This document shows positions 1 through 64,000 of a stretch of 64,000 nt of DNA, piece by piece; position 1 is the stretch's first letter, and the number at the start of each line of letters is the position of its first letter. This DNA comes from Leptasterias polaris. Lineage: Eukaryota; Echinodermata; Asteroidea; Forcipulatida; Asteriidae. The notes beneath the pieces are model-generated. The model searched no databases, was not told where the DNA came from, and was given only the letters and a program-made list of their open reading frames with translations. The DNA lies in NCBI GenBank assembly GCA_037783415.1, contig JAZGTN010000085.1:2971501-3035500 (forward strand). Reading direction: 5' to 3'. Both the position numbers and the translations under genes were made by a program.

Positions 1-987
1 TAGCCTCCGCGAAGAACCGTGATCGATCGTGGGGACTGTGACATGCGGGCGTGGAGCTCCCCCTCCTCAACTTGTTCATTAATTATGTGGGTTTTGAGAC
101 CAGTTTTGGCTTTAGAATAGTAGATGAGTGTGAAATTTGTCATAATGTGGTTTTGGTGCCAACCTTTTCATAAAAAAAAAAAAAAAAAAAAAACTAAACT
201 AAAATTTAAAAGGAGGTGGGAATAACACGTGGGAATAACACCCTGAAATCGACCTTCAAAAATATAATTGTTCTGGGATCCTGCAAACGAACATGCAAAT
301 GCAGATAGCTCCCCTGCTTGCTCCTCCGCTCATGGAGGTCTACCTCCATGCTCCCCAACTACATGTACAGTTGGGACGCCCCAACTTGAACACTCAAGTT
401 GGGACCAGTCCCAACTATAGTTGGTGCGATTGTCAAGTTGGGGCGGAACACTAGTGTTAAACTTAATGTTATATTCTTCTTTTCTTTTCGGTAATTTCAA
501 TTCGGCTTACATGTAAAGTCCCGTTTTTGCATCAAAGTTTCTGGTATAAGTTTATAACGGGTAGAAATAATCAAATAAACTCTTCTGCCCCATTTGCTAT
601 CAGAGTCCAAGTGTTTGGGTTTTGAGATAGATTAGAGTATTTTGACGAAAAAATTGTTATATCCTGGCCATTGGATTTAGGATTAGCGTTCATAAATGGT
701 GTCCTGTCAGGGTTTTTTTGTAAAATAAATAGCACTTATGTTTACACGAAAGTTTGAAATTTTCAAAACATTGTATCTCACTTAATAGCGTGGATGTACA
801 CACAAAGCATAGTGCCAAAGTACAAGCCTGAACATTTTTGTTGCGAGGGATATACAACATTTTTGCAAAATCAAGATCCAAAGTTTTTCCGCTGACGCAA
901 TGATTTTATGTTTTTGTTTGCAATAATACTTTTGCGCCATTGCCTTAGTAATTTTAAGAGATTGTGAAAAACTTGTTTTGTTTTCAG
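1..987. other. UPB1 upstream intron, no gene seen
   Basis: Presumed part of the intron before exon a. It contains a run of 22 A (172-193) and a cluster of CCCAACT-type inverted motifs (about 365-445), including a 10-bp perfect stem (380-389 with 394-403) around a 4-base loop. I found no convincing first UPB1 exon or promoter here. Confidence 0.5.
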
Positions 988-1159
988 GCCCTTAGTGTTG
1001 CCAGAGGAAGCAGTTCGTCTTGCGAAGGAAGGAGATTTTGAGCTCATCGGACATTGCATTTCAGCCAAGCTAGAAGAGCTGCGTCAACCTCGTATCGTTC
1101 GAATCGGTTTGGTCCAAAATAAAATTGTTTTACCAACATCAGCACCCATCAAGGATCAG
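988..1159 (+). CDS. UPB1: UPB1 exon a (first in window)
   Basis: Acceptor AG at 986-987, donor GT at 1160-1161. The first base completes a split codon; the exon ends in phase 0. It encodes the N-terminal region with [16 protein letters not shown] and the start of the nitrilase fold, [15 protein letters not shown]. It matches the human segment starting near residue 36, so an upstream exon with the start codon is missing. Confidence 0.93.
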
Positions 1160-4100
1160 GTAAATTTATCCACAATGATGTTTTTCCTTTCATTTTTTTA
1201 TTGTTTAATTTTTTGCTTTCAGAGTAATTGGTTAAACCGTTATTAACTTACATACTAGCCTTTAAATGAGTGCAACATTGGTATGATTGAAAACATAGGC
1301 CTTTGAAGTGTTCACAGTTTTACATATACAGCAATCCTTCACCGATCTTGAACTCTTGGTGGCAGCAGATACCGCCATTATTGCGGTGGTACCTGGGTGG
1401 TACTGCGCTGCCTAGCGACGGGTTTAAGCGATTTGCAAAGTAAAAGTCCAATAACCCGCGACTGATCAAATGATCGCCGTGTAGCCCAAACCTTATACCA
1501 GTCGCTAGGCAGCGCAGTACCACCCAGGTACCACCGCAATAATGGCGGTATCTGCTGCCACCAAGAGTTCAAGATCGGTGAAGGATTGTTGTATAAATTA
1601 CTCAGAAAGATGGTCATGGTGAAAAATTCTGCTTTAAGATACCTGTGCTTGAAATGCTATACCTTTGGAAAAATTAGTACACTTTGTTTAATCTTGCAAG
1701 TCCAAAACTTGATGGTTAAGAACAGTGAAAACATAATTATAGGCCCATGGTTTTTTCCACTTCAGTGTACTTGTGACTTCGATGACCGACTTGAGTGAAA
1801 TGAACGTTCACAGGTCAGGCCTGTAGTTTCATCTTTGAGAGGGCAAGGCTGTTTTCATTTTGCAAAGTGCACTTCCATTGACAAATCTTAAAGTCTATGG
1901 GAAACTTTTGAAGGGGCACCAAGGCTAAGACAAGGGGCAACAGAGGTCATGACCTCTGTGGCCTCCGTGTAATTTCAGGCCTGACAGGTGTGTTTGCTTT
2001 CATGAAAATGTTGGGTCATACAAAAATCAGAAACTTGTTTTTGACAAGTGCGAATTTTGGCTGCATGTTTTAAAAAGTAAAGCATGTAGGTATTTTAGAC
2101 AATATTAAACTAAATGCTCCCTTGTTTCTCATGGGTAAATGTACCTGTTTTATAAATTTGTAGGTGATTGACAATGACAAACAAAACGGTGTGATTGATG
2201 TGAAACTAAGCTTAGCTTAGCTTATTCTGGTTGTGAAGCCAAATTTTCTCAGAAAATTGAACTTAATCACTTCACTAGCCAAGAATATTATGGAGAGAAG
2301 ACTAAGCAATGAAGTTTCAGTTTTTAGATGTGGAAGAAAAACTCAAAAGAATTATTCCAGGGAAAACTCACACAATCGGGTAGGGACTGAAAACCCAAAC
2401 CACATAGCGCCCCCAGGAAGATTTAAACTGAGGTCCTAGAGGTGGAAGGTAGGAAGGATTTCACTATGCCCGTCCAACTACCCTTTTATTGCCAAAAAGA
2501 AGAAAGGTTTGATATACATACATTATCTCCTGTATTTAACCATCCATTTCATTGTAACATTTGGAAATACAACTCTATCTAAACCTGTTTTATAAAATAG
2601 TCATTATATATTTTGTTATTTTTGTTTACCCATGCAATAGCGTGATGCTCTACACAAACGTATTGGCCAGATAGTAGAAGCAGCAGGGCTGTGTGGAGTG
2701 AACATCATCTGTTTTCAAGAGGCATGGCGTAAGTACACTGTACACACTCATTTGGTTGCGCAGGTTTGCTGGCAGAATGACAATTTGTCTGAGTGGTTCT
2801 AAAGTGTGATAAGGACAAAAATGTTGGTCAAACAATATTTTTTGCTAATTGTACTGTGTAGATTAATTGATTGCACCATAGGAAAGTTAAACATTTTGTA
2901 TCAATATTTATGGCCATTTGTTGCAATTATTACAGTCTTGAACTGTTTATGGTACACAATGCTAATTACGAGATTTGAACTGGCCTTTTGTATCTGGGCA
3001 TGCTCGGAGTGGTGGGTTCAAATCCCACCCAAGTAGCTTGTAGATTGTTTCGCCCAACAGGACTTGGAAAGCACCGAGTATGCAGTGCTTATCAAACATC
3101 AGCATTTTTGTAAAACCAAAGCAATAATAACTGCCTGTATCTGCAAAGTTTGACAGTCATGGAGCATGGACATTAAGACTAGGTCATTGGGCTGGTTACT
3201 TCACACTTTAAACCATTTTGGGAAGCAGTGCATTCTGCTTTACCAGCCAGGCTCCTTGTTGATGATACCCATGCCTACATGTACATCCTTAAGGACTGTG
3301 AAGCGGGTAACCTTCAGCACCAGGAGTAGGTGGCAACTTGCCCCTGGTGACAGTTGATTTGGGTTGACAGCCTTAATTAGTTAAGTGTAGCCCTCACCTT
3401 GAAGTGGCTGTCTGGCCTTGTGATGTTAGGCGATCTCTCATAAAGAAAAACATTTAGTTTTTAACTCACAGGTGCCCATTTACTCATGGGTGAAGAGAAG
3501 CAGTTAAAGTTAAAAGTAATAGATCTTTAGCACATTTTCACCATCGTAGTCATGTGCCCTCATCCCAGTAGCAGTAATGAATGCAACTTGTTTTCTTTTA
3601 GAATGGGAAAAGACTATTTTAGACTCGAGCCTCATTTTGGTTTTATTGCCTTATACAAAACCAAATACAAGATGGCTGCTATACTTGATTAAGATCTAGA
3701 AAGACGGTTTCTTCTCAGAGATTCAGTACATTTTATTATCTTTCAAACAGCATTTTCATGAACATAAAATTGTTTACCCAACTAAACAGCCAAAGGTGTT
3801 TGTTTTTCTGAATTTCATGTTTTGGCTCCATTTCCGTCATCAAAGCTATGCCGTTTGCATTCTGCACTCGAGAAAAGGAACCTTGGTGTGAGTTTGCAGA
3901 GTCTGCCGAGGATGGACCAACGACTGTATACTGTCAAGGGGTAAACTTTACTCGAAAATCAACCCTTTAAAGACTGTAGCGGCCGCAAGTAACCTATACC
4001 TTACTTATCTGGTATGTCATGACCGAGGATTTAAGCCAACTTGACACAAGCTCTGGTGTTTATGTAAGTGCTCAGAGTCTGGGTTTGAATCCCAGTCTTG

Positions 4101-7100
4101 GCATTTAAGTCTTTAAAGGCCTGTACACTATTGGTAAGATCGAAAAACACAAATGTTCACAGATTCACACATAACTTACATGATTTAAAGTAAGTAATGG
4201 TAGAAAGGGTTCCTTAAAATATTTCTGCCTAAAATGCTATCGTTTCTGAGAAATGAGTAAAACAATAGTTTTTATCGCGCGCGATAATAAACTCGATGTT
4301 TGAAAAACAGAAAACACATAAGATCTCTCTTTTCACTATTTTCTCGTGACCTCGATGACCAATTCGTCGCGCGTACCACGAACCGACCTAACTGACAAAA
4401 ATCACACACTTTTGCAAATATTTTTTTTTACAAATTATTAATATACTCATTACTGTTAACATTTTCAGCAAGTTTCAGAACTAAATACGTAGTAGTTTTG
4501 TAATTACACTAATTACTAAAAACGACGTATCACTAGATTTGCCGTTTTGTCTTTTCACAAAGTGACCTATCTAGATACGCCACTTTACCAATGATGTACT
4601 ATGCGCTACAGCGCGCGCAGTTCGGGCGCGCGTGTAAAATTTGCGTACCACGAACTGACCTAACTCAAAGCGTGGTATTTTCACAAAGTGACCTAACTAG
4701 ATACGTCTCTATTATGCATTGGTTTGTACACGGCGCTCTGCGGGCAAAACTCGGATTTTAATTTTCACAAAGTGACCTATCTGTTTAGGTATTATTTACT
4801 AATTAAAATAGTTGCGGGGATTAAATGAAATTGACAGTTCTGTATTAATAAAGTAGTCGGCTTTATTTTTGTCTTAAAAAATTGTATACAAATAGTTAGC
4901 AGAACCCGAAACAGCAGTTTGAAAAATAGTGCAACTTCATTCGTGATTTTCTCCAAACATGTTTTTTTATACTGTGTATGAGTTAGGTCGGTTCGTGGTA
5001 CGCGCGACGAATTGAGCTCAAATTTTCACAGGTTTGTTATTTCATGTATGTGGTTGATTACACAAAACATGAACACTGTCTGTGATTTTTGTGTCAGCTC
5101 TGCCAATCCTGTATAATACCTTTAAGCAAGTCACTTAACAATTATTGCTGCGTCCTTCGCAAGGTGCTATGGCGCAATATGCAGCCAGTCAAACCAGGAA
5201 CACCGGGCAAACCCCTTCTCTTTACGATAAGTGCACTGGTTTTTTTTTTACATGCATTACACAACACACAGGACCTATGCCTTTATGTCCCATCCGCAGG
5301 ACAAAGCAATTATGGTTAAAAGTGTCTTGCTTAAGGACACAAGTGTCACGACCGGGACTCGAACCCACACTCTGCTGATCAGTAATTTGAAAGCTTGAGT
5401 CCTGTGCTCTTATCAGCCCGGCCACGACACGCCGTGCATTAACTCACTCAAGACCTTTCAAATGTAAATTAAAACACTTGTAAAAACACTTGTCTTCCAT
5501 GTCTGTCTAGAGCATATCAAATTTATTGTTATTCTTATTTTGATTTTTAATTTCTCCACAGCTTGCGAAGCGCTACAACATGGTGGTTGTGTCATCTATA
5601 TTGGAGAGAGACTCTACCCATAGTGACACTCTTTGGAATACAACAGGTAAAAACCAACAGTCAAAAGGTCAAACTCTTTCTATGGCCTTTCTTTATTGTA
5701 AAATGTCGATAGTTTTGGAGTTGATTTGTCATATAGTTTTGGAGATGATATGTCATATAGTTTTGGAGATGATATGTCATATAGGTTTGGAGATGATATG
5801 TCAGACAGTTTTGGAGTTGATATGTCATAGTTTTGGAGTTGATATGTCATAAAGCTTCGGAGTTGATATGTCATATGGTTTTGGAGAGGATATGTCATAT
5901 GGTTTTGGAGATGATATGTCAGACAGTTTTGGAGTTGATATGTCAGACAGTTTTGGAGTTGATATGTCATATGGTTTTGGAGTTGATATATCAGACAGTT
6001 TTGGAGTTGATATGTCATATGGTTTTGGAGATGATATGTCAGACAGTTTTGGAGTTGATATGTCAGACAGTTTTGGAGTTGATATGTCATATGGTTTTGG
6101 AGATGATATGTCATATAGTTTTGGAGATATGTCAGACAGTTTTGGAGTTGATATGTCATAGAGTTTTGGAGATGATATGTCAGACAGCTTTGGAGTTGAT
6201 ATGTCATATGGTTTTGGAGATGATATATCAGACAGTTTTGGAGTTGATATGTCATATAGTTTTGGAGATGATATGTCATATAGTTTTGGAGATATGTCAG
6301 ACAGTTTTGGAGTTGATATGTCATAGAGTTTTGGAGATGATATGTCAGACAGCTTTGGAGTTGATATGTCATATGGTTTTGGAGATGATATGTCATAGAG
6401 TTTTGGAGATGATATGTCATATAGTTTTGGAGATGATATGTCTTATAGTTTTGGAGATAATTTGTCATAGAGTTTTGGAGTTGATTTGTACAAATCAACG
6501 ATCTTCCTGTGAGTTTAGCCATCGATTACTGGCATTGATACAAATCGGCAAAATCAACATTTTATTTTACTGTTAGAAAGCGTACATGGGCCACAGACCT
6601 CGAGCTTATATTCTTTATGCTCGTGAAAATGTTGATAATTGTGAACGGCCCCTTACTAATAGTCAATCAATTTTTCTTCTTAAATTTTTGTTTACATCCA
6701 CATCCAGTTGTGATTTCCAACACTGGCGCTATAATTGGCAAGAGTCGCAAGAATCACATTCCGAGAGTTGGTGACTTCAATGAGGTACAGTATTGAAAAT
6801 AGTTTTATCACTTTTGAAAATGCTGTCTATTAACCTTAATTCCCTTAAGTGATTTACTAGTATCCCTGACTCTAACAAAATCCAACACCATTACGGTATC
6901 CAACACCCAAACTGTTGGACTCTGATTATGGTGGTGTGCCTGTTCCCATGTAAAGCATGATAAGTTTACTAGTGCAGTCCTCAGTCCAACACCATACAGT
7001 AACTCAAGACTCAAACTGTTGGGCTCTGATTACGGTAGTGTGCCTGATCCCATGTAAAGCATGATAAGTTTACTAGTGCAGTCCTCAGTGCAACACCATA

Positions 7101-10100
7101 CAGTAACTCAACACCCAAACTTATGGACTCTGATTGAGGTGGTGTGCCTGCACTTATAAACCATAATTGCTTTGCAAAACTTGGGAAGGTAGTGCATTCT
7201 GCTCTACTAGCCATGCTCCTAGTGGATGATACCCATGCCTACATCCTTACGGACTGCGAAGGGGGTAATTTCAGCCCCATGAGTAGGTGGCTACTTGCCC
7301 CTAGTGACAGTTGATTTGGATCGACAGTCCAAATCAGTTAAGTGTAGCCCTCACCTTGTCCTGGCCTTGTGATGTTAGGCAATATCTCATGAAAACATAA
7401 ATACATAAAAACAAAAATTAATCAGTTATGTTTGTCTTTTGTATTTTTGACAGTCCACTTATTATCTGGAAGGGAACACTGGACACAGAGTATTTGACAC
7501 ACAGTTTGGTAAGTTCACCTCATTCCACCTTCAACACAGCAGATGGTCTCATTCAGAGTTTAGCCTTGTACATGCAGCCTTGTACCAATGGGTCATCAAC
7601 ACAACTTCTGTGGGTTTCTGGATGGCCCCCAGTCACAATGTCCTTCCATCACCTGCTTTAAATGTCTAGTTATAGGTATCCCTGTCAGTTTCAACTTACA
7701 ACAACGAAATTGATAGATGTTAATTTATTAATTTTGTTTTTTTGCATCGGGTTTAAAGAATGTAATTTGGTTTTTACCCTTACACCAATGTGTATTAAGC
7801 ACTGTAGACTCGGTACTTTCCCGAGTTCTGTGAAAATAATTCAAAGGCAAATCACTTGGGTGGGATTCGAACCCACGACCTTTGAATTGCTTGCGCAGAT
7901 GTCTTGCCAATAGACCTCCAAGGTTAGAGGCAGTTCGAATCCTATTTGTGAGCAGCAGGTACCGCAATGATTTATGCATCTATGCAGCACCCTATAAGGG
8001 TTTACAAGTTTTATCTATCACTCAAAACCACAGTGAATGAGATTGGATGGTCAGACAGTAGGAGGGTTGACTTTGTACTGTATGCTATGCATTCACAGCA
8101 CAATCATTGCAGCCTGGCATAGTTTATCTATCATTTAAAACCACAAAGTGATAAGAAGTACTCTAACTTGCCAACTATGTTTTTTCGTTGGTTATGGTTA
8201 GGTTTATGTTTATGGTTATTGTTATTGTTATGGTTAACTAGCGCAATAAACTGATTTATGACTCATAAACAGGTCGCATAGGAATTAATATCTGCTTTGG
8301 ACGTCATCATCCCCTGAACTGGATGATGTATGGACTGAACGGGGCGGAGATTGTCTTCAATCCGTCCGCTACCGTCGGAGCATTGAGGTAAAACTTGCCA
8401 GCCTTAGAGCAAAACTAACAGCCGCCTGGGCCAAATTTCGTAGAGCTGCTTAATTGCTTACACATTTTCTGCTTAGCAACAATAAGCAGGATACCAGCCA
8501 CAAATGGTGCATGTGGATTTGTATTTTGGCTGGTAACCTTATTCTGGTAAGCATGATTTTATTGTGCTTACAAGTAACTCCTCTTTGTGCTTTAGCAGCT
8601 CTATGAACTGGATGCCAGGCTGGTTTCTGACTTTCATGAATGCAACATTAAGGGCAGGATCTGGGAGTATGGTGTCCATATTTGCTGTCAATTAAAAAAT
8701 AGGGCTTCCCGAGTTTGCAACAAAATCTTTTAGATGTGCGTGATGGTGCTTTATCACACCTGATGGGTGTACCAAAGCACTCTTTATTTTTATGACAGTA
8801 ATTCTGAGCTGTTTTCAGAGGTTATGTTTAGAGCTTGTGGCTTGTTGTGGCTGAGTTAGCAATCGCACTGAACTCAAGCTCTGGTGTATCTGATCAGCAG
8901 TGTGGGTTCTGCAGCCAACTATACCAAAGACACCCCATGGTGGGACCATTGCTTTTTGATCCATAAGCTGAATGAGAATCAAGTATTCGAGCAACTATTA
9001 CTGGGATAAGAAGTTGGACATTGGGGATATCTTGCTGGTTGGAAAATCAGATGCGGAGAAGTCTATCCGCAAGATGTCCTGGAGAAGCTTTGAGAAATTG
9101 CCGTATTACCATAAACGGGTAAAACACTAAATTTGCCTTTTTGTGTTTCCACAAATGAATTGACAACAATTATTTCCACCAGAAATTCCCTTGCAAAATG
9201 ATAACACTCTTCAAAGACAGAACCCCAGGCTGACCACTTGTGTTTTAAAAATTGACAAGAAGATTTCTGCCTTGATCTCATTAAATCTTTATTGACTAAA
9301 GTGGCCGCAAGCAGCTTGTACTTAAATGCCGCTCGCAAGCGGCTTGCACTTAAATGCCGATATAAAGCTGCCACAAACAGTCGCAAGATTTGACCTACTT
9401 TCACTCAGCCAAAAAGGTCAAAGTAAAGGTCATGTCCTGAACTGACATGTTCCAATGTTTCCAATGTAAACATAGTTCCTATATTTCTAAAACAAAACCA
9501 AAGTCCTGTTTCAAATAATTTGTTTAAATCAAGTAGGCTTAATATACCGCAAGGGAAGCTGACTTGATGTGTTAAAAATAATACTGGGTTGCAGAAAGAA
9601 AAATTGACTAGAGTGGGACTTGAACTTGCAACCTCTGGAATAATGTGCTGTCGCTCTACCAACTGAGCTTGCTAGCCCTTATGTTGGCGGTCTCCCTTTT
9701 TTGTCAGTATCTTTGTTTCGGGGGCCAGGTCAGAAGCCATTCAACCAAATCAGATAAGTGCCAGTTTAAAAAATAAAATTACAGTAATATCGGAAACTTG
9801 TAGCGAGGGGTCACACCTAAGTTTACTATACAACCTGGGAAGCAGCAGCAGAGGGATCACCTTAATGGGATGCCACTTTTAATTTCAAATATCAAGTAGC
9901 AAACCACAGGGGAAACTGACTGGGTAAATTGCTAAAATGATTTTTGGATTGAACAAAGAAAAATTGACTAGAGCTGCGATTAACCTGCTAGTTCAATTTG
10001 TTTGCAGTATTTGTTTAAATACTGACAAACATTGAGTCAAACTGAACAATATTAGTTGTGTCTGGGCATATGGTGATTGTATACTGCAAGCATTGGTCTC

Positions 10101-13100
10101 CAAAGGGTTCAGGAAGAGGATAAATGTGGTGTGTCGATGCCGAGTGGATAATAAGAGCACCGAACTTAAGCTCTGGTGTTTCTGTCAGCTGAGTGTGGGT
10201 TCGAGTCCCTGTCAGGACACTTGTGTCCTTAAGCGAGACACTTCACCATTATTATCTGCGTCCTTTGAATGGGAAGTAAAACTGTTGGTCCCCTGTGTTG
10301 TGTTATACACGTAAAAGAACCCAGTGCACTCGAAAGAGAAGGGGTTAACCCCATTGCTCCTGGTTTGATCGGCTGCATATTGCGACACTTATTTAAAGGG
10401 AATACAATGTATGTCTCATACTTCAAAATGTAATATTGCGACACTTATGTAAAGGAAATAGGTCTCATACTTCAAAATGTAATATTGCGACACTTATGTA
10501 AAGGAAATAGGTCTCATACTTCAAAATGTAATATTGCGACACTTATGTAAAGGGACTAGGTCTCATACTTCAAAATGTAACTCCACATACATTGCAGGAA
10601 AATACTGACTGTTGAAGGACCATGAGCGTGACTGAGTGACAGATATGAGCCCTGTATAAGAAGACACTATTATTATTATTATTAATAAATGACCGAGCTT
10701 TAACCGATTCCTCTCTGTGTTTTATTTCTTGCCAGTGAGCCAATGTGGTCCATTGAAGCTCGCAATGCTGCCATCGCAAACACCTACTTCACCGCCGCCA
10801 TCAATAGAGTAGGAACGGTAAGTTTGTATCTGTAGTAGACCCAGCGGGGCTTGGAGGGAGGACACATCTTCTTGGCCCACTGTTAATAATAGTTTGGGCG
10901 ACTAATCATCTTTACTCATAACTGAGATGCTGAAATGCATCTTCAACGTGGGCATCTTAAAGGTCTCTTATGGCAGCCTGCCACATCGACCCATATATGA
11001 TCACAAAGCACAGCCAGCGATTTAGAGTGTTTGATTTTCCAGACAGAGGAAAACCGGAGGGCCCAGAGAAAAACCCTTGTGGCGCAGGAGAAAACCAACG
11101 CACAACTCTACTCACATTTATGGCCATAGCCGGGAATCAAACCAGGGCCACAGTGGTGAGCGACAAGCACTTTGCACACAAGCCATCTGTCTACCCTGAA
11201 CACCAGATCATCATCATAGTGACATCTGTGCGTGTGCAGTGCACTGGCTTTGCTCAGTGGATGTACATATTAATTGTTCTTTTCCATTGCTCGGAATTCT
11301 GAGTGGCTTTGTGAAGCTCTTTCAATCCAATACCAACCATCCTCAGGTCATCAGAGAGTTGCTGTTGGTATGTTCGCATTAAGTGCTCCACCTCTGCAAC
11401 ACGGTTCTGTAGGTTGGGTGTTCTTGCCCAGGAGTATTGAGAGACGAATGTCACGCCTAGTTGCATGCCCAATCAGTTGTAGATGCTGCATGTGTAGTGT
11501 AGTTGATGCTGGTGTGACACCAGTTATTAAATCAAAGGTCCCACCTCTACCTACCCCAATCCCCCCTCAATAAACACTTCTTTTTACCCCCTTGTAAGTG
11601 AAACTATGGTAGGCCTAGAATTTCATTTTTGAGAGGACAAGGCCATTTCCATTTTGCGAAGGGCACTTCCATTGGAGAATCTTAGAGTCTATGGGAAACT
11701 ATTAAAGGGGCGCCAAGGCTAAGACCAGAGAAACAGAGGCCATGGCCTTTGTGTAATTTTAGGCCTGCTAAGGATCAACCCCTTTGTAGTGACATCAAAG
11801 AGAGCTTGGGTGTCGGGAGTTTGAGCTTCCTCTCCCCACTTCATAAAAGCCTGGTACTTTTTTCTTTCTTTTTTAAAGTTCAAACATGTGAGAAAGGGGC
11901 ATGAAGTTTTGGTCCTCCCTCATCATTTTAAATTTCTTTTCGTTTTAAAGGGAAGATAAACGTTTGGTAATCGCTCTTAAAATTAATGTCAATAACAACT
12001 TAAATCGGTTAGAAGTACAGCAGCTTTTGATAGTATAAAGCATTTTGAGAAACATTACACTTTGAAGTAATGTGGTTATGGAAAAAGATATAAGTGTTTA
12101 TGCCCACAAATTTGAATCTGAGAAATGTTTCTGTCAGAAACGCTTCACAGATTGCGTATTCCTTTTAGGGATTATTCTTCCTGCGTGTATATATTCGCTC
12201 CAAATTTTCGGTGGTATCTCAAAATGTGACCACCTTTTGAAGTGAAATTTTCACAGGTTAGTTTTATTGTATATATCTACATTTATATAGGATTAAAACA
12301 ATCGAACGGTTCCAAAACCAAATGTATACTTTGCCTCAAAAACTTACATGGTTCTGGTTTTTGTTAGCTTTATATCTCTTTAGTTGACATGTTTTCTTTT
12401 TTGTTGTTCGTACAGGAAGTGTTTCAAAATGAGTTCACTTCAGGTGATGGAAAAAAAGGTAGGTTTGCAGAGCTTAGTGTGTGTGAATAACTTTGTGCCT
12501 TGAGCGCACATGTTAGATGGATATGTTGCACTTTTCAAGTTTTATATTGGTTACGTTTACGTTGGTTGTAGCGCTTAGAGCATACTCATGCTTTTTGCTT
12601 GCTCTCCAAAAGAGCTCTTATTTGCCTCTTTTTGCATTGCTTTATAAATTTATATTGTTATGAGTCATTTATATATGTTATCTGGATACTCCTGTGCAAG
12701 TTTCAAGAAGTATGTATTTGATTTTCATTTGTATTTTTAAGTGAAAGTTTTCAAGCTTTGCCTATTTATGTAGTACATAGGAAGCCATACTCACTGTACA
12801 CTTGTATGTAAGCTGTAGTACCAGCAGTGTATTATGTTAACTGTTGTACTAGTATTGTAGTACCATAGTGCATTATGTATTATATACCTCATATATAGAA
12901 TCCTCTAATCTGATTGGTTAAAAGTGGAGTCATTGAAATAGCTGGGCCCCCTTTTTCTATCAAGATGACGTCATAATTAACTGTGCCCGGGGCACAGCAA
13001 TCGACTGTGCCCGCCAGTCGCAACACACTGCTGTATTTCATAGGTCGCTTGTGTACTTTTGTACGCGTTGTATACGTTCGTGTCACGGCGCGAACTGATG

Positions 13101-16100
13101 TCCTTTCTTCAGTATATAAAAGAAATATTGACTGCTTAATATTCGGGGCACAGTTAAAATTGTAGACCCTCGGTGATGTCAAAACCATGACTATGCCCTC
13201 AGCTTCGCTTCGGGCATAGTCATGGTTTTGACATCACCTTGGGCCTATAATTTTAACTGTGCCCCTCATAGCAGTCAATATTTCTATACTGTGCACCTGG
13301 ATGAACTTCAACAAAGGGATTCACAGCCAAGTACAATGGGACCTTTGGGACTATTGTTAACTGTCTGCCTACTTGCTACTGTAGAAACTGTATACTGCAA
13401 TGAGCAATGGTGCATCAAACTTTCAACTCATGGACTTATCAGGAAACAGTATCTTAAAAGGAGAATCCCCTATGACCGAAATGGAACAGCTTCTTTCCAG
13501 CTAGAACTGTTACATGGCGGTGACATCCATCCCAACCCCGGACCGGATGATAATGATGGCGTTACACCACATTCTCTCTGCTATCATGACTCCAATCATC
13601 AGCGCAGTATCAGGTACACTCCTGTTGAACTCTCACGCTGGAGACACACAGATGTCCAGTTGCCTACAGACATTCGCAATATCATCCATTCTTATGGAAT
13701 TCAACGCAGAAAGACACGGCGAGGAAGGCGTGGAGGCCGTAGAAGGAATCATCTGGGACAGTCAAAACAGTCAAAATCACTGTCGAACCTTCTATATGTT
13801 CAATGAATGTTCGTTCAGTGCGCAATAAGTCAACAATAATACACGTACGACTTCATATGCGATACCAATGTTGATCTTATTTCAATGACAGAAACTTGGC
13901 TATCAGAACATGATTCAGCTGTTCTACAGGAATTTGTACCTCTGGGTTACAAGCTCGTGCATCAACCACGAAACAACCGCCGTGGAGGGGGAACAGGACT
14001 TGTTTTCAAAGAAACCATCAATGCTTCACAAATTGCTGCTGGTGAGAAGAACTCTTTCGAGTACGCAGAGTATCACATTACAAGTAGATCTTATCAGTTG
14101 TGTCTAATTAATATCTATAGGCCTCCGTACTCGGAGTCACATCCTGTATCTGTGTCTAGCTTTGTATCAGAATTCAACGACTATATTCAAAATCATCTCT
14201 TGTCCAATATTCCTGTATTAGTTACAGGAGATTTTAATATACACGTTGATGTTAGTGGAGACTCACAGTCACAGCCTTTCCTAGATCTTCTTGAGTCTCT
14301 GTGTTGTACACAATTAGTAAATGTTTGTACCCATACACCTGGTCACACCCTTGATTTGTTAATCAGACGGCAGTCTGATGATTCCATTATAATTGGAAAA
14401 CCTTGGGCCCATCCAACTCTTATCTCTGATCATTTTCCTGTAATGTGCTACCTTAATTTAAGTAAAGTTCACTTTCCGATCAAGAAAATTTCATTTCGAA
14501 GGCTATCTGCAATCAATATTGATTTGTTTAAAGAAGATATTGTTGAAAGTCGTCTTTGCAAAGAAAAGACCAATGATGTTTCTGAACTAGCGACATTGTA
14601 TGATATAACACTCAAAGAAATGCTAAATAAGCATGCACCAAAGGTAGTAAAGACTGTGGTCTTGCGATCTAAGGTGCCCTGGCTAAATGATAGTATATTG
14701 GAAGAGAAACGAAAAAAGAGGAAAGCTGAGAAGCGTTGGTTGAAGTCAAGAACTGATAAAGATTGGAAAGCAAGTCAGCTCGAAACTCCTATCCATTCTT
14801 GTTGTATGAGGCACGCACAGCCCATCATAAAGTTTTGGTGTCTGAAAATTAAGAAAATCCAAAAGAACTGTTTAATATTGTGAAAGGTTTGCTGAACGTG
14901 TCAAACAAACAACCAGTTATGCCATGCAATGTTGATAGAAAAACCTTTGTTAATAACTTAGGCAATTACTTTTTGGATAAAGTTCAGAAAATTCATAATG
15001 ACATTGAATCAAAACTTAGTAATGTGAACAAATTAATTATTGATGAAACTTCACTTGATAAACAAATTGTAGTTCTTACAGATTTTAAAGAATTGTCTGA
15101 ACAAGATGTTGAAAACTTGATCATGAAACTCAGTAAGAAATCTTGTCCATTGGACCCAATGCCCACAAAATTACTGATGCAATGTTTGGATGCATTATTA
15201 CCTGTCATAACATCTATGATTAATGTATCTTTGTCGACAGGGCAGTTCCCTGCTCTATGGAAGGTTGCACTTGTTAAACCACTGTTGAAAAAGTCTGGTA
15301 CTGGAACAGATTTCAGTAATTTGAGGCCTATTAGTAATCTTCAGTATATTTCGGAAGTTGGTAGAAGGCGCTGCAACCCAACAAATCCTTGAGCACCTCG
15401 ATTCTCACTCACTCTTGCCATTCAACCAATCAGCTTATCGAAAATTGTATAGTACTGAGACAGCATTCCTTAGAATCAAAAGTGATCTTTTAATGTCAAT
15501 GGATGACCAGAAGATTAGCCTATTGCTCTTACTTGACTTGAGCGGCGCTTTTGACACCATTGACCATCTGCGTCTGTTACAAACCTTGAAAACCCATTTC
15601 TGGATCAATGGTAAAGTTCTTGCATGGATTGAATCTTACTTGGATGATAGAAATGGATGATATTGAATCAGATGTGTTCAAGGTACCCTTCGGTGTCCCT
15701 CAAGGGTCACGTTTAGGCCCCCTATTGTTTACAATGTACACAAGCAGACTCCTCACAAATATTCAAAAGAAGTTCCCTATTATTACTGTCTTGTCATTGC
15801 TACGCAGATGACACACAAGTATATTTGTCATTCTGTCCTAACACACCAAATGAAGAATACTGTATCAGTGTATTAGAAAAATGCATTGAGTACATTAGAA
15901 CCTGGATGTTACAAAACAAACTGATGTTGAATGATAGGAAAACGGAACTGTTAGTTATTGGCACTACACGTCAGGTATCTAAGTTCAAGTCAAACGGTAT
16001 ATCAGTAGGTGACACTGCTATAATACCATCCCATAACGTAAGAAACTTAGGAGTGTTATTTGATACTCAGTTGAACATGGAATCACAAATTATTAGTGTA

Positions 16101-19100
16101 TGTAAATCAGCATATTACATGATTTATAATCTGAGGCGCATTCGTAAATACTTTGATCAAGATAGCATGAAAACTGTCGTCCACGCATGCATTACGAGTA
16201 AATTAGACTATTGTAATAGTCTATTGTATGGATTACCAAACTATAGCAAAGTTGCAGCGGGTTCAAAATACATGTACATGTGCAAGATTGATTTGTAATC
16301 TCCCTAAATTTGCTCATGTAACACCACTGTTAAGAGAATTACATTGGTTGCCCATACGTCAAAGAATTGAATTTAAGATGTTAATGATAGTTTATAAAGC
16401 GCTTAATGGTCAAGCTCCTAGTTATATTACTGAATTATTGGATTTTAAATCTCAAACCCATGGTCATAATCTTCGTAGTACACAAGACACATTGGCATTG
16501 AAGATCCCCCAAATTAGAACAAAAGTAACCTTAGGTGATCGATCATTTCTTTGTGCAGCTCCTAGATTATGGAATAAGCTACCTGTGGACATTAGAAAGT
16601 CTCAATCATTAGATGGCTTTAAATTTAAAGTAAAAACCTTATTTGTTTTAAACATAGATTTAATTATACTATGTTCATGCTTTGAATTGTATAGCATTGT
16701 GTAGTGGTATAGCATCTAAGAGTTCTTGAAGCGCAGTAGAATATATAAACATAGTTTCTGCGCTCTAGAAATGATTTATTATTATTATATAACTGTTATG
16801 TTACTACATGTACATGTATTATTCTGTAGCACAGATAAATCATTGCCACCGTGGCTCTAGACAAAGTGGTACAGTATGTTATTTAAAAACGACTGTTGAA
16901 GTTGAGAGGCAAGTCGGTTACAGCTAGGGCTACGACCATGACTTATCCTATTCCTAAGGGTGTTGCTAGCGATGTCCTATACTTCAACGCATGATGATTA
17001 TTGATACGGAAATCAAGCGGTAGCCATAGCTGTTGTTGCCACTTCAGACACGGCCTAAAGAACTATTTGTTTTGTCCTTTCCAGCTCACAAGGACTTTGG
17101 TCATTTCTATGGGTCCAGTTACGTAGCAGCTCCGGATGGAAGCCGCACAAGGGTAAGAAATTTGATCATAATTTAGGGATTCAGTCAACTCAGGAATAAA
17201 TGTGGAGAAACTGCCTACAAAAACTGCAAATTTTAGCCCTTTTTTTCCAAAAAAATTCATGTGTGTTTTCGTTTTGGTTTGAAAAATTGTACATTTCTTT
17301 CTAAAACTTTGATATTTATTGTTATTGCTATAATTTTGAAGCGTCTTTTTGTTCTATTTTTGTGTATATATATATTTTTCTGAATTTGTTTTTATTTTAA
17401 ACCGTACTTTACGAGTGTAACCCATCCAGCAGGCCATTATTTCATCTTTGAGAGGGCATGTCCATTTTCATTTTGTAAAAGGCACTTCCATCGAAAAATC
17501 TTAATGTCTATGGGAAATTTTTTGAAGGGGCACAAAGGCCAAGACCAGGGGCAACAGAGGTCATGACCTCTGTGGCCTCCGTTTAATTCCAAACCCTGTG
17601 CTCAAAAATAAATCAAAGATAAAAACCAACGATGGTCTGTCGTCACCTTCCACCTCTAGGAGCCATTGGGTTTTCAGTTCCTACCTGATCGTGTGGGTTT
17701 TTCCTGGAATAATTCTTTGGGGTTTCTTCCCATACTTCTCTCCATTGGGTTCTTGGTTAGTACAGTGATTAAGTTCACTTTTCTGTAAGTCCTTGGCTTC
17801 ACAACAAGAAGAAATGAAATGAAATATAGACAAGACTTTTGCAGAAATGGGCTCATAAAAAATTAATAAAATATATAAATGTAAACCAATCTACTTGGAC
17901 AATTTACATACTAGGACGAATGAACGAAATTGCACCCCCTGTCAGCCTATCACACATTTAAAAACGTGAGAGACAAAAATTGGGACCCCCCCCCCCTCCT
18001 AACAACAGAAAAAAACAAAAACACAAAAAACATTGCACTGCACACAAAAGTAACAGGTTAAAAATATGAATTTAAAGATATGGCATGTCATGGCCGAGTT
18101 GTCAAGCCAAGTGCACTGGACTCCAGCTCTGGTGTTTCTGATCAGCAGGGTGTGGGTTCGAGTCCCGGTCGTGACACTTGTGTCCTTAAGCAAGGCCCTT
18201 AACCATCATTGCTTTAATCTTTGGACGGGATCTAAAGCTGTTGGTCCCATGTTTTGTGTAATGCACATAAAAGAACCCAGTTACACTTATTTGCTGAGAG
18301 TAGGGGTGTGTGCCCCACTGTTTCTGGCAGTGGCTGCTGAATTTGCAGCAGTAACTTGAATAAAAACCTACAAGGTGTTTTATAAATAGGTTTCATAGTT
18401 CAAAAACCTGTCTGGAAATAATTAATAATAAGCGCTTTGAGAGGCTTGTAGATAATGTGCTGTGTAAAATCTAGTTAATATTATACAATCGCTCTCATCC
18501 TGCCCATTATATAGACCATCAAAGTAGATTAGTTCTCAGTGGCAAGCAATGCAACAACCAGGTCTGAATTCACTAAATATTAAAGTTGTCCAAACCTTCC
18601 CACTTCCCTTCAGCAAACGCACAAATAAAGAATATTGAACTAGAAGGTATTATACAAGGACTGGTAGAGCTGACAAGATATTCGCAGACAGTGTTCATGT
18701 TTTGTGTGATCAACCATACATTCATAAATAGCAAACATGTGAAAACATTACGGGAAAGCTCCATTAAAAAATTTCCAAGTTTGGCCACAAAAACTAGGAA
18801 AGTTTCCATCCTTTTCACAGAGTGGGTGCGTTTACATTGAATTGCTTGTGTCATTAAACTTAATGGGTGAGCAGTTTATTTGCCGGGGGCAGTCAGCAGC
18901 ACTACTGGTTTGTGCATTATCTAATAAACTGGATTTTTGGAAAAGGAATTACATGGATATAACAGGTGTTAGTTGCCAGACTAAAAGGATGTGTAATTTT
19001 AGCATTTTTCTTTATTGGAGCTTTCCCGTAATGATTTGAGCTTAATCCATTGTGTGAGTCAGGGGATTTTGGGGGTTTTCAGATACAGTCTTCTCGAATA

Positions 19101-22100
19101 TGACTTCATTTCAGTGAAAAATATTCCACATACATTTTTTTTTTCTAGTATGAACTTCAGTATGCTCTCGGACTAAAAATCAACGATGTTTTTTATTCTT
19201 ACGAATCCTGTATAACACCTTTAAAGGCAAAGTAATCCTTTGGTTTTCGGAACCGTTCCATTGTTTTAATCCAATATAAATGTAGATTTATACAATAAAA
19301 CTAACTTGTGAAAACTTCACTTCAAAGGGTGGTCCTGTTTTTGAGATATCGCCAAAAATCCGGAGCGAATATGTTCACGCAGGAAGAATAATCCCCAATA
19401 GGAATACACAATCTGAGAAGCGTTTCTGACAGAAACGCTTCTCAGATTCAAATTTGGGGGCATAAAAACTGATTTTTTTTTTACATAACCACATTTCTTG
19501 GAAGTGAAATGTTTCTCAAAATGCTTTATACTATCGAACGCTGCTGTAGGCTTCTAACTGATTCGTTTTTATTGCCATTAATTTTGAAGACTGATTACCA
19601 AGTAAAAAACTTCCCTTTAAAGGGAACCTTAGAAATTATTTAATGAAAATCTGAAAAATTTGAAACCCGATTGACTCAATGTAATAAGTTGCAAACACCT
19701 GTTGAACATTTATTGCCACAAACAATTAAAAAACACATCACATTGTGCCATACAAAGTACAGGCAAACAGATAACATCAGTAGAACCAGCTGTGCATAGT
19801 CAACAAACAAACAAAATAACACCAAGTGATTTGGTCACACTTTGTGCGATTCAAAATCCCTCGAGCGCAGTAAAGTTTCCAATATTAATTTCAGATTTCA
19901 GTAAAAAAAGAAGAGAACAAAATTGCTGTCGTCTCAGTTTTCCCCGCCAGCCTGTGTTAATATTTTTTGGGTTAGTGCTCCTAACACCCACATCAGAAAC
20001 ATGACGCTTTCCTTCCACTTATGGAATTCCCTTAAGTTGGAATTAACCTCATATTACTGCGAGGAAATCCTTGAGAATTTTTTTTATTATTTTTATTATT
20101 TTTTTAATTATATTTATACAAGAATGAAAGTTTCTGTGACAGCTTTGATGTCCACCGTTGCTGTTCACTGCATTGTGAGTCTTCCTCATTGCATCTAATA
20201 TTGATGCAATATTTCTAGTTTTTTATTATTCCTGTGGTATTTTTGTCTCTTTACACGGCCCTGAATGCCTCTTTTCAGCTCAGGGTCTTTTCAGATTTCA
20301 GACTGTTCGATTTGGCACAGAGTCAGCTAGACATGCATTTTTAAATTCCTTTTTAAATCCCCTTGTGGTCGGGAATTCTATGTTGTCAATTTGAATAGAT
20401 ATGTTTTTGTGGCACATGAGTTTTAGTATTTTTGATTTTTCTTTTTCTTAGCCTAGTTTTTAGTCTCATGGGATATAAAAGAAATTGGCTGGCTTTGACG
20501 GCGGTAACTACATTAAATTTTTTTTGATGAGTGTTCAGGTTTATAGATGTACTTGAAGTAAGTGATGTTCGAAGCTTCGAATGGTGTGGATAACAGGAAC
20601 TAGCAAATACTACATGTAGTAAACTTGCAGGTAGAACCCTGTGTAAATAAATCACTGTTGGGGTCCCTAAGCAGTATACTTCATACTTGAAGTGTTGGCT
20701 ATTAATTCGTTTTGATCGATCTAGAAAAAAATAAAATGATTTGAACACCCCAGGGCATTGTTTTAAATTATCCCAAAAGACTGTGTTTGGTCAGTTGCTA
20801 ATCTTGGGGTAATTGAGGGTAAAACTAGGGGTAAAGCACTGGGTATACAGTGCTTAACATGGGGACTGCTATAAATTCCGACACCCTTATGTTTCGTTAA
20901 CTCTATGTTCCGAAAACCTTCTCGTGATTTACACACTAGGGTTAGGGCTAGGGCTAGGGCTAGGGTAAGGGTTAGGGTCAGAGTTAGGGCATGTAGGGTC
21001 AGGGTTAGGGCAGGGGTCAGAGTTAAAGTAGGTGTCAGGGTTAGGGTTAGGCTCAGGCCAGGGTTAGGGTTAGGGTTAGGGTTAGGGTCAAGGCAAGGGT
21101 CAGGGTTAAGGTCAGTGCTAGGGTTAGGCTCGGGCCAGGGTTAGGGGTAGGGTCAAAGTTAGGGTTAGGGTTAGGGTTAGGGCAAGGGTCAGGGTAATGG
21201 TCATGGTTAGGGTTAGGGCTAGGGTTAGGGTCATGAGTCGGGGTTAAGATTAGGATTAGAAATAGGATTAGGAAAAATACACTAGGGGGTCAGAACTTAG
21301 GTTACAGAGCATATAGGGGTGTAACACACATCGGTGTATGGGTATATTAAAACCAAATAATATTCTAATCCAATTGGAAATTCAACATCTATTAAACCAG
21401 TAATTGGAAATTCAACATCTATTAAACCAGTAATTGGAAATTCAACATCTATTAAACCAGTAATTGGAAATTCAACATCTATTAAACCAGTAATTGCATC
21501 AAAGATAATTGTTTCTTCTTTGGGGTCTACCCTTGCATCAGTATGTGATATAAGCACTACTGTAAGCTTTGTGCTTTATGAGCTCTGTTGGGGGGAAGGG
21601 GGGGGGGGTGGATGGTTGTAATCCTCACACTACTCATTTGGGATTCAAATTTCCTTAAAGGGAAAATATACATTTGGTAATCACTATTAAAATTAATGGC
21701 AATAAAAGCTTACTTGGTTAGAAGCACAGCAGCTTTTCATAGTATAAAATATTTTGAGGATAATGTTTACTTCGAAGTAATGTGGTTATAGAAACAGATA
21801 TCAGTTTTTATCCCCCAAAATTTGAATCTGAGAAAAGTTACTGTCAGATCTGTTGAATGTGTATTCCATTTACGGATTCCTCTTTCGTGCGTGGACATAA
21901 CCGCTCTGAATTTTCGGCGACATCTCAAAAAACACTACCACCTTTTGAAATGAAATTTTCACAGGTTAGCTTTAGTGTATTTATCTACATTTATATAGGA
22001 TTTTTTTAAAAAACTATTCCAAAACCAAAGGTATACCTTTAAAGATTGAATTCAGTGCAAGCATGAGGGCCTTCATTTTATAAAAGTTGAAAGTCAAAGT

Positions 22101-25100
22101 TTTCTTTGGTGCGTTTAATTTTGCAGGAAAATCATAAAATTTTGCATTTGTTTTTATTAAGTTACTCTCATTCACTTCACTTGCGTCACGTCTCGTGCTT
22201 AATGATGCATTTGATGTTCAATGAATGGAACCCTGAACATGAATAGTAAATTCATTGTCGCCTTTTACTGCCCGTCTTCAATGCATATTATTGCACAGTG
22301 GTGCTCACCAATTTCAACAACTTAACCTTCTGTTAAGGAATTTCATTCATTTTCCTGGCATCGCTTGTCGGGCTTTATTAAATCATTAATATGAAATGAA
22401 TCATTAATAAATTAATAAAATATCTACAAATAAGTTGTCAATTCAATACCTACAGACCAATACGTGGATGCAGTTTTATACAAGCAGGAATTTCAAAGGA
22501 ATTTCATAATGTTGGTGTGCCATAATTTGAAGGGTTTGTACAACATTGGTAAGATTGAAAATATAAATGTTCACAGACTTACACATAACTTTATTGGTAT
22601 AAAGATAGTCATGGTGGAAAACTTCCCTCAACAAATTTTTGCTTGAAATTTTTATGGTTTTGGAGAAATGAGTAAAGCAATGAATGTTGATCTCTTGAGT
22701 TCGAAATCCAATGTTCGAAAACAGTGATGAGGTTTTTTCACTGTTTTCTTGTGACTTTAATGAGAGATTGAGCTTAAACTTTCTCAGGTTTGTTATTTCA
22801 TGTATATGTTGGGTCACATAAAGTGCAGTTACTGGTCTTTGACAATTACCAATGTTGTCGGCATGCTTTAAAGGGCACAATCAAATGAGTTTAAGGGCAA
22901 AAAAATAATGAGTTTTTGATACACGCAAGACTTGCACCTAGTCTATTAACCCTTCTACTGTCTGACCATTCAATATCATCCACTGTGGTTTTGAATGGTA
23001 GATAAACTATGCCAGCCTGCAATGTAATATCATGTGGTAAATGCATCTACACAGTACACACATGTTATGTGCACAGTTGTGCCATCATACACAACCAGTG
23101 CAGTTGAATGGTTTCAAATGGTTGGTCAACTCACTGGAAAATGTTACCAAGAGTAGGAGGGTTAAAAATAAATGCATATCCAAAAATAAAACAAACTTTC
23201 TTTGCGCCCTAGCGCATTGACCAGTTATGCTATTCACTATTTATCTTTCATTCATGATCTTGCATCGCCTTTGGCTCTTTATTTAGTCATTTATTATAAA
23301 TGAATGGGTATCTAAAAATACATCGCAGGTTCATTGCGCATTACTGCATTGACCAATTATGCTATTAAAAACTCAATGTTTTCATTAAAATTCATTCCTT
23401 CATCTTGCATGGCGCAAATAATTGTCAATAAAATAACATCTAAAAATAGATAGTTAATTCATTGATGATTTTCACTGTACTCTTCAGGGCACTTTATTAC
23501 AAAGACTAATTCTGTTTTGACAGTCAAAAGAACAGTTTTGTGATCATCCATTTTCCAACAGATAGAGCACTGATGAAAATGGAATGGAACTACAGTCTTG
23601 GGTTGAAATGGTGTAAGATGGCTCTTGTGGTTGATAACCTTCAAGTGCAATTTTTGTCAAAATACAAAAAATCGTTCGATGATGTCACATTTCAAAAATA
23701 TGGTCACAAATCTCTCAAAACTCACCTCATGTCAAAAGCATTTTCTTATAAGTTTTGTTTTCCCTTGTCTCTGGATATGTTTTACTGCCCTTATCACATT
23801 TAATTGTTGGTGGATTTGAAAATTTTCTGGAACTATTTCATCAGCTCTAGCAATCCTGTGAAATAAACTGAGCTATCTAGCCCTCTATGTGGCGTATTTG
23901 TGTATTTGGCAAAGCAACAATCACAATTCTTACGGTAACAGCTCATCAAATATAGAATTGAAAACACAAAAGCAACAAGAAGATAAGGAAGATACAGCAC
24001 CGAAAAATGATTCACTCACTCATCTCGTGACTGTCGTGCTGATCATTCGAGGTACCATCATGGAGGCATCTGCTGTCAGGGATTGCCACAGGGACAGCTC
24101 TCTGTCCTCTGTCATACATACTAGGGCAGCAATGTTTTGGCCTGTCTCGGATGTTGTTAGACCAGGACTTCCTTTGTCCGCCTCTCCGTCGCTTGCCCTC
24201 AACTGTTCAAAATAATAACAACATGACAATTTGATACTGAAATGAGTTTACACAAATGCTTTTGTGATAATTCTATGGTCCTTAACGTAAGTTGTCTGTA
24301 AAGATTTCTGTCAGGAACTATCTAAAAGCTATCTACACTTTTAAGTTAAGAATTGTTTGTTGATTCTTGTAGGGATTATCTCGCACAAGGGATGGACTTC
24401 TTGTAGCTGAGGTGGATCTGAACCTGGTTCGCCAAATCAGAGACAAGTGGAGCTTCCAGGTAAAAATATGTTTGTTCTTTAGCTCTCTTGTTTCTCGAAT
24501 GTTTTACTTCTGAAAACTTTCATTATTTTTTTGTGTTTTTTTAATTCAATTTTTCATTTGTTTATTTATTATTTTTTTATTTATTTCTTGGGGTGAACAC
24601 AGAAACAAATCACAAATCGGGATTTAAACCTGTGACCTCCAGATTAGCTTGTAGGCACTCTACTAACTGAGCTATTTAGCCCTATGTATGGAGATGTTCT
24701 TCTATTTTGCCTAATCGGGGGGGGGGGGGGTGCTTTTGCCAGTCAGAAGCCATTCAACCTGTAACTGCCATATGTATAGCCAGGGATCACATCCAAGTTT
24801 ATGATACAACCTGGGAAGCTGCAGAGGGATCACCTTGAAGGGATGCAACTTTTTACATAAAAATATCAAGAAATAAACCACATGGGAAACTAATTTAATT
24901 AAACTTACTCTGTCAGACAGTGGTTTAGTACATGTAGGCCCCTACTTGATTTAGTATTATTTGTTTTTTTCATTTGTCATTTAATTATTTTATTTTATTT
25001 CTTATTTGTTATATTTGTTTTGATTGTTTATGTTTATTTTCAAATTTTTTAATTGTTTAAACATATTTTTAGTTGGTCAGGGTAGCTACAAGATGTGACA

Positions 25101-27727
25101 TTAACAGTTACAGAGGTTGGCTACAAAACCTTCATGCAGCCATAGTTTTTTTCATATTTATATTCATAAATATGTTTTTTCATTCATTTTTTTCTTCATT
25201 TCAATCTGCTTATCCAGACAGAGGGGAACAGAATATCTTTTCAATATAATTTAATAGAATGCAATTTATTGTTCCTGGGCAACATGATATGGGCAGATCA
25301 AAAAAACCCTGACATAATGGAGGGGGGAGGGGGAATGCAGAGGCTCTTTTTCTAGTGCAAAAATCTAGAACGATGACTGACTATGCCCTGCAGGACTGTT
25401 GAATTCAACCTAGTGTGCTACAATGGTAGTAATCATAAAAGTTTAATAAAAAAAAGTCTTTGTCAAAGGCTAGCCTGGTAACCTTTAAGGAAAAGGTTTT
25501 GAATTATCATTATTATTGGTAGTATCATTATTTATTTCTGATAATGAAACCAAGGATGCCTCATAAGTGAACTTAATCACTGTAGCTCATAAGCCTGAGG
25601 AATCCTGTATATAAGGGTGCTTGCTATGTGAGCCGGAAACACCCCTACTCCTCCACACTATTAAAGTATTATGGGTTCTTTAGCGTGCACTACTAATCCT
25701 AGAACACGGTTTGAGCACATTACGCCACTTCTGATTGACCTCCATTGGCTCCCACTGAGTTATCGCATTGTTTTTAAAAATCTTTTAATGGTTTACAAGT
25801 CGCTCAATGGAGTGTCTCCTAGTTACCTGGCTAGCCATTTACATTATGGAACACATTTGCGAGCGTTACGGTCTGTTACTAATGAACTTTTAGTTCAACC
25901 TAGATCTTCCTCAAAAACCTATGGGGACAGAGCGTTTTCCATATATGCACCAAGACTTTGGAATAGTTTACCTTTATCCTTGAGAAAATCTAGCTCCACT
26001 GACAGTTTTAAACGAGATCTTAAGACCCATCTTTTTAAGAAATTTATCGATAGCTATTCGCTTTGCTTGTAAATAATTGTATCTTTCTTAATCTGTAGTT
26101 TTATCTATAGTTAATATTTTTAACTTTTAACCAGTGTCATCTGTCCATATTTATCTTTTATCTAGTGTGTATTGGATTTTTTCTTTTTAAACCAAGCTCC
26201 ATGGTTAGTTTTAAATGGGGCCTATGACCCACCTAATGTAATTTAATTTTTTATCTAATTGTTTTTTGTTTTTTTTCCTTGTAAAATGTTTATCTGTTAT
26301 TCATTGTAAGTGTATTATTGTAATTGCTTGTTCATTTTATTTCTAATTTTGGCCTATTGGTTTATTTGTAAAGCGCCATGAGCATAGGATATGTGCGCTA
26401 TAGAAATACAGTTTATTATTATTATTATTATTACCTACGGCTTTATACATCCCATCCAAAGGACTAAAAATTATGGACAAATAATTTATTAGGCATTTGT
26501 AAACCAAGTACCAGAGGGCCTTACACTATTTGTTGGGCTATAAGCATCCCTGCAACTATGTATCACAACAACCAAATGCGCAGCAAGTTGCTTATCATTC
26601 AAATCAACAATCTCTACTCTCACAGGAACTTGTGGGTGATGAGAAGCAATTATACTAATCCAGGGGCACAATTGGCTTGACAAGGATTCGAACCCACATT
26701 CTGATAACTCAGATGCTTGAACCTGAGGCTGCCTCGGTCACTATAGGCAGCAATTTTCTACTTTTCTTGTGTTACCCAGGAGAACATTTGGCTTAACCAG
26801 GATTCAAACCCACAATCTGATGACTCAGAAGGCAGAACTTAGGGCTGTCTCAGTCACTGTGTGCTACAATCATGCTTTTCTTGTCTCAACAAGGAGCACA
26901 ATTGGCTTGACCAGGGTTCGAATTCACAATCTGTTGCCTCAGTCGACAGAAGTGGCTGTCTCAGTCACTGTGTGCTACAGTTATGTTTTTCTTGTTTCAC
27001 CAAGGAGCACAATTTCCTTGACCCGGGTTCGAACCCTCAATCTGATGACTCAGAAGGCAGAACTTAGGGCTGTCATGGTCACAGTGTTCGCTACAGTTAT
27101 GCTTTTCTTGTCTCACCAAGGAGCTCAACTGGCTTGACCAGGGTTTGAACACACAATCTGATGCCTCAGAAGGCAGAACTTAGTAGGGCTGTCTCAGTCA
27201 CTGTGTGCTACAGTTATGTTTTTCTTGCTCGCCAAGACCAGGGTTCGAACCCACAACCTGATGACTCAGATGGTAGAACTCTAGTCTATCTCAGTCACTG
27301 TATGCTACAACTATGTATTTCTTGTCTCACTAAGGAGCACAACAGGCTTGACCAGGGTTAGTACCCACAATCTGATGACTCAGAAGGCAGAACTCTAGGC
27401 TGTCTCAGTCACTGTGTGCTACAATTATGCTTTTCTTGTCTCGCCAAGACCAGGGTTCGAACCCACAATCGGATGCCTCAGATGGTAGAAATCTAGGCTG
27501 TCTCGGTCACTATGTGCTACAACTATGTTTTTCTTGTCTCACTAAGAAGCACAATTGGCTTGACCAGGGTTCGAACCCACAACTTGATATCTCACTATAT
27601 GCTACTCATGTAATACATTGTGTATGTGTTGTTTTGGATACAGATGACTGGACGCTATGACATGTATGCCAAGTCATTGACTGATGCAGCATCTCTGGAC
27701 TTCAAACCCAACATCATCAAGGAGTAG
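988..27727 (+). CDS. UPB1: Beta-ureidopropionase, spliced gene, 12 exons, 5'-partial
   Basis: The enzyme hydrolyses N-carbamoyl-beta-alanine (and N-carbamoyl-beta-aminoisobutyrate) to the beta-amino acid, CO2 and ammonia, the last step of reductive pyrimidine breakdown; it is a cytosolic oligomer of the nitrilase (CN-hydrolase) family. Joined exons: 988-1159, 2641-2728, 3846-3940, 5562-5646, 6708-6784, 7454-7508, 8273-8387, 10736-10817, 12416-12458, 17085-17152, 24373-24459, 27644-27727. All internal junctions are AG/GT and the phases agree, giving 349 residues plus stop. The catalytic triad is visible: Glu in ILERDS (5604-5606), Lys in RKNHIPR (6749-6751), Cys in NICFGRHHP (8293-8295). The human protein is 384 residues, so roughly the first 35-40 residues (first exon) are outside the window. 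Introns range from about 0.67 to 7.2 kb and are repeat-rich. Identification comes from recognising the family over its whole length; no search was run. Confidence 0.95.
1325..1595. mobile_element. Foldback element with 95-bp inverted arms
   Basis: Arms at 1325-1419 and 1501-1595 are reverse complements with about one mismatch, around an 81-base spacer. The outer ends read TATA, compatible with a TA target-site duplication. It has no coding capacity, so it is a non-autonomous foldback or MITE-like element in a UPB1 intron. High arm identity suggests recent insertion or gene conversion between arms. Confidence 0.85.
1828..1985 (+). repeat. Interspersed repeat R155, copy 1
   Basis: About 155-bp repeat starting TTTCATCTTTGAGAGGGCA and containing GAGGTCATGACCTCTGTGGCC. 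Three same-orientation copies lie in UPB1 introns: here, 11620-11767 and 17443-17598. No coding capacity; family not recognised. Confidence 0.8.
2230..2455 (+). repeat. Interspersed repeat, copy 1 of an inverted pair
   Basis: The segment from TTGTGAAGCCAA through CACACAATCGGGTAGG to CTAGAGGTGGAAGG recurs in reverse complement at 17640-17815. Family unknown, non-coding. Confidence 0.75.
2641..2728 (+). CDS. UPB1: UPB1 exon b
   Basis: Acceptor AG at 2639-2640, donor GT at 2729-2730, ending in phase 1. Encodes the helix and strand with [10 protein letters not shown], a conserved part of the family. Confidence 0.93.
2985..3060 (+). repeat. tRNA-headed SINE fragment
   Basis: Contains a B-box-like GGTTCAAATCC inside GTGGGTTCAAATCCCACC, a T-arm-like hairpin, with tRNA-like context. 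Only the head is recognisable. Confidence 0.45.
3205..3440 (+). repeat. Interspersed repeat R230, copy 1
   Basis: Shares a long diverged match with 7170-7395: GTGCATTCTGCT, GATGATACCCATGCCTACAT, AGTAGGTGGC, AGTGTAGCCCTCACCTTG and GGCCTTGTGATGTTAGGC in the same order. No coding capacity. Confidence 0.8.
3846..3940 (+). CDS. UPB1: UPB1 exon c
   Basis: Acceptor AG at 3844-3845, donor GT at 3941-3942, phase 0 end. Encodes [13 protein letters not shown] and [11 protein letters not shown]. The codon across the b/c junction reads CCT (Pro) where the human protein has Thr; the splice site could be misplaced by a few bases. Confidence 0.92.
4018..4115 (+). repeat. SINE type 1 head, truncated
   Basis: tRNA-like head with AAGCTCTGGTGTTT and the B-box-like GGTTTGAATCC; it resembles the heads at 10118, 18078 and 5440 (minus). 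The body is missing; the adjacent sequence is a MITE. Confidence 0.6.
4117..5075 (+). mobile_element. MITE family A copy, interrupted by another element
   Basis: Homologous to 22545-22850 and, in reverse, 29700-30000: shared pieces include ATTGGTAAGATCGAAAA, AATGTTCACAGA, GAGAAATGAGTAAA and CACAGGTTTGTTATTTCATG. The two halves (to 4364 and from 5010) are split by the TIR element at 4365-5009. Confidence 0.75.
4365..5009. mobile_element. 645-bp TIR DNA transposon nested in a MITE
   Basis: Perfect 29-bp terminal inverted repeats (4365-4393 and 4981-5009) begin CGTCGCGCGTACC. They are flanked by AATT on both sides (4361-4364, 5010-5013), read as a 4-bp target-site duplication. There is no transposase, so the element is non-autonomous. 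Inside, the motif CACAAAGTGACCTA recurs three times (near 4557, 4682 and 4767), a possible transposase-binding repeat. Superfamily not assigned. Confidence 0.9.
5125..5440 (-). repeat. SINE type 1, minus strand, with a short plus-strand piece
   Basis: Read on the minus strand, the tRNA-like head (B box GGTTCGAGTCCC, near 5360) is followed by a body with AGTGCAC and a CCGGTGTTCCTGG region. The left end (5125-5160) instead carries the body motif in plus orientation, so the insertion is composite. Confidence 0.7.
5562..5646 (+). CDS. UPB1: UPB1 exon d (catalytic Glu)
   Basis: Acceptor AG at 5560-5561, donor GT at 5647-5648, phase 1 end. Encodes [12 protein letters not shown]; the Glu of LERD (5604-5606) is the general base of the nitrilase triad. 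The 24-bp minisatellite starts about 65 bases downstream in the next intron. Confidence 0.94.
5707..6499. repeat. 24-bp minisatellite in UPB1 intron d/e
   Basis: About 32 units of consensus TTTTGGAGATGATATGTCAT plus a variable ATAG/ATGG/GACAG end. Unit length is a multiple of three and lacks stops in several frames, so it makes long chance ORFs on both strands: 247 aa on plus (8-residue repeat ELICHMVL) and 280 aa on minus (YHLQNYMT type). Two 21-bp short units 165 bp apart (6119, 6284) mark an internal duplication. The array ends in a perfect 20-bp palindrome (6480-6499). Confidence 0.95.
6708..6784 (+). CDS. UPB1: UPB1 exon e (catalytic Lys)
   Basis: Acceptor AG at 6706-6707, donor GT at 6785-6786. 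Encodes [20 protein letters not shown] then VGDFNE; Lys at 6749-6751 is the catalytic lysine. Confidence 0.94.
6846..7150 (+). repeat. 104-bp tandem repeat, about 3 copies
   Basis: CAACACCAT recurs at 6882, 6986 and 7090 with period 104; the units share AAACTGTTGG, CTCTGATTA, GGTGTGCCTG and CCCATGTAAAGCATGATAAG. Lies in intron e/f, non-coding. Confidence 0.9.
7170..7395 (+). repeat. Interspersed repeat R230, copy 2
   Basis: Diverged copy of 3205-3440 in the same orientation, ending GGCCTTGTGATGTTAGGC just before exon f. Confidence 0.8.
7454..7508 (+). CDS. UPB1: UPB1 exon f
   Basis: Acceptor AG at 7452-7453, donor GT at 7509-7510, phase 1 end. Encodes [18 protein letters not shown], matching the family's STYYMEGN segment. 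Confidence 0.92.
7845..7970 (-). repeat. tRNA-like SINE fragment, minus strand
   Basis: On the minus strand it reads GTGGGTTCGAATCCCACCC, a strong B box in a T-arm-like hairpin, with an upstream A-box-like stretch. No further family assignment. Confidence 0.5.
7995..8160 (+). repeat. Interspersed repeat, inverted relative to 22940-23170
   Basis: TCAAAACCACAGTGAATGAG and GTCAGACAGTAGGAGGGTT recur as the reverse complement near 22949-23010. Non-coding, in intron f/g. Confidence 0.65.
8273..8387 (+). CDS. UPB1: UPB1 exon g (catalytic Cys)
   Basis: Acceptor AG at 8271-8272, donor GT at 8388-8389, phase 2 end. Encodes [16 protein letters not shown] and [15 protein letters not shown]. Cys at 8293-8295 is the nucleophile. 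Human has Tyr where this copy has Phe just after the Cys. Confidence 0.94.
8437..8607. mobile_element. Small MITE with 14-bp TIRs
   Basis: Left end TTCGTAGAGCTGCT and right end AGCAGCTCTATGAA are inverted repeats with one mismatch. The interior holds two AAGCA/TGCTT-type inverted stretches and GGCTGGTAACCTTATTCTGG. Non-autonomous, 171 bp, in intron g/h. Confidence 0.8.
8840..8935 (+). repeat. SINE type 1 head fragment
   Basis: Contains TGGCTGAGTTAGC (A-box-like) and AAGCTCTGGTGTATCTGATC followed by GTGTGGGTTC, as in the type 1 SINE heads, but the B box is broken. Confidence 0.55.
8972..9130 (+). CDS. 52-residue coding-like ORF, unrecognised
   Basis: ATG at 8972 to TAA at 9128-9130 inside intron g/h. 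The composition looks like real protein ([18 protein letters not shown], then [20 protein letters not shown]) rather than repeat translation. A donor-like CGG/GTAAAA lies at 9118-9119. It is not part of UPB1, since exons g and h join in phase without it. It could be an exon fragment carried in by a transposon, a pseudogene piece, or a chance ORF. I do not recognise the family. Confidence 0.3.
   Translation: MRIKYSSNYYWDKKLDIGDILLVGKSDAEKSIRKMSWRSFEKLPYYHKRVKH
9590..9935 (-). repeat. SINE type 2, minus strand, copy 1
   Basis: On the minus strand the tRNA-like head contains GCTCAGTTGGTAGAGCGAC (A box) and a B-box-like GGTTGCAAGTTCAAGTCCC. The body shares TCAGAAGCCATTCAACC, ACAACCTGGGAAGC and AGAGGGATCACCTT with 24598-24895. 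About 9520-9605 and 9893-9985 are also direct repeats of each other. Confidence 0.75.
10115..10690 (+). repeat. SINE type 1, plus strand, with internal tandem expansion
   Basis: tRNA-like head with B box GGTTCGAGTCCC (near 10199), then CACTTGTGTCCTTAAG, AAAAGAACCCAGTGCACTCG, and a tail ending in ATT repeats (10667-10684). Within the body a 49-bp segment is repeated four times (10379-10579). Confidence 0.85.
10379..10579 (+). repeat. 49-bp tandem repeat inside a SINE
   Basis: TGCGACACTT recurs at 10381, 10437, 10486 and 10535; the last two intervals are exactly 49 bp and the first is 56 bp. Each unit carries GGTCTCATACTTCAAAATG or a close variant. The matching body segment at about 18375-18410 is single copy. 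Confidence 0.93.
10736..10817 (+). CDS. UPB1: UPB1 exon h
   Basis: Acceptor AG at 10734-10735, donor GT at 10818-10819, phase 0 end. Encodes [18 protein letters not shown] and the following AINRVGT, the conserved helix after the active-site strand. Confidence 0.93.
11620..11767 (+). repeat. Interspersed repeat R155, copy 2
   Basis: Starts TTTCATTTTTGAGAGGACA and matches 1828-1985 and 17443-17598 through CTATGGGAAACT and GCCTTTGTGTAATTTTAGGCC. Confidence 0.8.
11945..12345 (+). mobile_element. MITE family B, copy 1
   Basis: Starts TTTAAAGGGAAGATAAACG and ends near CCAAATGTATACTTTGCC. It shares AGCAGCTTTTGATAGTATAAA, TTTCTGTCAGAAACGCTTC and AAATTTTCACAGGTTAG with copies at 19225-19625 (minus) and 21655-22042 (plus). 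Ends are CTTTAAAG-type inverted repeats. Confidence 0.8.
12416..12458 (+). CDS. UPB1: UPB1 exon i (43-bp microexon)
   Basis: Acceptor AG at 12414-12415, donor GT at 12459-12460, phase 1 end. Encodes [14 protein letters not shown], matching the human [12 protein letters not shown]. It is easily missed because it is so short and lies between two long repeat-filled introns. Confidence 0.9.
12459..13110. other. Intron sequence, mostly unassigned
   Basis: No gene seen. From about 12890 the sequence (CCTCTAATCTGATTGGTTAA, then TGACGTCA near 12965) looks like part of an inverted copy of the element 5' region described at 13110-13290. Confidence 0.4.
13110..13290. repeat. Palindrome at the LINE 5' end
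   Basis: Inner arms 13145-13198 and 13212-13265 are near-perfect reverse complements around a 13-base loop. Outer arms 13121-13136 and 13270-13285 continue the symmetry (AGAAATATTGACTGCT, perfect). The left side has a TATATAAAAG box. Either a native hairpin or a head-to-head inversion of the LINE 5' region. Confidence 0.9.
13336..13806 (+). pseudogene. LINE N-terminal region with 2A-like motif
   Basis: From ATG 13336 the product opens with a hydrophobic leader ([18 protein letters not shown]) that looks like a signal sequence, then GDIHPNPGP at 13519-13545, then a basic stretch ([14 protein letters not shown]). The D-I-x-x-NPGP pattern matches 2A-like ribosome-skipping peptides known from some APE-type non-LTR elements, although His replaces the usual Glu. 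The frame ends at 13804-13806. A short stretch from 13803 (MNVRSVRNK), typical of an endonuclease start, is in a different frame. Confidence 0.75.
13858..14883 (+). pseudogene. LINE apurinic-like endonuclease domain
   Basis: Motifs in order: TETWL (catalytic Glu), [36 protein letters not shown] and LISDHFPV, all typical of the APE endonuclease of non-LTR elements that nicks target DNA for target-primed reverse transcription. The domain is nearly whole here. The frame is lost around 14780-14880, before the RT. Confidence 0.88.
14880..16704 (+). pseudogene. LINE reverse transcriptase, several frameshifts
   Basis: Pieces in successive frames: 14880-15392 ([31 protein letters not shown]), 15358-15660 ([26 protein letters not shown]), 15608-15811 ([14 protein letters not shown]), then a frame with the catalytic YADD at 15801-15812 running to 16298, and 16228-16704 ([38 protein letters not shown]). 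RT signature motifs remain but no continuous enzyme can be read. Confidence 0.88.
17085..17152 (+). CDS. UPB1: UPB1 exon j
   Basis: Acceptor AG at 17083-17084, donor GT at 17153-17154, phase 0 end. Encodes [19 protein letters not shown] and RTR, aligning to the human [17 protein letters not shown]. Confidence 0.93.
17443..17598 (+). repeat. Interspersed repeat R155, copy 3
   Basis: TTTCATCTTTGAGAGGGCA through GAGGTCATGACCTCTGTGGCC; closest to copy 1. Confidence 0.8.
17640..17815 (-). repeat. Interspersed repeat, copy 2 (inverted)
   Basis: Reverse complement of 2230-2455: CCTTCCACCTCTAGGA, CGTGTGGGTTTTTCCTGGAA and CTTGGCTTCACAA match in order. Confidence 0.75.
18078..18475 (+). repeat. SINE type 1, most complete copy
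   Basis: tRNA-like head TGGCCGAGTTGTCAAGCC (A box) and GGTTCGAGTCCC (B box, near 18154), body with CACTTGTGTCCTTAAGCAAG and AAAAGAACCCAGTTACAC, and tail GCGCTTTGAGAGGC typical of SINEs that share a LINE 3' end. It sits in UPB1 intron j/k. Confidence 0.85.
18476..19224. other. Intron sequence, nothing recognised
   Basis: AT-rich intron j/k sequence. Short ORFs on both strands (for example around 18573-18854) have no recognisable domain and look like chance. Confidence 0.4.
19225..19625 (-). mobile_element. MITE family B, copy 2 (minus)
   Basis: Reverse complement of 11945-12345. Both ends carry CCTTTAAAGG-like sequence. The interior has a strong local hairpin: GAGAAGCGTTTCTGACAGAA followed by its near complement (19415-19447). 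Confidence 0.82.
19626..20930. other. Intron sequence, nothing recognised
   Basis: AT-rich, with a short TTTTTATTATTTTTATT tract (about 20078-20105). ORFs here (for example 19702-20004, 20386-20748 minus) show no family signature. Confidence 0.4.
20937..21290 (+). repeat. Degenerate telomere-like TTAGGG tract
   Basis: About 350 bp of TTAGGG units mixed with variants (CTAGGG, TCAGGG, GTCAGAG, AGGGCAAGGG). The tract keeps the G-rich strand on plus throughout. It is interstitial: UPB1 exons flank it on both sides. Confidence 0.93.
21367..21495. repeat. 30-bp tandem repeat, 4 copies
   Basis: Four near-identical 30-bp units starting AATTGGAAATTCAACATCTA and ending TTAAACCAG, with no mismatch seen between full units. 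Recent local amplification close to the telomere-like tract. Confidence 0.95.
21655..22042 (+). mobile_element. MITE family B, copy 3
   Basis: Starts CTTAAAGGGAAAATATAC and ends GGTATACCTTTAAAG, with AGCAGCTTTTCATAGTATAAA and TTTTCACAGGTTAGCTTTAG inside. Same orientation as copy 1. Confidence 0.8.
22310..22445. repeat. Diverged 130-bp repeat, copy 1
   Basis: TTCATTCATTTTCCTGGCATCGC and the following ATTAATAAAATATCTACAAA resemble the units at 23205-23470. Weak similarity. Confidence 0.4.
22545..22850 (+). mobile_element. MITE family A, uninterrupted copy
   Basis: Shows the empty structure of the MITE that is split at 4364/5010: ATTGGTAAGATTGAAAA, GAGAAATGAGTAAA, GAGATTGAGCTTAAA, CAGGTTTGTTATTTCATG, ending TTGACAATTACCAAT. 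It serves as the pre-insertion comparison for the 4365-5009 element. Confidence 0.8.
22940..23170 (-). repeat. Interspersed repeat, inverted copy of 7995-8160
   Basis: AACCCTTCTACTGTCTGACC and CACTGTGGTTTTGAATGG are the reverse complement of the 7995-8160 sequence with a few differences. Confidence 0.65.
23205..23470. repeat. About 132-bp direct repeat, 2 diverged copies
   Basis: GCATTGACCAGTTATGCTATT near 23214 recurs as GCATTGACCAATTATGCTATT near 23346; each is followed by a CATCTTGCAT/GATCTTGCAT stretch and ATCTAAAAATA. Confidence 0.6.
24020..24229 (-). pseudogene. Possible mariner-like transposase N-terminal fragment
   Basis: A minus-strand ORF contains [16 protein letters not shown] and [13 protein letters not shown]. 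The spacing resembles the linker between the two helix-turn-helix motifs of mariner/FLJ37770-type proteins (SGRP...ENIA...V..DRR.T). The catalytic domain is absent. This is a pattern match only; chance is possible. Confidence 0.35.
24373..24459 (+). CDS. UPB1: UPB1 exon k
   Basis: Acceptor AG at 24371-24372, donor GT at 24460-24461, 29 complete codons. Encodes [18 protein letters not shown] and a helix ending WSFQ, as in the human GLSRSRDGLLVAKLDLNL. Confidence 0.93.
24598..24895 (-). repeat. SINE type 2, minus strand, copy 2
   Basis: On the minus strand the head contains GCTCAGTTAGTAGAGTGCC (A box) and a B-box-like AGGTTTAAATCCC; the body matches 9590-9935 (AGAAGCCATTCAACC, ACAACCTGGGAAGC, AGAGGGATCACCTT). 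It is interrupted by a run of 14 G (24717-24730). Confidence 0.75.
25671..26434 (+). pseudogene. 5'-truncated L2-like LINE, RT C-terminal domain and 3' tail
   Basis: ORF 25671-26072 carries [51 protein letters not shown] and [12 protein letters not shown], the typical C-terminal end of CR1/L2-type RTs. The 3' region ends GCGCTATAGAAATACAGTTT followed by ATT repeats (about 26412-26432). Truncated at the 5' side, as usual for LINE insertions; the C-terminal frame is intact, so fairly young. Confidence 0.88.
26640..27600. repeat. Tandem array of about 9 units with tRNA-like B boxes
   Basis: GACCAGGGTTCGAACCC-type cores recur at intervals of about 99-116 bp (near 26904, 27016, 27132, 27236, 27350, 27449, 27562, plus two diverged units before). 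Each unit also has TGATGACTCAGAAGG, CTGTCTCAGTCACTGTG and TATGTTTTTCTTGTCTC. GGTTCGAACC is a B-box match on both strands. Two units (about 27.24, 27.45 kb) lack some 14 bp. Ends just before the last UPB1 exon. Confidence 0.9.
27644..27727 (+). CDS. UPB1: UPB1 last coding exon
   Basis: Acceptor AG at 27642-27643. Encodes [17 protein letters not shown] and ends NIIKE followed by TAG (27725-27727), matching the human C terminus IVKE. Candidate poly(A) signals downstream are ATTAAA near 27885 and AATAAA at 28291-28296; neither is proven. Confidence 0.94.
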   Translation: MTGRYDMYAKSLTDAASLDFKPNIIKE

Positions 27728-28532
27728 AAAAGATTCGCCTTCCATCAAATAAGAGACTTTGGATCTCTAGGAGGCAGCAAACACCATGTAATAATCCAAT
27801 ATTTGCATAATTCTGAGCGTGTGCACTCTTCCAAGAAGAATGGATTCACCTGGTAAGTCTGCCGCCACATAGCATCCACAAAACATTAAAAAATTAAGCA
27901 ATCTGAGTCACTTAAAATATATTAAGTTGTCAATGAGCAAGTTCAGGTGATAACCTTATTAGTCAATTTGTCGTTTAATCTGTGTTTCACTCGAACGCGT
28001 TTGGTCGATTGATTTGGCAAATATAGCGATCAACATGGCGACGACGCATCGAAGAGAGAACAATTTCTTGGCATGGGGAGAGGCTACCAGTCTTAGAAGT
28101 GACCAATTCAAGTTTAAATGTTTAGTCATTTTATTGTGCCTTGCACTATCTGATTTGGGAAAAATCCTACCTCAAAAATCTCAAGGTATTGGGAGGGGGC
28201 AGGTGTAGAGCTTGTGTCAATCAGGTATTTACTGAATTACATGAATTGTAATATATATATCTTTTAAAGCCAATCTTCTCATTTGTTTGTAATAAAAACC
28301 AATCATGATAGACAATGTATTTTTGAGATTTTGTCACTCGGAGAACTAGGCCTATAAAATTAGTAACTTTATATAGTGAATGAAATACAAAACTATTTTT
28401 TGAGCAATCCGTTTGTAGTTATCCATAAGTCACAGTATTGGTCAATAATAAAAACAAGGAGCTGGATTTTAATCAGTATTTATTGTCTGACATTTTTAAA
28501 AATCAATTCTTTTCATGCATCTTACCGAGTAA

Positions 28533-28595
28533 CCTAACCCTAACCCTAACCCTAACCCTAACCCTAACCCTAACCCTAACCCTAACCCTAACCCT
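28533..28595 (-). repeat. Perfect telomeric CCCTAA block
   Basis: About 10.5 uninterrupted CCCTAA units (63 bp), C-rich on plus, thus opposite in orientation to the TTAGGG tract at 20937-21290. Located about 0.8 kb after the UPB1 stop codon. The purity contrasts with the decayed first tract. Confidence 0.97.
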
Positions 28596-28624
28596 TTACC
28601 CCCCTTTAAATTTAAGCATCTTTA

Positions 28625-29195
28625 GATTGTACCTTGTATATTTTGTCTTGTAACTAGTACCTCTTTGTACCTTGTACCATGTACCATGTACCTTTACCTT
28701 GTATTTGTACCTCTACCTTGTACCCTGTACTTTGTACCTTCTTGTACCTTGTACCTTGTGCATTGTACATGGTATCTTGTATATTGTACCTGCTTGTACC
28801 TTGTTTTATGTATCTTGTACCTTGTAGGTCTACCTTGCAAACGTTAAACCTTTTCCTGGTGCCTTGTTCCAATTTACATTGTTTCCTGTGCCTTATTGTA
28901 CAATGTATTATGTGCCTTGTACCTTGTACCATGTGCCTTGTGCCTTGTGCCTTGTGCCTTGTACCTTATACCTTGTGTTGTGTATCTTGCACCACAGGTC
29001 TACCTTGCATACATTGTATCTTGTACCTTTTGCATTGTACATTTTACCTTGTACCTTGTAGGTCTACCCTGTGTCTTGTGTATTGTACCTTGTGTTTTGT
29101 GTCTTGTACCCTGTAGGTCTACCTTGCATTCAATGTACCTTGTACCTTGTCGTGCCTTGTACCTTGTACCTTTTGCCTTGTACCTTGTATCCAGG
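28625..29195 (+). repeat. Degenerate CCTTGTA 7-bp repeat tract
   Basis: Around 570 bp built of CCTTGTA units and variants (CCTTGTG, CATTGTA). The phrase AGGTCTACCTTGCA or a variant recurs near 28825, 28996, 29059 and 29115, showing superimposed longer duplications. ORFs of 145 aa (+) and 92 aa (-) here are repeat translations. Confidence 0.93.
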
Positions 29196-29199
29196 AAAC

Positions 29200-29695
29200 T
29201 TCCATTCTGACGCATCTAACCTTCTGTCAGATCCAACCAAAACATTTTGAAAATATACATTAAATCACAGTAGTTAAACAAGAAGGATCCACTCTGCTCT
29301 TCACGAGATGTGTTCAAAATAACATTAATAATAACAATGTAAAACAATAAGAAATTAAATAAGCTCTATAGGCCCTATTATTATTTTTATTTTTTAATTG
29401 GATTGTCAATCATTAATACAATAAGTATAGTTCGAGTAGTTAGGCCTACATATAAGAATAATATGTTTTTGGTTATTATTATTATATTTTTTTTTTCATT
29501 TACTGAAATTTATAAAATGTCTTCCAATTAAAAATATACCGTTAAAACTGTTTTCTTTCTGTGAGAATAAAGCCTTATTTGGACGATGTGGTTTGTGACA
29601 TTTCCATGTTTACCAGACATCAAGTCATCGGGTAATTTTTGTTTTCTAACCAGTAGTGTAACATACCTCCAGTGAGTTCACGGACACCAGCGGTC
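29200..29695. other. Intergenic AT-rich sequence
   Basis: No gene, RNA or repeat family recognised beyond short ATTATT tracts. Confidence 0.4.
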
Positions 29696-29699
29696 TTTG

Positions 29700-30000
29700 T
29701 CAAAAACCTGTATCCGCACCAGTATGTGTGACCCAAAATAGAATGAAAAAAACCTGTGAAAATTTAAGCTTAATCAGTCATTGGAGTCACGAGAAAAAAA
29801 TGGGGGAAAAACATATTTATTTTCACTGTTTTCAAATATCAGATTCTTGACCTTCAGGATCAGAACAAATGCTTTTACTCATTTCTTTAAAAAAATACTG
29901 CATTTTAAGCAAAACACATTTCTATGGGAAGTTTTCACCACGATCATCTTTATGTCAAGCTGTGTACAAAGAATCTTACCCATGTTTGTTCCCACACTTA
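29700..30000 (-). mobile_element. MITE family A, minus copy
   Basis: Reverse complement of 22545-22850: AACCTGTGAAAATTTAAGCT, TTTTACTCATTTCTTTAAA and GTACAAAGAATCTTACCCAT correspond in order. Confidence 0.7.
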
Positions 30001-31399
30001 AGTTTCAACACAACATACATCCAACCTGCAAACATTTGATCTAAATCGGTAGTCAAGTTGAATGAAAACAATTAACACGGGTTACAGTTTGTCAGGGACT
30101 TTGTTCAATTTATTCAAAGGCCTTTGTGTACAACGGGCTGGATTTGGCAAATCAAAATGGTACTTGCTTCGAGTTTAAAGAAGGCAATTACTTCCCATCG
30201 GGGAGAAGTTTTCGATAAGTTTATATTATAAGAACATATAATAAAACCAAGTTCAGTAAGAAGTCATAGTGCTAACCGTATGCTGCCGTAAAGTTATATT
30301 TTAAAGTTTATACGTAGTAAATTTTCCGATTTGAATTAAATATCGTGAAGCTGTATTGGAGACCGCTGTATTGTTTTCAATGTCAACAAATTATACCTTA
30401 AACAGTGATGTAGTCAATACCAAGACCCCTCCCCGTCCAAGGGGGAGGGGGAGACCGCTCGACCCCTCCCTGCCGAGAGGGAGGGGGGGGGTGGGAGAGA
30501 CCGGTCTTGAGACCTTCATCACTTAATACCTTAACTTTGAAAGTAATTTTGTGCATTTCCAAAATCTAGTTATGGAGCCGTTATTTTTGAAATGTTCAAT
30601 CTGTTGTGAACTGTCATTAGAAAATTCAGATGATATTTCTGGTTAGTCTGTCTTCAGATTGCACCACGGTGCCCCTAATATAGTAGTACTATGGATATCT
30701 GTCCATCCGAACAGCTCTCACCATAATTATTGCAGATAATTTCAAGCGCCGATGGAGTCTTCAGGCTGGCGCCTTCACAAATTTCAATGTTTTTTTTAGA
30801 CGGTTCTATAATATAAACTTATTGAGAACTTCATCCGGATATGAATGCCGTGGACTCTATATGTCACTCAAGTTTTTCGTAAATTTGTACAAGTATTTTA
30901 TTATTATTTTTTACTGATAATAATCATTCGTTCGTTTGCTTTAATTTGTATGTTGTAAACATAATCGTAAAGATAGATATATTATTTAGTCACATTAAGT
31001 ACCTTGAAATTAAAAATAAACCATTTTCATTCACGTTCTATAACGTATCCCATCGTTTTATAGTAATAATTAGGTGTTCGTGCAATATGAGCACGAACAC
31101 CTCTTGTTTTTGTGCTGATTTGTTTTTCTTCTCCATCTTCTTCTTCCGTACGAACTCTTCTCCACAGCATAACTCAACATTGAAACTGAATTGAACCTTG
31201 AAACTCATCAGACAATTGAACCTCAATAATTATGAAGACAACACAGTTGTCATGACGTCATGATGATGTCATCAGGTGTCGAATTACAAGTACGCTGTAT
31301 CTCAATAAGATGGCCACCTACTTCAGTGATTCGTATGACTTTTAATTATGTCTGATACCGCAGTGCCGATACACACATGCTGAGTTCTATTGAATAGAT
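30001..31399. other. Intergenic sequence with two short structured spots
   Basis: No gene seen. 30420-30510 is purine/pyrimidine-biased with GGGGGAGGGGG and GGGAGGGGGGGGG runs and CAAGACC/GGTCTTG arms. 31072-31102 is a perfect 12-bp stem with a 7-base loop (AGGTGTTCGTGC arm). TGACGTCA, a CRE-type palindrome, lies at 31253-31260 without any gene nearby to regulate. Confidence 0.5.
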
Positions 31400-31765
31400 A
31401 CGATTTGCACCATGCTATAGGGCTGTGTCCTGGATGCCAAGATGACTCTGGAGCCGAGAGAGAAGGATGTTGTGATCAACAGTGTCAAAGGCAGCACTCA
31501 AGTCTAACAGTACTAGTGCTGTAAGGTTGCCATTGTCCATTGCTGTAAGAATATCGTTGCTCACACGGACTAGTGCAGCTTCTGTCCCATGGAAAGGCTT
31601 GTATGCCAACTGGAACATATCGGACAGGTTGAAAGCATGAATGTGATCGCTAATGCGTGATGAAACTACTCGTTCGATGACTTTTCCAAGATATTTTAAG
31701 TTCGCAACCGGTCTGTAGTTTTTGAATACCTCCTTGTCCAGGTTTGATTTCTTGTTGGCTGTGTC
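31400..31765 (-). pseudogene. Non-LTR reverse transcriptase fragment, minus strand
   Basis: The minus-strand frame reads NYRPVANLKYLGKVIERVV and then FQLAYKPFHGTEAAL and VLLDLSAAFDTVDHNILL: RT palm motifs of a CR1/Jockey-type element. Both ends are missing; it stops before the YxDD motif. A separate insertion from the one at 13.1-16.8 kb (different sequence). Confidence 0.87.
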
Positions 31766-31769
31766 ACTA

Positions 31770-33110
31770 TAGTCAGAAAATTGTCAGACTGATGAATGTT
31801 TTCCGTCAACTTTGTATTATGACATAATTATTTGAAAACCCTTCGATAAAGTTTCCCCTAATAAGGTTTCGTTTATAAGTTGTTCACATCAAAAAGAGGA
31901 TGTGCACCTTCCACTAATTTTTTCTTGCGAAATTTCCTTACTCTGATATGTTGTATTGTTATGCGCCCTCGAACAGGTTGGTCCTGGAGAGAGCGAAACA
32001 TAAATTCAATAAATTATTATTATTATTATATAATCATGAAATGTTGTAAGTCTTGAATTTTATTTATTTGAGCAGTTTCAGCTTGACTTAATTTGCTTTG
32101 AGTCATACTTTGTTTTGTTTATAATTGTTTTTTTCTTCAGAATATACAACACATCCAGTACCCGAATGGTCTCCAGTGAAAGATTTCATAATCATTGTTG
32201 TGTTCAATTCCCTAATTCCTTGCTGAGTGTATGATGCACCATACAGGTAGAAATAGTTATTAACTCATTAATAATATTTAATTAGTCAAAATTCACAAGA
32301 GGCTTAAACTTGGCGTCTTCATGACTTGCCTTTATCTTGCATAATAATTAAAAACAAGTGTCTTTTCTTTCAATATTATAAATTTAACAAACCGTTCTAT
32401 ATGAAGACTAATGTATACAAATCAAGCAAGCTTTTTACAAAAATGCAACCAATAGCTCATACTATGCTCGACTTATTTTGACGACATCATCATCACTATC
32501 AGTGCATGTGTATTGAACAATCAAAGTATCATGCACCGATTCTTATTAGAGAAACCAAATCACACTATTTGAAAACCTGCTTTTAAGTATTGTAACTTAA
32601 TAATGTCAACATGATTTGCATAGTCGGATTTATTAATCAATAAAGAATCAATATCCATTGAAAAATCAATGAACTTTAGTGAGTGGCATACATGATAGTT
32701 GTACTTGTGAGTTATTCAAAGGCTCGTTTTAAAATATGCAACCAAAATGAAAGGGAATTCGAAAAATTAATGTTGCTCTGTATGAAAGGACAATATTAAA
32801 CCTCTGCCCTTTCAAATAAATTAACTAATGTACTCTTGCTGACAATACGTTCTGTAAGTTCACCTTCGTTTTTCACTTAAAGCACATAATGAAATACCAA
32901 TGTCTTGATAAGAACTTATCTAACGTCATAATGACGTAATCAGTAAAATAAAAAAAAAAAATAATATTTTTAAAACTCATATTATTGTGAGGTGCATTTA
33001 TTTCCTGTGTAAACTAACGTACAATCCAAAAAGATTTACACTTTACTTTCTTTGAAATTACAAAAGCTATCAACATTGTTTTCGGCGATTTAATGATAAT
33101 AGCTAACGCA
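31770..33110. other. Intergenic AT-rich sequence
   Basis: Contains an ATT-repeat tail (about 32015-32030) after GAGCGAAACATAAATTCAAT, possibly the end of a worn SINE or LINE. Otherwise nothing recognisable. Confidence 0.4.
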
Positions 33111-33112
33111 TT

Positions 33113-33482
33113 AAAGGCACTGAACACGTTTTGTAATTGTCAAAGACCAGTATTCTCACTTGGTGTATCCCAACATATGCATAAAATAACAAGCCTGTGA
33201 AAATTTAGGCTCAAGTGGTCATTGAAGTTGCAAGAAAATTATGAAAGAAAAAACACCCTTGTTGTACAAATTAGTGTGCTTTCAGATAAGAATAAAAGGC
33301 TTCTGGCCAGAAGTCTTTTATTATTTTAGTGAGAAATTACCTCTTTCTCAAAAACTACGTTACTTCAGAGGCAGTCGTTTCTCACAATGTTTTATACTAT
33401 CAACAGCTCTCCGTTGCTGGTTACCAAGTAAGTTTGTTTGCTAATATATATTTTGAGTAATTACCAAACGTGTACACTGAGC
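33113..33482. mobile_element. MITE with roughly 22-bp imperfect TIRs
   Basis: Left end CACTGAACACGTTTTGTAAT and right end ATTACCAAACGTGTACACTG are inverted repeats with a few mismatches. The interior (CCTGTGAAAATTTAGGCTCA, GTTTCTCACAATGTTTTATA) resembles families A and B, so all three are likely related non-autonomous DNA transposons. Confidence 0.75.
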
Positions 33483-33799
33483 CAAGCGAAAACCCGAACA
33501 CCTAGAGTTTGTGGTAACAAACTCTGAATTTGTTGGCCACATTACGCCCTCGATGTTAATATGCCCCGTCCCCCACTTCGATTTTATTAGTTTTGTAATT
33601 TTTTCAGTTAAACACATTCTAACAATTGAGGCTATTCAATACCCCGTTTAAGTTCGGTGCATTTTATTGATCCAGAACACCGGCGAAATAACTGACCCTA
33701 TGCATGCCACAACTCGTAGTCCCAATCCTTTCGTCGTATCTGTTTATACTTCTCTACTTTAACGGTGTTAATTCATTCTGAGGTTCTATATTATCCTAT

Positions 33800-35080
33800 G
33801 CAAATAAGGAAGAGGACCAGTGGCCTTGCGGACAAGGATCGGAATTCTGAACCCCATGGTTTCAGGTTCGAATGGCACCACGATACAATTATACCATTAC
33901 TTTACTTTTCCTTGGCTGTTGTTGACTTGATGTATTGGGTTTTAAATTAAACTCAAACGCAATTTAAGCGAGAGGAGCCGTGGCCCAGTGGAAGGGCTCC
34001 GGACTCTCAACTCAAAGGTACTGGGTTCGATTCCGCACTCTGCACCAAATGGTACTGGGTTCGAGCCCCTGGTGTTCCTTTTTATGTTTTTATTTTAGGG
34101 TTATTTATTTTACTTTTGGCCGTTAATGATTTGATGTTCAAGGGTTATAAATTAAACTCGAACGCACATTTAAGTAAGAGGAGCAGTGGCCCAGTGGATG
34201 GGCGCCGGACTCTGAACCCAAAGGTACTGGGTTCGATTCCCGGGTGTTCTTTTTGTACTCTTAAGGCTATTGGTTTACGCAGGATACTATCCCAAATGAA
34301 AAACCTTGCTTTATACTTAGTAAATAATTTGCAAGAGGAACGCATAGGGTATATACCAGTAGTTTACTTTTTAGCTGCTGTTGATTTGATATCCTAGGAT
34401 TTTAAATTAAACTCGAACGCATGTTAAGTAAGAAGAGCAGTGGTCCAGTGGAAGGGCTCCGGACTCTGCACCAAATGGTACTGTGTTCGAGCCCCTGGTG
34501 TTCCTTTTTATGTTTTTATTTTAGGGCTGTTTATTTTAAGGTTTAAAATTAAACTCAAACGCAAGTTAAGTAAGAGGAGCAGTGGCCCAGTGGAAGGGCT
34601 CCGGACTCTGAACCCAAAGGTACTGGGTTCGATTCCTGGGTGTTCTTTTTGTACTCTTAATGCCATTGGTTTACGCAGGATACTAAGGCATATGAAAAAC
34701 CGTGCTTTCCACTAATAGTAAATAATTTGCGCGTGGAAGGCACACGCTTTTTATACCAGTTGTTCACTTTTGGCCGTTAATGATTTGATGTTCAAGGGTT
34801 ATAAATTAAACTCGAATGCACATTTAAGTAAGAGGAGCAGTGGCCCAGTGGAAGGGCTCCGGACTCTCAACCCAAAGGTACTGGGTTCGATTCCCGGTTG
34901 TTCTTTTTGTACTCTTAATGCCATTGGTTTACGCAGGATACTAAGGCATATGAAAAACCTTGCTTACACTTAGTAAATAATTTGCGAGTGGAAGGCACAC
35001 GCTTTTTCTACCAGTAGTTCACTTTTTAGCTGCTGTTGATTTGATATCCTAGGATTTTAAATTAAACTCGAACGCTTGTT
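33800..35080 (+). repeat. Diverged proximal edge of the satellite
   Basis: The first head (33811-33885) has a degenerate B box (GGTTCGAATGG) and A box (TGGCCTTGCGG). The next (33972-34075) is a chimera with two B boxes (near 34024 and 34059). Monomers here do not follow the higher-order periods to the right, as expected for an array edge that escapes homogenisation. Confidence 0.85.
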
Positions 35081-38000
35081 AAGTAAGAAGAGCACTGGTC
35101 CAGTGGAAGGGCTCCGGACTCTGCACCAAATGGTACTGGGTTCGAGCCCCTGGTGTACCTTTTTATGTTATTATTTTAGGGTTGTTTATTTTACTTTTGG
35201 CCGTTAATGATTTGATGTTCAAGGGTTATAAATTAAACTCGAATGCACATTTAAGTAAGAGGAGCAGTGGCCCAGTGGATGTGCTCCGGACTCTGAACCC
35301 AAAGGTACTGGGTTCGATTCCCGGTTGTTCTTTTTGTACTCTTAAGGCTATTGGTTTACGCAGGATAGGCCTACTATCCCAAATGAAAAACCTTGCTTTA
35401 TACTTGGTAAATAATTTACAAGAGGAACGCATAGGCTATATACCAGTAGTTTACTTTTTAGCTGCTGTTGATTTGATATTCTCGGATTTTAAATTAAACT
35501 CGAAAGCATGTTAAGTAAGAAGAGCAGTGGTCCAGTGGAAGGGCTCCGGACTCTGCACCAAATGGTACTGGGTTCGAGCCCCTGGTGTTCCTTTTTATGT
35601 TTTTATTTTAGGGTTGTTTATTTTACTTTTGGCCGTTAATGATTTGATGTTCAAGGGTTATAAATTAAACTCGAATGCACATTTAAGTAAGAGGAGCAGT
35701 GGCCCAGTGGATGTGCTCCGGGCTCTGAACCCAAAGGTACTGGGTTCGATTCCCGGTTGTTCTTTTTGTACTCTTAAGGCTATTGGTTTACGCAGGATAG
35801 GCCTACTATCCCAAATGAAAAACCTTGCTTTATACTTGGTAAATAATTTGCAAGAGGAACGCATAAGCTATATACCAGTAGTTTACTTTTTAGCTGCTGT
35901 TGATTTGATATCCTAGGATTTTAAATTAAACTCGAACGCATGCTAGGTAAGAAGAGCAGTGGTCCAGTGGAAGGGCTCCGGACTCTCAACCCAAAGGTAC
36001 TGGGTTCGATTCCCGGTTGTTCTTTTTGTACTCTTAATGCCATTGGTTTACGCAGGATACTAAGGCATATGAAAAACCTTGCTTACACTTAGTAAATAAT
36101 TTGCGAGTGGAAGGCACACGCTTTTTCTACCAGTAGTTCACTTTTTAGCTGCTGTTGATTTGATATCCTAGGATTTTAAATTAAACTCGAACGCTTGTTA
36201 AGTAAGAAGAGCACTGGTCCAGTGGAAGGGCTCCGGACTCTGCACCAAATGGTACTGGGTTCGAGGCCCTGGTGTACCTTTTTATGTTATTATTTTAGGG
36301 TTGTTTATTTTACTTTTGGCCGTTAATGATTTGATGTTCAAGTGTTATAAATTATACTCGAATGCACATTTAAGTAAGAGGAGCAGTGGCCCAGTGGATT
36401 TGCTCCGGACTCTGAACCCAAAGGTACTGGGTTCGATTCCCGGTTGTTCTTTTTGTACTCTTAAGGCTATTGGTTTACGCAGGATAGGCCTACTATCCCA
36501 AATGAAAAACCTTGCTTTATACTTGGTAAATAATTTACAAGAGGAACGCATAGGCTATATACCAGTAGTTTACTTTTTAGCTGCTGTTGATTTGATATTC
36601 TCGGATTTTAAATTAAACTCGAAAGCATGTTAAGTAAGAAGAGCAGTGGTCCAGTGGAAGGGCTCCGGACTCTGCACCAAATGGTACTGGGTTCGAGCCC
36701 CTGGTGTTCCTTTTTATGTTTTTATTTTAGGGTTGTTTATTTTACTTTTGGCCGTTAATGATTTGATGTTCAAGGGTTATAAATTAAACTCGAATGCACA
36801 TTTAAGTAAGAGGAGCAGTGGCCCAGTGGATGTGCTCCGGGCTCTGAACCCAAAGGTACTGGGTTCGATTCCCGGTTGTTCTTTTTGTACTCTTAAGGCT
36901 ATTGGTTTACGCAGGATAGGCCTACTATCCCAAATGAAAAACCTTGCTTTATACTTGGTAAATAATTTGCAAGAGGAACGCATAAGCTATATACCAGTAG
37001 TTTACTTTTTAGCTGCTGTTGATTTGATATCCTAGGATTTTAAATTAAACTCGAACGCATGCTAGGTAAGAAGAGCAGTGGTCCAGTGGAAGGGCTCCGG
37101 ACTCTCAACCCAAAGGTACTGGGTTCGATTCCCGGTTGTTCTTTTTGTACTCTTAATGCCATTGGTTTACGCAGGATACTAAGGCATATGAAAAACCTTG
37201 CTTACACTTAGTAAATAATTTGCGAGTGGAAGGCACACGCTTTTTCTACCAGTAGTTCACTTTTTAGCTGCTGTTGATTTGATATCCTAGGATTTTAAAT
37301 TAAACTCGAACGCTTGTTAAGTAAGAAGAGCACTGGTCCAGTGGAAGGGCTCCGGACTCTGCACCAAATGGTACTGGGTTCGAGCCCCTGGTGTACCTTT
37401 TTATGTTATTATTTTAGGGTTGTTTATTTTACTTTTGGCCGTTAATGATTTGATGTTCAAGTGTTATAAATTATACTCGAATGCACATTTAAGTAAGACG
37501 AGCAGTGGCCCAGTGGATTTGCTCCGGACTCTGAACCCAAAGGTACTGGGTTCGATTCCCGGTTGTTCTTTTTGTACTCTTAAGGCTATTGGTTTACGCA
37601 GGATAGGCCTACTATCCCAAATGAAAAACCTTGCTTTATACTTGGTAAATAATTTGCAAGAGGAACGCATAGGCTATATACCAGTAGTTTACTTTTTAGC
37701 TGCTGTTGATTTGATATCCTAGGATTTTAAATTAAACTCGCAAGCATGTTAAGTAAGAAGAGCAGTGGTCCAGTGGAAGGGCTCCGGACTCTGCACCAAA
37801 TGGTACTGGGTTCGAGCCCCTGGTGTTCCTTTTTATGTTTTTATTTTAGGGTTGTTTATTTTACTTTTGGCCGTTAATGATTTGATGTTCAAGGGTTATA
37901 AATTAAACTCGAATGCACATTTAAGTAAGAGGAGCAGTGGCCCAGTGGATGGCTCCGGACTCTGAACCCAAAGGTACTGGGTTCGATTCCCGGTTGTTCT

Positions 38001-41000
38001 TTTTGTACTCTTAAGGCTATTGGTTTACGCAGGATAGGCCTACTATCCCAAATGAAAAACCTTGCTTTATACTTGGTAAATAATTTACAAGAGGAACGCA
38101 TAGGCTATATACCAGTAGTTTACTTTTTAGCTGCTGTTGATTTGATATTCTCGGATTTTAAATTAAACTCGAAAGCATGTTAAGTAAGAAGAGCAGTGGT
38201 CCAGTGGAAGGGCTCCGGACTCTGCACCAAATGGTACTGGGTTCGAGCCCCGGTTGTTCTTTTTGTACTCTTAATGCCATTGGTTTACGCAGGATACTAA
38301 GGCATATGAAAAACCTTGCTTACACTTAGTAAATAATTTGCGAGTGGAAGGCACACGCTTTTTCTACCAGTAGTTCACTTTTTAGCTGCTGTTGATTTGA
38401 TATCCTAGGATTTTAAATTAAACTCGAACGCTTGTTAAGTAAGAAGAGCACTGGTCCAGTGGAAGGGCTCCGGACTCTGCACCAAATGGTACTGGGTTCG
38501 AGGCCCTGGTGTACCTTTTTATGTTATTATTTTAGGGTTGTTTATTTTACTTTTGGCCGTTAATGATTTGATGTTCAAGTGTTATAAATTATACTCGAAT
38601 GCACATTTAAGTAAGAGGAGCAGTGGCCCAGTGGATTTGCTCCGGACTCTGAACCCAAAGGTACTGGGTTCGATTCCCGGTTGTTCTTTTTGTACTCTTA
38701 AGGCTATTGGTTTACGCAGGATAGGCCTACTATCCCAAATGAAAAACCTTGCTTTATACTTGGTAAATAATTTACAAGAGGAACGCATAGGCTATATACC
38801 AGTAGTTTACTTTTTAGCTGCTGTTGATTTGATATTCTCGGATTTTAAATTAAACTCGAAAGCATGTTAAGTAAGAAGAGCAGTGGTCCAGTGGAAGGGC
38901 TCCGGACTCTGCACCAAATGGTACTGGGTTCGAGCCCCTGGTGTTCCTTTTTATGTTTTTATTTTAGGGTTGTTTATTTTACTTTTGGCCGTTAATGATT
39001 TGATGTTCAAGGGTTATAAATTAAACTCGAATGCACATTTAAGTAAGAGGAGCAGTGGCCCAGTGGATGTGCTCCGGGCTCTGAACCCAAAGGTACTGGG
39101 TTCGATTCCCGGTTGTTCTTTTTGTACTCTTAAGGCTATTGGTTTACGCAGGATAGGCCTACTATCCCAAATGAAAAACCTTGCTTTATACTTGGTAAAT
39201 AATTTGCAAGAGGAACGCATAAGCTATATACCAGTAGTTTACTTTTTAGCTGCTGTTGATTTGATATCCTAGGATTTTAAATTAAACTCGAACGCATGCT
39301 AGGTAAGAAGAGCAGTGGTCCAGTGGAAGGGCTCCGGACTCTCAACCCAAAGGTACTGGGTTCGATTCCCGGTTGTTCTTTTTGTACTCTTAATGCCATT
39401 GGTTTACGCAGGATACTAAGGCATATGAAAAACCTTGCTTACACTTAGTAAATAATTTGCGAGTGGAAGGCACACGCTTTTTCTACCAGTAGTTCACTTT
39501 TTAGCTGCTGTTGATTTGATATCCTAGGATTTTAAATTAAACTCGAACGCTTGTTAAGTAAGAAGAGCACTGGTCCAGTGGAAGGGCTCCGGACTCTGCA
39601 CCAAATGGTACTGGGTTCGAGGCCCTGGTGTACCTTTTTATGTTATTATTTTAGGGTTGTTTATTTTACTTTTGGCCGTTAATGATTTGATGTTCAAGTG
39701 TTATAAATTATACTCGAATGCACATTTAAGTAAGAGGAGCAGTGGCCCAGTGGATTTGCTCCGGACTCTGAACCCAAAGGTACTGGGTTCGATTCCCGGT
39801 TGTTCTTTTTGTACTCTTAAGGCTATTGGTTTACGCAGGATAGGCCTACTATCCCAAATGAAAAACCTTGCTTTATACTTGGTAAATAATTTACAAGAGG
39901 AACGCATAGGCTATATACCAGTAGTTTACTTTTTAGCTGCTGTTGATTTGATATTCTCGGATTTTAAATTAAACTCGAAAGCATGTTAAGTAAGAAGAGC
40001 AGTGGTCCAGTGGAAGGGCTCCGGACTCTGCACCAAATGGTACTGGGTTCGAGCCCCTGGTGTTCCTTTTTATGTTTTTATTTTAGGGTTGTTTATTTTA
40101 CTTTTGGCCGTTAATGATTTGATGTTCAAGGGTTATAAATTAAACTCGAATGCACATTTAAGTAAGAGGAGCAGTGGCCCAGTGGATGTGCTCCGGGCTC
40201 TGAACCCAAAGGTACTGGGTTCGATTCCCGGTTGTTCTTTTTGTACTCTTAAGGCTATTGGTTTACGCATGATAGGCCTACTATCCCAAATGAAAAACCT
40301 TGCTTTATACTTGGTAAATAATTTGCAAGAGGAACGCATAAGCTATATACCAGTAGTTTACTTTTTAGCTGCTGTTGATTTGATATCCTAGGATTTTAAA
40401 TTAAACTCGAACGCATGCTAGGTAAGAAGAGCAGTGGTCCAGTGGAAGGGCTCCGGACTCTCAACCCAAAGGTACTGGGTTCGATTCCCGGTTGTTCTCT
40501 TTGTACTCTTAATGCCATTGGTTTACGCAGGATACTAAGGCATATGAAAAACCTTGCTTACACTTAGTAAATAATTTGCGAGTGGAAGGCACACGCTTTT
40601 TCTACCAGTAGTTCACTTTTTAGCTGCTGTTGATTTGATATCCTAGGATTTTAAATTAAACTCGAACGCTTGTTAAGTAAGAAGAGCACTGGTCCAGTGG
40701 AAGGGCTCCGGACTCTGCACCAAATGGTACTGGGTTCGAGCCCCTGGTGTACCTTTTTATGTTATTATTTTAGGGTTGTTTATTTTACTTTTGGCCGTTA
40801 ATGATTTGATGTTCAAGTGTTATAAATTATACTCGAATGCACATTTAAGTAAGACGAGCAGTGGCCCAGTGGATTTGCTCCGGACTCTGAACCCAAAGGT
40901 ACTGGGTTCGATTCCCGGTTGTTCTTTTTGTACTCTTAAGGCTATTGGTTTACGCAGGATAGGCCTACTATCCCAAATGAAAAACCTTGCTTTATACTTG

Positions 41001-41550
41001 GTAAATAATTTGCAAGAGGAACGCATAGGCTATATACCAGTAGTTTACTTTTTAGCTGCTGTTGATTTGATATCCTAGGATTTTAAATTAAACTCGCAAG
41101 CATGTTAAGTAAGAAGAGCAGTGGTCCAGTGGAAGGGCTCCGGACTCTGCACCAAATGGTACTGGGTTCGAGCCCCTGGTGTTCCTTTTTATGTTTTTAT
41201 TTTAGGGTTGTTTATTTTACTTTTGGCCGTTAATGATTTGATGTTCAAGGGTTATAAATTAAACTCGAATGCACATTTAAGTAAGAGGAGCAGTGGCCCA
41301 GTGGATGGCTCCGGACTCTGAACCCAAAGGTACTGGGTTCGATTCCCGGTTGTTCTTTTTGTACTCTTAAGGCTATTGGTTTACGCAGGATAGGCCTACT
41401 ATCCCAAATGAAAAACCTTGCTTTATACTTGGTAAATAATTTACAAGAGGAACGCATAGGCTATATACCAGTAGTTTACTTTTTAGCTGCTGTTGATTTG
41501 ATATTCTCGGATTTTAAATTAAACTCGAAAGCATGTTAAGTAAGAAGAGC
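35080..41550 (+). repeat. Higher-order repeat block, period 1119 bp (5 heads)
   Basis: Corresponding points recur at 35527, 36646, 37765, 38883, 40002 and 41121 (steps 1119, 1119, 1118, 1119, 1119). Unit order B-A-C-B'-A. Diagnostic variants recur with it, for example a 2-base deletion in the D-loop side (GTGGATGGCTCC) at 37945 and 41302 and a chimeric B-head/C-tail monomer near 38205. Confidence 0.93.
35945..36199 (+). repeat. Example type C monomer
   Basis: Head with loop CTCTCAA (formal anticodon CUC) and B box GGTTCGATTCC, then T5, AATGCCATTGGTTTACGCAG, ACTAAGGCATATG and CACACGCTTTTTCTACCAG. It shares the GCTGCTGTTGATTTGATATC end with type A. Confidence 0.85.
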
Positions 41551-44500
41551 AGTGGTCCAGTGGAAGGGCTCCGGACTCTGCACCAAATGGTACTGGGTTC
41601 GAGCCCCTGGTGTTCCTTTTTATGTTTTTATTTTAGGGTTGTTTATTTTACTTTTGGCCGTTAATGATTTGATGTTCAAGGGTTATAAATTAAACTCGAA
41701 TGCACATTTAAGTAAGAGGAGCAGTGGCCCAGTGGATGTGCTCCGGACTCTGAACCCAAAGGTACTGGGTTCGATTCCCGGTTGTTCTTTTTGTACTCTT
41801 AATGCCATTGGTTTACGCAGGATACTAAGGCATATGAAAAACCTTGCTTACACTTAGTAAATAATTTGCAAGAGGAACGCATAGGCTATATACCAGTAGT
41901 TTACTTTTTAGCTGCTGTTGATTTGATATCCTCGGATTTTAAATTAAACTCGAAAGCATGTTAAGTAAGAAGAGCAGTGGTCCAGTGGAAGGGCTCCGGA
42001 CTCTGCACCAAATGGTACTGGGTTCGAGCCCCTGGTGTTCCTTTTTATGTTTTTATTTTAGGGTTGTTTATTTTACTTTTGGCCGTTAATGATTTGATGT
42101 TCAAGGGTTATAAATTAAACTCGAATGCACATTTATGTAAGAGGAGCAGTGGCCCAGTGGATGTGCTCCGGACTCTGAACCCAAAGGTACTGGGTTCGAT
42201 TCCCGGTTGTTCTTTTTGTACTCTTAAGGCTATTGGTTTACGCAGGATAGGCCTACTATCCCAAATGAAAAACCTTGCTTTATACTTGGTAAATAATTTG
42301 CAAGAGGAACGCATAGGCTATATACCAGTAGTTTACTTTTTAGCTGCTGTTGATTTGATATCCTAGGATTTTAAATTAAACTCGAACGCATGCTAGGTAA
42401 GAAGAGCAGTGGTCCAGTGGAAGGGCTCCGGACTGTCAACCCAAAGGTACTGGGTTCGATTCCCGGTTGATCTTTTTGTACTCTTAATGCCATTGGTTTA
42501 CGCAGGATACTAAGGCATATGAAAAACCTTGCTTACACTTTGTAAATAATTTGCGAGTGGAAGGCACACGCTTTTTCTACCAGTAGTTCACTTTTTAGCT
42601 GCTGTTGATTTGATATCCTAGGATTTTAAATTAAACTCGAACGCTTGTTAAGTAAGAAGAGCACTGGTCCAGTGGAAGGGCTCCGGACTCTGCACCAAAT
42701 GGTACTGGGTTCGAGCCCCTGGTGTTCCTTTTTATGTTTTTATTTTAGGGTTGTTTATTTTACTTTTGGCCGTTAATGATTTGATATTCAAGGGTTATAA
42801 ATTAAACTCGAATGCACATTTAAGTAAGAGGAGCAGTGGCCCAGTGGATGGGCTCCGGACTCTGAACCCAAAGGTACTGGGTTCGATTCCCGGTTGTTCT
42901 TTTTGTACCCTTAAGGCTATTGGTTTACGCAGGATAGGCCTACTATCCCAAATGAAAAACCTTGCTTTATACTTGGTAAATAATTTGCAAGAGGAACACA
43001 TAGGCTATATACCAGTAGTTTACTTTTTAGCTGCTGTTGATTTGATATCCTGGCATTTTAAATTAAACTCGAAAGCATGCTAGGTAAGAAGAGCAGTGGT
43101 CCAGTGGAAGGGCTCCGGACTCTCAACCCAAAGGTACTGGGTTCGATTCCCGGTTGTTCTTTTTGTACTCTTAATGCCATTGGTTTACGCAGGATACTAA
43201 GGCATATGAAAAACCTTGCTTACACTTAGTAAATAATTTGCGAGTGGAAGGCACACGCTTTTTCTACCAGTAGTTCACTTTTTAGCTGCTGTTGATTTGA
43301 TATCCTAGGATTTTAAATTAAACTCGAACGCTTGTTAAGTAAGAAGAGCACTGGTCCAGTGGAAGGGCTCCGGACTCTGCACCAAATGGTACTGGGTTCG
43401 AGCCCCTGGTGTACCTTTTTATGTTATTATTTTAGGGTTGTTTATTTTACTTTTGGCCGTTAATGATTTGATGTTCAAGTGTTATAAATTATACTCGAAT
43501 GCACATTTAAGTAAGACGAGCAGTGGCCCAGTGGATTTGCTCCGGACTCTGAACCCAAAGGTACTGTGTTCGATTCCCGGTTGTTCTTTTTGTACTCTTA
43601 AGGCTATTGGTTTACGCAGGATAGGCCTACTATCCCAAATGAAAAACCTTGCTTTATACTTGGTAAATAATTTGCAAGAGGAACGCATAGGCTATATACC
43701 AGTAGTTTACTTTTTAGCTGCTGTTGATTTGATATCCTAGGATTTTAAATTAAACTCGCAAGCATGTTAAGTAAGAAGAGCAGTGGTCCAGTGGAAGGGC
43801 TCCGGACTCTGCACCAAATGGTACTGGGTTCGAGCCCCTGGTGTTCCTTTTTATGTTTTTATTTTAGGGTTGTTTATTTTACTTTTGGCCGTTAATGATT
43901 TGATGTTCAAGGGTTATAAATTAAACTCGAATGCACATTTAAGTAAGAGGAGCAGTGGCCCAGTGGATGGCTCCGGACTCTGAACCCAAAGGTACTGGGT
44001 TCGATTCCCGGTTGTTCTTTTTGTACTCTTAAGGCTATTGGTTTACGCAGGATAGGCCTACTATCCCAAATGAAAAACCTTGCTTTATACTTGGTAAATA
44101 ATTTACAAGAGGAACGCATAGGCTATATACCAGTAGTTTACTTTTTAGCTGCTGTTGATTTGATATTCTCGGATTTTAAATTAAACTCGAAAGCATGTTA
44201 AGTAAGAAGAGCAGTGGTCCAGTGGAAGGGCTCCGGACTCTGCACCAAATGGTACTGGGTTCGAGCCCCTGGTGTTCCTTTTTATGTTTTTATTTTAGGG
44301 TTGTTTATTTTACTTTTGGCCGTTAATGATTTGATGTTCAAGGGTTATAAATTAAACTCGAATGCACATTTAAGTAAGAGGAGCAGTGGCCCAGTGGATG
44401 TGCTCCGGACTCTGAACCCAAAGGTACTGGGTTCGATTCCCGGTTGTTCTTTTTGTACTCTTAATGCCATTGGTTTACGCAGGATACTAAGGCATATGAA

Positions 44501-47500
44501 AAACCTTGCTTACACTTAGTAAATAATTTGCAAGAGGAACGCATAGGCTATATACCAGTAGTTTACTTTTTAGCTGCTGTTGATTTGATATCCTCGGATT
44601 TTAAATTAAACTCGAAAGCATGTTAAGTAAGAAGAGCAGTGGTCCAGTGGAAGAGCTCCGGACTCTGCACCAAATGGTACTGGGTTCGAGCCCCTGGTGT
44701 TCCTTTTTATGTTTTTATTTTAGGGTTGTTTATTTTACTTTTGGCCGTTAATGATTTGATGTTCAAGGGTTATAAATTAAACTCGAATGCACATTTATGT
44801 AAGAGGAGCAGTGGCCCAGTGGATGTGCTCCGGACTCTGAACCCAAAGGTACTGGGTTCGATTCCCGGTTGTTCTTTTTGTACTCTTAAGGCTATTGGTT
44901 TACGCAGGATAGGCCTACTATCCCAAATGAAAAACCTTGCTTTATACTTGGTAAATAATTTGCAAGAGGAACGCATAGGCTATATACCAGTAGTTTACTT
45001 TTTAGCTGCTGTTGATTTGATATCCTAGGATTTTAAATTAAACTCGAACGCATGCTAGGTAAGAAGAGCAGTGGTCCAGTGGAAGGGCTCCGGACTGTCA
45101 ACCCAAAGGTACTGGGTTCGATTCCCGGTTGATCTTTTTGTACTCTTAATGCCATTGGTTTACGCAGGATACTAAGGCATATGAAAAACCTTGCTTACAC
45201 TTTGTAAATAATTTGCGAGTGGAAGGCACACGCTTTTTCTACCAGTAGTTCACTTTTTAGCTGCTGTTGATTTGATATCCTAGGATTTTAAATTAAACTC
45301 GAACGCTTGTTAAGTAAGAAGAGCACTGGTCCAGTGGAAGGGCTCCGGACTCTGCACCAAATGGTACTGGGTTCGAGCCCCTGGTGTTCCTTTTTATGTT
45401 TTTATTTTAGGGTTGTTTATTTTACTTTTGGCCGTTAATGATTTGATATTCAAGGGTTATAAATTAAACTCGAATGCACATTTAAGTAAGAGGAGCAGTG
45501 GCCCAGTGGATGGGCTCCGGACTCTGAACCCAAAGGTACTGGGTTCGATTCCCGGTTGTTCTTTTTGTACCCTTAAGGCTATTGGTTTACGCAGGATAGG
45601 CCTACTATCCCAAATGAAAAACCTTGCTTTATACTTGGTAAATAATTTGCAAGAGGAACACATAGGCTATATACCAGTAGTTTACTTTTTAGCTGCTGTT
45701 GATTTGATATCCTGGCATTTTAAATTAAACTCGAAAGCATGCTAGGTAAGAAGAGCAGTGGTCCAGTGGAAGGGCTCCGGACTCTCAACCCAAAGGTACT
45801 GGGTTCGATTCCCGGTTGTTCTTTTTGTACTCTTAATGCCATTGGTTTACGCAGGATACTAAGGCATATGAAAAACCTTGCTTACACTTAGTAAATAATT
45901 TGCGAGTGGAAGGCACACGCTTTTTCTACCAGTAGTTCACTTTTTAGCTGCTGTTGATTTGATATCCTAGGATTTTAAATTAAACTCGAACGCTTGTTAA
46001 GTAAGAAGAGCACTGGTCCAGTGGAAGGGCTCCGGACTCTGCACCAAATGGTACTGGGTTCGAGCCCCTGGTGTACCTTTTTATGTTATTATTTTAGGGT
46101 TGTTTATTTTACTTTTGGCCGTTAATGATTTGATGTTCAAGTGTTATAAATTATACTCGAATGCACATTTAAGTAAGACGAGCAGTGGCCCAGTGGATTT
46201 GCTCCGGACTCTGAACCCAAAGGTACTGTGTTCGATTCCCGGTTGTTCTTTTTGTACTCTTAAGGCTATTGGTTTACGCAGGATAGGCCTACTATCCCAA
46301 ATGAAAAACCTTGCTTTATACTTGGTAAATAATTTGCAAGAGGAACGCATAGGCTATATACCAGTAGTTTACTTTTTAGCTGCTGTTGATTTGATATCCT
46401 AGGATTTTAAATTAAACTCGCAAGCATGTTAAGTAAGAAGAGCAGTGGTCCAGTGGAAGGGCTCCGGACTCTGCACCAAATGGTACTGGGTTCGAGCCCC
46501 TGGTGTTCCTTTTTATGTTTTTATTTTAGGGTTGTTTATTTTACTTTTGGCCGTTAATGATTTGATGTTCAAGGGTTATAAATTAAACTCGAATGCACAT
46601 TTAAGTAAGAGGAGCAGTGGCCCAGTGGATGGCTCCGGACTCTGAACCCAAAGGTACTGGGTTCGATTCCCGGTTGTTCTTTTTGTACTCTTAAGGCTAT
46701 TGGTTTACGCAGGATAGGCCTACTATCCCAAATGAAAAACCTTGCTTTATACTTGGTAAATAATTTACAAGAGGAACGCATAGGCTATATACCAGTAGTT
46801 TACTTTTTAGCTGCTGTTGATTTGATATTCTCGGATTTTAAATTAAACTCGAAAGCATGTTAAGTAAGAAGAGCAGTGGTCCAGTGGAAGGGCTCCGGAC
46901 TCTGCACCAAATGGTACTGGGTTCGAGCCCCTGGTGTTCCTTTTTATGTTTTTATTTTAGGGTTGTTTATTTTACTTTTGGCCGTTAATGATTTGATGTT
47001 CAAGGGTTATAAATTAAACTCGAATGCACATTTAAGTAAGAGGAGCAGTGGCCCAGTGGATGTGCTCCGGACTCTGAACCCAAAGGTACTGGGTTCGATT
47101 CCCGGTTGTTCTTTTTGTACTCTTAATGCCATTGGTTTACGCAGGATACTAAGGCATATGAAAAACCTTGCTTACACTTAGTAAATAATTTGCAAGAGGA
47201 ACGCATAGGCTATATACCAGTAGTTTACTTTTTAGCTGCTGTTGATTTGATATCCTCGGATTTTAAATTAAACTCGAAAGCATGTTAAGTAAGAAGAGCA
47301 GTGGTCCAGTGGAAGAGCTCCGGACTCTGCACCAAATGGTACTGGGTTCGAGCCCCTGGTGTTCCTTTTTATGTTTTTATTTTAGGGTTGTTTATTTTAC
47401 TTTTGGCCGTTAATGATTTGATGTTCAAGGGTTATAAATTAAACTCGAATGCACATTTATGTAAGAGGAGCAGTGGCCCAGTGGATGTGCTCCGGACTCT

Positions 47501-48410
47501 GAACCCAAAGGTACTGGGTTCGATTCCCGGTTGTTCTTTTTGTACTCTTAAGGCTATTGGTTTACGCAGGATAGGCCTACTATCCCAAATGAAAAACCTT
47601 GCTTTATACTTGGTAAATAATTTGCAAGAGGAACGCATAGGCTATATACCAGTAGTTTACTTTTTAGCTGCTGTTGATTTGATATCCTAGGATTTTAAAT
47701 TAAACTCGAACGCATGCTAGGTAAGAAGAGCAGTGGTCCAGTGGAAGGGCTCCGGACTGTCAACCCAAAGGTACTGGGTTCGATTCCCGGTTGATCTTTT
47801 TGTACTCTTAATGCCATTGGTTTACGCAGGATACTAAGGCATATGAAAAACCTTGCTTACACTTTGTAAATAATTTGCGAGTGGAAGGCACACGCTTTTT
47901 CTACCAGTAGTTCACTTTTTAGCTGCTGTTGATTTGATATCCTAGGATTTTAAATTAAACTCGAACGCTTGTTAAGTAAGAAGAGCACTGGTCCAGTGGA
48001 AGGGCTCCGGACTCTGCACCAAATGGTACTGGGTTCGAGCCCCTGGTGTTCCTTTTTATGTTTTTATTTTAGGGTTGTTTATTTTACTTTTGGCCGTTAA
48101 TGATTTGATATTCAAGGGTTATAAATTAAACTCGAATGCACATTTAAGTAAGAGGAGCAGTGGCCCTGTGGATGGGCTCCGGACTCTGAACCCAAAGGTA
48201 CTGGGTTCGATTCCCGGTTGTTCTTTTTGTACCCTTAAGGCTATTGGTTTACGCAGGATAGGCCTACTATCCCAAATGAAAAACCTTGCTTTATACTTGG
48301 TAAATAATTTGCAAGAGGAACGCATAGGCTATATACCAGTAGTTTACTTTTTAGCTGCTGTTGATTTGATATCCTGGCATTTTAAATTAAACTCGAAAGC
48401 ATGTTAAGTA
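40670..48410 (+). repeat. Higher-order repeat block, period 2662 bp (12 heads)
   Basis: Marker pairs at exactly 2662 bp: 41552/44214/46876, 41977/44639/47301, 42751/45413/48075, 43438/46100 and 43783/46445; the period already holds from 40776 to 43438. Shared private variants such as GGTTGATC (42467, 45129, 47791) and the CTCTGAACCC head joined to the AAGGCATATG tail confirm true repeat copies. Confidence 0.93.
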
Positions 48411-49280
48411 AGAAGAGCAGTGGTCCAGTGGAACGGCTCCGGACTCTGCACCAAATGGTACTGGGTTCGAGCCCCTGGTGTTCCTTTTTATGTTTTTATT
48501 TTAGGGTTGTTTATTTTACTTTTGGCCGTTAATGATTTGATGTTCAAGGGTTATAAATTAAACTCGAATGCACATTTAAGTAAGAGGAGCAGTGGCCCAG
48601 TGGATGTGCTCCGGACTCTGAACCCAAAGGTACTGGGTTCGATTCCCGGTTGTTCTTTTTGTACTCTTAAGGCTATTGGTTTACGCAGGATAGGCCTACT
48701 ATCCCAAATGAAAAACCTTGCTTTATACTTGGTAAATAATTTGCAAGAGGAACGCATAGGCTATATACCAGTAGTTTACTTTTTAGCTGCTGTTGATTTG
48801 ATATCCTAGGATTTTAAATTAAACTCGAACGCATGCTAGGTAAGAAGAGCAGTGGTCCAGTGGAAGGGCTCCGGACTCTCAACCCAAAGGTACTGGGTTC
48901 GATTCCCGGTTGTTCTTTTTGTACTCTTAAGGCTATTGGTTTACGCAGGATAGGCCAACTATAGGTGCAAATGAAAAACCTTGCTTTATACTTGGTAAAT
49001 AATTTGCAAGAGGAACGCATAGGCTATATACCAGTAGTTTACTTTTTAGCTGCTGTTGATTTGATATCCTAGGATTTTAAATTAAACTCGCAAGCATGTT
49101 AAGTAAGAAGAGCAGTGGTCCAGTGGAAGGGCTCCGGACTCTGCACCAAATGGTACTGGGTTCGAGCCCCTGGTGTTCCTTTTTATGTTTTTATTTTAGG
49201 GTTGTTTATTTTACTTTTGGCCGTTAATGATTTGATGTTCAAGGGTTATAAATTAAACTCGAATGCACATTTAAGTAAGA

Positions 49281-49351
49281 GGAACAGTGGCCCAGTGGAT
49301 GGGCTCCGGACTCTGAACCCAAAGGTACTGGGTTCGATTCCCGGTTGTTCT
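49281..49351 (+). other. Example tRNA-like head, best-folding form
   Basis: A 71-base segment with canonical tRNA arm lengths. Acceptor GGAACAG/TTGTTCT pairs over 7 positions (two G-U). D stem GCCC/GGGC is perfect with loop AGTGGAT. T stem CTGGG/CCCGG has one G-U with loop TTCGATT, and the variable region is 5 bases. The anticodon loop CTCTGAA would give CUG (Gln), but the anticodon stem CCGGA/CCCAA forms only two canonical pairs. T5 follows at 49351-49355. So it is tRNA-derived and pol III-like, but not a good tRNA gene. Confidence 0.8.
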
Positions 49352-49532
49352 TTTTGTACTCTTAAGGCTATTGGTTTACGCAGGATAGGCCTACTATCCC
49401 AAATGAAAAACCTTGCTTTATACTTGGTAAATAATTTGCAAGAGGAACGCATAGGCTATATACCAGTAGTTTACTTTTTAGCTGCTGTTGATTTGATATC
49501 CTGGCATTTTAAATTAAACTCGAAAGCATGTT

Positions 49533-49964
49533 AAGTAAGAAGAGCAGTGGTCCAGTGGAAGGGCTCCGGACTCTGCACCAAATGGTACTGGGTTCGAGCC
49601 CCTGGTGTTCCTTTTTATGTTTTTATTTTAGGGTTGTTTATTTTACTTTTGGCCGTTAATGATTTGATGTTCAAGGGTTATAAATTAAACTCGAATGCAC
49701 ATTTAAGTAAGAGGAGCAGTGGCCCAGTGGATGGGCTCCGGACTCTGAACCCAAAGGTACTGGGTTCGATTCCAGGTTGTTCTTTTTGTACCCTTAAGGC
49801 TATTGGTTTACGCAGGATAGGCCTACTATCCCAAATGAAAAACCTTGCTTTATACTTGGTAAATAATTTGCAAGAGGAACGCATTGGCTATATACCAGTA
49901 GTTTACTTTTTAGCTGCTGTTGATTTGATATCCTAGGATTTTAAATTAAACTCGAACGCATGCT
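49533..49964 (+). repeat. Example B-A dimer, 432 bp
   Basis: B monomer 49533-49704 and A monomer 49705-49964. B head: loop CTCTGCA, B box GGTTCGAGCCC, T5 after GTGTTCC; its T stem has one mismatch, so it folds worse than A. The shared ends (TTGATTTGAT...TAAATTAAACTCGAA) show that A and B descend from one ancestor. Confidence 0.88.
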
Positions 49965-52900
49965 AGGTAAGAAGAGCAGTGGTCCAGTGGAAGGGCTCCG
50001 GACTCTCAACCCAAAGGTACTGGGTTCGATTCCCGGTTGTTCTTTTTGTACTCTTAAGGCTATTGGTTTACGCAGGATAGGCCAACTATAGGTGCAAATG
50101 AAAAACCTTGCTTTATACTTGGTAAATAATTTGCAAGAGGAACGCATAGGCTATATACCAGTAGTTTACTTTTTAGCTGCTGTTGATTTGATATCCTAGG
50201 ATTTTAAATTAAACTCGCAAGCATGTTAAGTAAGAAGGGCAGTGGTCCAGTGGAAGGGTTCCGGACTCTGCACCAAATGTTACTGGGTTCGAGCCCCTGG
50301 TGTTCCTATTTATGTTTTTATTTTAGGGTTGTTTATTTTACTTTTGGCCGTTAATGATTTGATGTTCAAGGGTTATAAATTATACTCGAATGCACATTTA
50401 AGTAAGAGGAACAGTGGCCCAGTGGATGGGCTCCGGACTCTGAACCCAAAGGTACTGGGTTCGATTCCCGGTTGTTCTTTTTGTACTCTTAAGGCTATTG
50501 GTTTACGCAGGATAGGCCTACTATCCCAAATGAAAAACCTTGCTTTATACTTGGTAAATAATTTGCAAGAGGAACGCATAGGCTATATACCAGTAGTTTA
50601 CTTTTTAGCTGCTGTTGATTTGATATCCTGGCATTTTAAATTAAACTCGAAAGCATGTTAAGTAAGAAGAGCAGTGGTCCAGTGGAACGGCTCCGGACTC
50701 TGCACCAAATGGTACTGGGTTCGAGCCCCTGGTGTTCCTTTTTATGTTTTTATTTTAGGGTTGTTTATTTTACTTTTGGCCGTTAATGATTTGATGTTCA
50801 AGGGTTATAAATTAAACTCGAACGCACATTTAAGTAAGAGGAGCAGTGGCCCAGTGGATGGGCTCCGGACTCTGAACCCAAAGGTACTGGGTTCGATTCC
50901 AGGTTGTTCTTTTTGTACTCTTAAGGCTATTGGTTTACGCAGGATAGGCCTACTATCCCAAATGAAAAACCTTGCTTTATACTTGGTAAATAATTTGCAA
51001 GAGGAACGCATAGGCTATATACCAGTAGTTTACTTTTTAGCTGCTGTTGATTTGATATCCTAGGATTTTAAATTAAACTCGCAAGCATGTTAAGTAAGAA
51101 GAGCAGTGGTCCATTGGAAGGGCTCCGGACTCTGCACCAAATGGTACTGGGTTCGAGCCCCTGGTGTTCCTTTTTATGTTTTTATTTTAGGGTTGTTTAT
51201 TTTACTTTTGGCCGTTAATGATTTGATGTTCAAGGGTTATAAATTAAACTCGAATGCACATTTAAGTAAGAGGAACAGTGGCCCAGTGGATGGGCTCCCG
51301 ACTCTGAACCCAAAGGTACTGGGTTCGATTCCCGGTTGTTCTTTTTGTACTCTTAAGGCTATTGGTTTACACAGGATAGGCCTACTATCCCAAATGAAAA
51401 ACCTTGCTTTATACTTGGTAAATAATTTGCAAGAGGAACGCATAGGCTATATACCAATAGTTTACTTTTTAGCTGCTGTTGATTTGATATCCTAGGATTT
51501 TAAATTAAACTCGAACGCTTGTTAAGTAAGAAGAGCACTGGTCCAGTGGAAGGGCTCCGGACTCTGCACCAAATGGTACTGGGTTCGAGCCCCTGGTGTA
51601 CCTTTTTATGTTATTATTTTAGGGTTGTTTATTTTACTTTTGGCCGTTAATGATTTGATGTTCAAGGGTTATAAATTAAACTCGAATGCACATTTAAGTA
51701 AGAGGAGCAGTGGCCCTGTGGATGGGCTCCGGACTCTGAACCCAAAGGTACTGGGTTCGATTCCCGGTTGTTCTTTTTGTACCCTTAAGGCTATTGGTTT
51801 ACGCAGGATAGGCCTACTATCCCAAATGAAAAACCTTGCTTTATACTTGGTAAATAATTTGCAAGAGGAACGCATAGGCTATATACCAGTAGTTTACTTT
51901 TTAGCTGCTGTTGATTTGATATCCTGGCATTTTAAATTAAACTCGAAAGCATGTTAAGTAAGAAGAGCAGTGGTCCAGTGGAACGGCTCCGGACTCTGCA
52001 CCAAATGGTACTGGGTTCGAGCCCCTGGTGTTCCTTTTTATGTTTTTATTTTAGGGTTGTTTATTTTACTTTTGGCCGTTAATGATTTGATGTTCAAGGG
52101 TTATAAATTAAACTCGAATGCACATTTAAGTAAGAGGAGCAGTGGCCCAGTGGATGTGCTCCGGACTCTGAACCCAAAGGTACTGGGTTCGATTCCCGGT
52201 TGTTCTTTTTGTACTCTTAAGGCTATTGGTTTACGCAGGATAGGCCTACTATCCCAAATGAAAAACCTTGCTTTATACTTGGTAAATAATTTGCAAGAGG
52301 AACGCATAGGCTATATACCAGTAGTTTACTTTTTAGCTGCTGTTGATTTGATATCCTAGGATTTTAAATTAAACTCGAACGCATGCTAGGTAAGAAGAGC
52401 AGTGGTCCAGTGGAAGGGCTCCGGACTCTCAACCCAAAGGTACTGGGTTCGATTCCCGGTTGTTCTTTTTGTACTCTTAAGGCTATTGGTTTACGCAGGA
52501 TAGGCCAACTATAGGTGCAAATGAAAAACCTTGCTTTATACTTGGTAAATAATTTGCAAGAGGAACGCATAGGCTATATACCAGTAGTTTACTTTTTAGC
52601 TGCTGTTGATTTGATATCCTAGGATTTTAAATTAAACTCGCAAGCATGTTAAGTAAGAAGAGCAGTGGTCCAGTGGAAGGGCTCCGGACTCTGCACCAAA
52701 TGGTACTGGGTTCGAGCCCCTGGTGTTCCTTTTTATGTTTTTATTTTAGGGTTGTTTATTTTACTTTTGGCCGTTAATGATTTGATGTTCAAGGGTTATA
52801 AATTAAACTCGAATGCACATTTAAGTAAGAGGAACAGTGGCCCAGTGGATGGGCTCCGGACTCTGAACCCAAAGGTACTGGGTTCGATTCCCGGTTGTTC

Positions 52901-53791
52901 TTTTTGTACTCTTAAGGCTATTGGTTTACGCAGGATAGGCCTACTATCCCAAATGAAAAACCTTGCTTTATACTTGGTAAATAATTTGCAAGAGGAACGC
53001 ATAGGCTATATACCAGTAGTTTACTTTTTAGCTGCTGTTGATTTGATATCCTGGCATTTTAAATTAAACTCGAAAGCATGTTAAGTAAGAAGAGCAGTGG
53101 TCCAGTGGAAGGGCTCCGGACTCTGCACCAAATGGTACTGGGTTCGAGCCCCTGGTGTTCCTTTTTATGTTTTTATTTTAGGGTTGTTTATTTTACTTTT
53201 GGCCGTTAATGATTTGATGTTCAAGGGTTATAAATTAAACTCGAATGCACATTTAAGTAAGAGGAGCAGTGGCCCAGTGGATGGGCTCCGGACTCTGAAC
53301 CCAAAGGTACTGGGTTCGATTCCAGGTTGTTCTTTTTGTACCCTTAAGGCTATTGGTTTACGCAGGATAGGCCTACTATCCCAAATGAAAAACCTTGCTT
53401 TATACTTGGTAAATAATTTGCAAGAGGAACGCATTGGCTATATACCAGTAGTTTACTTTTTAGCTGCTGTTGATTTGATATCCTAGGATTTTAAATTAAA
53501 CTCGAACGCATGCTAGGTAAGAAGAGCAGTGGTCCAGTGGAAGGGCTCCGGACTCTCAACCCAAAGGTACTGGGTTCGATTCCCGGTTGTTCTTTTTGTA
53601 CTCTTAAGGCTATTGGTTTACGCAGGATAGGCCAACTATAGGTGCAAATGAAAAACCTTGCTTTATACTTGGTAAATAATTTGCAAGAGGAACGCATAGG
53701 CTATATACCAGTAGTTTACTTTTTAGCTGCTGTTGATTTGATATCCTAGGATTTTAAATTAAACTCGCAAGCATGTTAAGTAAGAAGGGCA

Positions 53792-56700
53792 GTGGTCCAG
53801 TGGAAGGGTTCCGGACTCTGCACCAAATGTTACTGGGTTCGAGCCCCTGGTGTTCCTATTTATGTTTTTATTTTAGGGTTGTTTATTTTACTTTTGGCCG
53901 TTAATGATTTGATGTTCAAGGGTTATAAATTATACTCGAATGCACATTTAAGTAAGAGGAACAGTGGCCCAGTGGATGGGCTCCGGACTCTGAACCCAAA
54001 GGTACTGGGTTCGATTCCCGGTTGTTCTTTTTGTACTCTTAAGGCTATTGGTTTACGCAGGATAGGCCTACTATCCCAAATGAAAAACCTTGCTTTATAC
54101 TTGGTAAATAATTTGCAAGAGGAACGCATAGGCTATATACCAGTAGTTTACTTTTTAGCTGCTGTTGATTTGATATCCTGGCATTTTAAATTAAACTCGA
54201 AAGCATGTTAAGTAAGAAGAGCAGTGGTCCAGTGGAACGGCTCCGGACTCTGCACCAAATGGTACTGGGTTCGAGCCCCTGGTGTTCCTTTTTATGTTTT
54301 TATTTTAGGGTTGTTTATTTTACTTTTGGCCGTTAATGATTTGATGTTCAAGGGTTATAAATTAAACTCGAACGCACATTTAAGTAAGAGGAGCAGTGGC
54401 CCAGTGGATGGGCTCCGGACTCTGAACCCAAAGGTACTGGGTTCGATTCCAGGTTGTTCTTTTTGTACTCTTAAGGCTATTGGTTTACGCAGGATAGGCC
54501 TACTATCCCAAATGAAAAACCTTGCTTTATACTTGGTAAATAATTTGCAAGAGGAACGCATAGGCTATATACCAGTAGTTTACTTTTTAGCTGCTGTTGA
54601 TTTGATATCCTAGGATTTTAAATTAAACTCGCAAGCATGTTAAGTAAGAAGAGCAGTGGTCCATTGGAAGGGCTCCGGACTCTGCACCAAATGGTACTGG
54701 GTTCGAGCCCCTGGTGTTCCTTTTTATGTTTTTATTTTAGGGTTGTTTATTTTACTTTTGGCCGTTAATGATTTGATGTTCAAGGGTTATAAATTAAACT
54801 CGAATGCACATTTAAGTAAGAGGAACAGTGGCCCAGTGGATGGGCTCCCGACTCTGAACCCAAAGGTACTGGGTTCGATTCCCGGTTGTTCTTTTTGTAC
54901 TCTTAAGGCTATTGGTTTACACAGGATAGGCCTACTATCCCAAATGAAAAACCTTGCTTTATACTTGGTAAATAATTTGCAAGAGGAACGCATAGGCTAT
55001 ATACCAATAGTTTACTTTTTAGCTGCTGTTGATTTGATATCCTAGGATTTTAAATTAAACTCGAACGCTTGTTAAGTAAGAAGAGCACTGGTCCAGTGGA
55101 AGGGCTCCGGACTCTGCACCAAATGGTACTGGGTTCGAGCCCCTGGTGTACCTTTTTATGTTATTATTTTAGGGTTGTTTATTTTACTTTTGGCCGTTAA
55201 TGATTTGATGTTCAAGTGTTATAAATTAAACTCGAATGCACATTTAAGTAAGAGGAGCAGTGGCCCAGTGGATTTGCTCCGGACTCTGAACCCAAAGGTA
55301 CTGGGTTCGATTCCCGGTTGTTCTTTTTGTACTCTTAAGGCTATTGGTTTACGCAGGATAGGCCTACTATCCCAAATGAAAAACCTTGCTTTATACTTGG
55401 TAAATAATTTGCAAGAGGAACGCATAGGCTATATACCAGTAGTTTACTTTTTAGCTGCTGTTGATTTGATATCCTCGGATTTTAAATTAAACTCGAAAGC
55501 ATGTTAAGTAAGAAGAGCAGTGGTCCAGTGGAAGGGCTCCGGACTCTGCACCAAATGGTACTGGGTTCGAGCCCCTGGTGTTCCTTTTTATGTTTTTATT
55601 TTAGGGTTGTTTATTTTACTTTTGGCCGTTAATGATTTGATGTTCAAGGGTTATAAATTAAACTCGAATGCACATTTATGTAAGAGTAGCAGTCGCCCAG
55701 TGGATGTGCTCCGGACTGTGAACCCAAAGGTACTGGGTTCGATTCCCGGTTGTTCTTTTTGTACTCTTAAGGCTATTGGTTTACGCAGGATAGGCCTACT
55801 ATCCCAAATGAAAAACCTTGCTTTATACTTGGTAAATAATTTGCAAGAGGAACGCATAGGCTATATACCAGTAGTTTACTTTTTAGCTGCTGTTGATTTG
55901 ATATCCTAGGATTTTAAATTAAACTCGAACGCATGCTAGGTAAGAAGAGCAGTGGTCCAGTGGAAGGGCTCCGGACTCTCAACCCAAAGGTACTGGGTTC
56001 GATTCCCGGTTGTTCTTTTTGTACTCTTAAGGCTATTGGTTTACGCAGGATAGGCCAACTATAGGTGCAAATGAAAAACCTTGCTTTATACTTGGTAAAT
56101 AATTTGCAAGAGGAACGCATAGGCTATATACCAGTAGTTTACTTTTTAGCTGCTGTTGATTTGATATCCTAGGATTTTAAATTAAACTCGCAAGCATGTT
56201 AAGTAAGAAGGGCAGTGGTCCAGTGGAAGGGTTCCGGACTCTGCACCAAATGTTACTGGGTTCGAGCCCCTGGTGTTCCTATTTATGTTTTTATTTTAGG
56301 GTTGTTTATTTTACTTTTGGCCGTTAATGATTTGATGTTCAAGGGTTATAAATTATACTCGAATGCACATTTAAGTAAGAGGAACAGTGGCCCAGTGGAT
56401 GGGCTCCGGACTCTGAACCCAAAGGTACTGGGTTCGATTCCCGGTTGTTCTTTTTGTACTCTTAAGGCTATTGGTTTACGCAGGATAGGCCTACTATCCC
56501 AAATGAAAAACCTTGCTTTATACTTGGTAAATAATTTGCAAGAGGAACGCATAGGCTATATACCAGTAGTTTACTTTTTAGCTGCTGTTGATTTGATATC
56601 CTGGCATTTTAAATTAAACTCGAAAGCATGTAAAGTAAGAAGAGCAGTGGTCCAGTGGAACGGCTCCGGACTCTGCACCAAATGGTACTGGGTTCGAGCC

Positions 56701-58335
56701 CCTGGTGTTCCTTTTTATGTTTTTATTTTAGGGTTGTTTATTTTACTTTTGGCCGTTAATGATTTGATGTTCAAGGGTTATAAATTAAACTCGAACGCAC
56801 ATTTAAGTAAGAGGAGCAGTGGCCCAGTGGATGGGCTCCGGACTCTGAACCCAAAGGTACTGGGTTCGATTCCAGGTTGTTCTTTTTGTACTCTTAAGGC
56901 TATTGGTTTACGCAGGATAGGCCTACTATCCCAAATGAAAAACCTTGCTTTATACTTGGTAAATAATTTGCAAGAGGAACGCATAGGCTATATACCAGTA
57001 GTTTACTTTTTAGCTGCTGTTGATTTGATATCCTAGGATTTTAAATTAAACTCGCAAGCATGTTAAGTAAGAAGAGCAGTGGTCCATTGGAAGGGCTCCG
57101 GACTCTGCACCAAATGGTACTGGGTTCGAGCCCCTGGTGTTCCTTTTTATGTTTTTATTTTAGGGTTGTTTATTTTACTTTTGGCCGTTAATGATTTGAT
57201 GTTCAAGGGTTATAAATTAAACTCGAATGCACATTTAAGTAAGAGGAACAGTGGCCCAGTGGATGGGCTCCCGACTCTGAACCCAAAGGTACTGGGTTCG
57301 ATTCCCGGTTGTTCTTTTTGTACTCTTAAGGCTATTGGTTTACACAGGATAGGCCTACTATCCCAAATGAAAAACCTTGCTTTATACTTGGTAAATAATT
57401 TGCAAGAGGAACGCATAGGCTATATACCAATAGTTTACTTTTTAGCTGCTGTTGATTTGATATCCTAGGATTTTAAATTAAACTCGAACGCTTGTTAAGT
57501 AAGAAGAGCACTGGTCCAGTGGAAGGGCTCCGGACTCTGCACCAAATGGTACTGGGTTCGAGCCCCTGGTGTACCTTTTTATGTTATTATTTTAGGGTTG
57601 TTTATTTTACTTTTGGCCGTTAATGATTTGATGTTCAAGTGTTATAAATTAAACTCGAATGCACATTTAAGTAAGAGGAGCAGTGGCCCAGTGGATTTGC
57701 TCCGGACTCTGAACCCAAAGGTACTGGGTTAGATTCCCGGTTGTTCTTTTTGTACTCTTAAGGCTATTGGTTTACGCAGGATAGGCCTACTATCCCAAAT
57801 GAAAAACCTTGCTTTATACTTGGTAAATAATTTGCAAGAGGAACGCATAGGCTATATACCAGTAGTTTACTTTTTAGCTGCTGTTGATTTGATATCCTCG
57901 GATTTTAAATTAAACTCGAAAGCATGTTAAGTAAGAAGAGCAGTGGTCCAGTGGAAGGGCTCCGGACTCTGCACCAAATGGTACTGGGTTCGAGCCCCTG
58001 GTGTTCCTTTTTATGTTTTTATTTTAGGGTTGTTTATTTTACTTTTGGCCGTTAATGATTTGATGTTCAAGGGTTATAAATTAAACTCGAATGCACATTT
58101 ATGTAAGAGTAGCAGTCGCCCAGTGGATGTGCTCCGGACTGTGAACCCAAAGGTACTGGGTTCGATTCCCGGTTGTTCTTTTTGTACTCTTAAGGCTATT
58201 GGTTTACGCAGGATAGGCCTACTATCCCAAATGAAAAACCTTGCTTTATACTTGGTAAATAATTTGCAAGAGGAACGCATAGGCTATATACCAGTAGTTT
58301 ACTTTTTAGCTGCTGTTGATTTGATATCCTAGGAT
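53792..58335 (+). repeat. Higher-order repeat block, period 2423 bp (11 heads)
   Basis: Markers at 53792/56215, 54224/56647, 54656/57079 and 55520/57943, 2423 apart. It overlaps the right part of the 3550-bp block, so it arose by a later tandem duplication inside it. A base change at 56632 (GTTAAG to GTAAAG) removes the usual stop and fuses two repeat ORFs into one of 273 codons. Confidence 0.92.
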
Positions 58336-58716
58336 TTTAAATTAAACTCGAACGCATGCTAGGTAAGAAGAGCAGTGGTCCAGTGGAAGGGCTCCGGACT
58401 CTCAACCCAAAGGTCCTGGGTTCGATTCCCGGTTGATCTTTTTGTACTCTTAATGCCATTGGTTTACGCAGGATACTAAGGCATATGAAAAACCTTGCTT
58501 ACACTTTGTAAATAATTTGCGAGTGGAAGGCACACGCTTTTTCTACCAGTAGTTCACTTTTTAGCTGCTGTTGATTTGATATCCTAGGATTTTAAATTAA
58601 ACTCGAACGCTTGTTAAGTAAGAAGAGCACTGGTCCAGTGGAAGGGCTCCGGACTCTGCACCAAATGGTACTGGGTTCGAGCCCCTGGTGTACCTTTTTA
58701 TGTTATTATTTTAGGG

Positions 58717-61700
58717 TTGTTTATTTTACTTTTGGCCGTTAATGATTTGATGTTCAAGGGTTATAAATTAAACTCGAATGCACATTTAAGTAAGAGGAGC
58801 AGTGGCCCAGTGGATGTGCTCCGGACTCTGAACCCAAAGGTACTGGGTTCGATTCCCGGTTGTTCTTTTTGTACTCTTAAGGCTATTGGTTTACGCAGGA
58901 TAGGCCTACTATCCCAAATGAAAAACCTTGCTTTATACTTGGTAAATAATTTGCAAGAGGAACGCATAGGCTATATACCAGTAGTTTACTTTTTAGCTGC
59001 TGTTGATTTGATATCCTAGGATTTTAAATTAAACTCGCAAGCATGTTAAGTAAGAAGAGCAGTGGTCCAGTGGAAAGGCTCCGGACTCTGCACCAAATGG
59101 TACTGGGTTCGAGCCCCTGGTGTTCCTTTTTATGTTTTTATTTTAGGGTTGTTTATTTTACTTTTGGCCGTTAATGATTTGATATTCAAGGGTTATAAAT
59201 TAAACTCGAATGCACATTTAAGTAAGAGGAGCAGTGGCCCAGTGGATGGTCTCCGGACTCTGAACCCAAAGGTACTGGGTTCGATTCCCGGTTGTTCTTT
59301 TTGTACCCTTAAGGCTATTGGTTTACGCAGGATAGGCCTACTATCCCAAATGAAAAACCTTGCTTTATACTTGGTAAATAATTTGCAAGAGGAACGCATA
59401 GGCTATATACCAGTAGTTTACTTTTTAGCTGCTGTTGATTTGATATCCTGGCATTTTAAATTAAACTCGAAAGCATGTTAAGTAAGAAGAGCAGTGGTCC
59501 AGTGGAACGGCTCCGGACTCTGCACCAAATGGTACTGTGTTCGAGCCCCTGGTGTTCCTTTTTATGTTTTTATTTTAGGGTTGTTTATTTTACTTTTGGC
59601 CGTTAATGATTTGATGTTCAAGGGTTATAAATTAAACTCGAATGCACATTTAAGTAAGAGGAGCAGTGGCCCAGTGGATGTGCTCCGGACTCTGAACCCA
59701 AAGGTACTGGGTTCGATTCCCGGTTGTTCTTTTTGTACTCTTAAGGCTATTGGTTTACGCAGGATAGGCCTACTATCCCAAATGAAAAACCTTGCTTTAT
59801 ACTTGGTAAATAATTTGCAAGAGGAACGCATAGGCTATATACCAGTAGTTTACTTTTTAGCTGCTGTTGATTTGATATCCTAGGATTTTAAATTAAACTC
59901 GAACGCATGCTAGGTAAGAAGAGCAGTGGTCCAGTGGAAGGGCTCCGGACTCTCAACCCAAAGGTACTGGGTTCGATTCCCGGTTGTTCTTTTTGTACTC
60001 TTAAGGCTATTGGTTTACGCAGGATAGGCCAACTATAGGTGCAAATGAAAAACCTTGCTTTATACTTGGTAAATAATTTGCAAGAGGAACGCATAGGCTA
60101 TATACCAGTAGTTTACTTTTTAGCTGCTGTTGATTTGATATCCTAGGATTTTAAATTAAACTCGCAAGCATGTTAAGTAAGAAGAGCAGTGGTCCAGTGG
60201 AAGGGCTCCGGACTCTGCACCAAATGGTACTGGGTTCGAGCCCCTGGTGTTCCTTTTTATGTTTTTATTTTAGGGTTGTTTATTTTACTTTTGGCCGTTA
60301 ATGATTTGATGTTCAAGGGTTATAAATTAAACTCGAATGCACATTTAAGTAAGAGGAACAGTGGCCCAGTGGATGGGCTCCGGACTCTGAACCCAAAGGT
60401 ACTGGGTTCGATTCCCGGTTGTTCTTTTTGTACTCTTAAGGATATTGGTTTACGCAGGATAGGCCTACTATCCCAAATGAAAAACCTTGCTTTATACTTG
60501 GTAAATAATTTGCAAGAGGAACGCATAGGCTATATACCAGTAGTTTACTTTTTAGCTGCTGTTGATTTGATATCCTGGCATTTTAAATTAAACTCGAAAG
60601 CATGTTAAGTAAGAAGAGCAGTGGTCCAGTGGAACGGCTCCGGACTCTGCACCAAATGGTACTGGGTTCGAGCCCCTGGTGTTCCTTTTTATGTTTTTAT
60701 TTTAGGGTTGTTTATTTTACTTTTGGCCGTTAATGATTTGATGTTCAAGGGTTATAAATTAAACTCGAACGCACATTTAAGTAAGAGGAGCAGTGGCCCA
60801 GTGGATGGGCTCCGGACTCTGAACCCAAAGGTACTGGGTTCGATTCCAGGTTGTTCTTTTTGTACTCTTAAGGCTATTGGTTTACGCAGGATAGGCCTAC
60901 TATCCCAAATGAAAAACCTTGCTTTATACTTGGTAAATAATTTGCAAGAGGAACGCATAGGCTATATACCAGTAGTTTACTTTTTAGCTGCTGTTGATTT
61001 GATATCCTAGGATTTTAAATTAAACTCGCAAGCATGTTAAGTAAGAAGAGCAGTGGTCCAGTGGAAAGGCTCCGGACTCTGCACCAAATGGTACTGGGTT
61101 CGAGCCCCTGGTGTTCCTTTTTATGTTTTTATTTTAGGGTTGTTTATTTTACTTTTGGCCGTTAATGATTTGATGTTCAAGGGTTATAAATTAAACTCGA
61201 ATGCACATTTAAGTAAGAGGAGCAGTGGCCCAGTGGATGGTCTCCGGACTCTGAACCCAAAGGTACTGGGTTCGATTCCCGGTTGTTCTTTTTGTACCCT
61301 TAAGGCTATTGGTTTACGCAGGATAGGCCTACTATCCCAAATGAAAAACCTTGCTTTATACTTGGTAAATAATTTGCAAGAGGAACGCATAGGCTATATA
61401 CCAGTAGTTTACTTTTTAGCTGCTGTTGATTTGATATCCTGGCATTTTAAATTAAACTCGAAAGCATGTTAAGTAAGAAGAGCACTGGTCCAGTGGAACG
61501 GCTCCGGACTCTGCACCAAATGGTACTGTGTTCGAGCCCCTGGTGTTCCTTTTTATGTTTTTATTTTAGGGTTGTTTATTTTACTTTTGGCCGTTAATGA
61601 TTTGATGTTCAAGGGTTATAAATTAAACTCGAATGCACATTTAAGTAAGAGGAGCAGTGGCCCAGTGGATGTGCTCCGGACTCTGAACCCAAAGGTACTG

Positions 61701-64000
61701 GGTTCGATTCCCGGTTGTTCTTTGTGTACTCTTAAGGCTATTGGTTTACGCAGGATAGGCCTACTATCCCAAATGAAAAACCTTGCTTTATACTTGGTAA
61801 ATAATTTGCAAGAGGAACGCATAGGCTATATACCAGTAGTTTACTTTTTAGCTGCTGTTGATTTGATATCCTAGGATTTTAAATTAAACTCGAACGCATG
61901 CTAGGTAAGAAGAGCAGTGGTCCAGTGGAAGGGCTCCGGACTCTCAACCCAAAGGTACTGGGTTCGATTCCCGGTTGTTCTTTTTGTACTCTTAAGGCTA
62001 TTGGTTTACGCAGGATAGGCCAACTATAGGTGCAAATGAAAAACCTTGCTTTATACTTGGTAAATAATTTGCAAGAGGAACGCATAGGCTATATACCAGT
62101 AGTTTACTTTTTAGCTGCTGTTGATTTGATATCCTAGGATTTTAAATTAAACTCGCAAGCATGTTAAGTAAGAAGAGCAGTGGTCCAGTGGAAGGGCTCC
62201 GGACTCTGCACCAAATGGTACTGGGTTCGAGCCCTTGGTGTTCCTTTTTATGTTTTTATTTTAGGGTTGTTTATTTTACTTTTGGCCGTTAATGATTTGA
62301 TGTTCAAGGGTTATAAATTAAACTCGAATGCACATTTAAGTAAGAGGAACAGTGGCCCAGTGGATGGGCTCCGGACTCTGAACCCAAAGGTACTGGGTTC
62401 GATTCCCGGTTGTTCTTTTTGTACTCTTAAGGATATTGGTTTACGCAGGATAGGCCTACTATCCCAAATGAAAAACCTTGCTTTATACTTGGTAAATAAT
62501 TTGCAAGAGGAACGCATAGGCTATATACCAGTAGTTTACTTTTTAGCTGCTGTTGATTTGATATCCTGGCATTTTAAATTAAACTCGAAAGCATGTTAAG
62601 TAAGAAGAGCAGTGGTCCAGTGGAAGGGCTCCGGACTCTGCACCAAATGGTACTGGGTTCGAGCCCCTGGTGTTCCTTTTTATGTTTTTATTTTAGGGTT
62701 GTTTATTTTACTTTTGGCCGTTAATGATTTGATGTTCAAGGGTTATAAATTAAACTCGAACGCACATTTAAGTAAGAGGAGCAGTGGCCCAGTGGATGGG
62801 CTCCGGACTCTGAACCCAAAGGTACTGGGTTCGATTCCAGGTTGTTCTTTTTGTACTCTTAAGGCTATTGGTTTACGCAGGATAGGCCTACTATCCCAAA
62901 TGAAAAACCTTGCTTTATACTTGGTAAATAATTTGCAAGAGGAACGCATAGGCTATATACCAGTAGTTTACTTTTTAGCTGCTGTTGATTTGATATCCTA
63001 GGATTTTAAATTAAACTCGCAAGCATGTTAAGTAAGAAGAGCAGTGGTCCAGTGGAAAGGCTCCGGACTCTGCACCAAATGGTACTGGGTTCGAGCCCCT
63101 GGTGTTCATTTTTATGTTTTTATTTTAGGGTTGTTTATTTTACTTTTGGCCGTTAATGATTTGATGTTCAAGGGTTATAAATTAAACTCGAATGCACATT
63201 TAAGTAAGAGGAGCAGTGGCCCAGTGGATGGTCTCCGGACTCTGAACCCAAAGGTACTGGGTTCGATTCCCGGTTGTTCTTTTTGTACCCTTAAGGCTAT
63301 TGGTTTACGCAGGATAGGCCTACTATCCCAAATGAAAAACCTTGCTTTATACTTGGTAAATAATTTGCAAGAGGAATGCATAGGCTATATACCAGTAGTT
63401 TACTTTTTAGCTGCTGTTGATTTGATATCCTGGCATTTTAAATTAAACTCGAAAGCATGTTAAGTAAGAAGAGCACTGGTCCAGTGGAACGGCTCCGGAC
63501 TCTGCACCAAATGGTACTGTGTTCGAGCCCCTGGTGTTCCTTTTTATGTTTTTATTTTAGGGTTGTTTATTTTACTCTTGGCCGTTAATGATTTGATGTT
63601 CAAGGGTTATAAATTAAACTCGAATGCACATTTAAGTAAGAGGAGCAGTGGCCCAGTGGATGTGCTCCGGACTCTGAACCCAAAGGTACTGGGTTCGATT
63701 CCCGGTTGTTCTTTTTGTACTCTTAAGGCTATTGGTTTACGCAGGATAGGCCTACTATCCCAAATGAAAAACCTTGCTTTATACTTGGTAAATAATTTGC
63801 AAGAGGAACGCATAGGCTATATACCAGTAGTTTACTTTTTAGCTGCTGTTGATTTGATATCCTAGGATTTTAAATTAAACTCGAACGCATGCTAGGTAAG
63901 AAGAGCAGTGGTCCAGTGGAAGGGCTACGGACTCTCAACCCAAAGGTACTGGGTTCGATTCCCGGTTGTTCTTTTTGTACTCTTAAGGCTATTGGTTTAC
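58717..64000 (+). repeat. Higher-order repeat block, period 1991 bp (9 heads)
   Basis: Markers at 59062/61053/63044, 59888/61879, 60189/62180, 60621/62612 and 61572/63563, 1991 apart. 2423 minus 1991 is 432, exactly one B-A dimer. The block runs off the right edge. Confidence 0.92.

Follow-up and report, generated by a model that had tools for sequence, protein, structure and literature searches.

Tandem tRNA-like units with RNA polymerase III-type signals in Leptasterias polaris: probable local expansion of a module from a larger dispersed repeat

A stretch of 64,000 nucleotides from the genome of Leptasterias polaris, referred to here as the window (C85:2,971,501-3,035,500; genome of 629.7 Mb in 334 contigs), contains a long array of tandem units, each with a tRNA-like segment (the head) and with sequences resembling the internal promoter boxes and terminator of genes transcribed by RNA polymerase III (Pol III). 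The locus raises the question of whether these units are a battery of working transcription units or whether their signals are the inherited remains of a tRNA-related sequence. The reading that we regard as probable, on comparison of the array with related loci in the same genome, is that of a recently expanded and probably passive satellite, which would have arisen by local expansion of a tandem tRNA-pseudogene module within a larger dispersed repeat and whose Pol III-like signals would have been inherited. Information regarding the array, its signals, its sister loci and the other explanations considered is presented below.

Organization of the array and its Pol III-like signals

Units were anchored on the B-box region (GGTACTGGGTTCGA, with up to 3 mismatches), and this has identified 137 head anchors at positions 34,017-63,945, all of them on the plus strand. 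The over 30 kb of head-to-tail monomers with tRNA-like heads reported in the preliminary description of this DNA are confirmed by these anchors, as is its 432-bp dimer (172 + 260 bp), which Tandem Repeats Finder recovers as a period, together with a period of 255-263 bp, near-continuously over the whole of the window beyond 34.5 kb. The array is also present over the interval first assigned to it (33,800-64,000), but its limits lie elsewhere: clean units begin at ~33,946, the segment 33,800-33,945 consisting of one diverged head and flank, and the array extends past the window end for ~11.8 kb more, via L009, where 45 further anchors are found, to ~L010:1840, giving a total of ~42 kb (C85:3,005,446-3,047,340). 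The units in the window, arranged head to tail, are mostly of 172 bp (53 units) and of 253-263 bp (viz. 260 bp, 53 units; 255 bp, 12; 263 bp, 7; and 253 bp, 3), and the remainder are four units of 171 bp and five singletons, the last one clipped at the window end. Two anchors at the rearranged left edge of the array lie only 34 bp apart, and the right edge is made of 143-bp units.

In the long units the order from 5' to 3' is a TATA-like stretch, the tRNA-like head with its A box and B box, a T5 run and a long spacer. The short units carry TGGTCCAGTGG and mostly GGTTCGAGCCC, followed by a shorter spacer; these two strings are the A box and B box of the short units and still fit the relaxed consensus sequences for the two boxes. 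The coordinates of representative features are given in Table 1.

Table 1. Positions in the window of the array, example units with their signals, block repeats and flank.
Feature	Position	Strand	Remarks
Inner flank, edge of larger dispersed repeat	33475..33800	+	common to several sister loci
Diverged first tRNA-like head, left edge	33813..33880	+	read from sequence; counterpart at L026 182-239, 77.6% to head
Tandem array of tRNA-like units	33946..64000	+	137 head anchors; on to ~L010:1840
Short unit, example	35027..35198	+	172 bp; A box TGGTCCAGTGG, B box GGTTCGAGCCC, T5
Long unit, example	35199..35458	+	260 bp
TATA-like TATAAATTAAAC	35227..35238	+	begins 34 bp upstream of tRNA position 1
tRNA-like head in example long unit	35261..35332	+	Rfam RF00005, 29.3 bits
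A box TGGCCCAGTGG	35268..35278	+	
B box GGTTCGATTCC	35311..35321	+	
T5 terminator-like run	35331..35335	+	9 nt after B box
Higher-order repeat	40190..45809	+	99.64% identical at lag 2,662 bp
Higher-order repeat	58609..64000 (stretch to ~64,821)	+	lag 1,991 bp, 99.34% identical

The relaxed set of A box, B box and T4 run is complete in 125 of the 137 window units. Considered singly, an A box with no more than 2 mismatches is found in 135/137 units, of which 131 have it at a constant offset and 4 show a shift of one base; a T5 run follows the B box within 30 nt in 134/137; and a TATA-like string (TATAAATTAAAC, TTTAAATTAAAC or TTAAAATTAAAC), which was not among the signals first listed for this array, begins ~33-34 bp before tRNA position 1 in 125/137. 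The full signal set was found neither on the minus strand of the array, nor on either strand of window positions 1-33,800, nor in any of 100 first-order Markov simulations of the array, and its occurrence in 125/137 units is therefore far beyond chance. The preliminary description had assigned the strings that it quoted for the two boxes, plus T5, to every monomer; this is sustained for the relaxed set in most units, but the exact TGGCCCAGTGG (56 occurrences) and the exact GGTTCGATTCC (75 occurrences) are found together in just 52/137 units. In its tandem organization, its tRNA-like heads and these signals, the array has the structure of a tRNA-related (Pol III-type) satellite. Since the sets of boxes and T-runs are real, regularly spaced and present in most units, it could in principle offer more than 100 Pol III-type units. 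To that extent the earlier suggestion of about 135 potential Pol III units is borne out by regularly spaced sets, but the heads are tRNA pseudogenes and the array forms part of a larger repeat, as described below.

The retention of both boxes and the T-run in so many window units, the constant spacing of the boxes and the position of the TATA-like stretch are the observations that would speak for an active array, in which Pol III would produce short RNAs from many heads, or in which TFIIIC bound to the B boxes would make the array a barrier or clustering element. The further evidence bearing on this possibility comes from the heads and from the sister arrays.

The tRNA-like heads and the retention of signals in sister arrays

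Matches to the Rfam tRNA model have been obtained for 63 heads in the array, at 29.3-40.9 bits, and a probable true Glu tRNA elsewhere in the genome scores 59.4 bits with the same model. ARAGORN calls four of the window heads as tRNA-Gln (CTG) and a further four heads in sister arrays. In 168 distinct heads from six locus groups, standard pairs occupy 30-40% of the anticodon-arm cells per group (36% overall), and the slid controls for this arm give 13-50%. Across the same groups the D arm is paired in 88-100% and the T arm in 73-95%, figures that are biased upwards because the motifs that served to pick the heads overlap both D arm and B box, and acceptor pairing varies from 46 to 84%. No cloverleaf was obtained in minimum free energy folds of three heads (z-scores -0.3 to -1.75). 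On account of the poorly paired anticodon arm, the non-cloverleaf folds and the low range of Rfam scores, we have rejected the idea that these are functional tRNA genes, and the heads are tRNA pseudogenes.

Shorter sister arrays, made of 143-bp and 255-bp units, are present on C4, C3, C70 and C206. The C70 array has 12 anchors and the C206 array has 9 anchors spaced 143 bp apart. The full signal set is present in 73/86 distinct units at C85, in 12 sets for the 12 anchors of C70 and in 8 for the 9 of C206, and also in 40/67 distinct units of the ABC group, 21/60 of D (C4:2.12-2.14 Mb) and 1/8 of E. Where units contain insertions, the fixed 126-nt cut used for these counts can miss the T-run; the decay in D is nevertheless plain in the units themselves, the B box being found in 46/60 distinct units and a T4 run in 23/60 (commonly TTGTTT instead). 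The D, ABC and E arrays are tandem despite their broken signals, which indicates that the signals are unnecessary for the growth or spread of an array, and this argues against the active reading set out above.

The tests for selection on the boxes gave mixed results. When distinct units are counted, the B box ranks 1st of 115 offsets in conservation, in favour of activity, and the A box 6th of 113; with loci weighted, the two rank 7th and 18th, respectively. The conservation of the boxes does not significantly exceed that of the remaining head sequence (p = 0.17), which tells against a role for them. As for the head as a whole, it is slower than the 62 bp upstream in 12/15 pairs of 143-bp consensuses, and lower than the nearest 36 bp upstream in 8/15 pairs (means of 0.092 vs. 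0.115, six consensuses). For one distant pair, viz. the C85 long unit and C206, 3/76 head sites differ vs. 13/37 upstream. The units, however, look mosaic, some pairs being near-identical upstream yet different in their heads, and module exchange in such units can mimic selection, including the slow head of the C85/C206 pair. The ranks of the two boxes, the retention of signals at C85, C70 and C206 and the slow head are compatible with weak selection acting on the head. For Arabidopsis, one report describes tRNA genes that occur in clusters, with promoter and terminator intact, as largely silenced (PMC10701932), and this also counts against activity here. Taking both sides together, we consider that Pol III transcription or TFIIIC binding across the array is unlikely.

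The larger dispersed repeat and the C4 palindromes

The sequences adjoining the arrays are themselves repeated. Window positions 33,475-33,950 align to L037 785-1289 at 91.9% and positions 33,648-33,950 to L026 5-319 at 89.6% (L026 lies inside L028), and sequence resembling the inner flank adjoins the arrays at L027, L028, the left arm of L029, L030, L037 and C70; it was not seen at the right arm of L029 nor, among the matches listed, at L031 or L032. Outer-flank sequence comes after the array at each of C85, A, B, C, D and C206. A 211-bp piece of it has at least 83 matches genome-wide (40 of 271 candidates scored), at least 13 of which, on C4, C3, C85, C206, C64 and C123, are near full query length. 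A piece of the long-unit spacer likewise occurs outside the arrays, in the outer flank (mono260 174-258 and 196-229). Because these flanks are common to many loci, the array is a single module within a larger dispersed repeat. A self-standing satellite of working units is not supported, in view of the pseudogene heads, the larger repeat and the broken signals of the sister arrays.

The same larger repeat could conceivably be more than a passive carrier. It may be an undescribed multi-kb dispersed element of which the array and its sisters are hallmark modules, with its own tandem battery of TATA-like stretch, A box, B box and T-run; the ~190 units at C85 would then be bound by TFIIIC or transcribed, yielding either a short RNA specific to this locus or a boundary in chromatin, and the signals would decay elsewhere. 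We hold this to be very unlikely.

Another possible source of a tandem array with tRNA-like heads is a dispersed tRNA-headed short interspersed element (SINE) trapped in tandem, as in squamate reptiles. Other tRNA-headed families do occur in this genome, viz. a 106-bp Leu-tRNA-like array (L022) and solitary copies (L001 and L005), and these would lend the idea some plausibility. However, in a BLAST comparison of the head with a sample of loci from this genome, it was found in arrays only, viz. the C85 continuation, C4 (L026-L032) and C3 (L037), with 7 to 39 matches per array in the stretches compared; in the genome-wide comparison (40 of 1,132 candidate places scored) 77 of the 78 matches are on C85 and the other is in the C70 array; and no SINE-like body or tail was seen by eye after the head. 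We consider a SINE origin very unlikely.

The arrays on C4 are located within inverted arms, between which lies a short centre. The arms of unit A align over 3,780 bp at 89.6%, units B and C align to unit A in both orientations, and several tandem repeats are carried by the arms; in unit A there are thus long inverted arms with internal tandem repeats, as in Tetris. Furthermore, no Pfam domain was detected at E values up to 0.5 in six translated stretches, of which five were taken from the repeat or its immediate surroundings and one from the window LINE. These characteristics made a foldback transposon a strong candidate at first, with the module as a working part of a Tetris-like element, its arms holding tandem repeats that expanded to a satellite. 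The case was weakened by the outer flanks, for which two pairs are comparable (A right vs. B right, 97.7%; A left vs. C left, 99.7%; B left and C right lie outside the comparison) and which, being common within each pair, point to segmental copies of one event. The repeat also runs beyond the palindrome end at C3, C85, C206, C64 and C123, and no target-site duplication, transposase or defined ends of the Tetris kind were seen in the palindromic repeat. A foldback origin of the module is unlikely on this evidence. In view of the common flanks and of the repeat past the palindrome end, the palindrome is most simply explained by a single rearrangement that was copied later within a larger segment. 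At ~2.507, 2.635 and 2.760 Mb of C4 (L029, L030 and L027-L028) there are three near-alike palindromic blocks, ~124-128 kb apart, which probably represent a large segmental duplication with inverted arms.

Growth of the array, known systems and neighbouring repeats

Under the reading that we prefer, viz. local expansion of a tandem tRNA-pseudogene module, the array would have started from a tRNA-derived sequence and its 5' flank, which gave a 143-bp basic unit composed of TATA-like stretch, tRNA-like head, T-run and spacer. This 143-bp unit, found at the right edge of the array and in the sister loci, would be the older form. The longer unit of 253-263 bp probably arose by the joining of a piece from neighbouring repeat sequence, as its spacer piece also occurs there. 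At C85, exchange of multi-unit blocks would then have spread the 172 + 260 bp dimer to ~42 kb, for which unequal crossing-over of such blocks is the simplest mechanism, and the Pol III signals would have been carried along, inherited and mostly passive.

Recent block duplication is directly visible at this locus. The 135 units compared comprise only 57 distinct sequences, and in addition to the higher-order repeats of Table 1 there is a block repeat with a lag of 3,550 bp (99.58% over 47,896-52,137). At the right edge, in L010-L011 (C85:3,046,561-3,061,174), a block of ~5.34 kb that comprises outer flank together with some of the array occurs as a direct repeat at 99.1%. One genome thus displays likely stages in the making of a satellite, from short arrays of 143-bp units through a composite unit to a 42-kb array with block duplication, and it offers a case of tRNA-derived sequence becoming a satellite. 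The occurrence of intact and decayed signals side by side makes the role of Pol III boxes in satellite growth and chromatin directly testable.

The class to which this array belongs is not new, since tRNA satellites have been named in maize (PMC10335936) and in Xenopus, newt and frog (PMC10702118). The available text of these accounts permits the following comparisons. The maize tRNASAT_ZM, a tRNA satellite array of 91.95 kb on chr4L (PMC10335936), is likewise a long tandem array of a repeat named for tRNA; it is from a plant, and the likeness is one of description and is not put forward as homology. Newt PolIII/TAN, Xenopus OAX (satellite I) and Rana/polIII are amphibian tandem repeats with a tRNA-like segment, as here, and according to PMC10702118 the first is transcribed in vitro; their units differ in length (~360 nt in newt, 250 nt in frog, longer in OAX), and they too are likened by description. 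The SINE-derived satellites reported from squamate reptiles resemble the present array in being tandem, tRNA-headed and subject to growth and homogenisation at each locus separately (PMC10702118), but no parent SINE was found here and the array lies inside a multi-kb dispersed repeat.

Tetris of Drosophila virilis, with its TIR-220 repeats, provides a parallel in that tandem repeats of a larger dispersed repeat have given rise to long, more uniform arrays; the available text contains no description of TIR-220 as tRNA-like (PMC4079207), and in contrast to Tetris the palindromes here are probably segmental copies of one event, without proven ends. In the part of the report that was available, the tRNA-Cys cluster of Arabidopsis (PMC10701932) is similar in that each repeated unit has promoter boxes and a terminator along with its tRNA gene, but it consists of tRNA genes in 4-6 units, whereas the heads described here have a poorly paired anticodon arm. 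Satellites of Harttia catfish are also stated to include tRNA-derived parts (PMC11955569, available in part). No report of this array or of any echinoderm tRNA satellite was found among the papers listed in the literature searches, which covered neither subscription papers nor repeat databases.

Several other repeats have been noted in the course of this work. A second and unrelated array at L022 690-1945 (C4:3,464,189-3,465,444) has a unit of 106 bp, in which a head resembling Leu(CAA) tRNA, recognized by eye, is followed by a SINE-like stretch; a B-box spacing of ~106 bp also occurs at the L021, L023 and L024 places, and the solitary Leu-tRNA-like copies at L001 and L005 are of the same kind. 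A third tRNA-like tandem repeat, with a period of ~98-116 bp and the B-box-like GGGTTCGAACCC, lies on the minus strand at window positions 26662-27582, and in the outer flank (L010 4465-4999 and L028 6500-6760) there is a 108-bp tandem repeat with the B-box-like GGGAGTTCGATTT. A broken LINE, in which an endonuclease and the remnant of a reverse transcriptase are recognizable, lies at window positions 13177-16704. Among the 86 relatives listed for its endonuclease, the three closest show identities of 88, 72 and 60%, and the sea urchin Lytechinus variegatus supplies the best named one (57%, with 69% of the query aligned); the sequence GDIHPNPGP in the first open stretch of this LINE resembles a 2A-type motif. 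Interstitial telomere-like repeats are present at 20937-21231 (degenerate TAGGGT) and at 28533-28595 (a perfect CCTAAC run of 10.5 copies), and a 24-bp minisatellite of 33 copies, with more than one open frame and these on both strands, occupies window positions 5709-6489.
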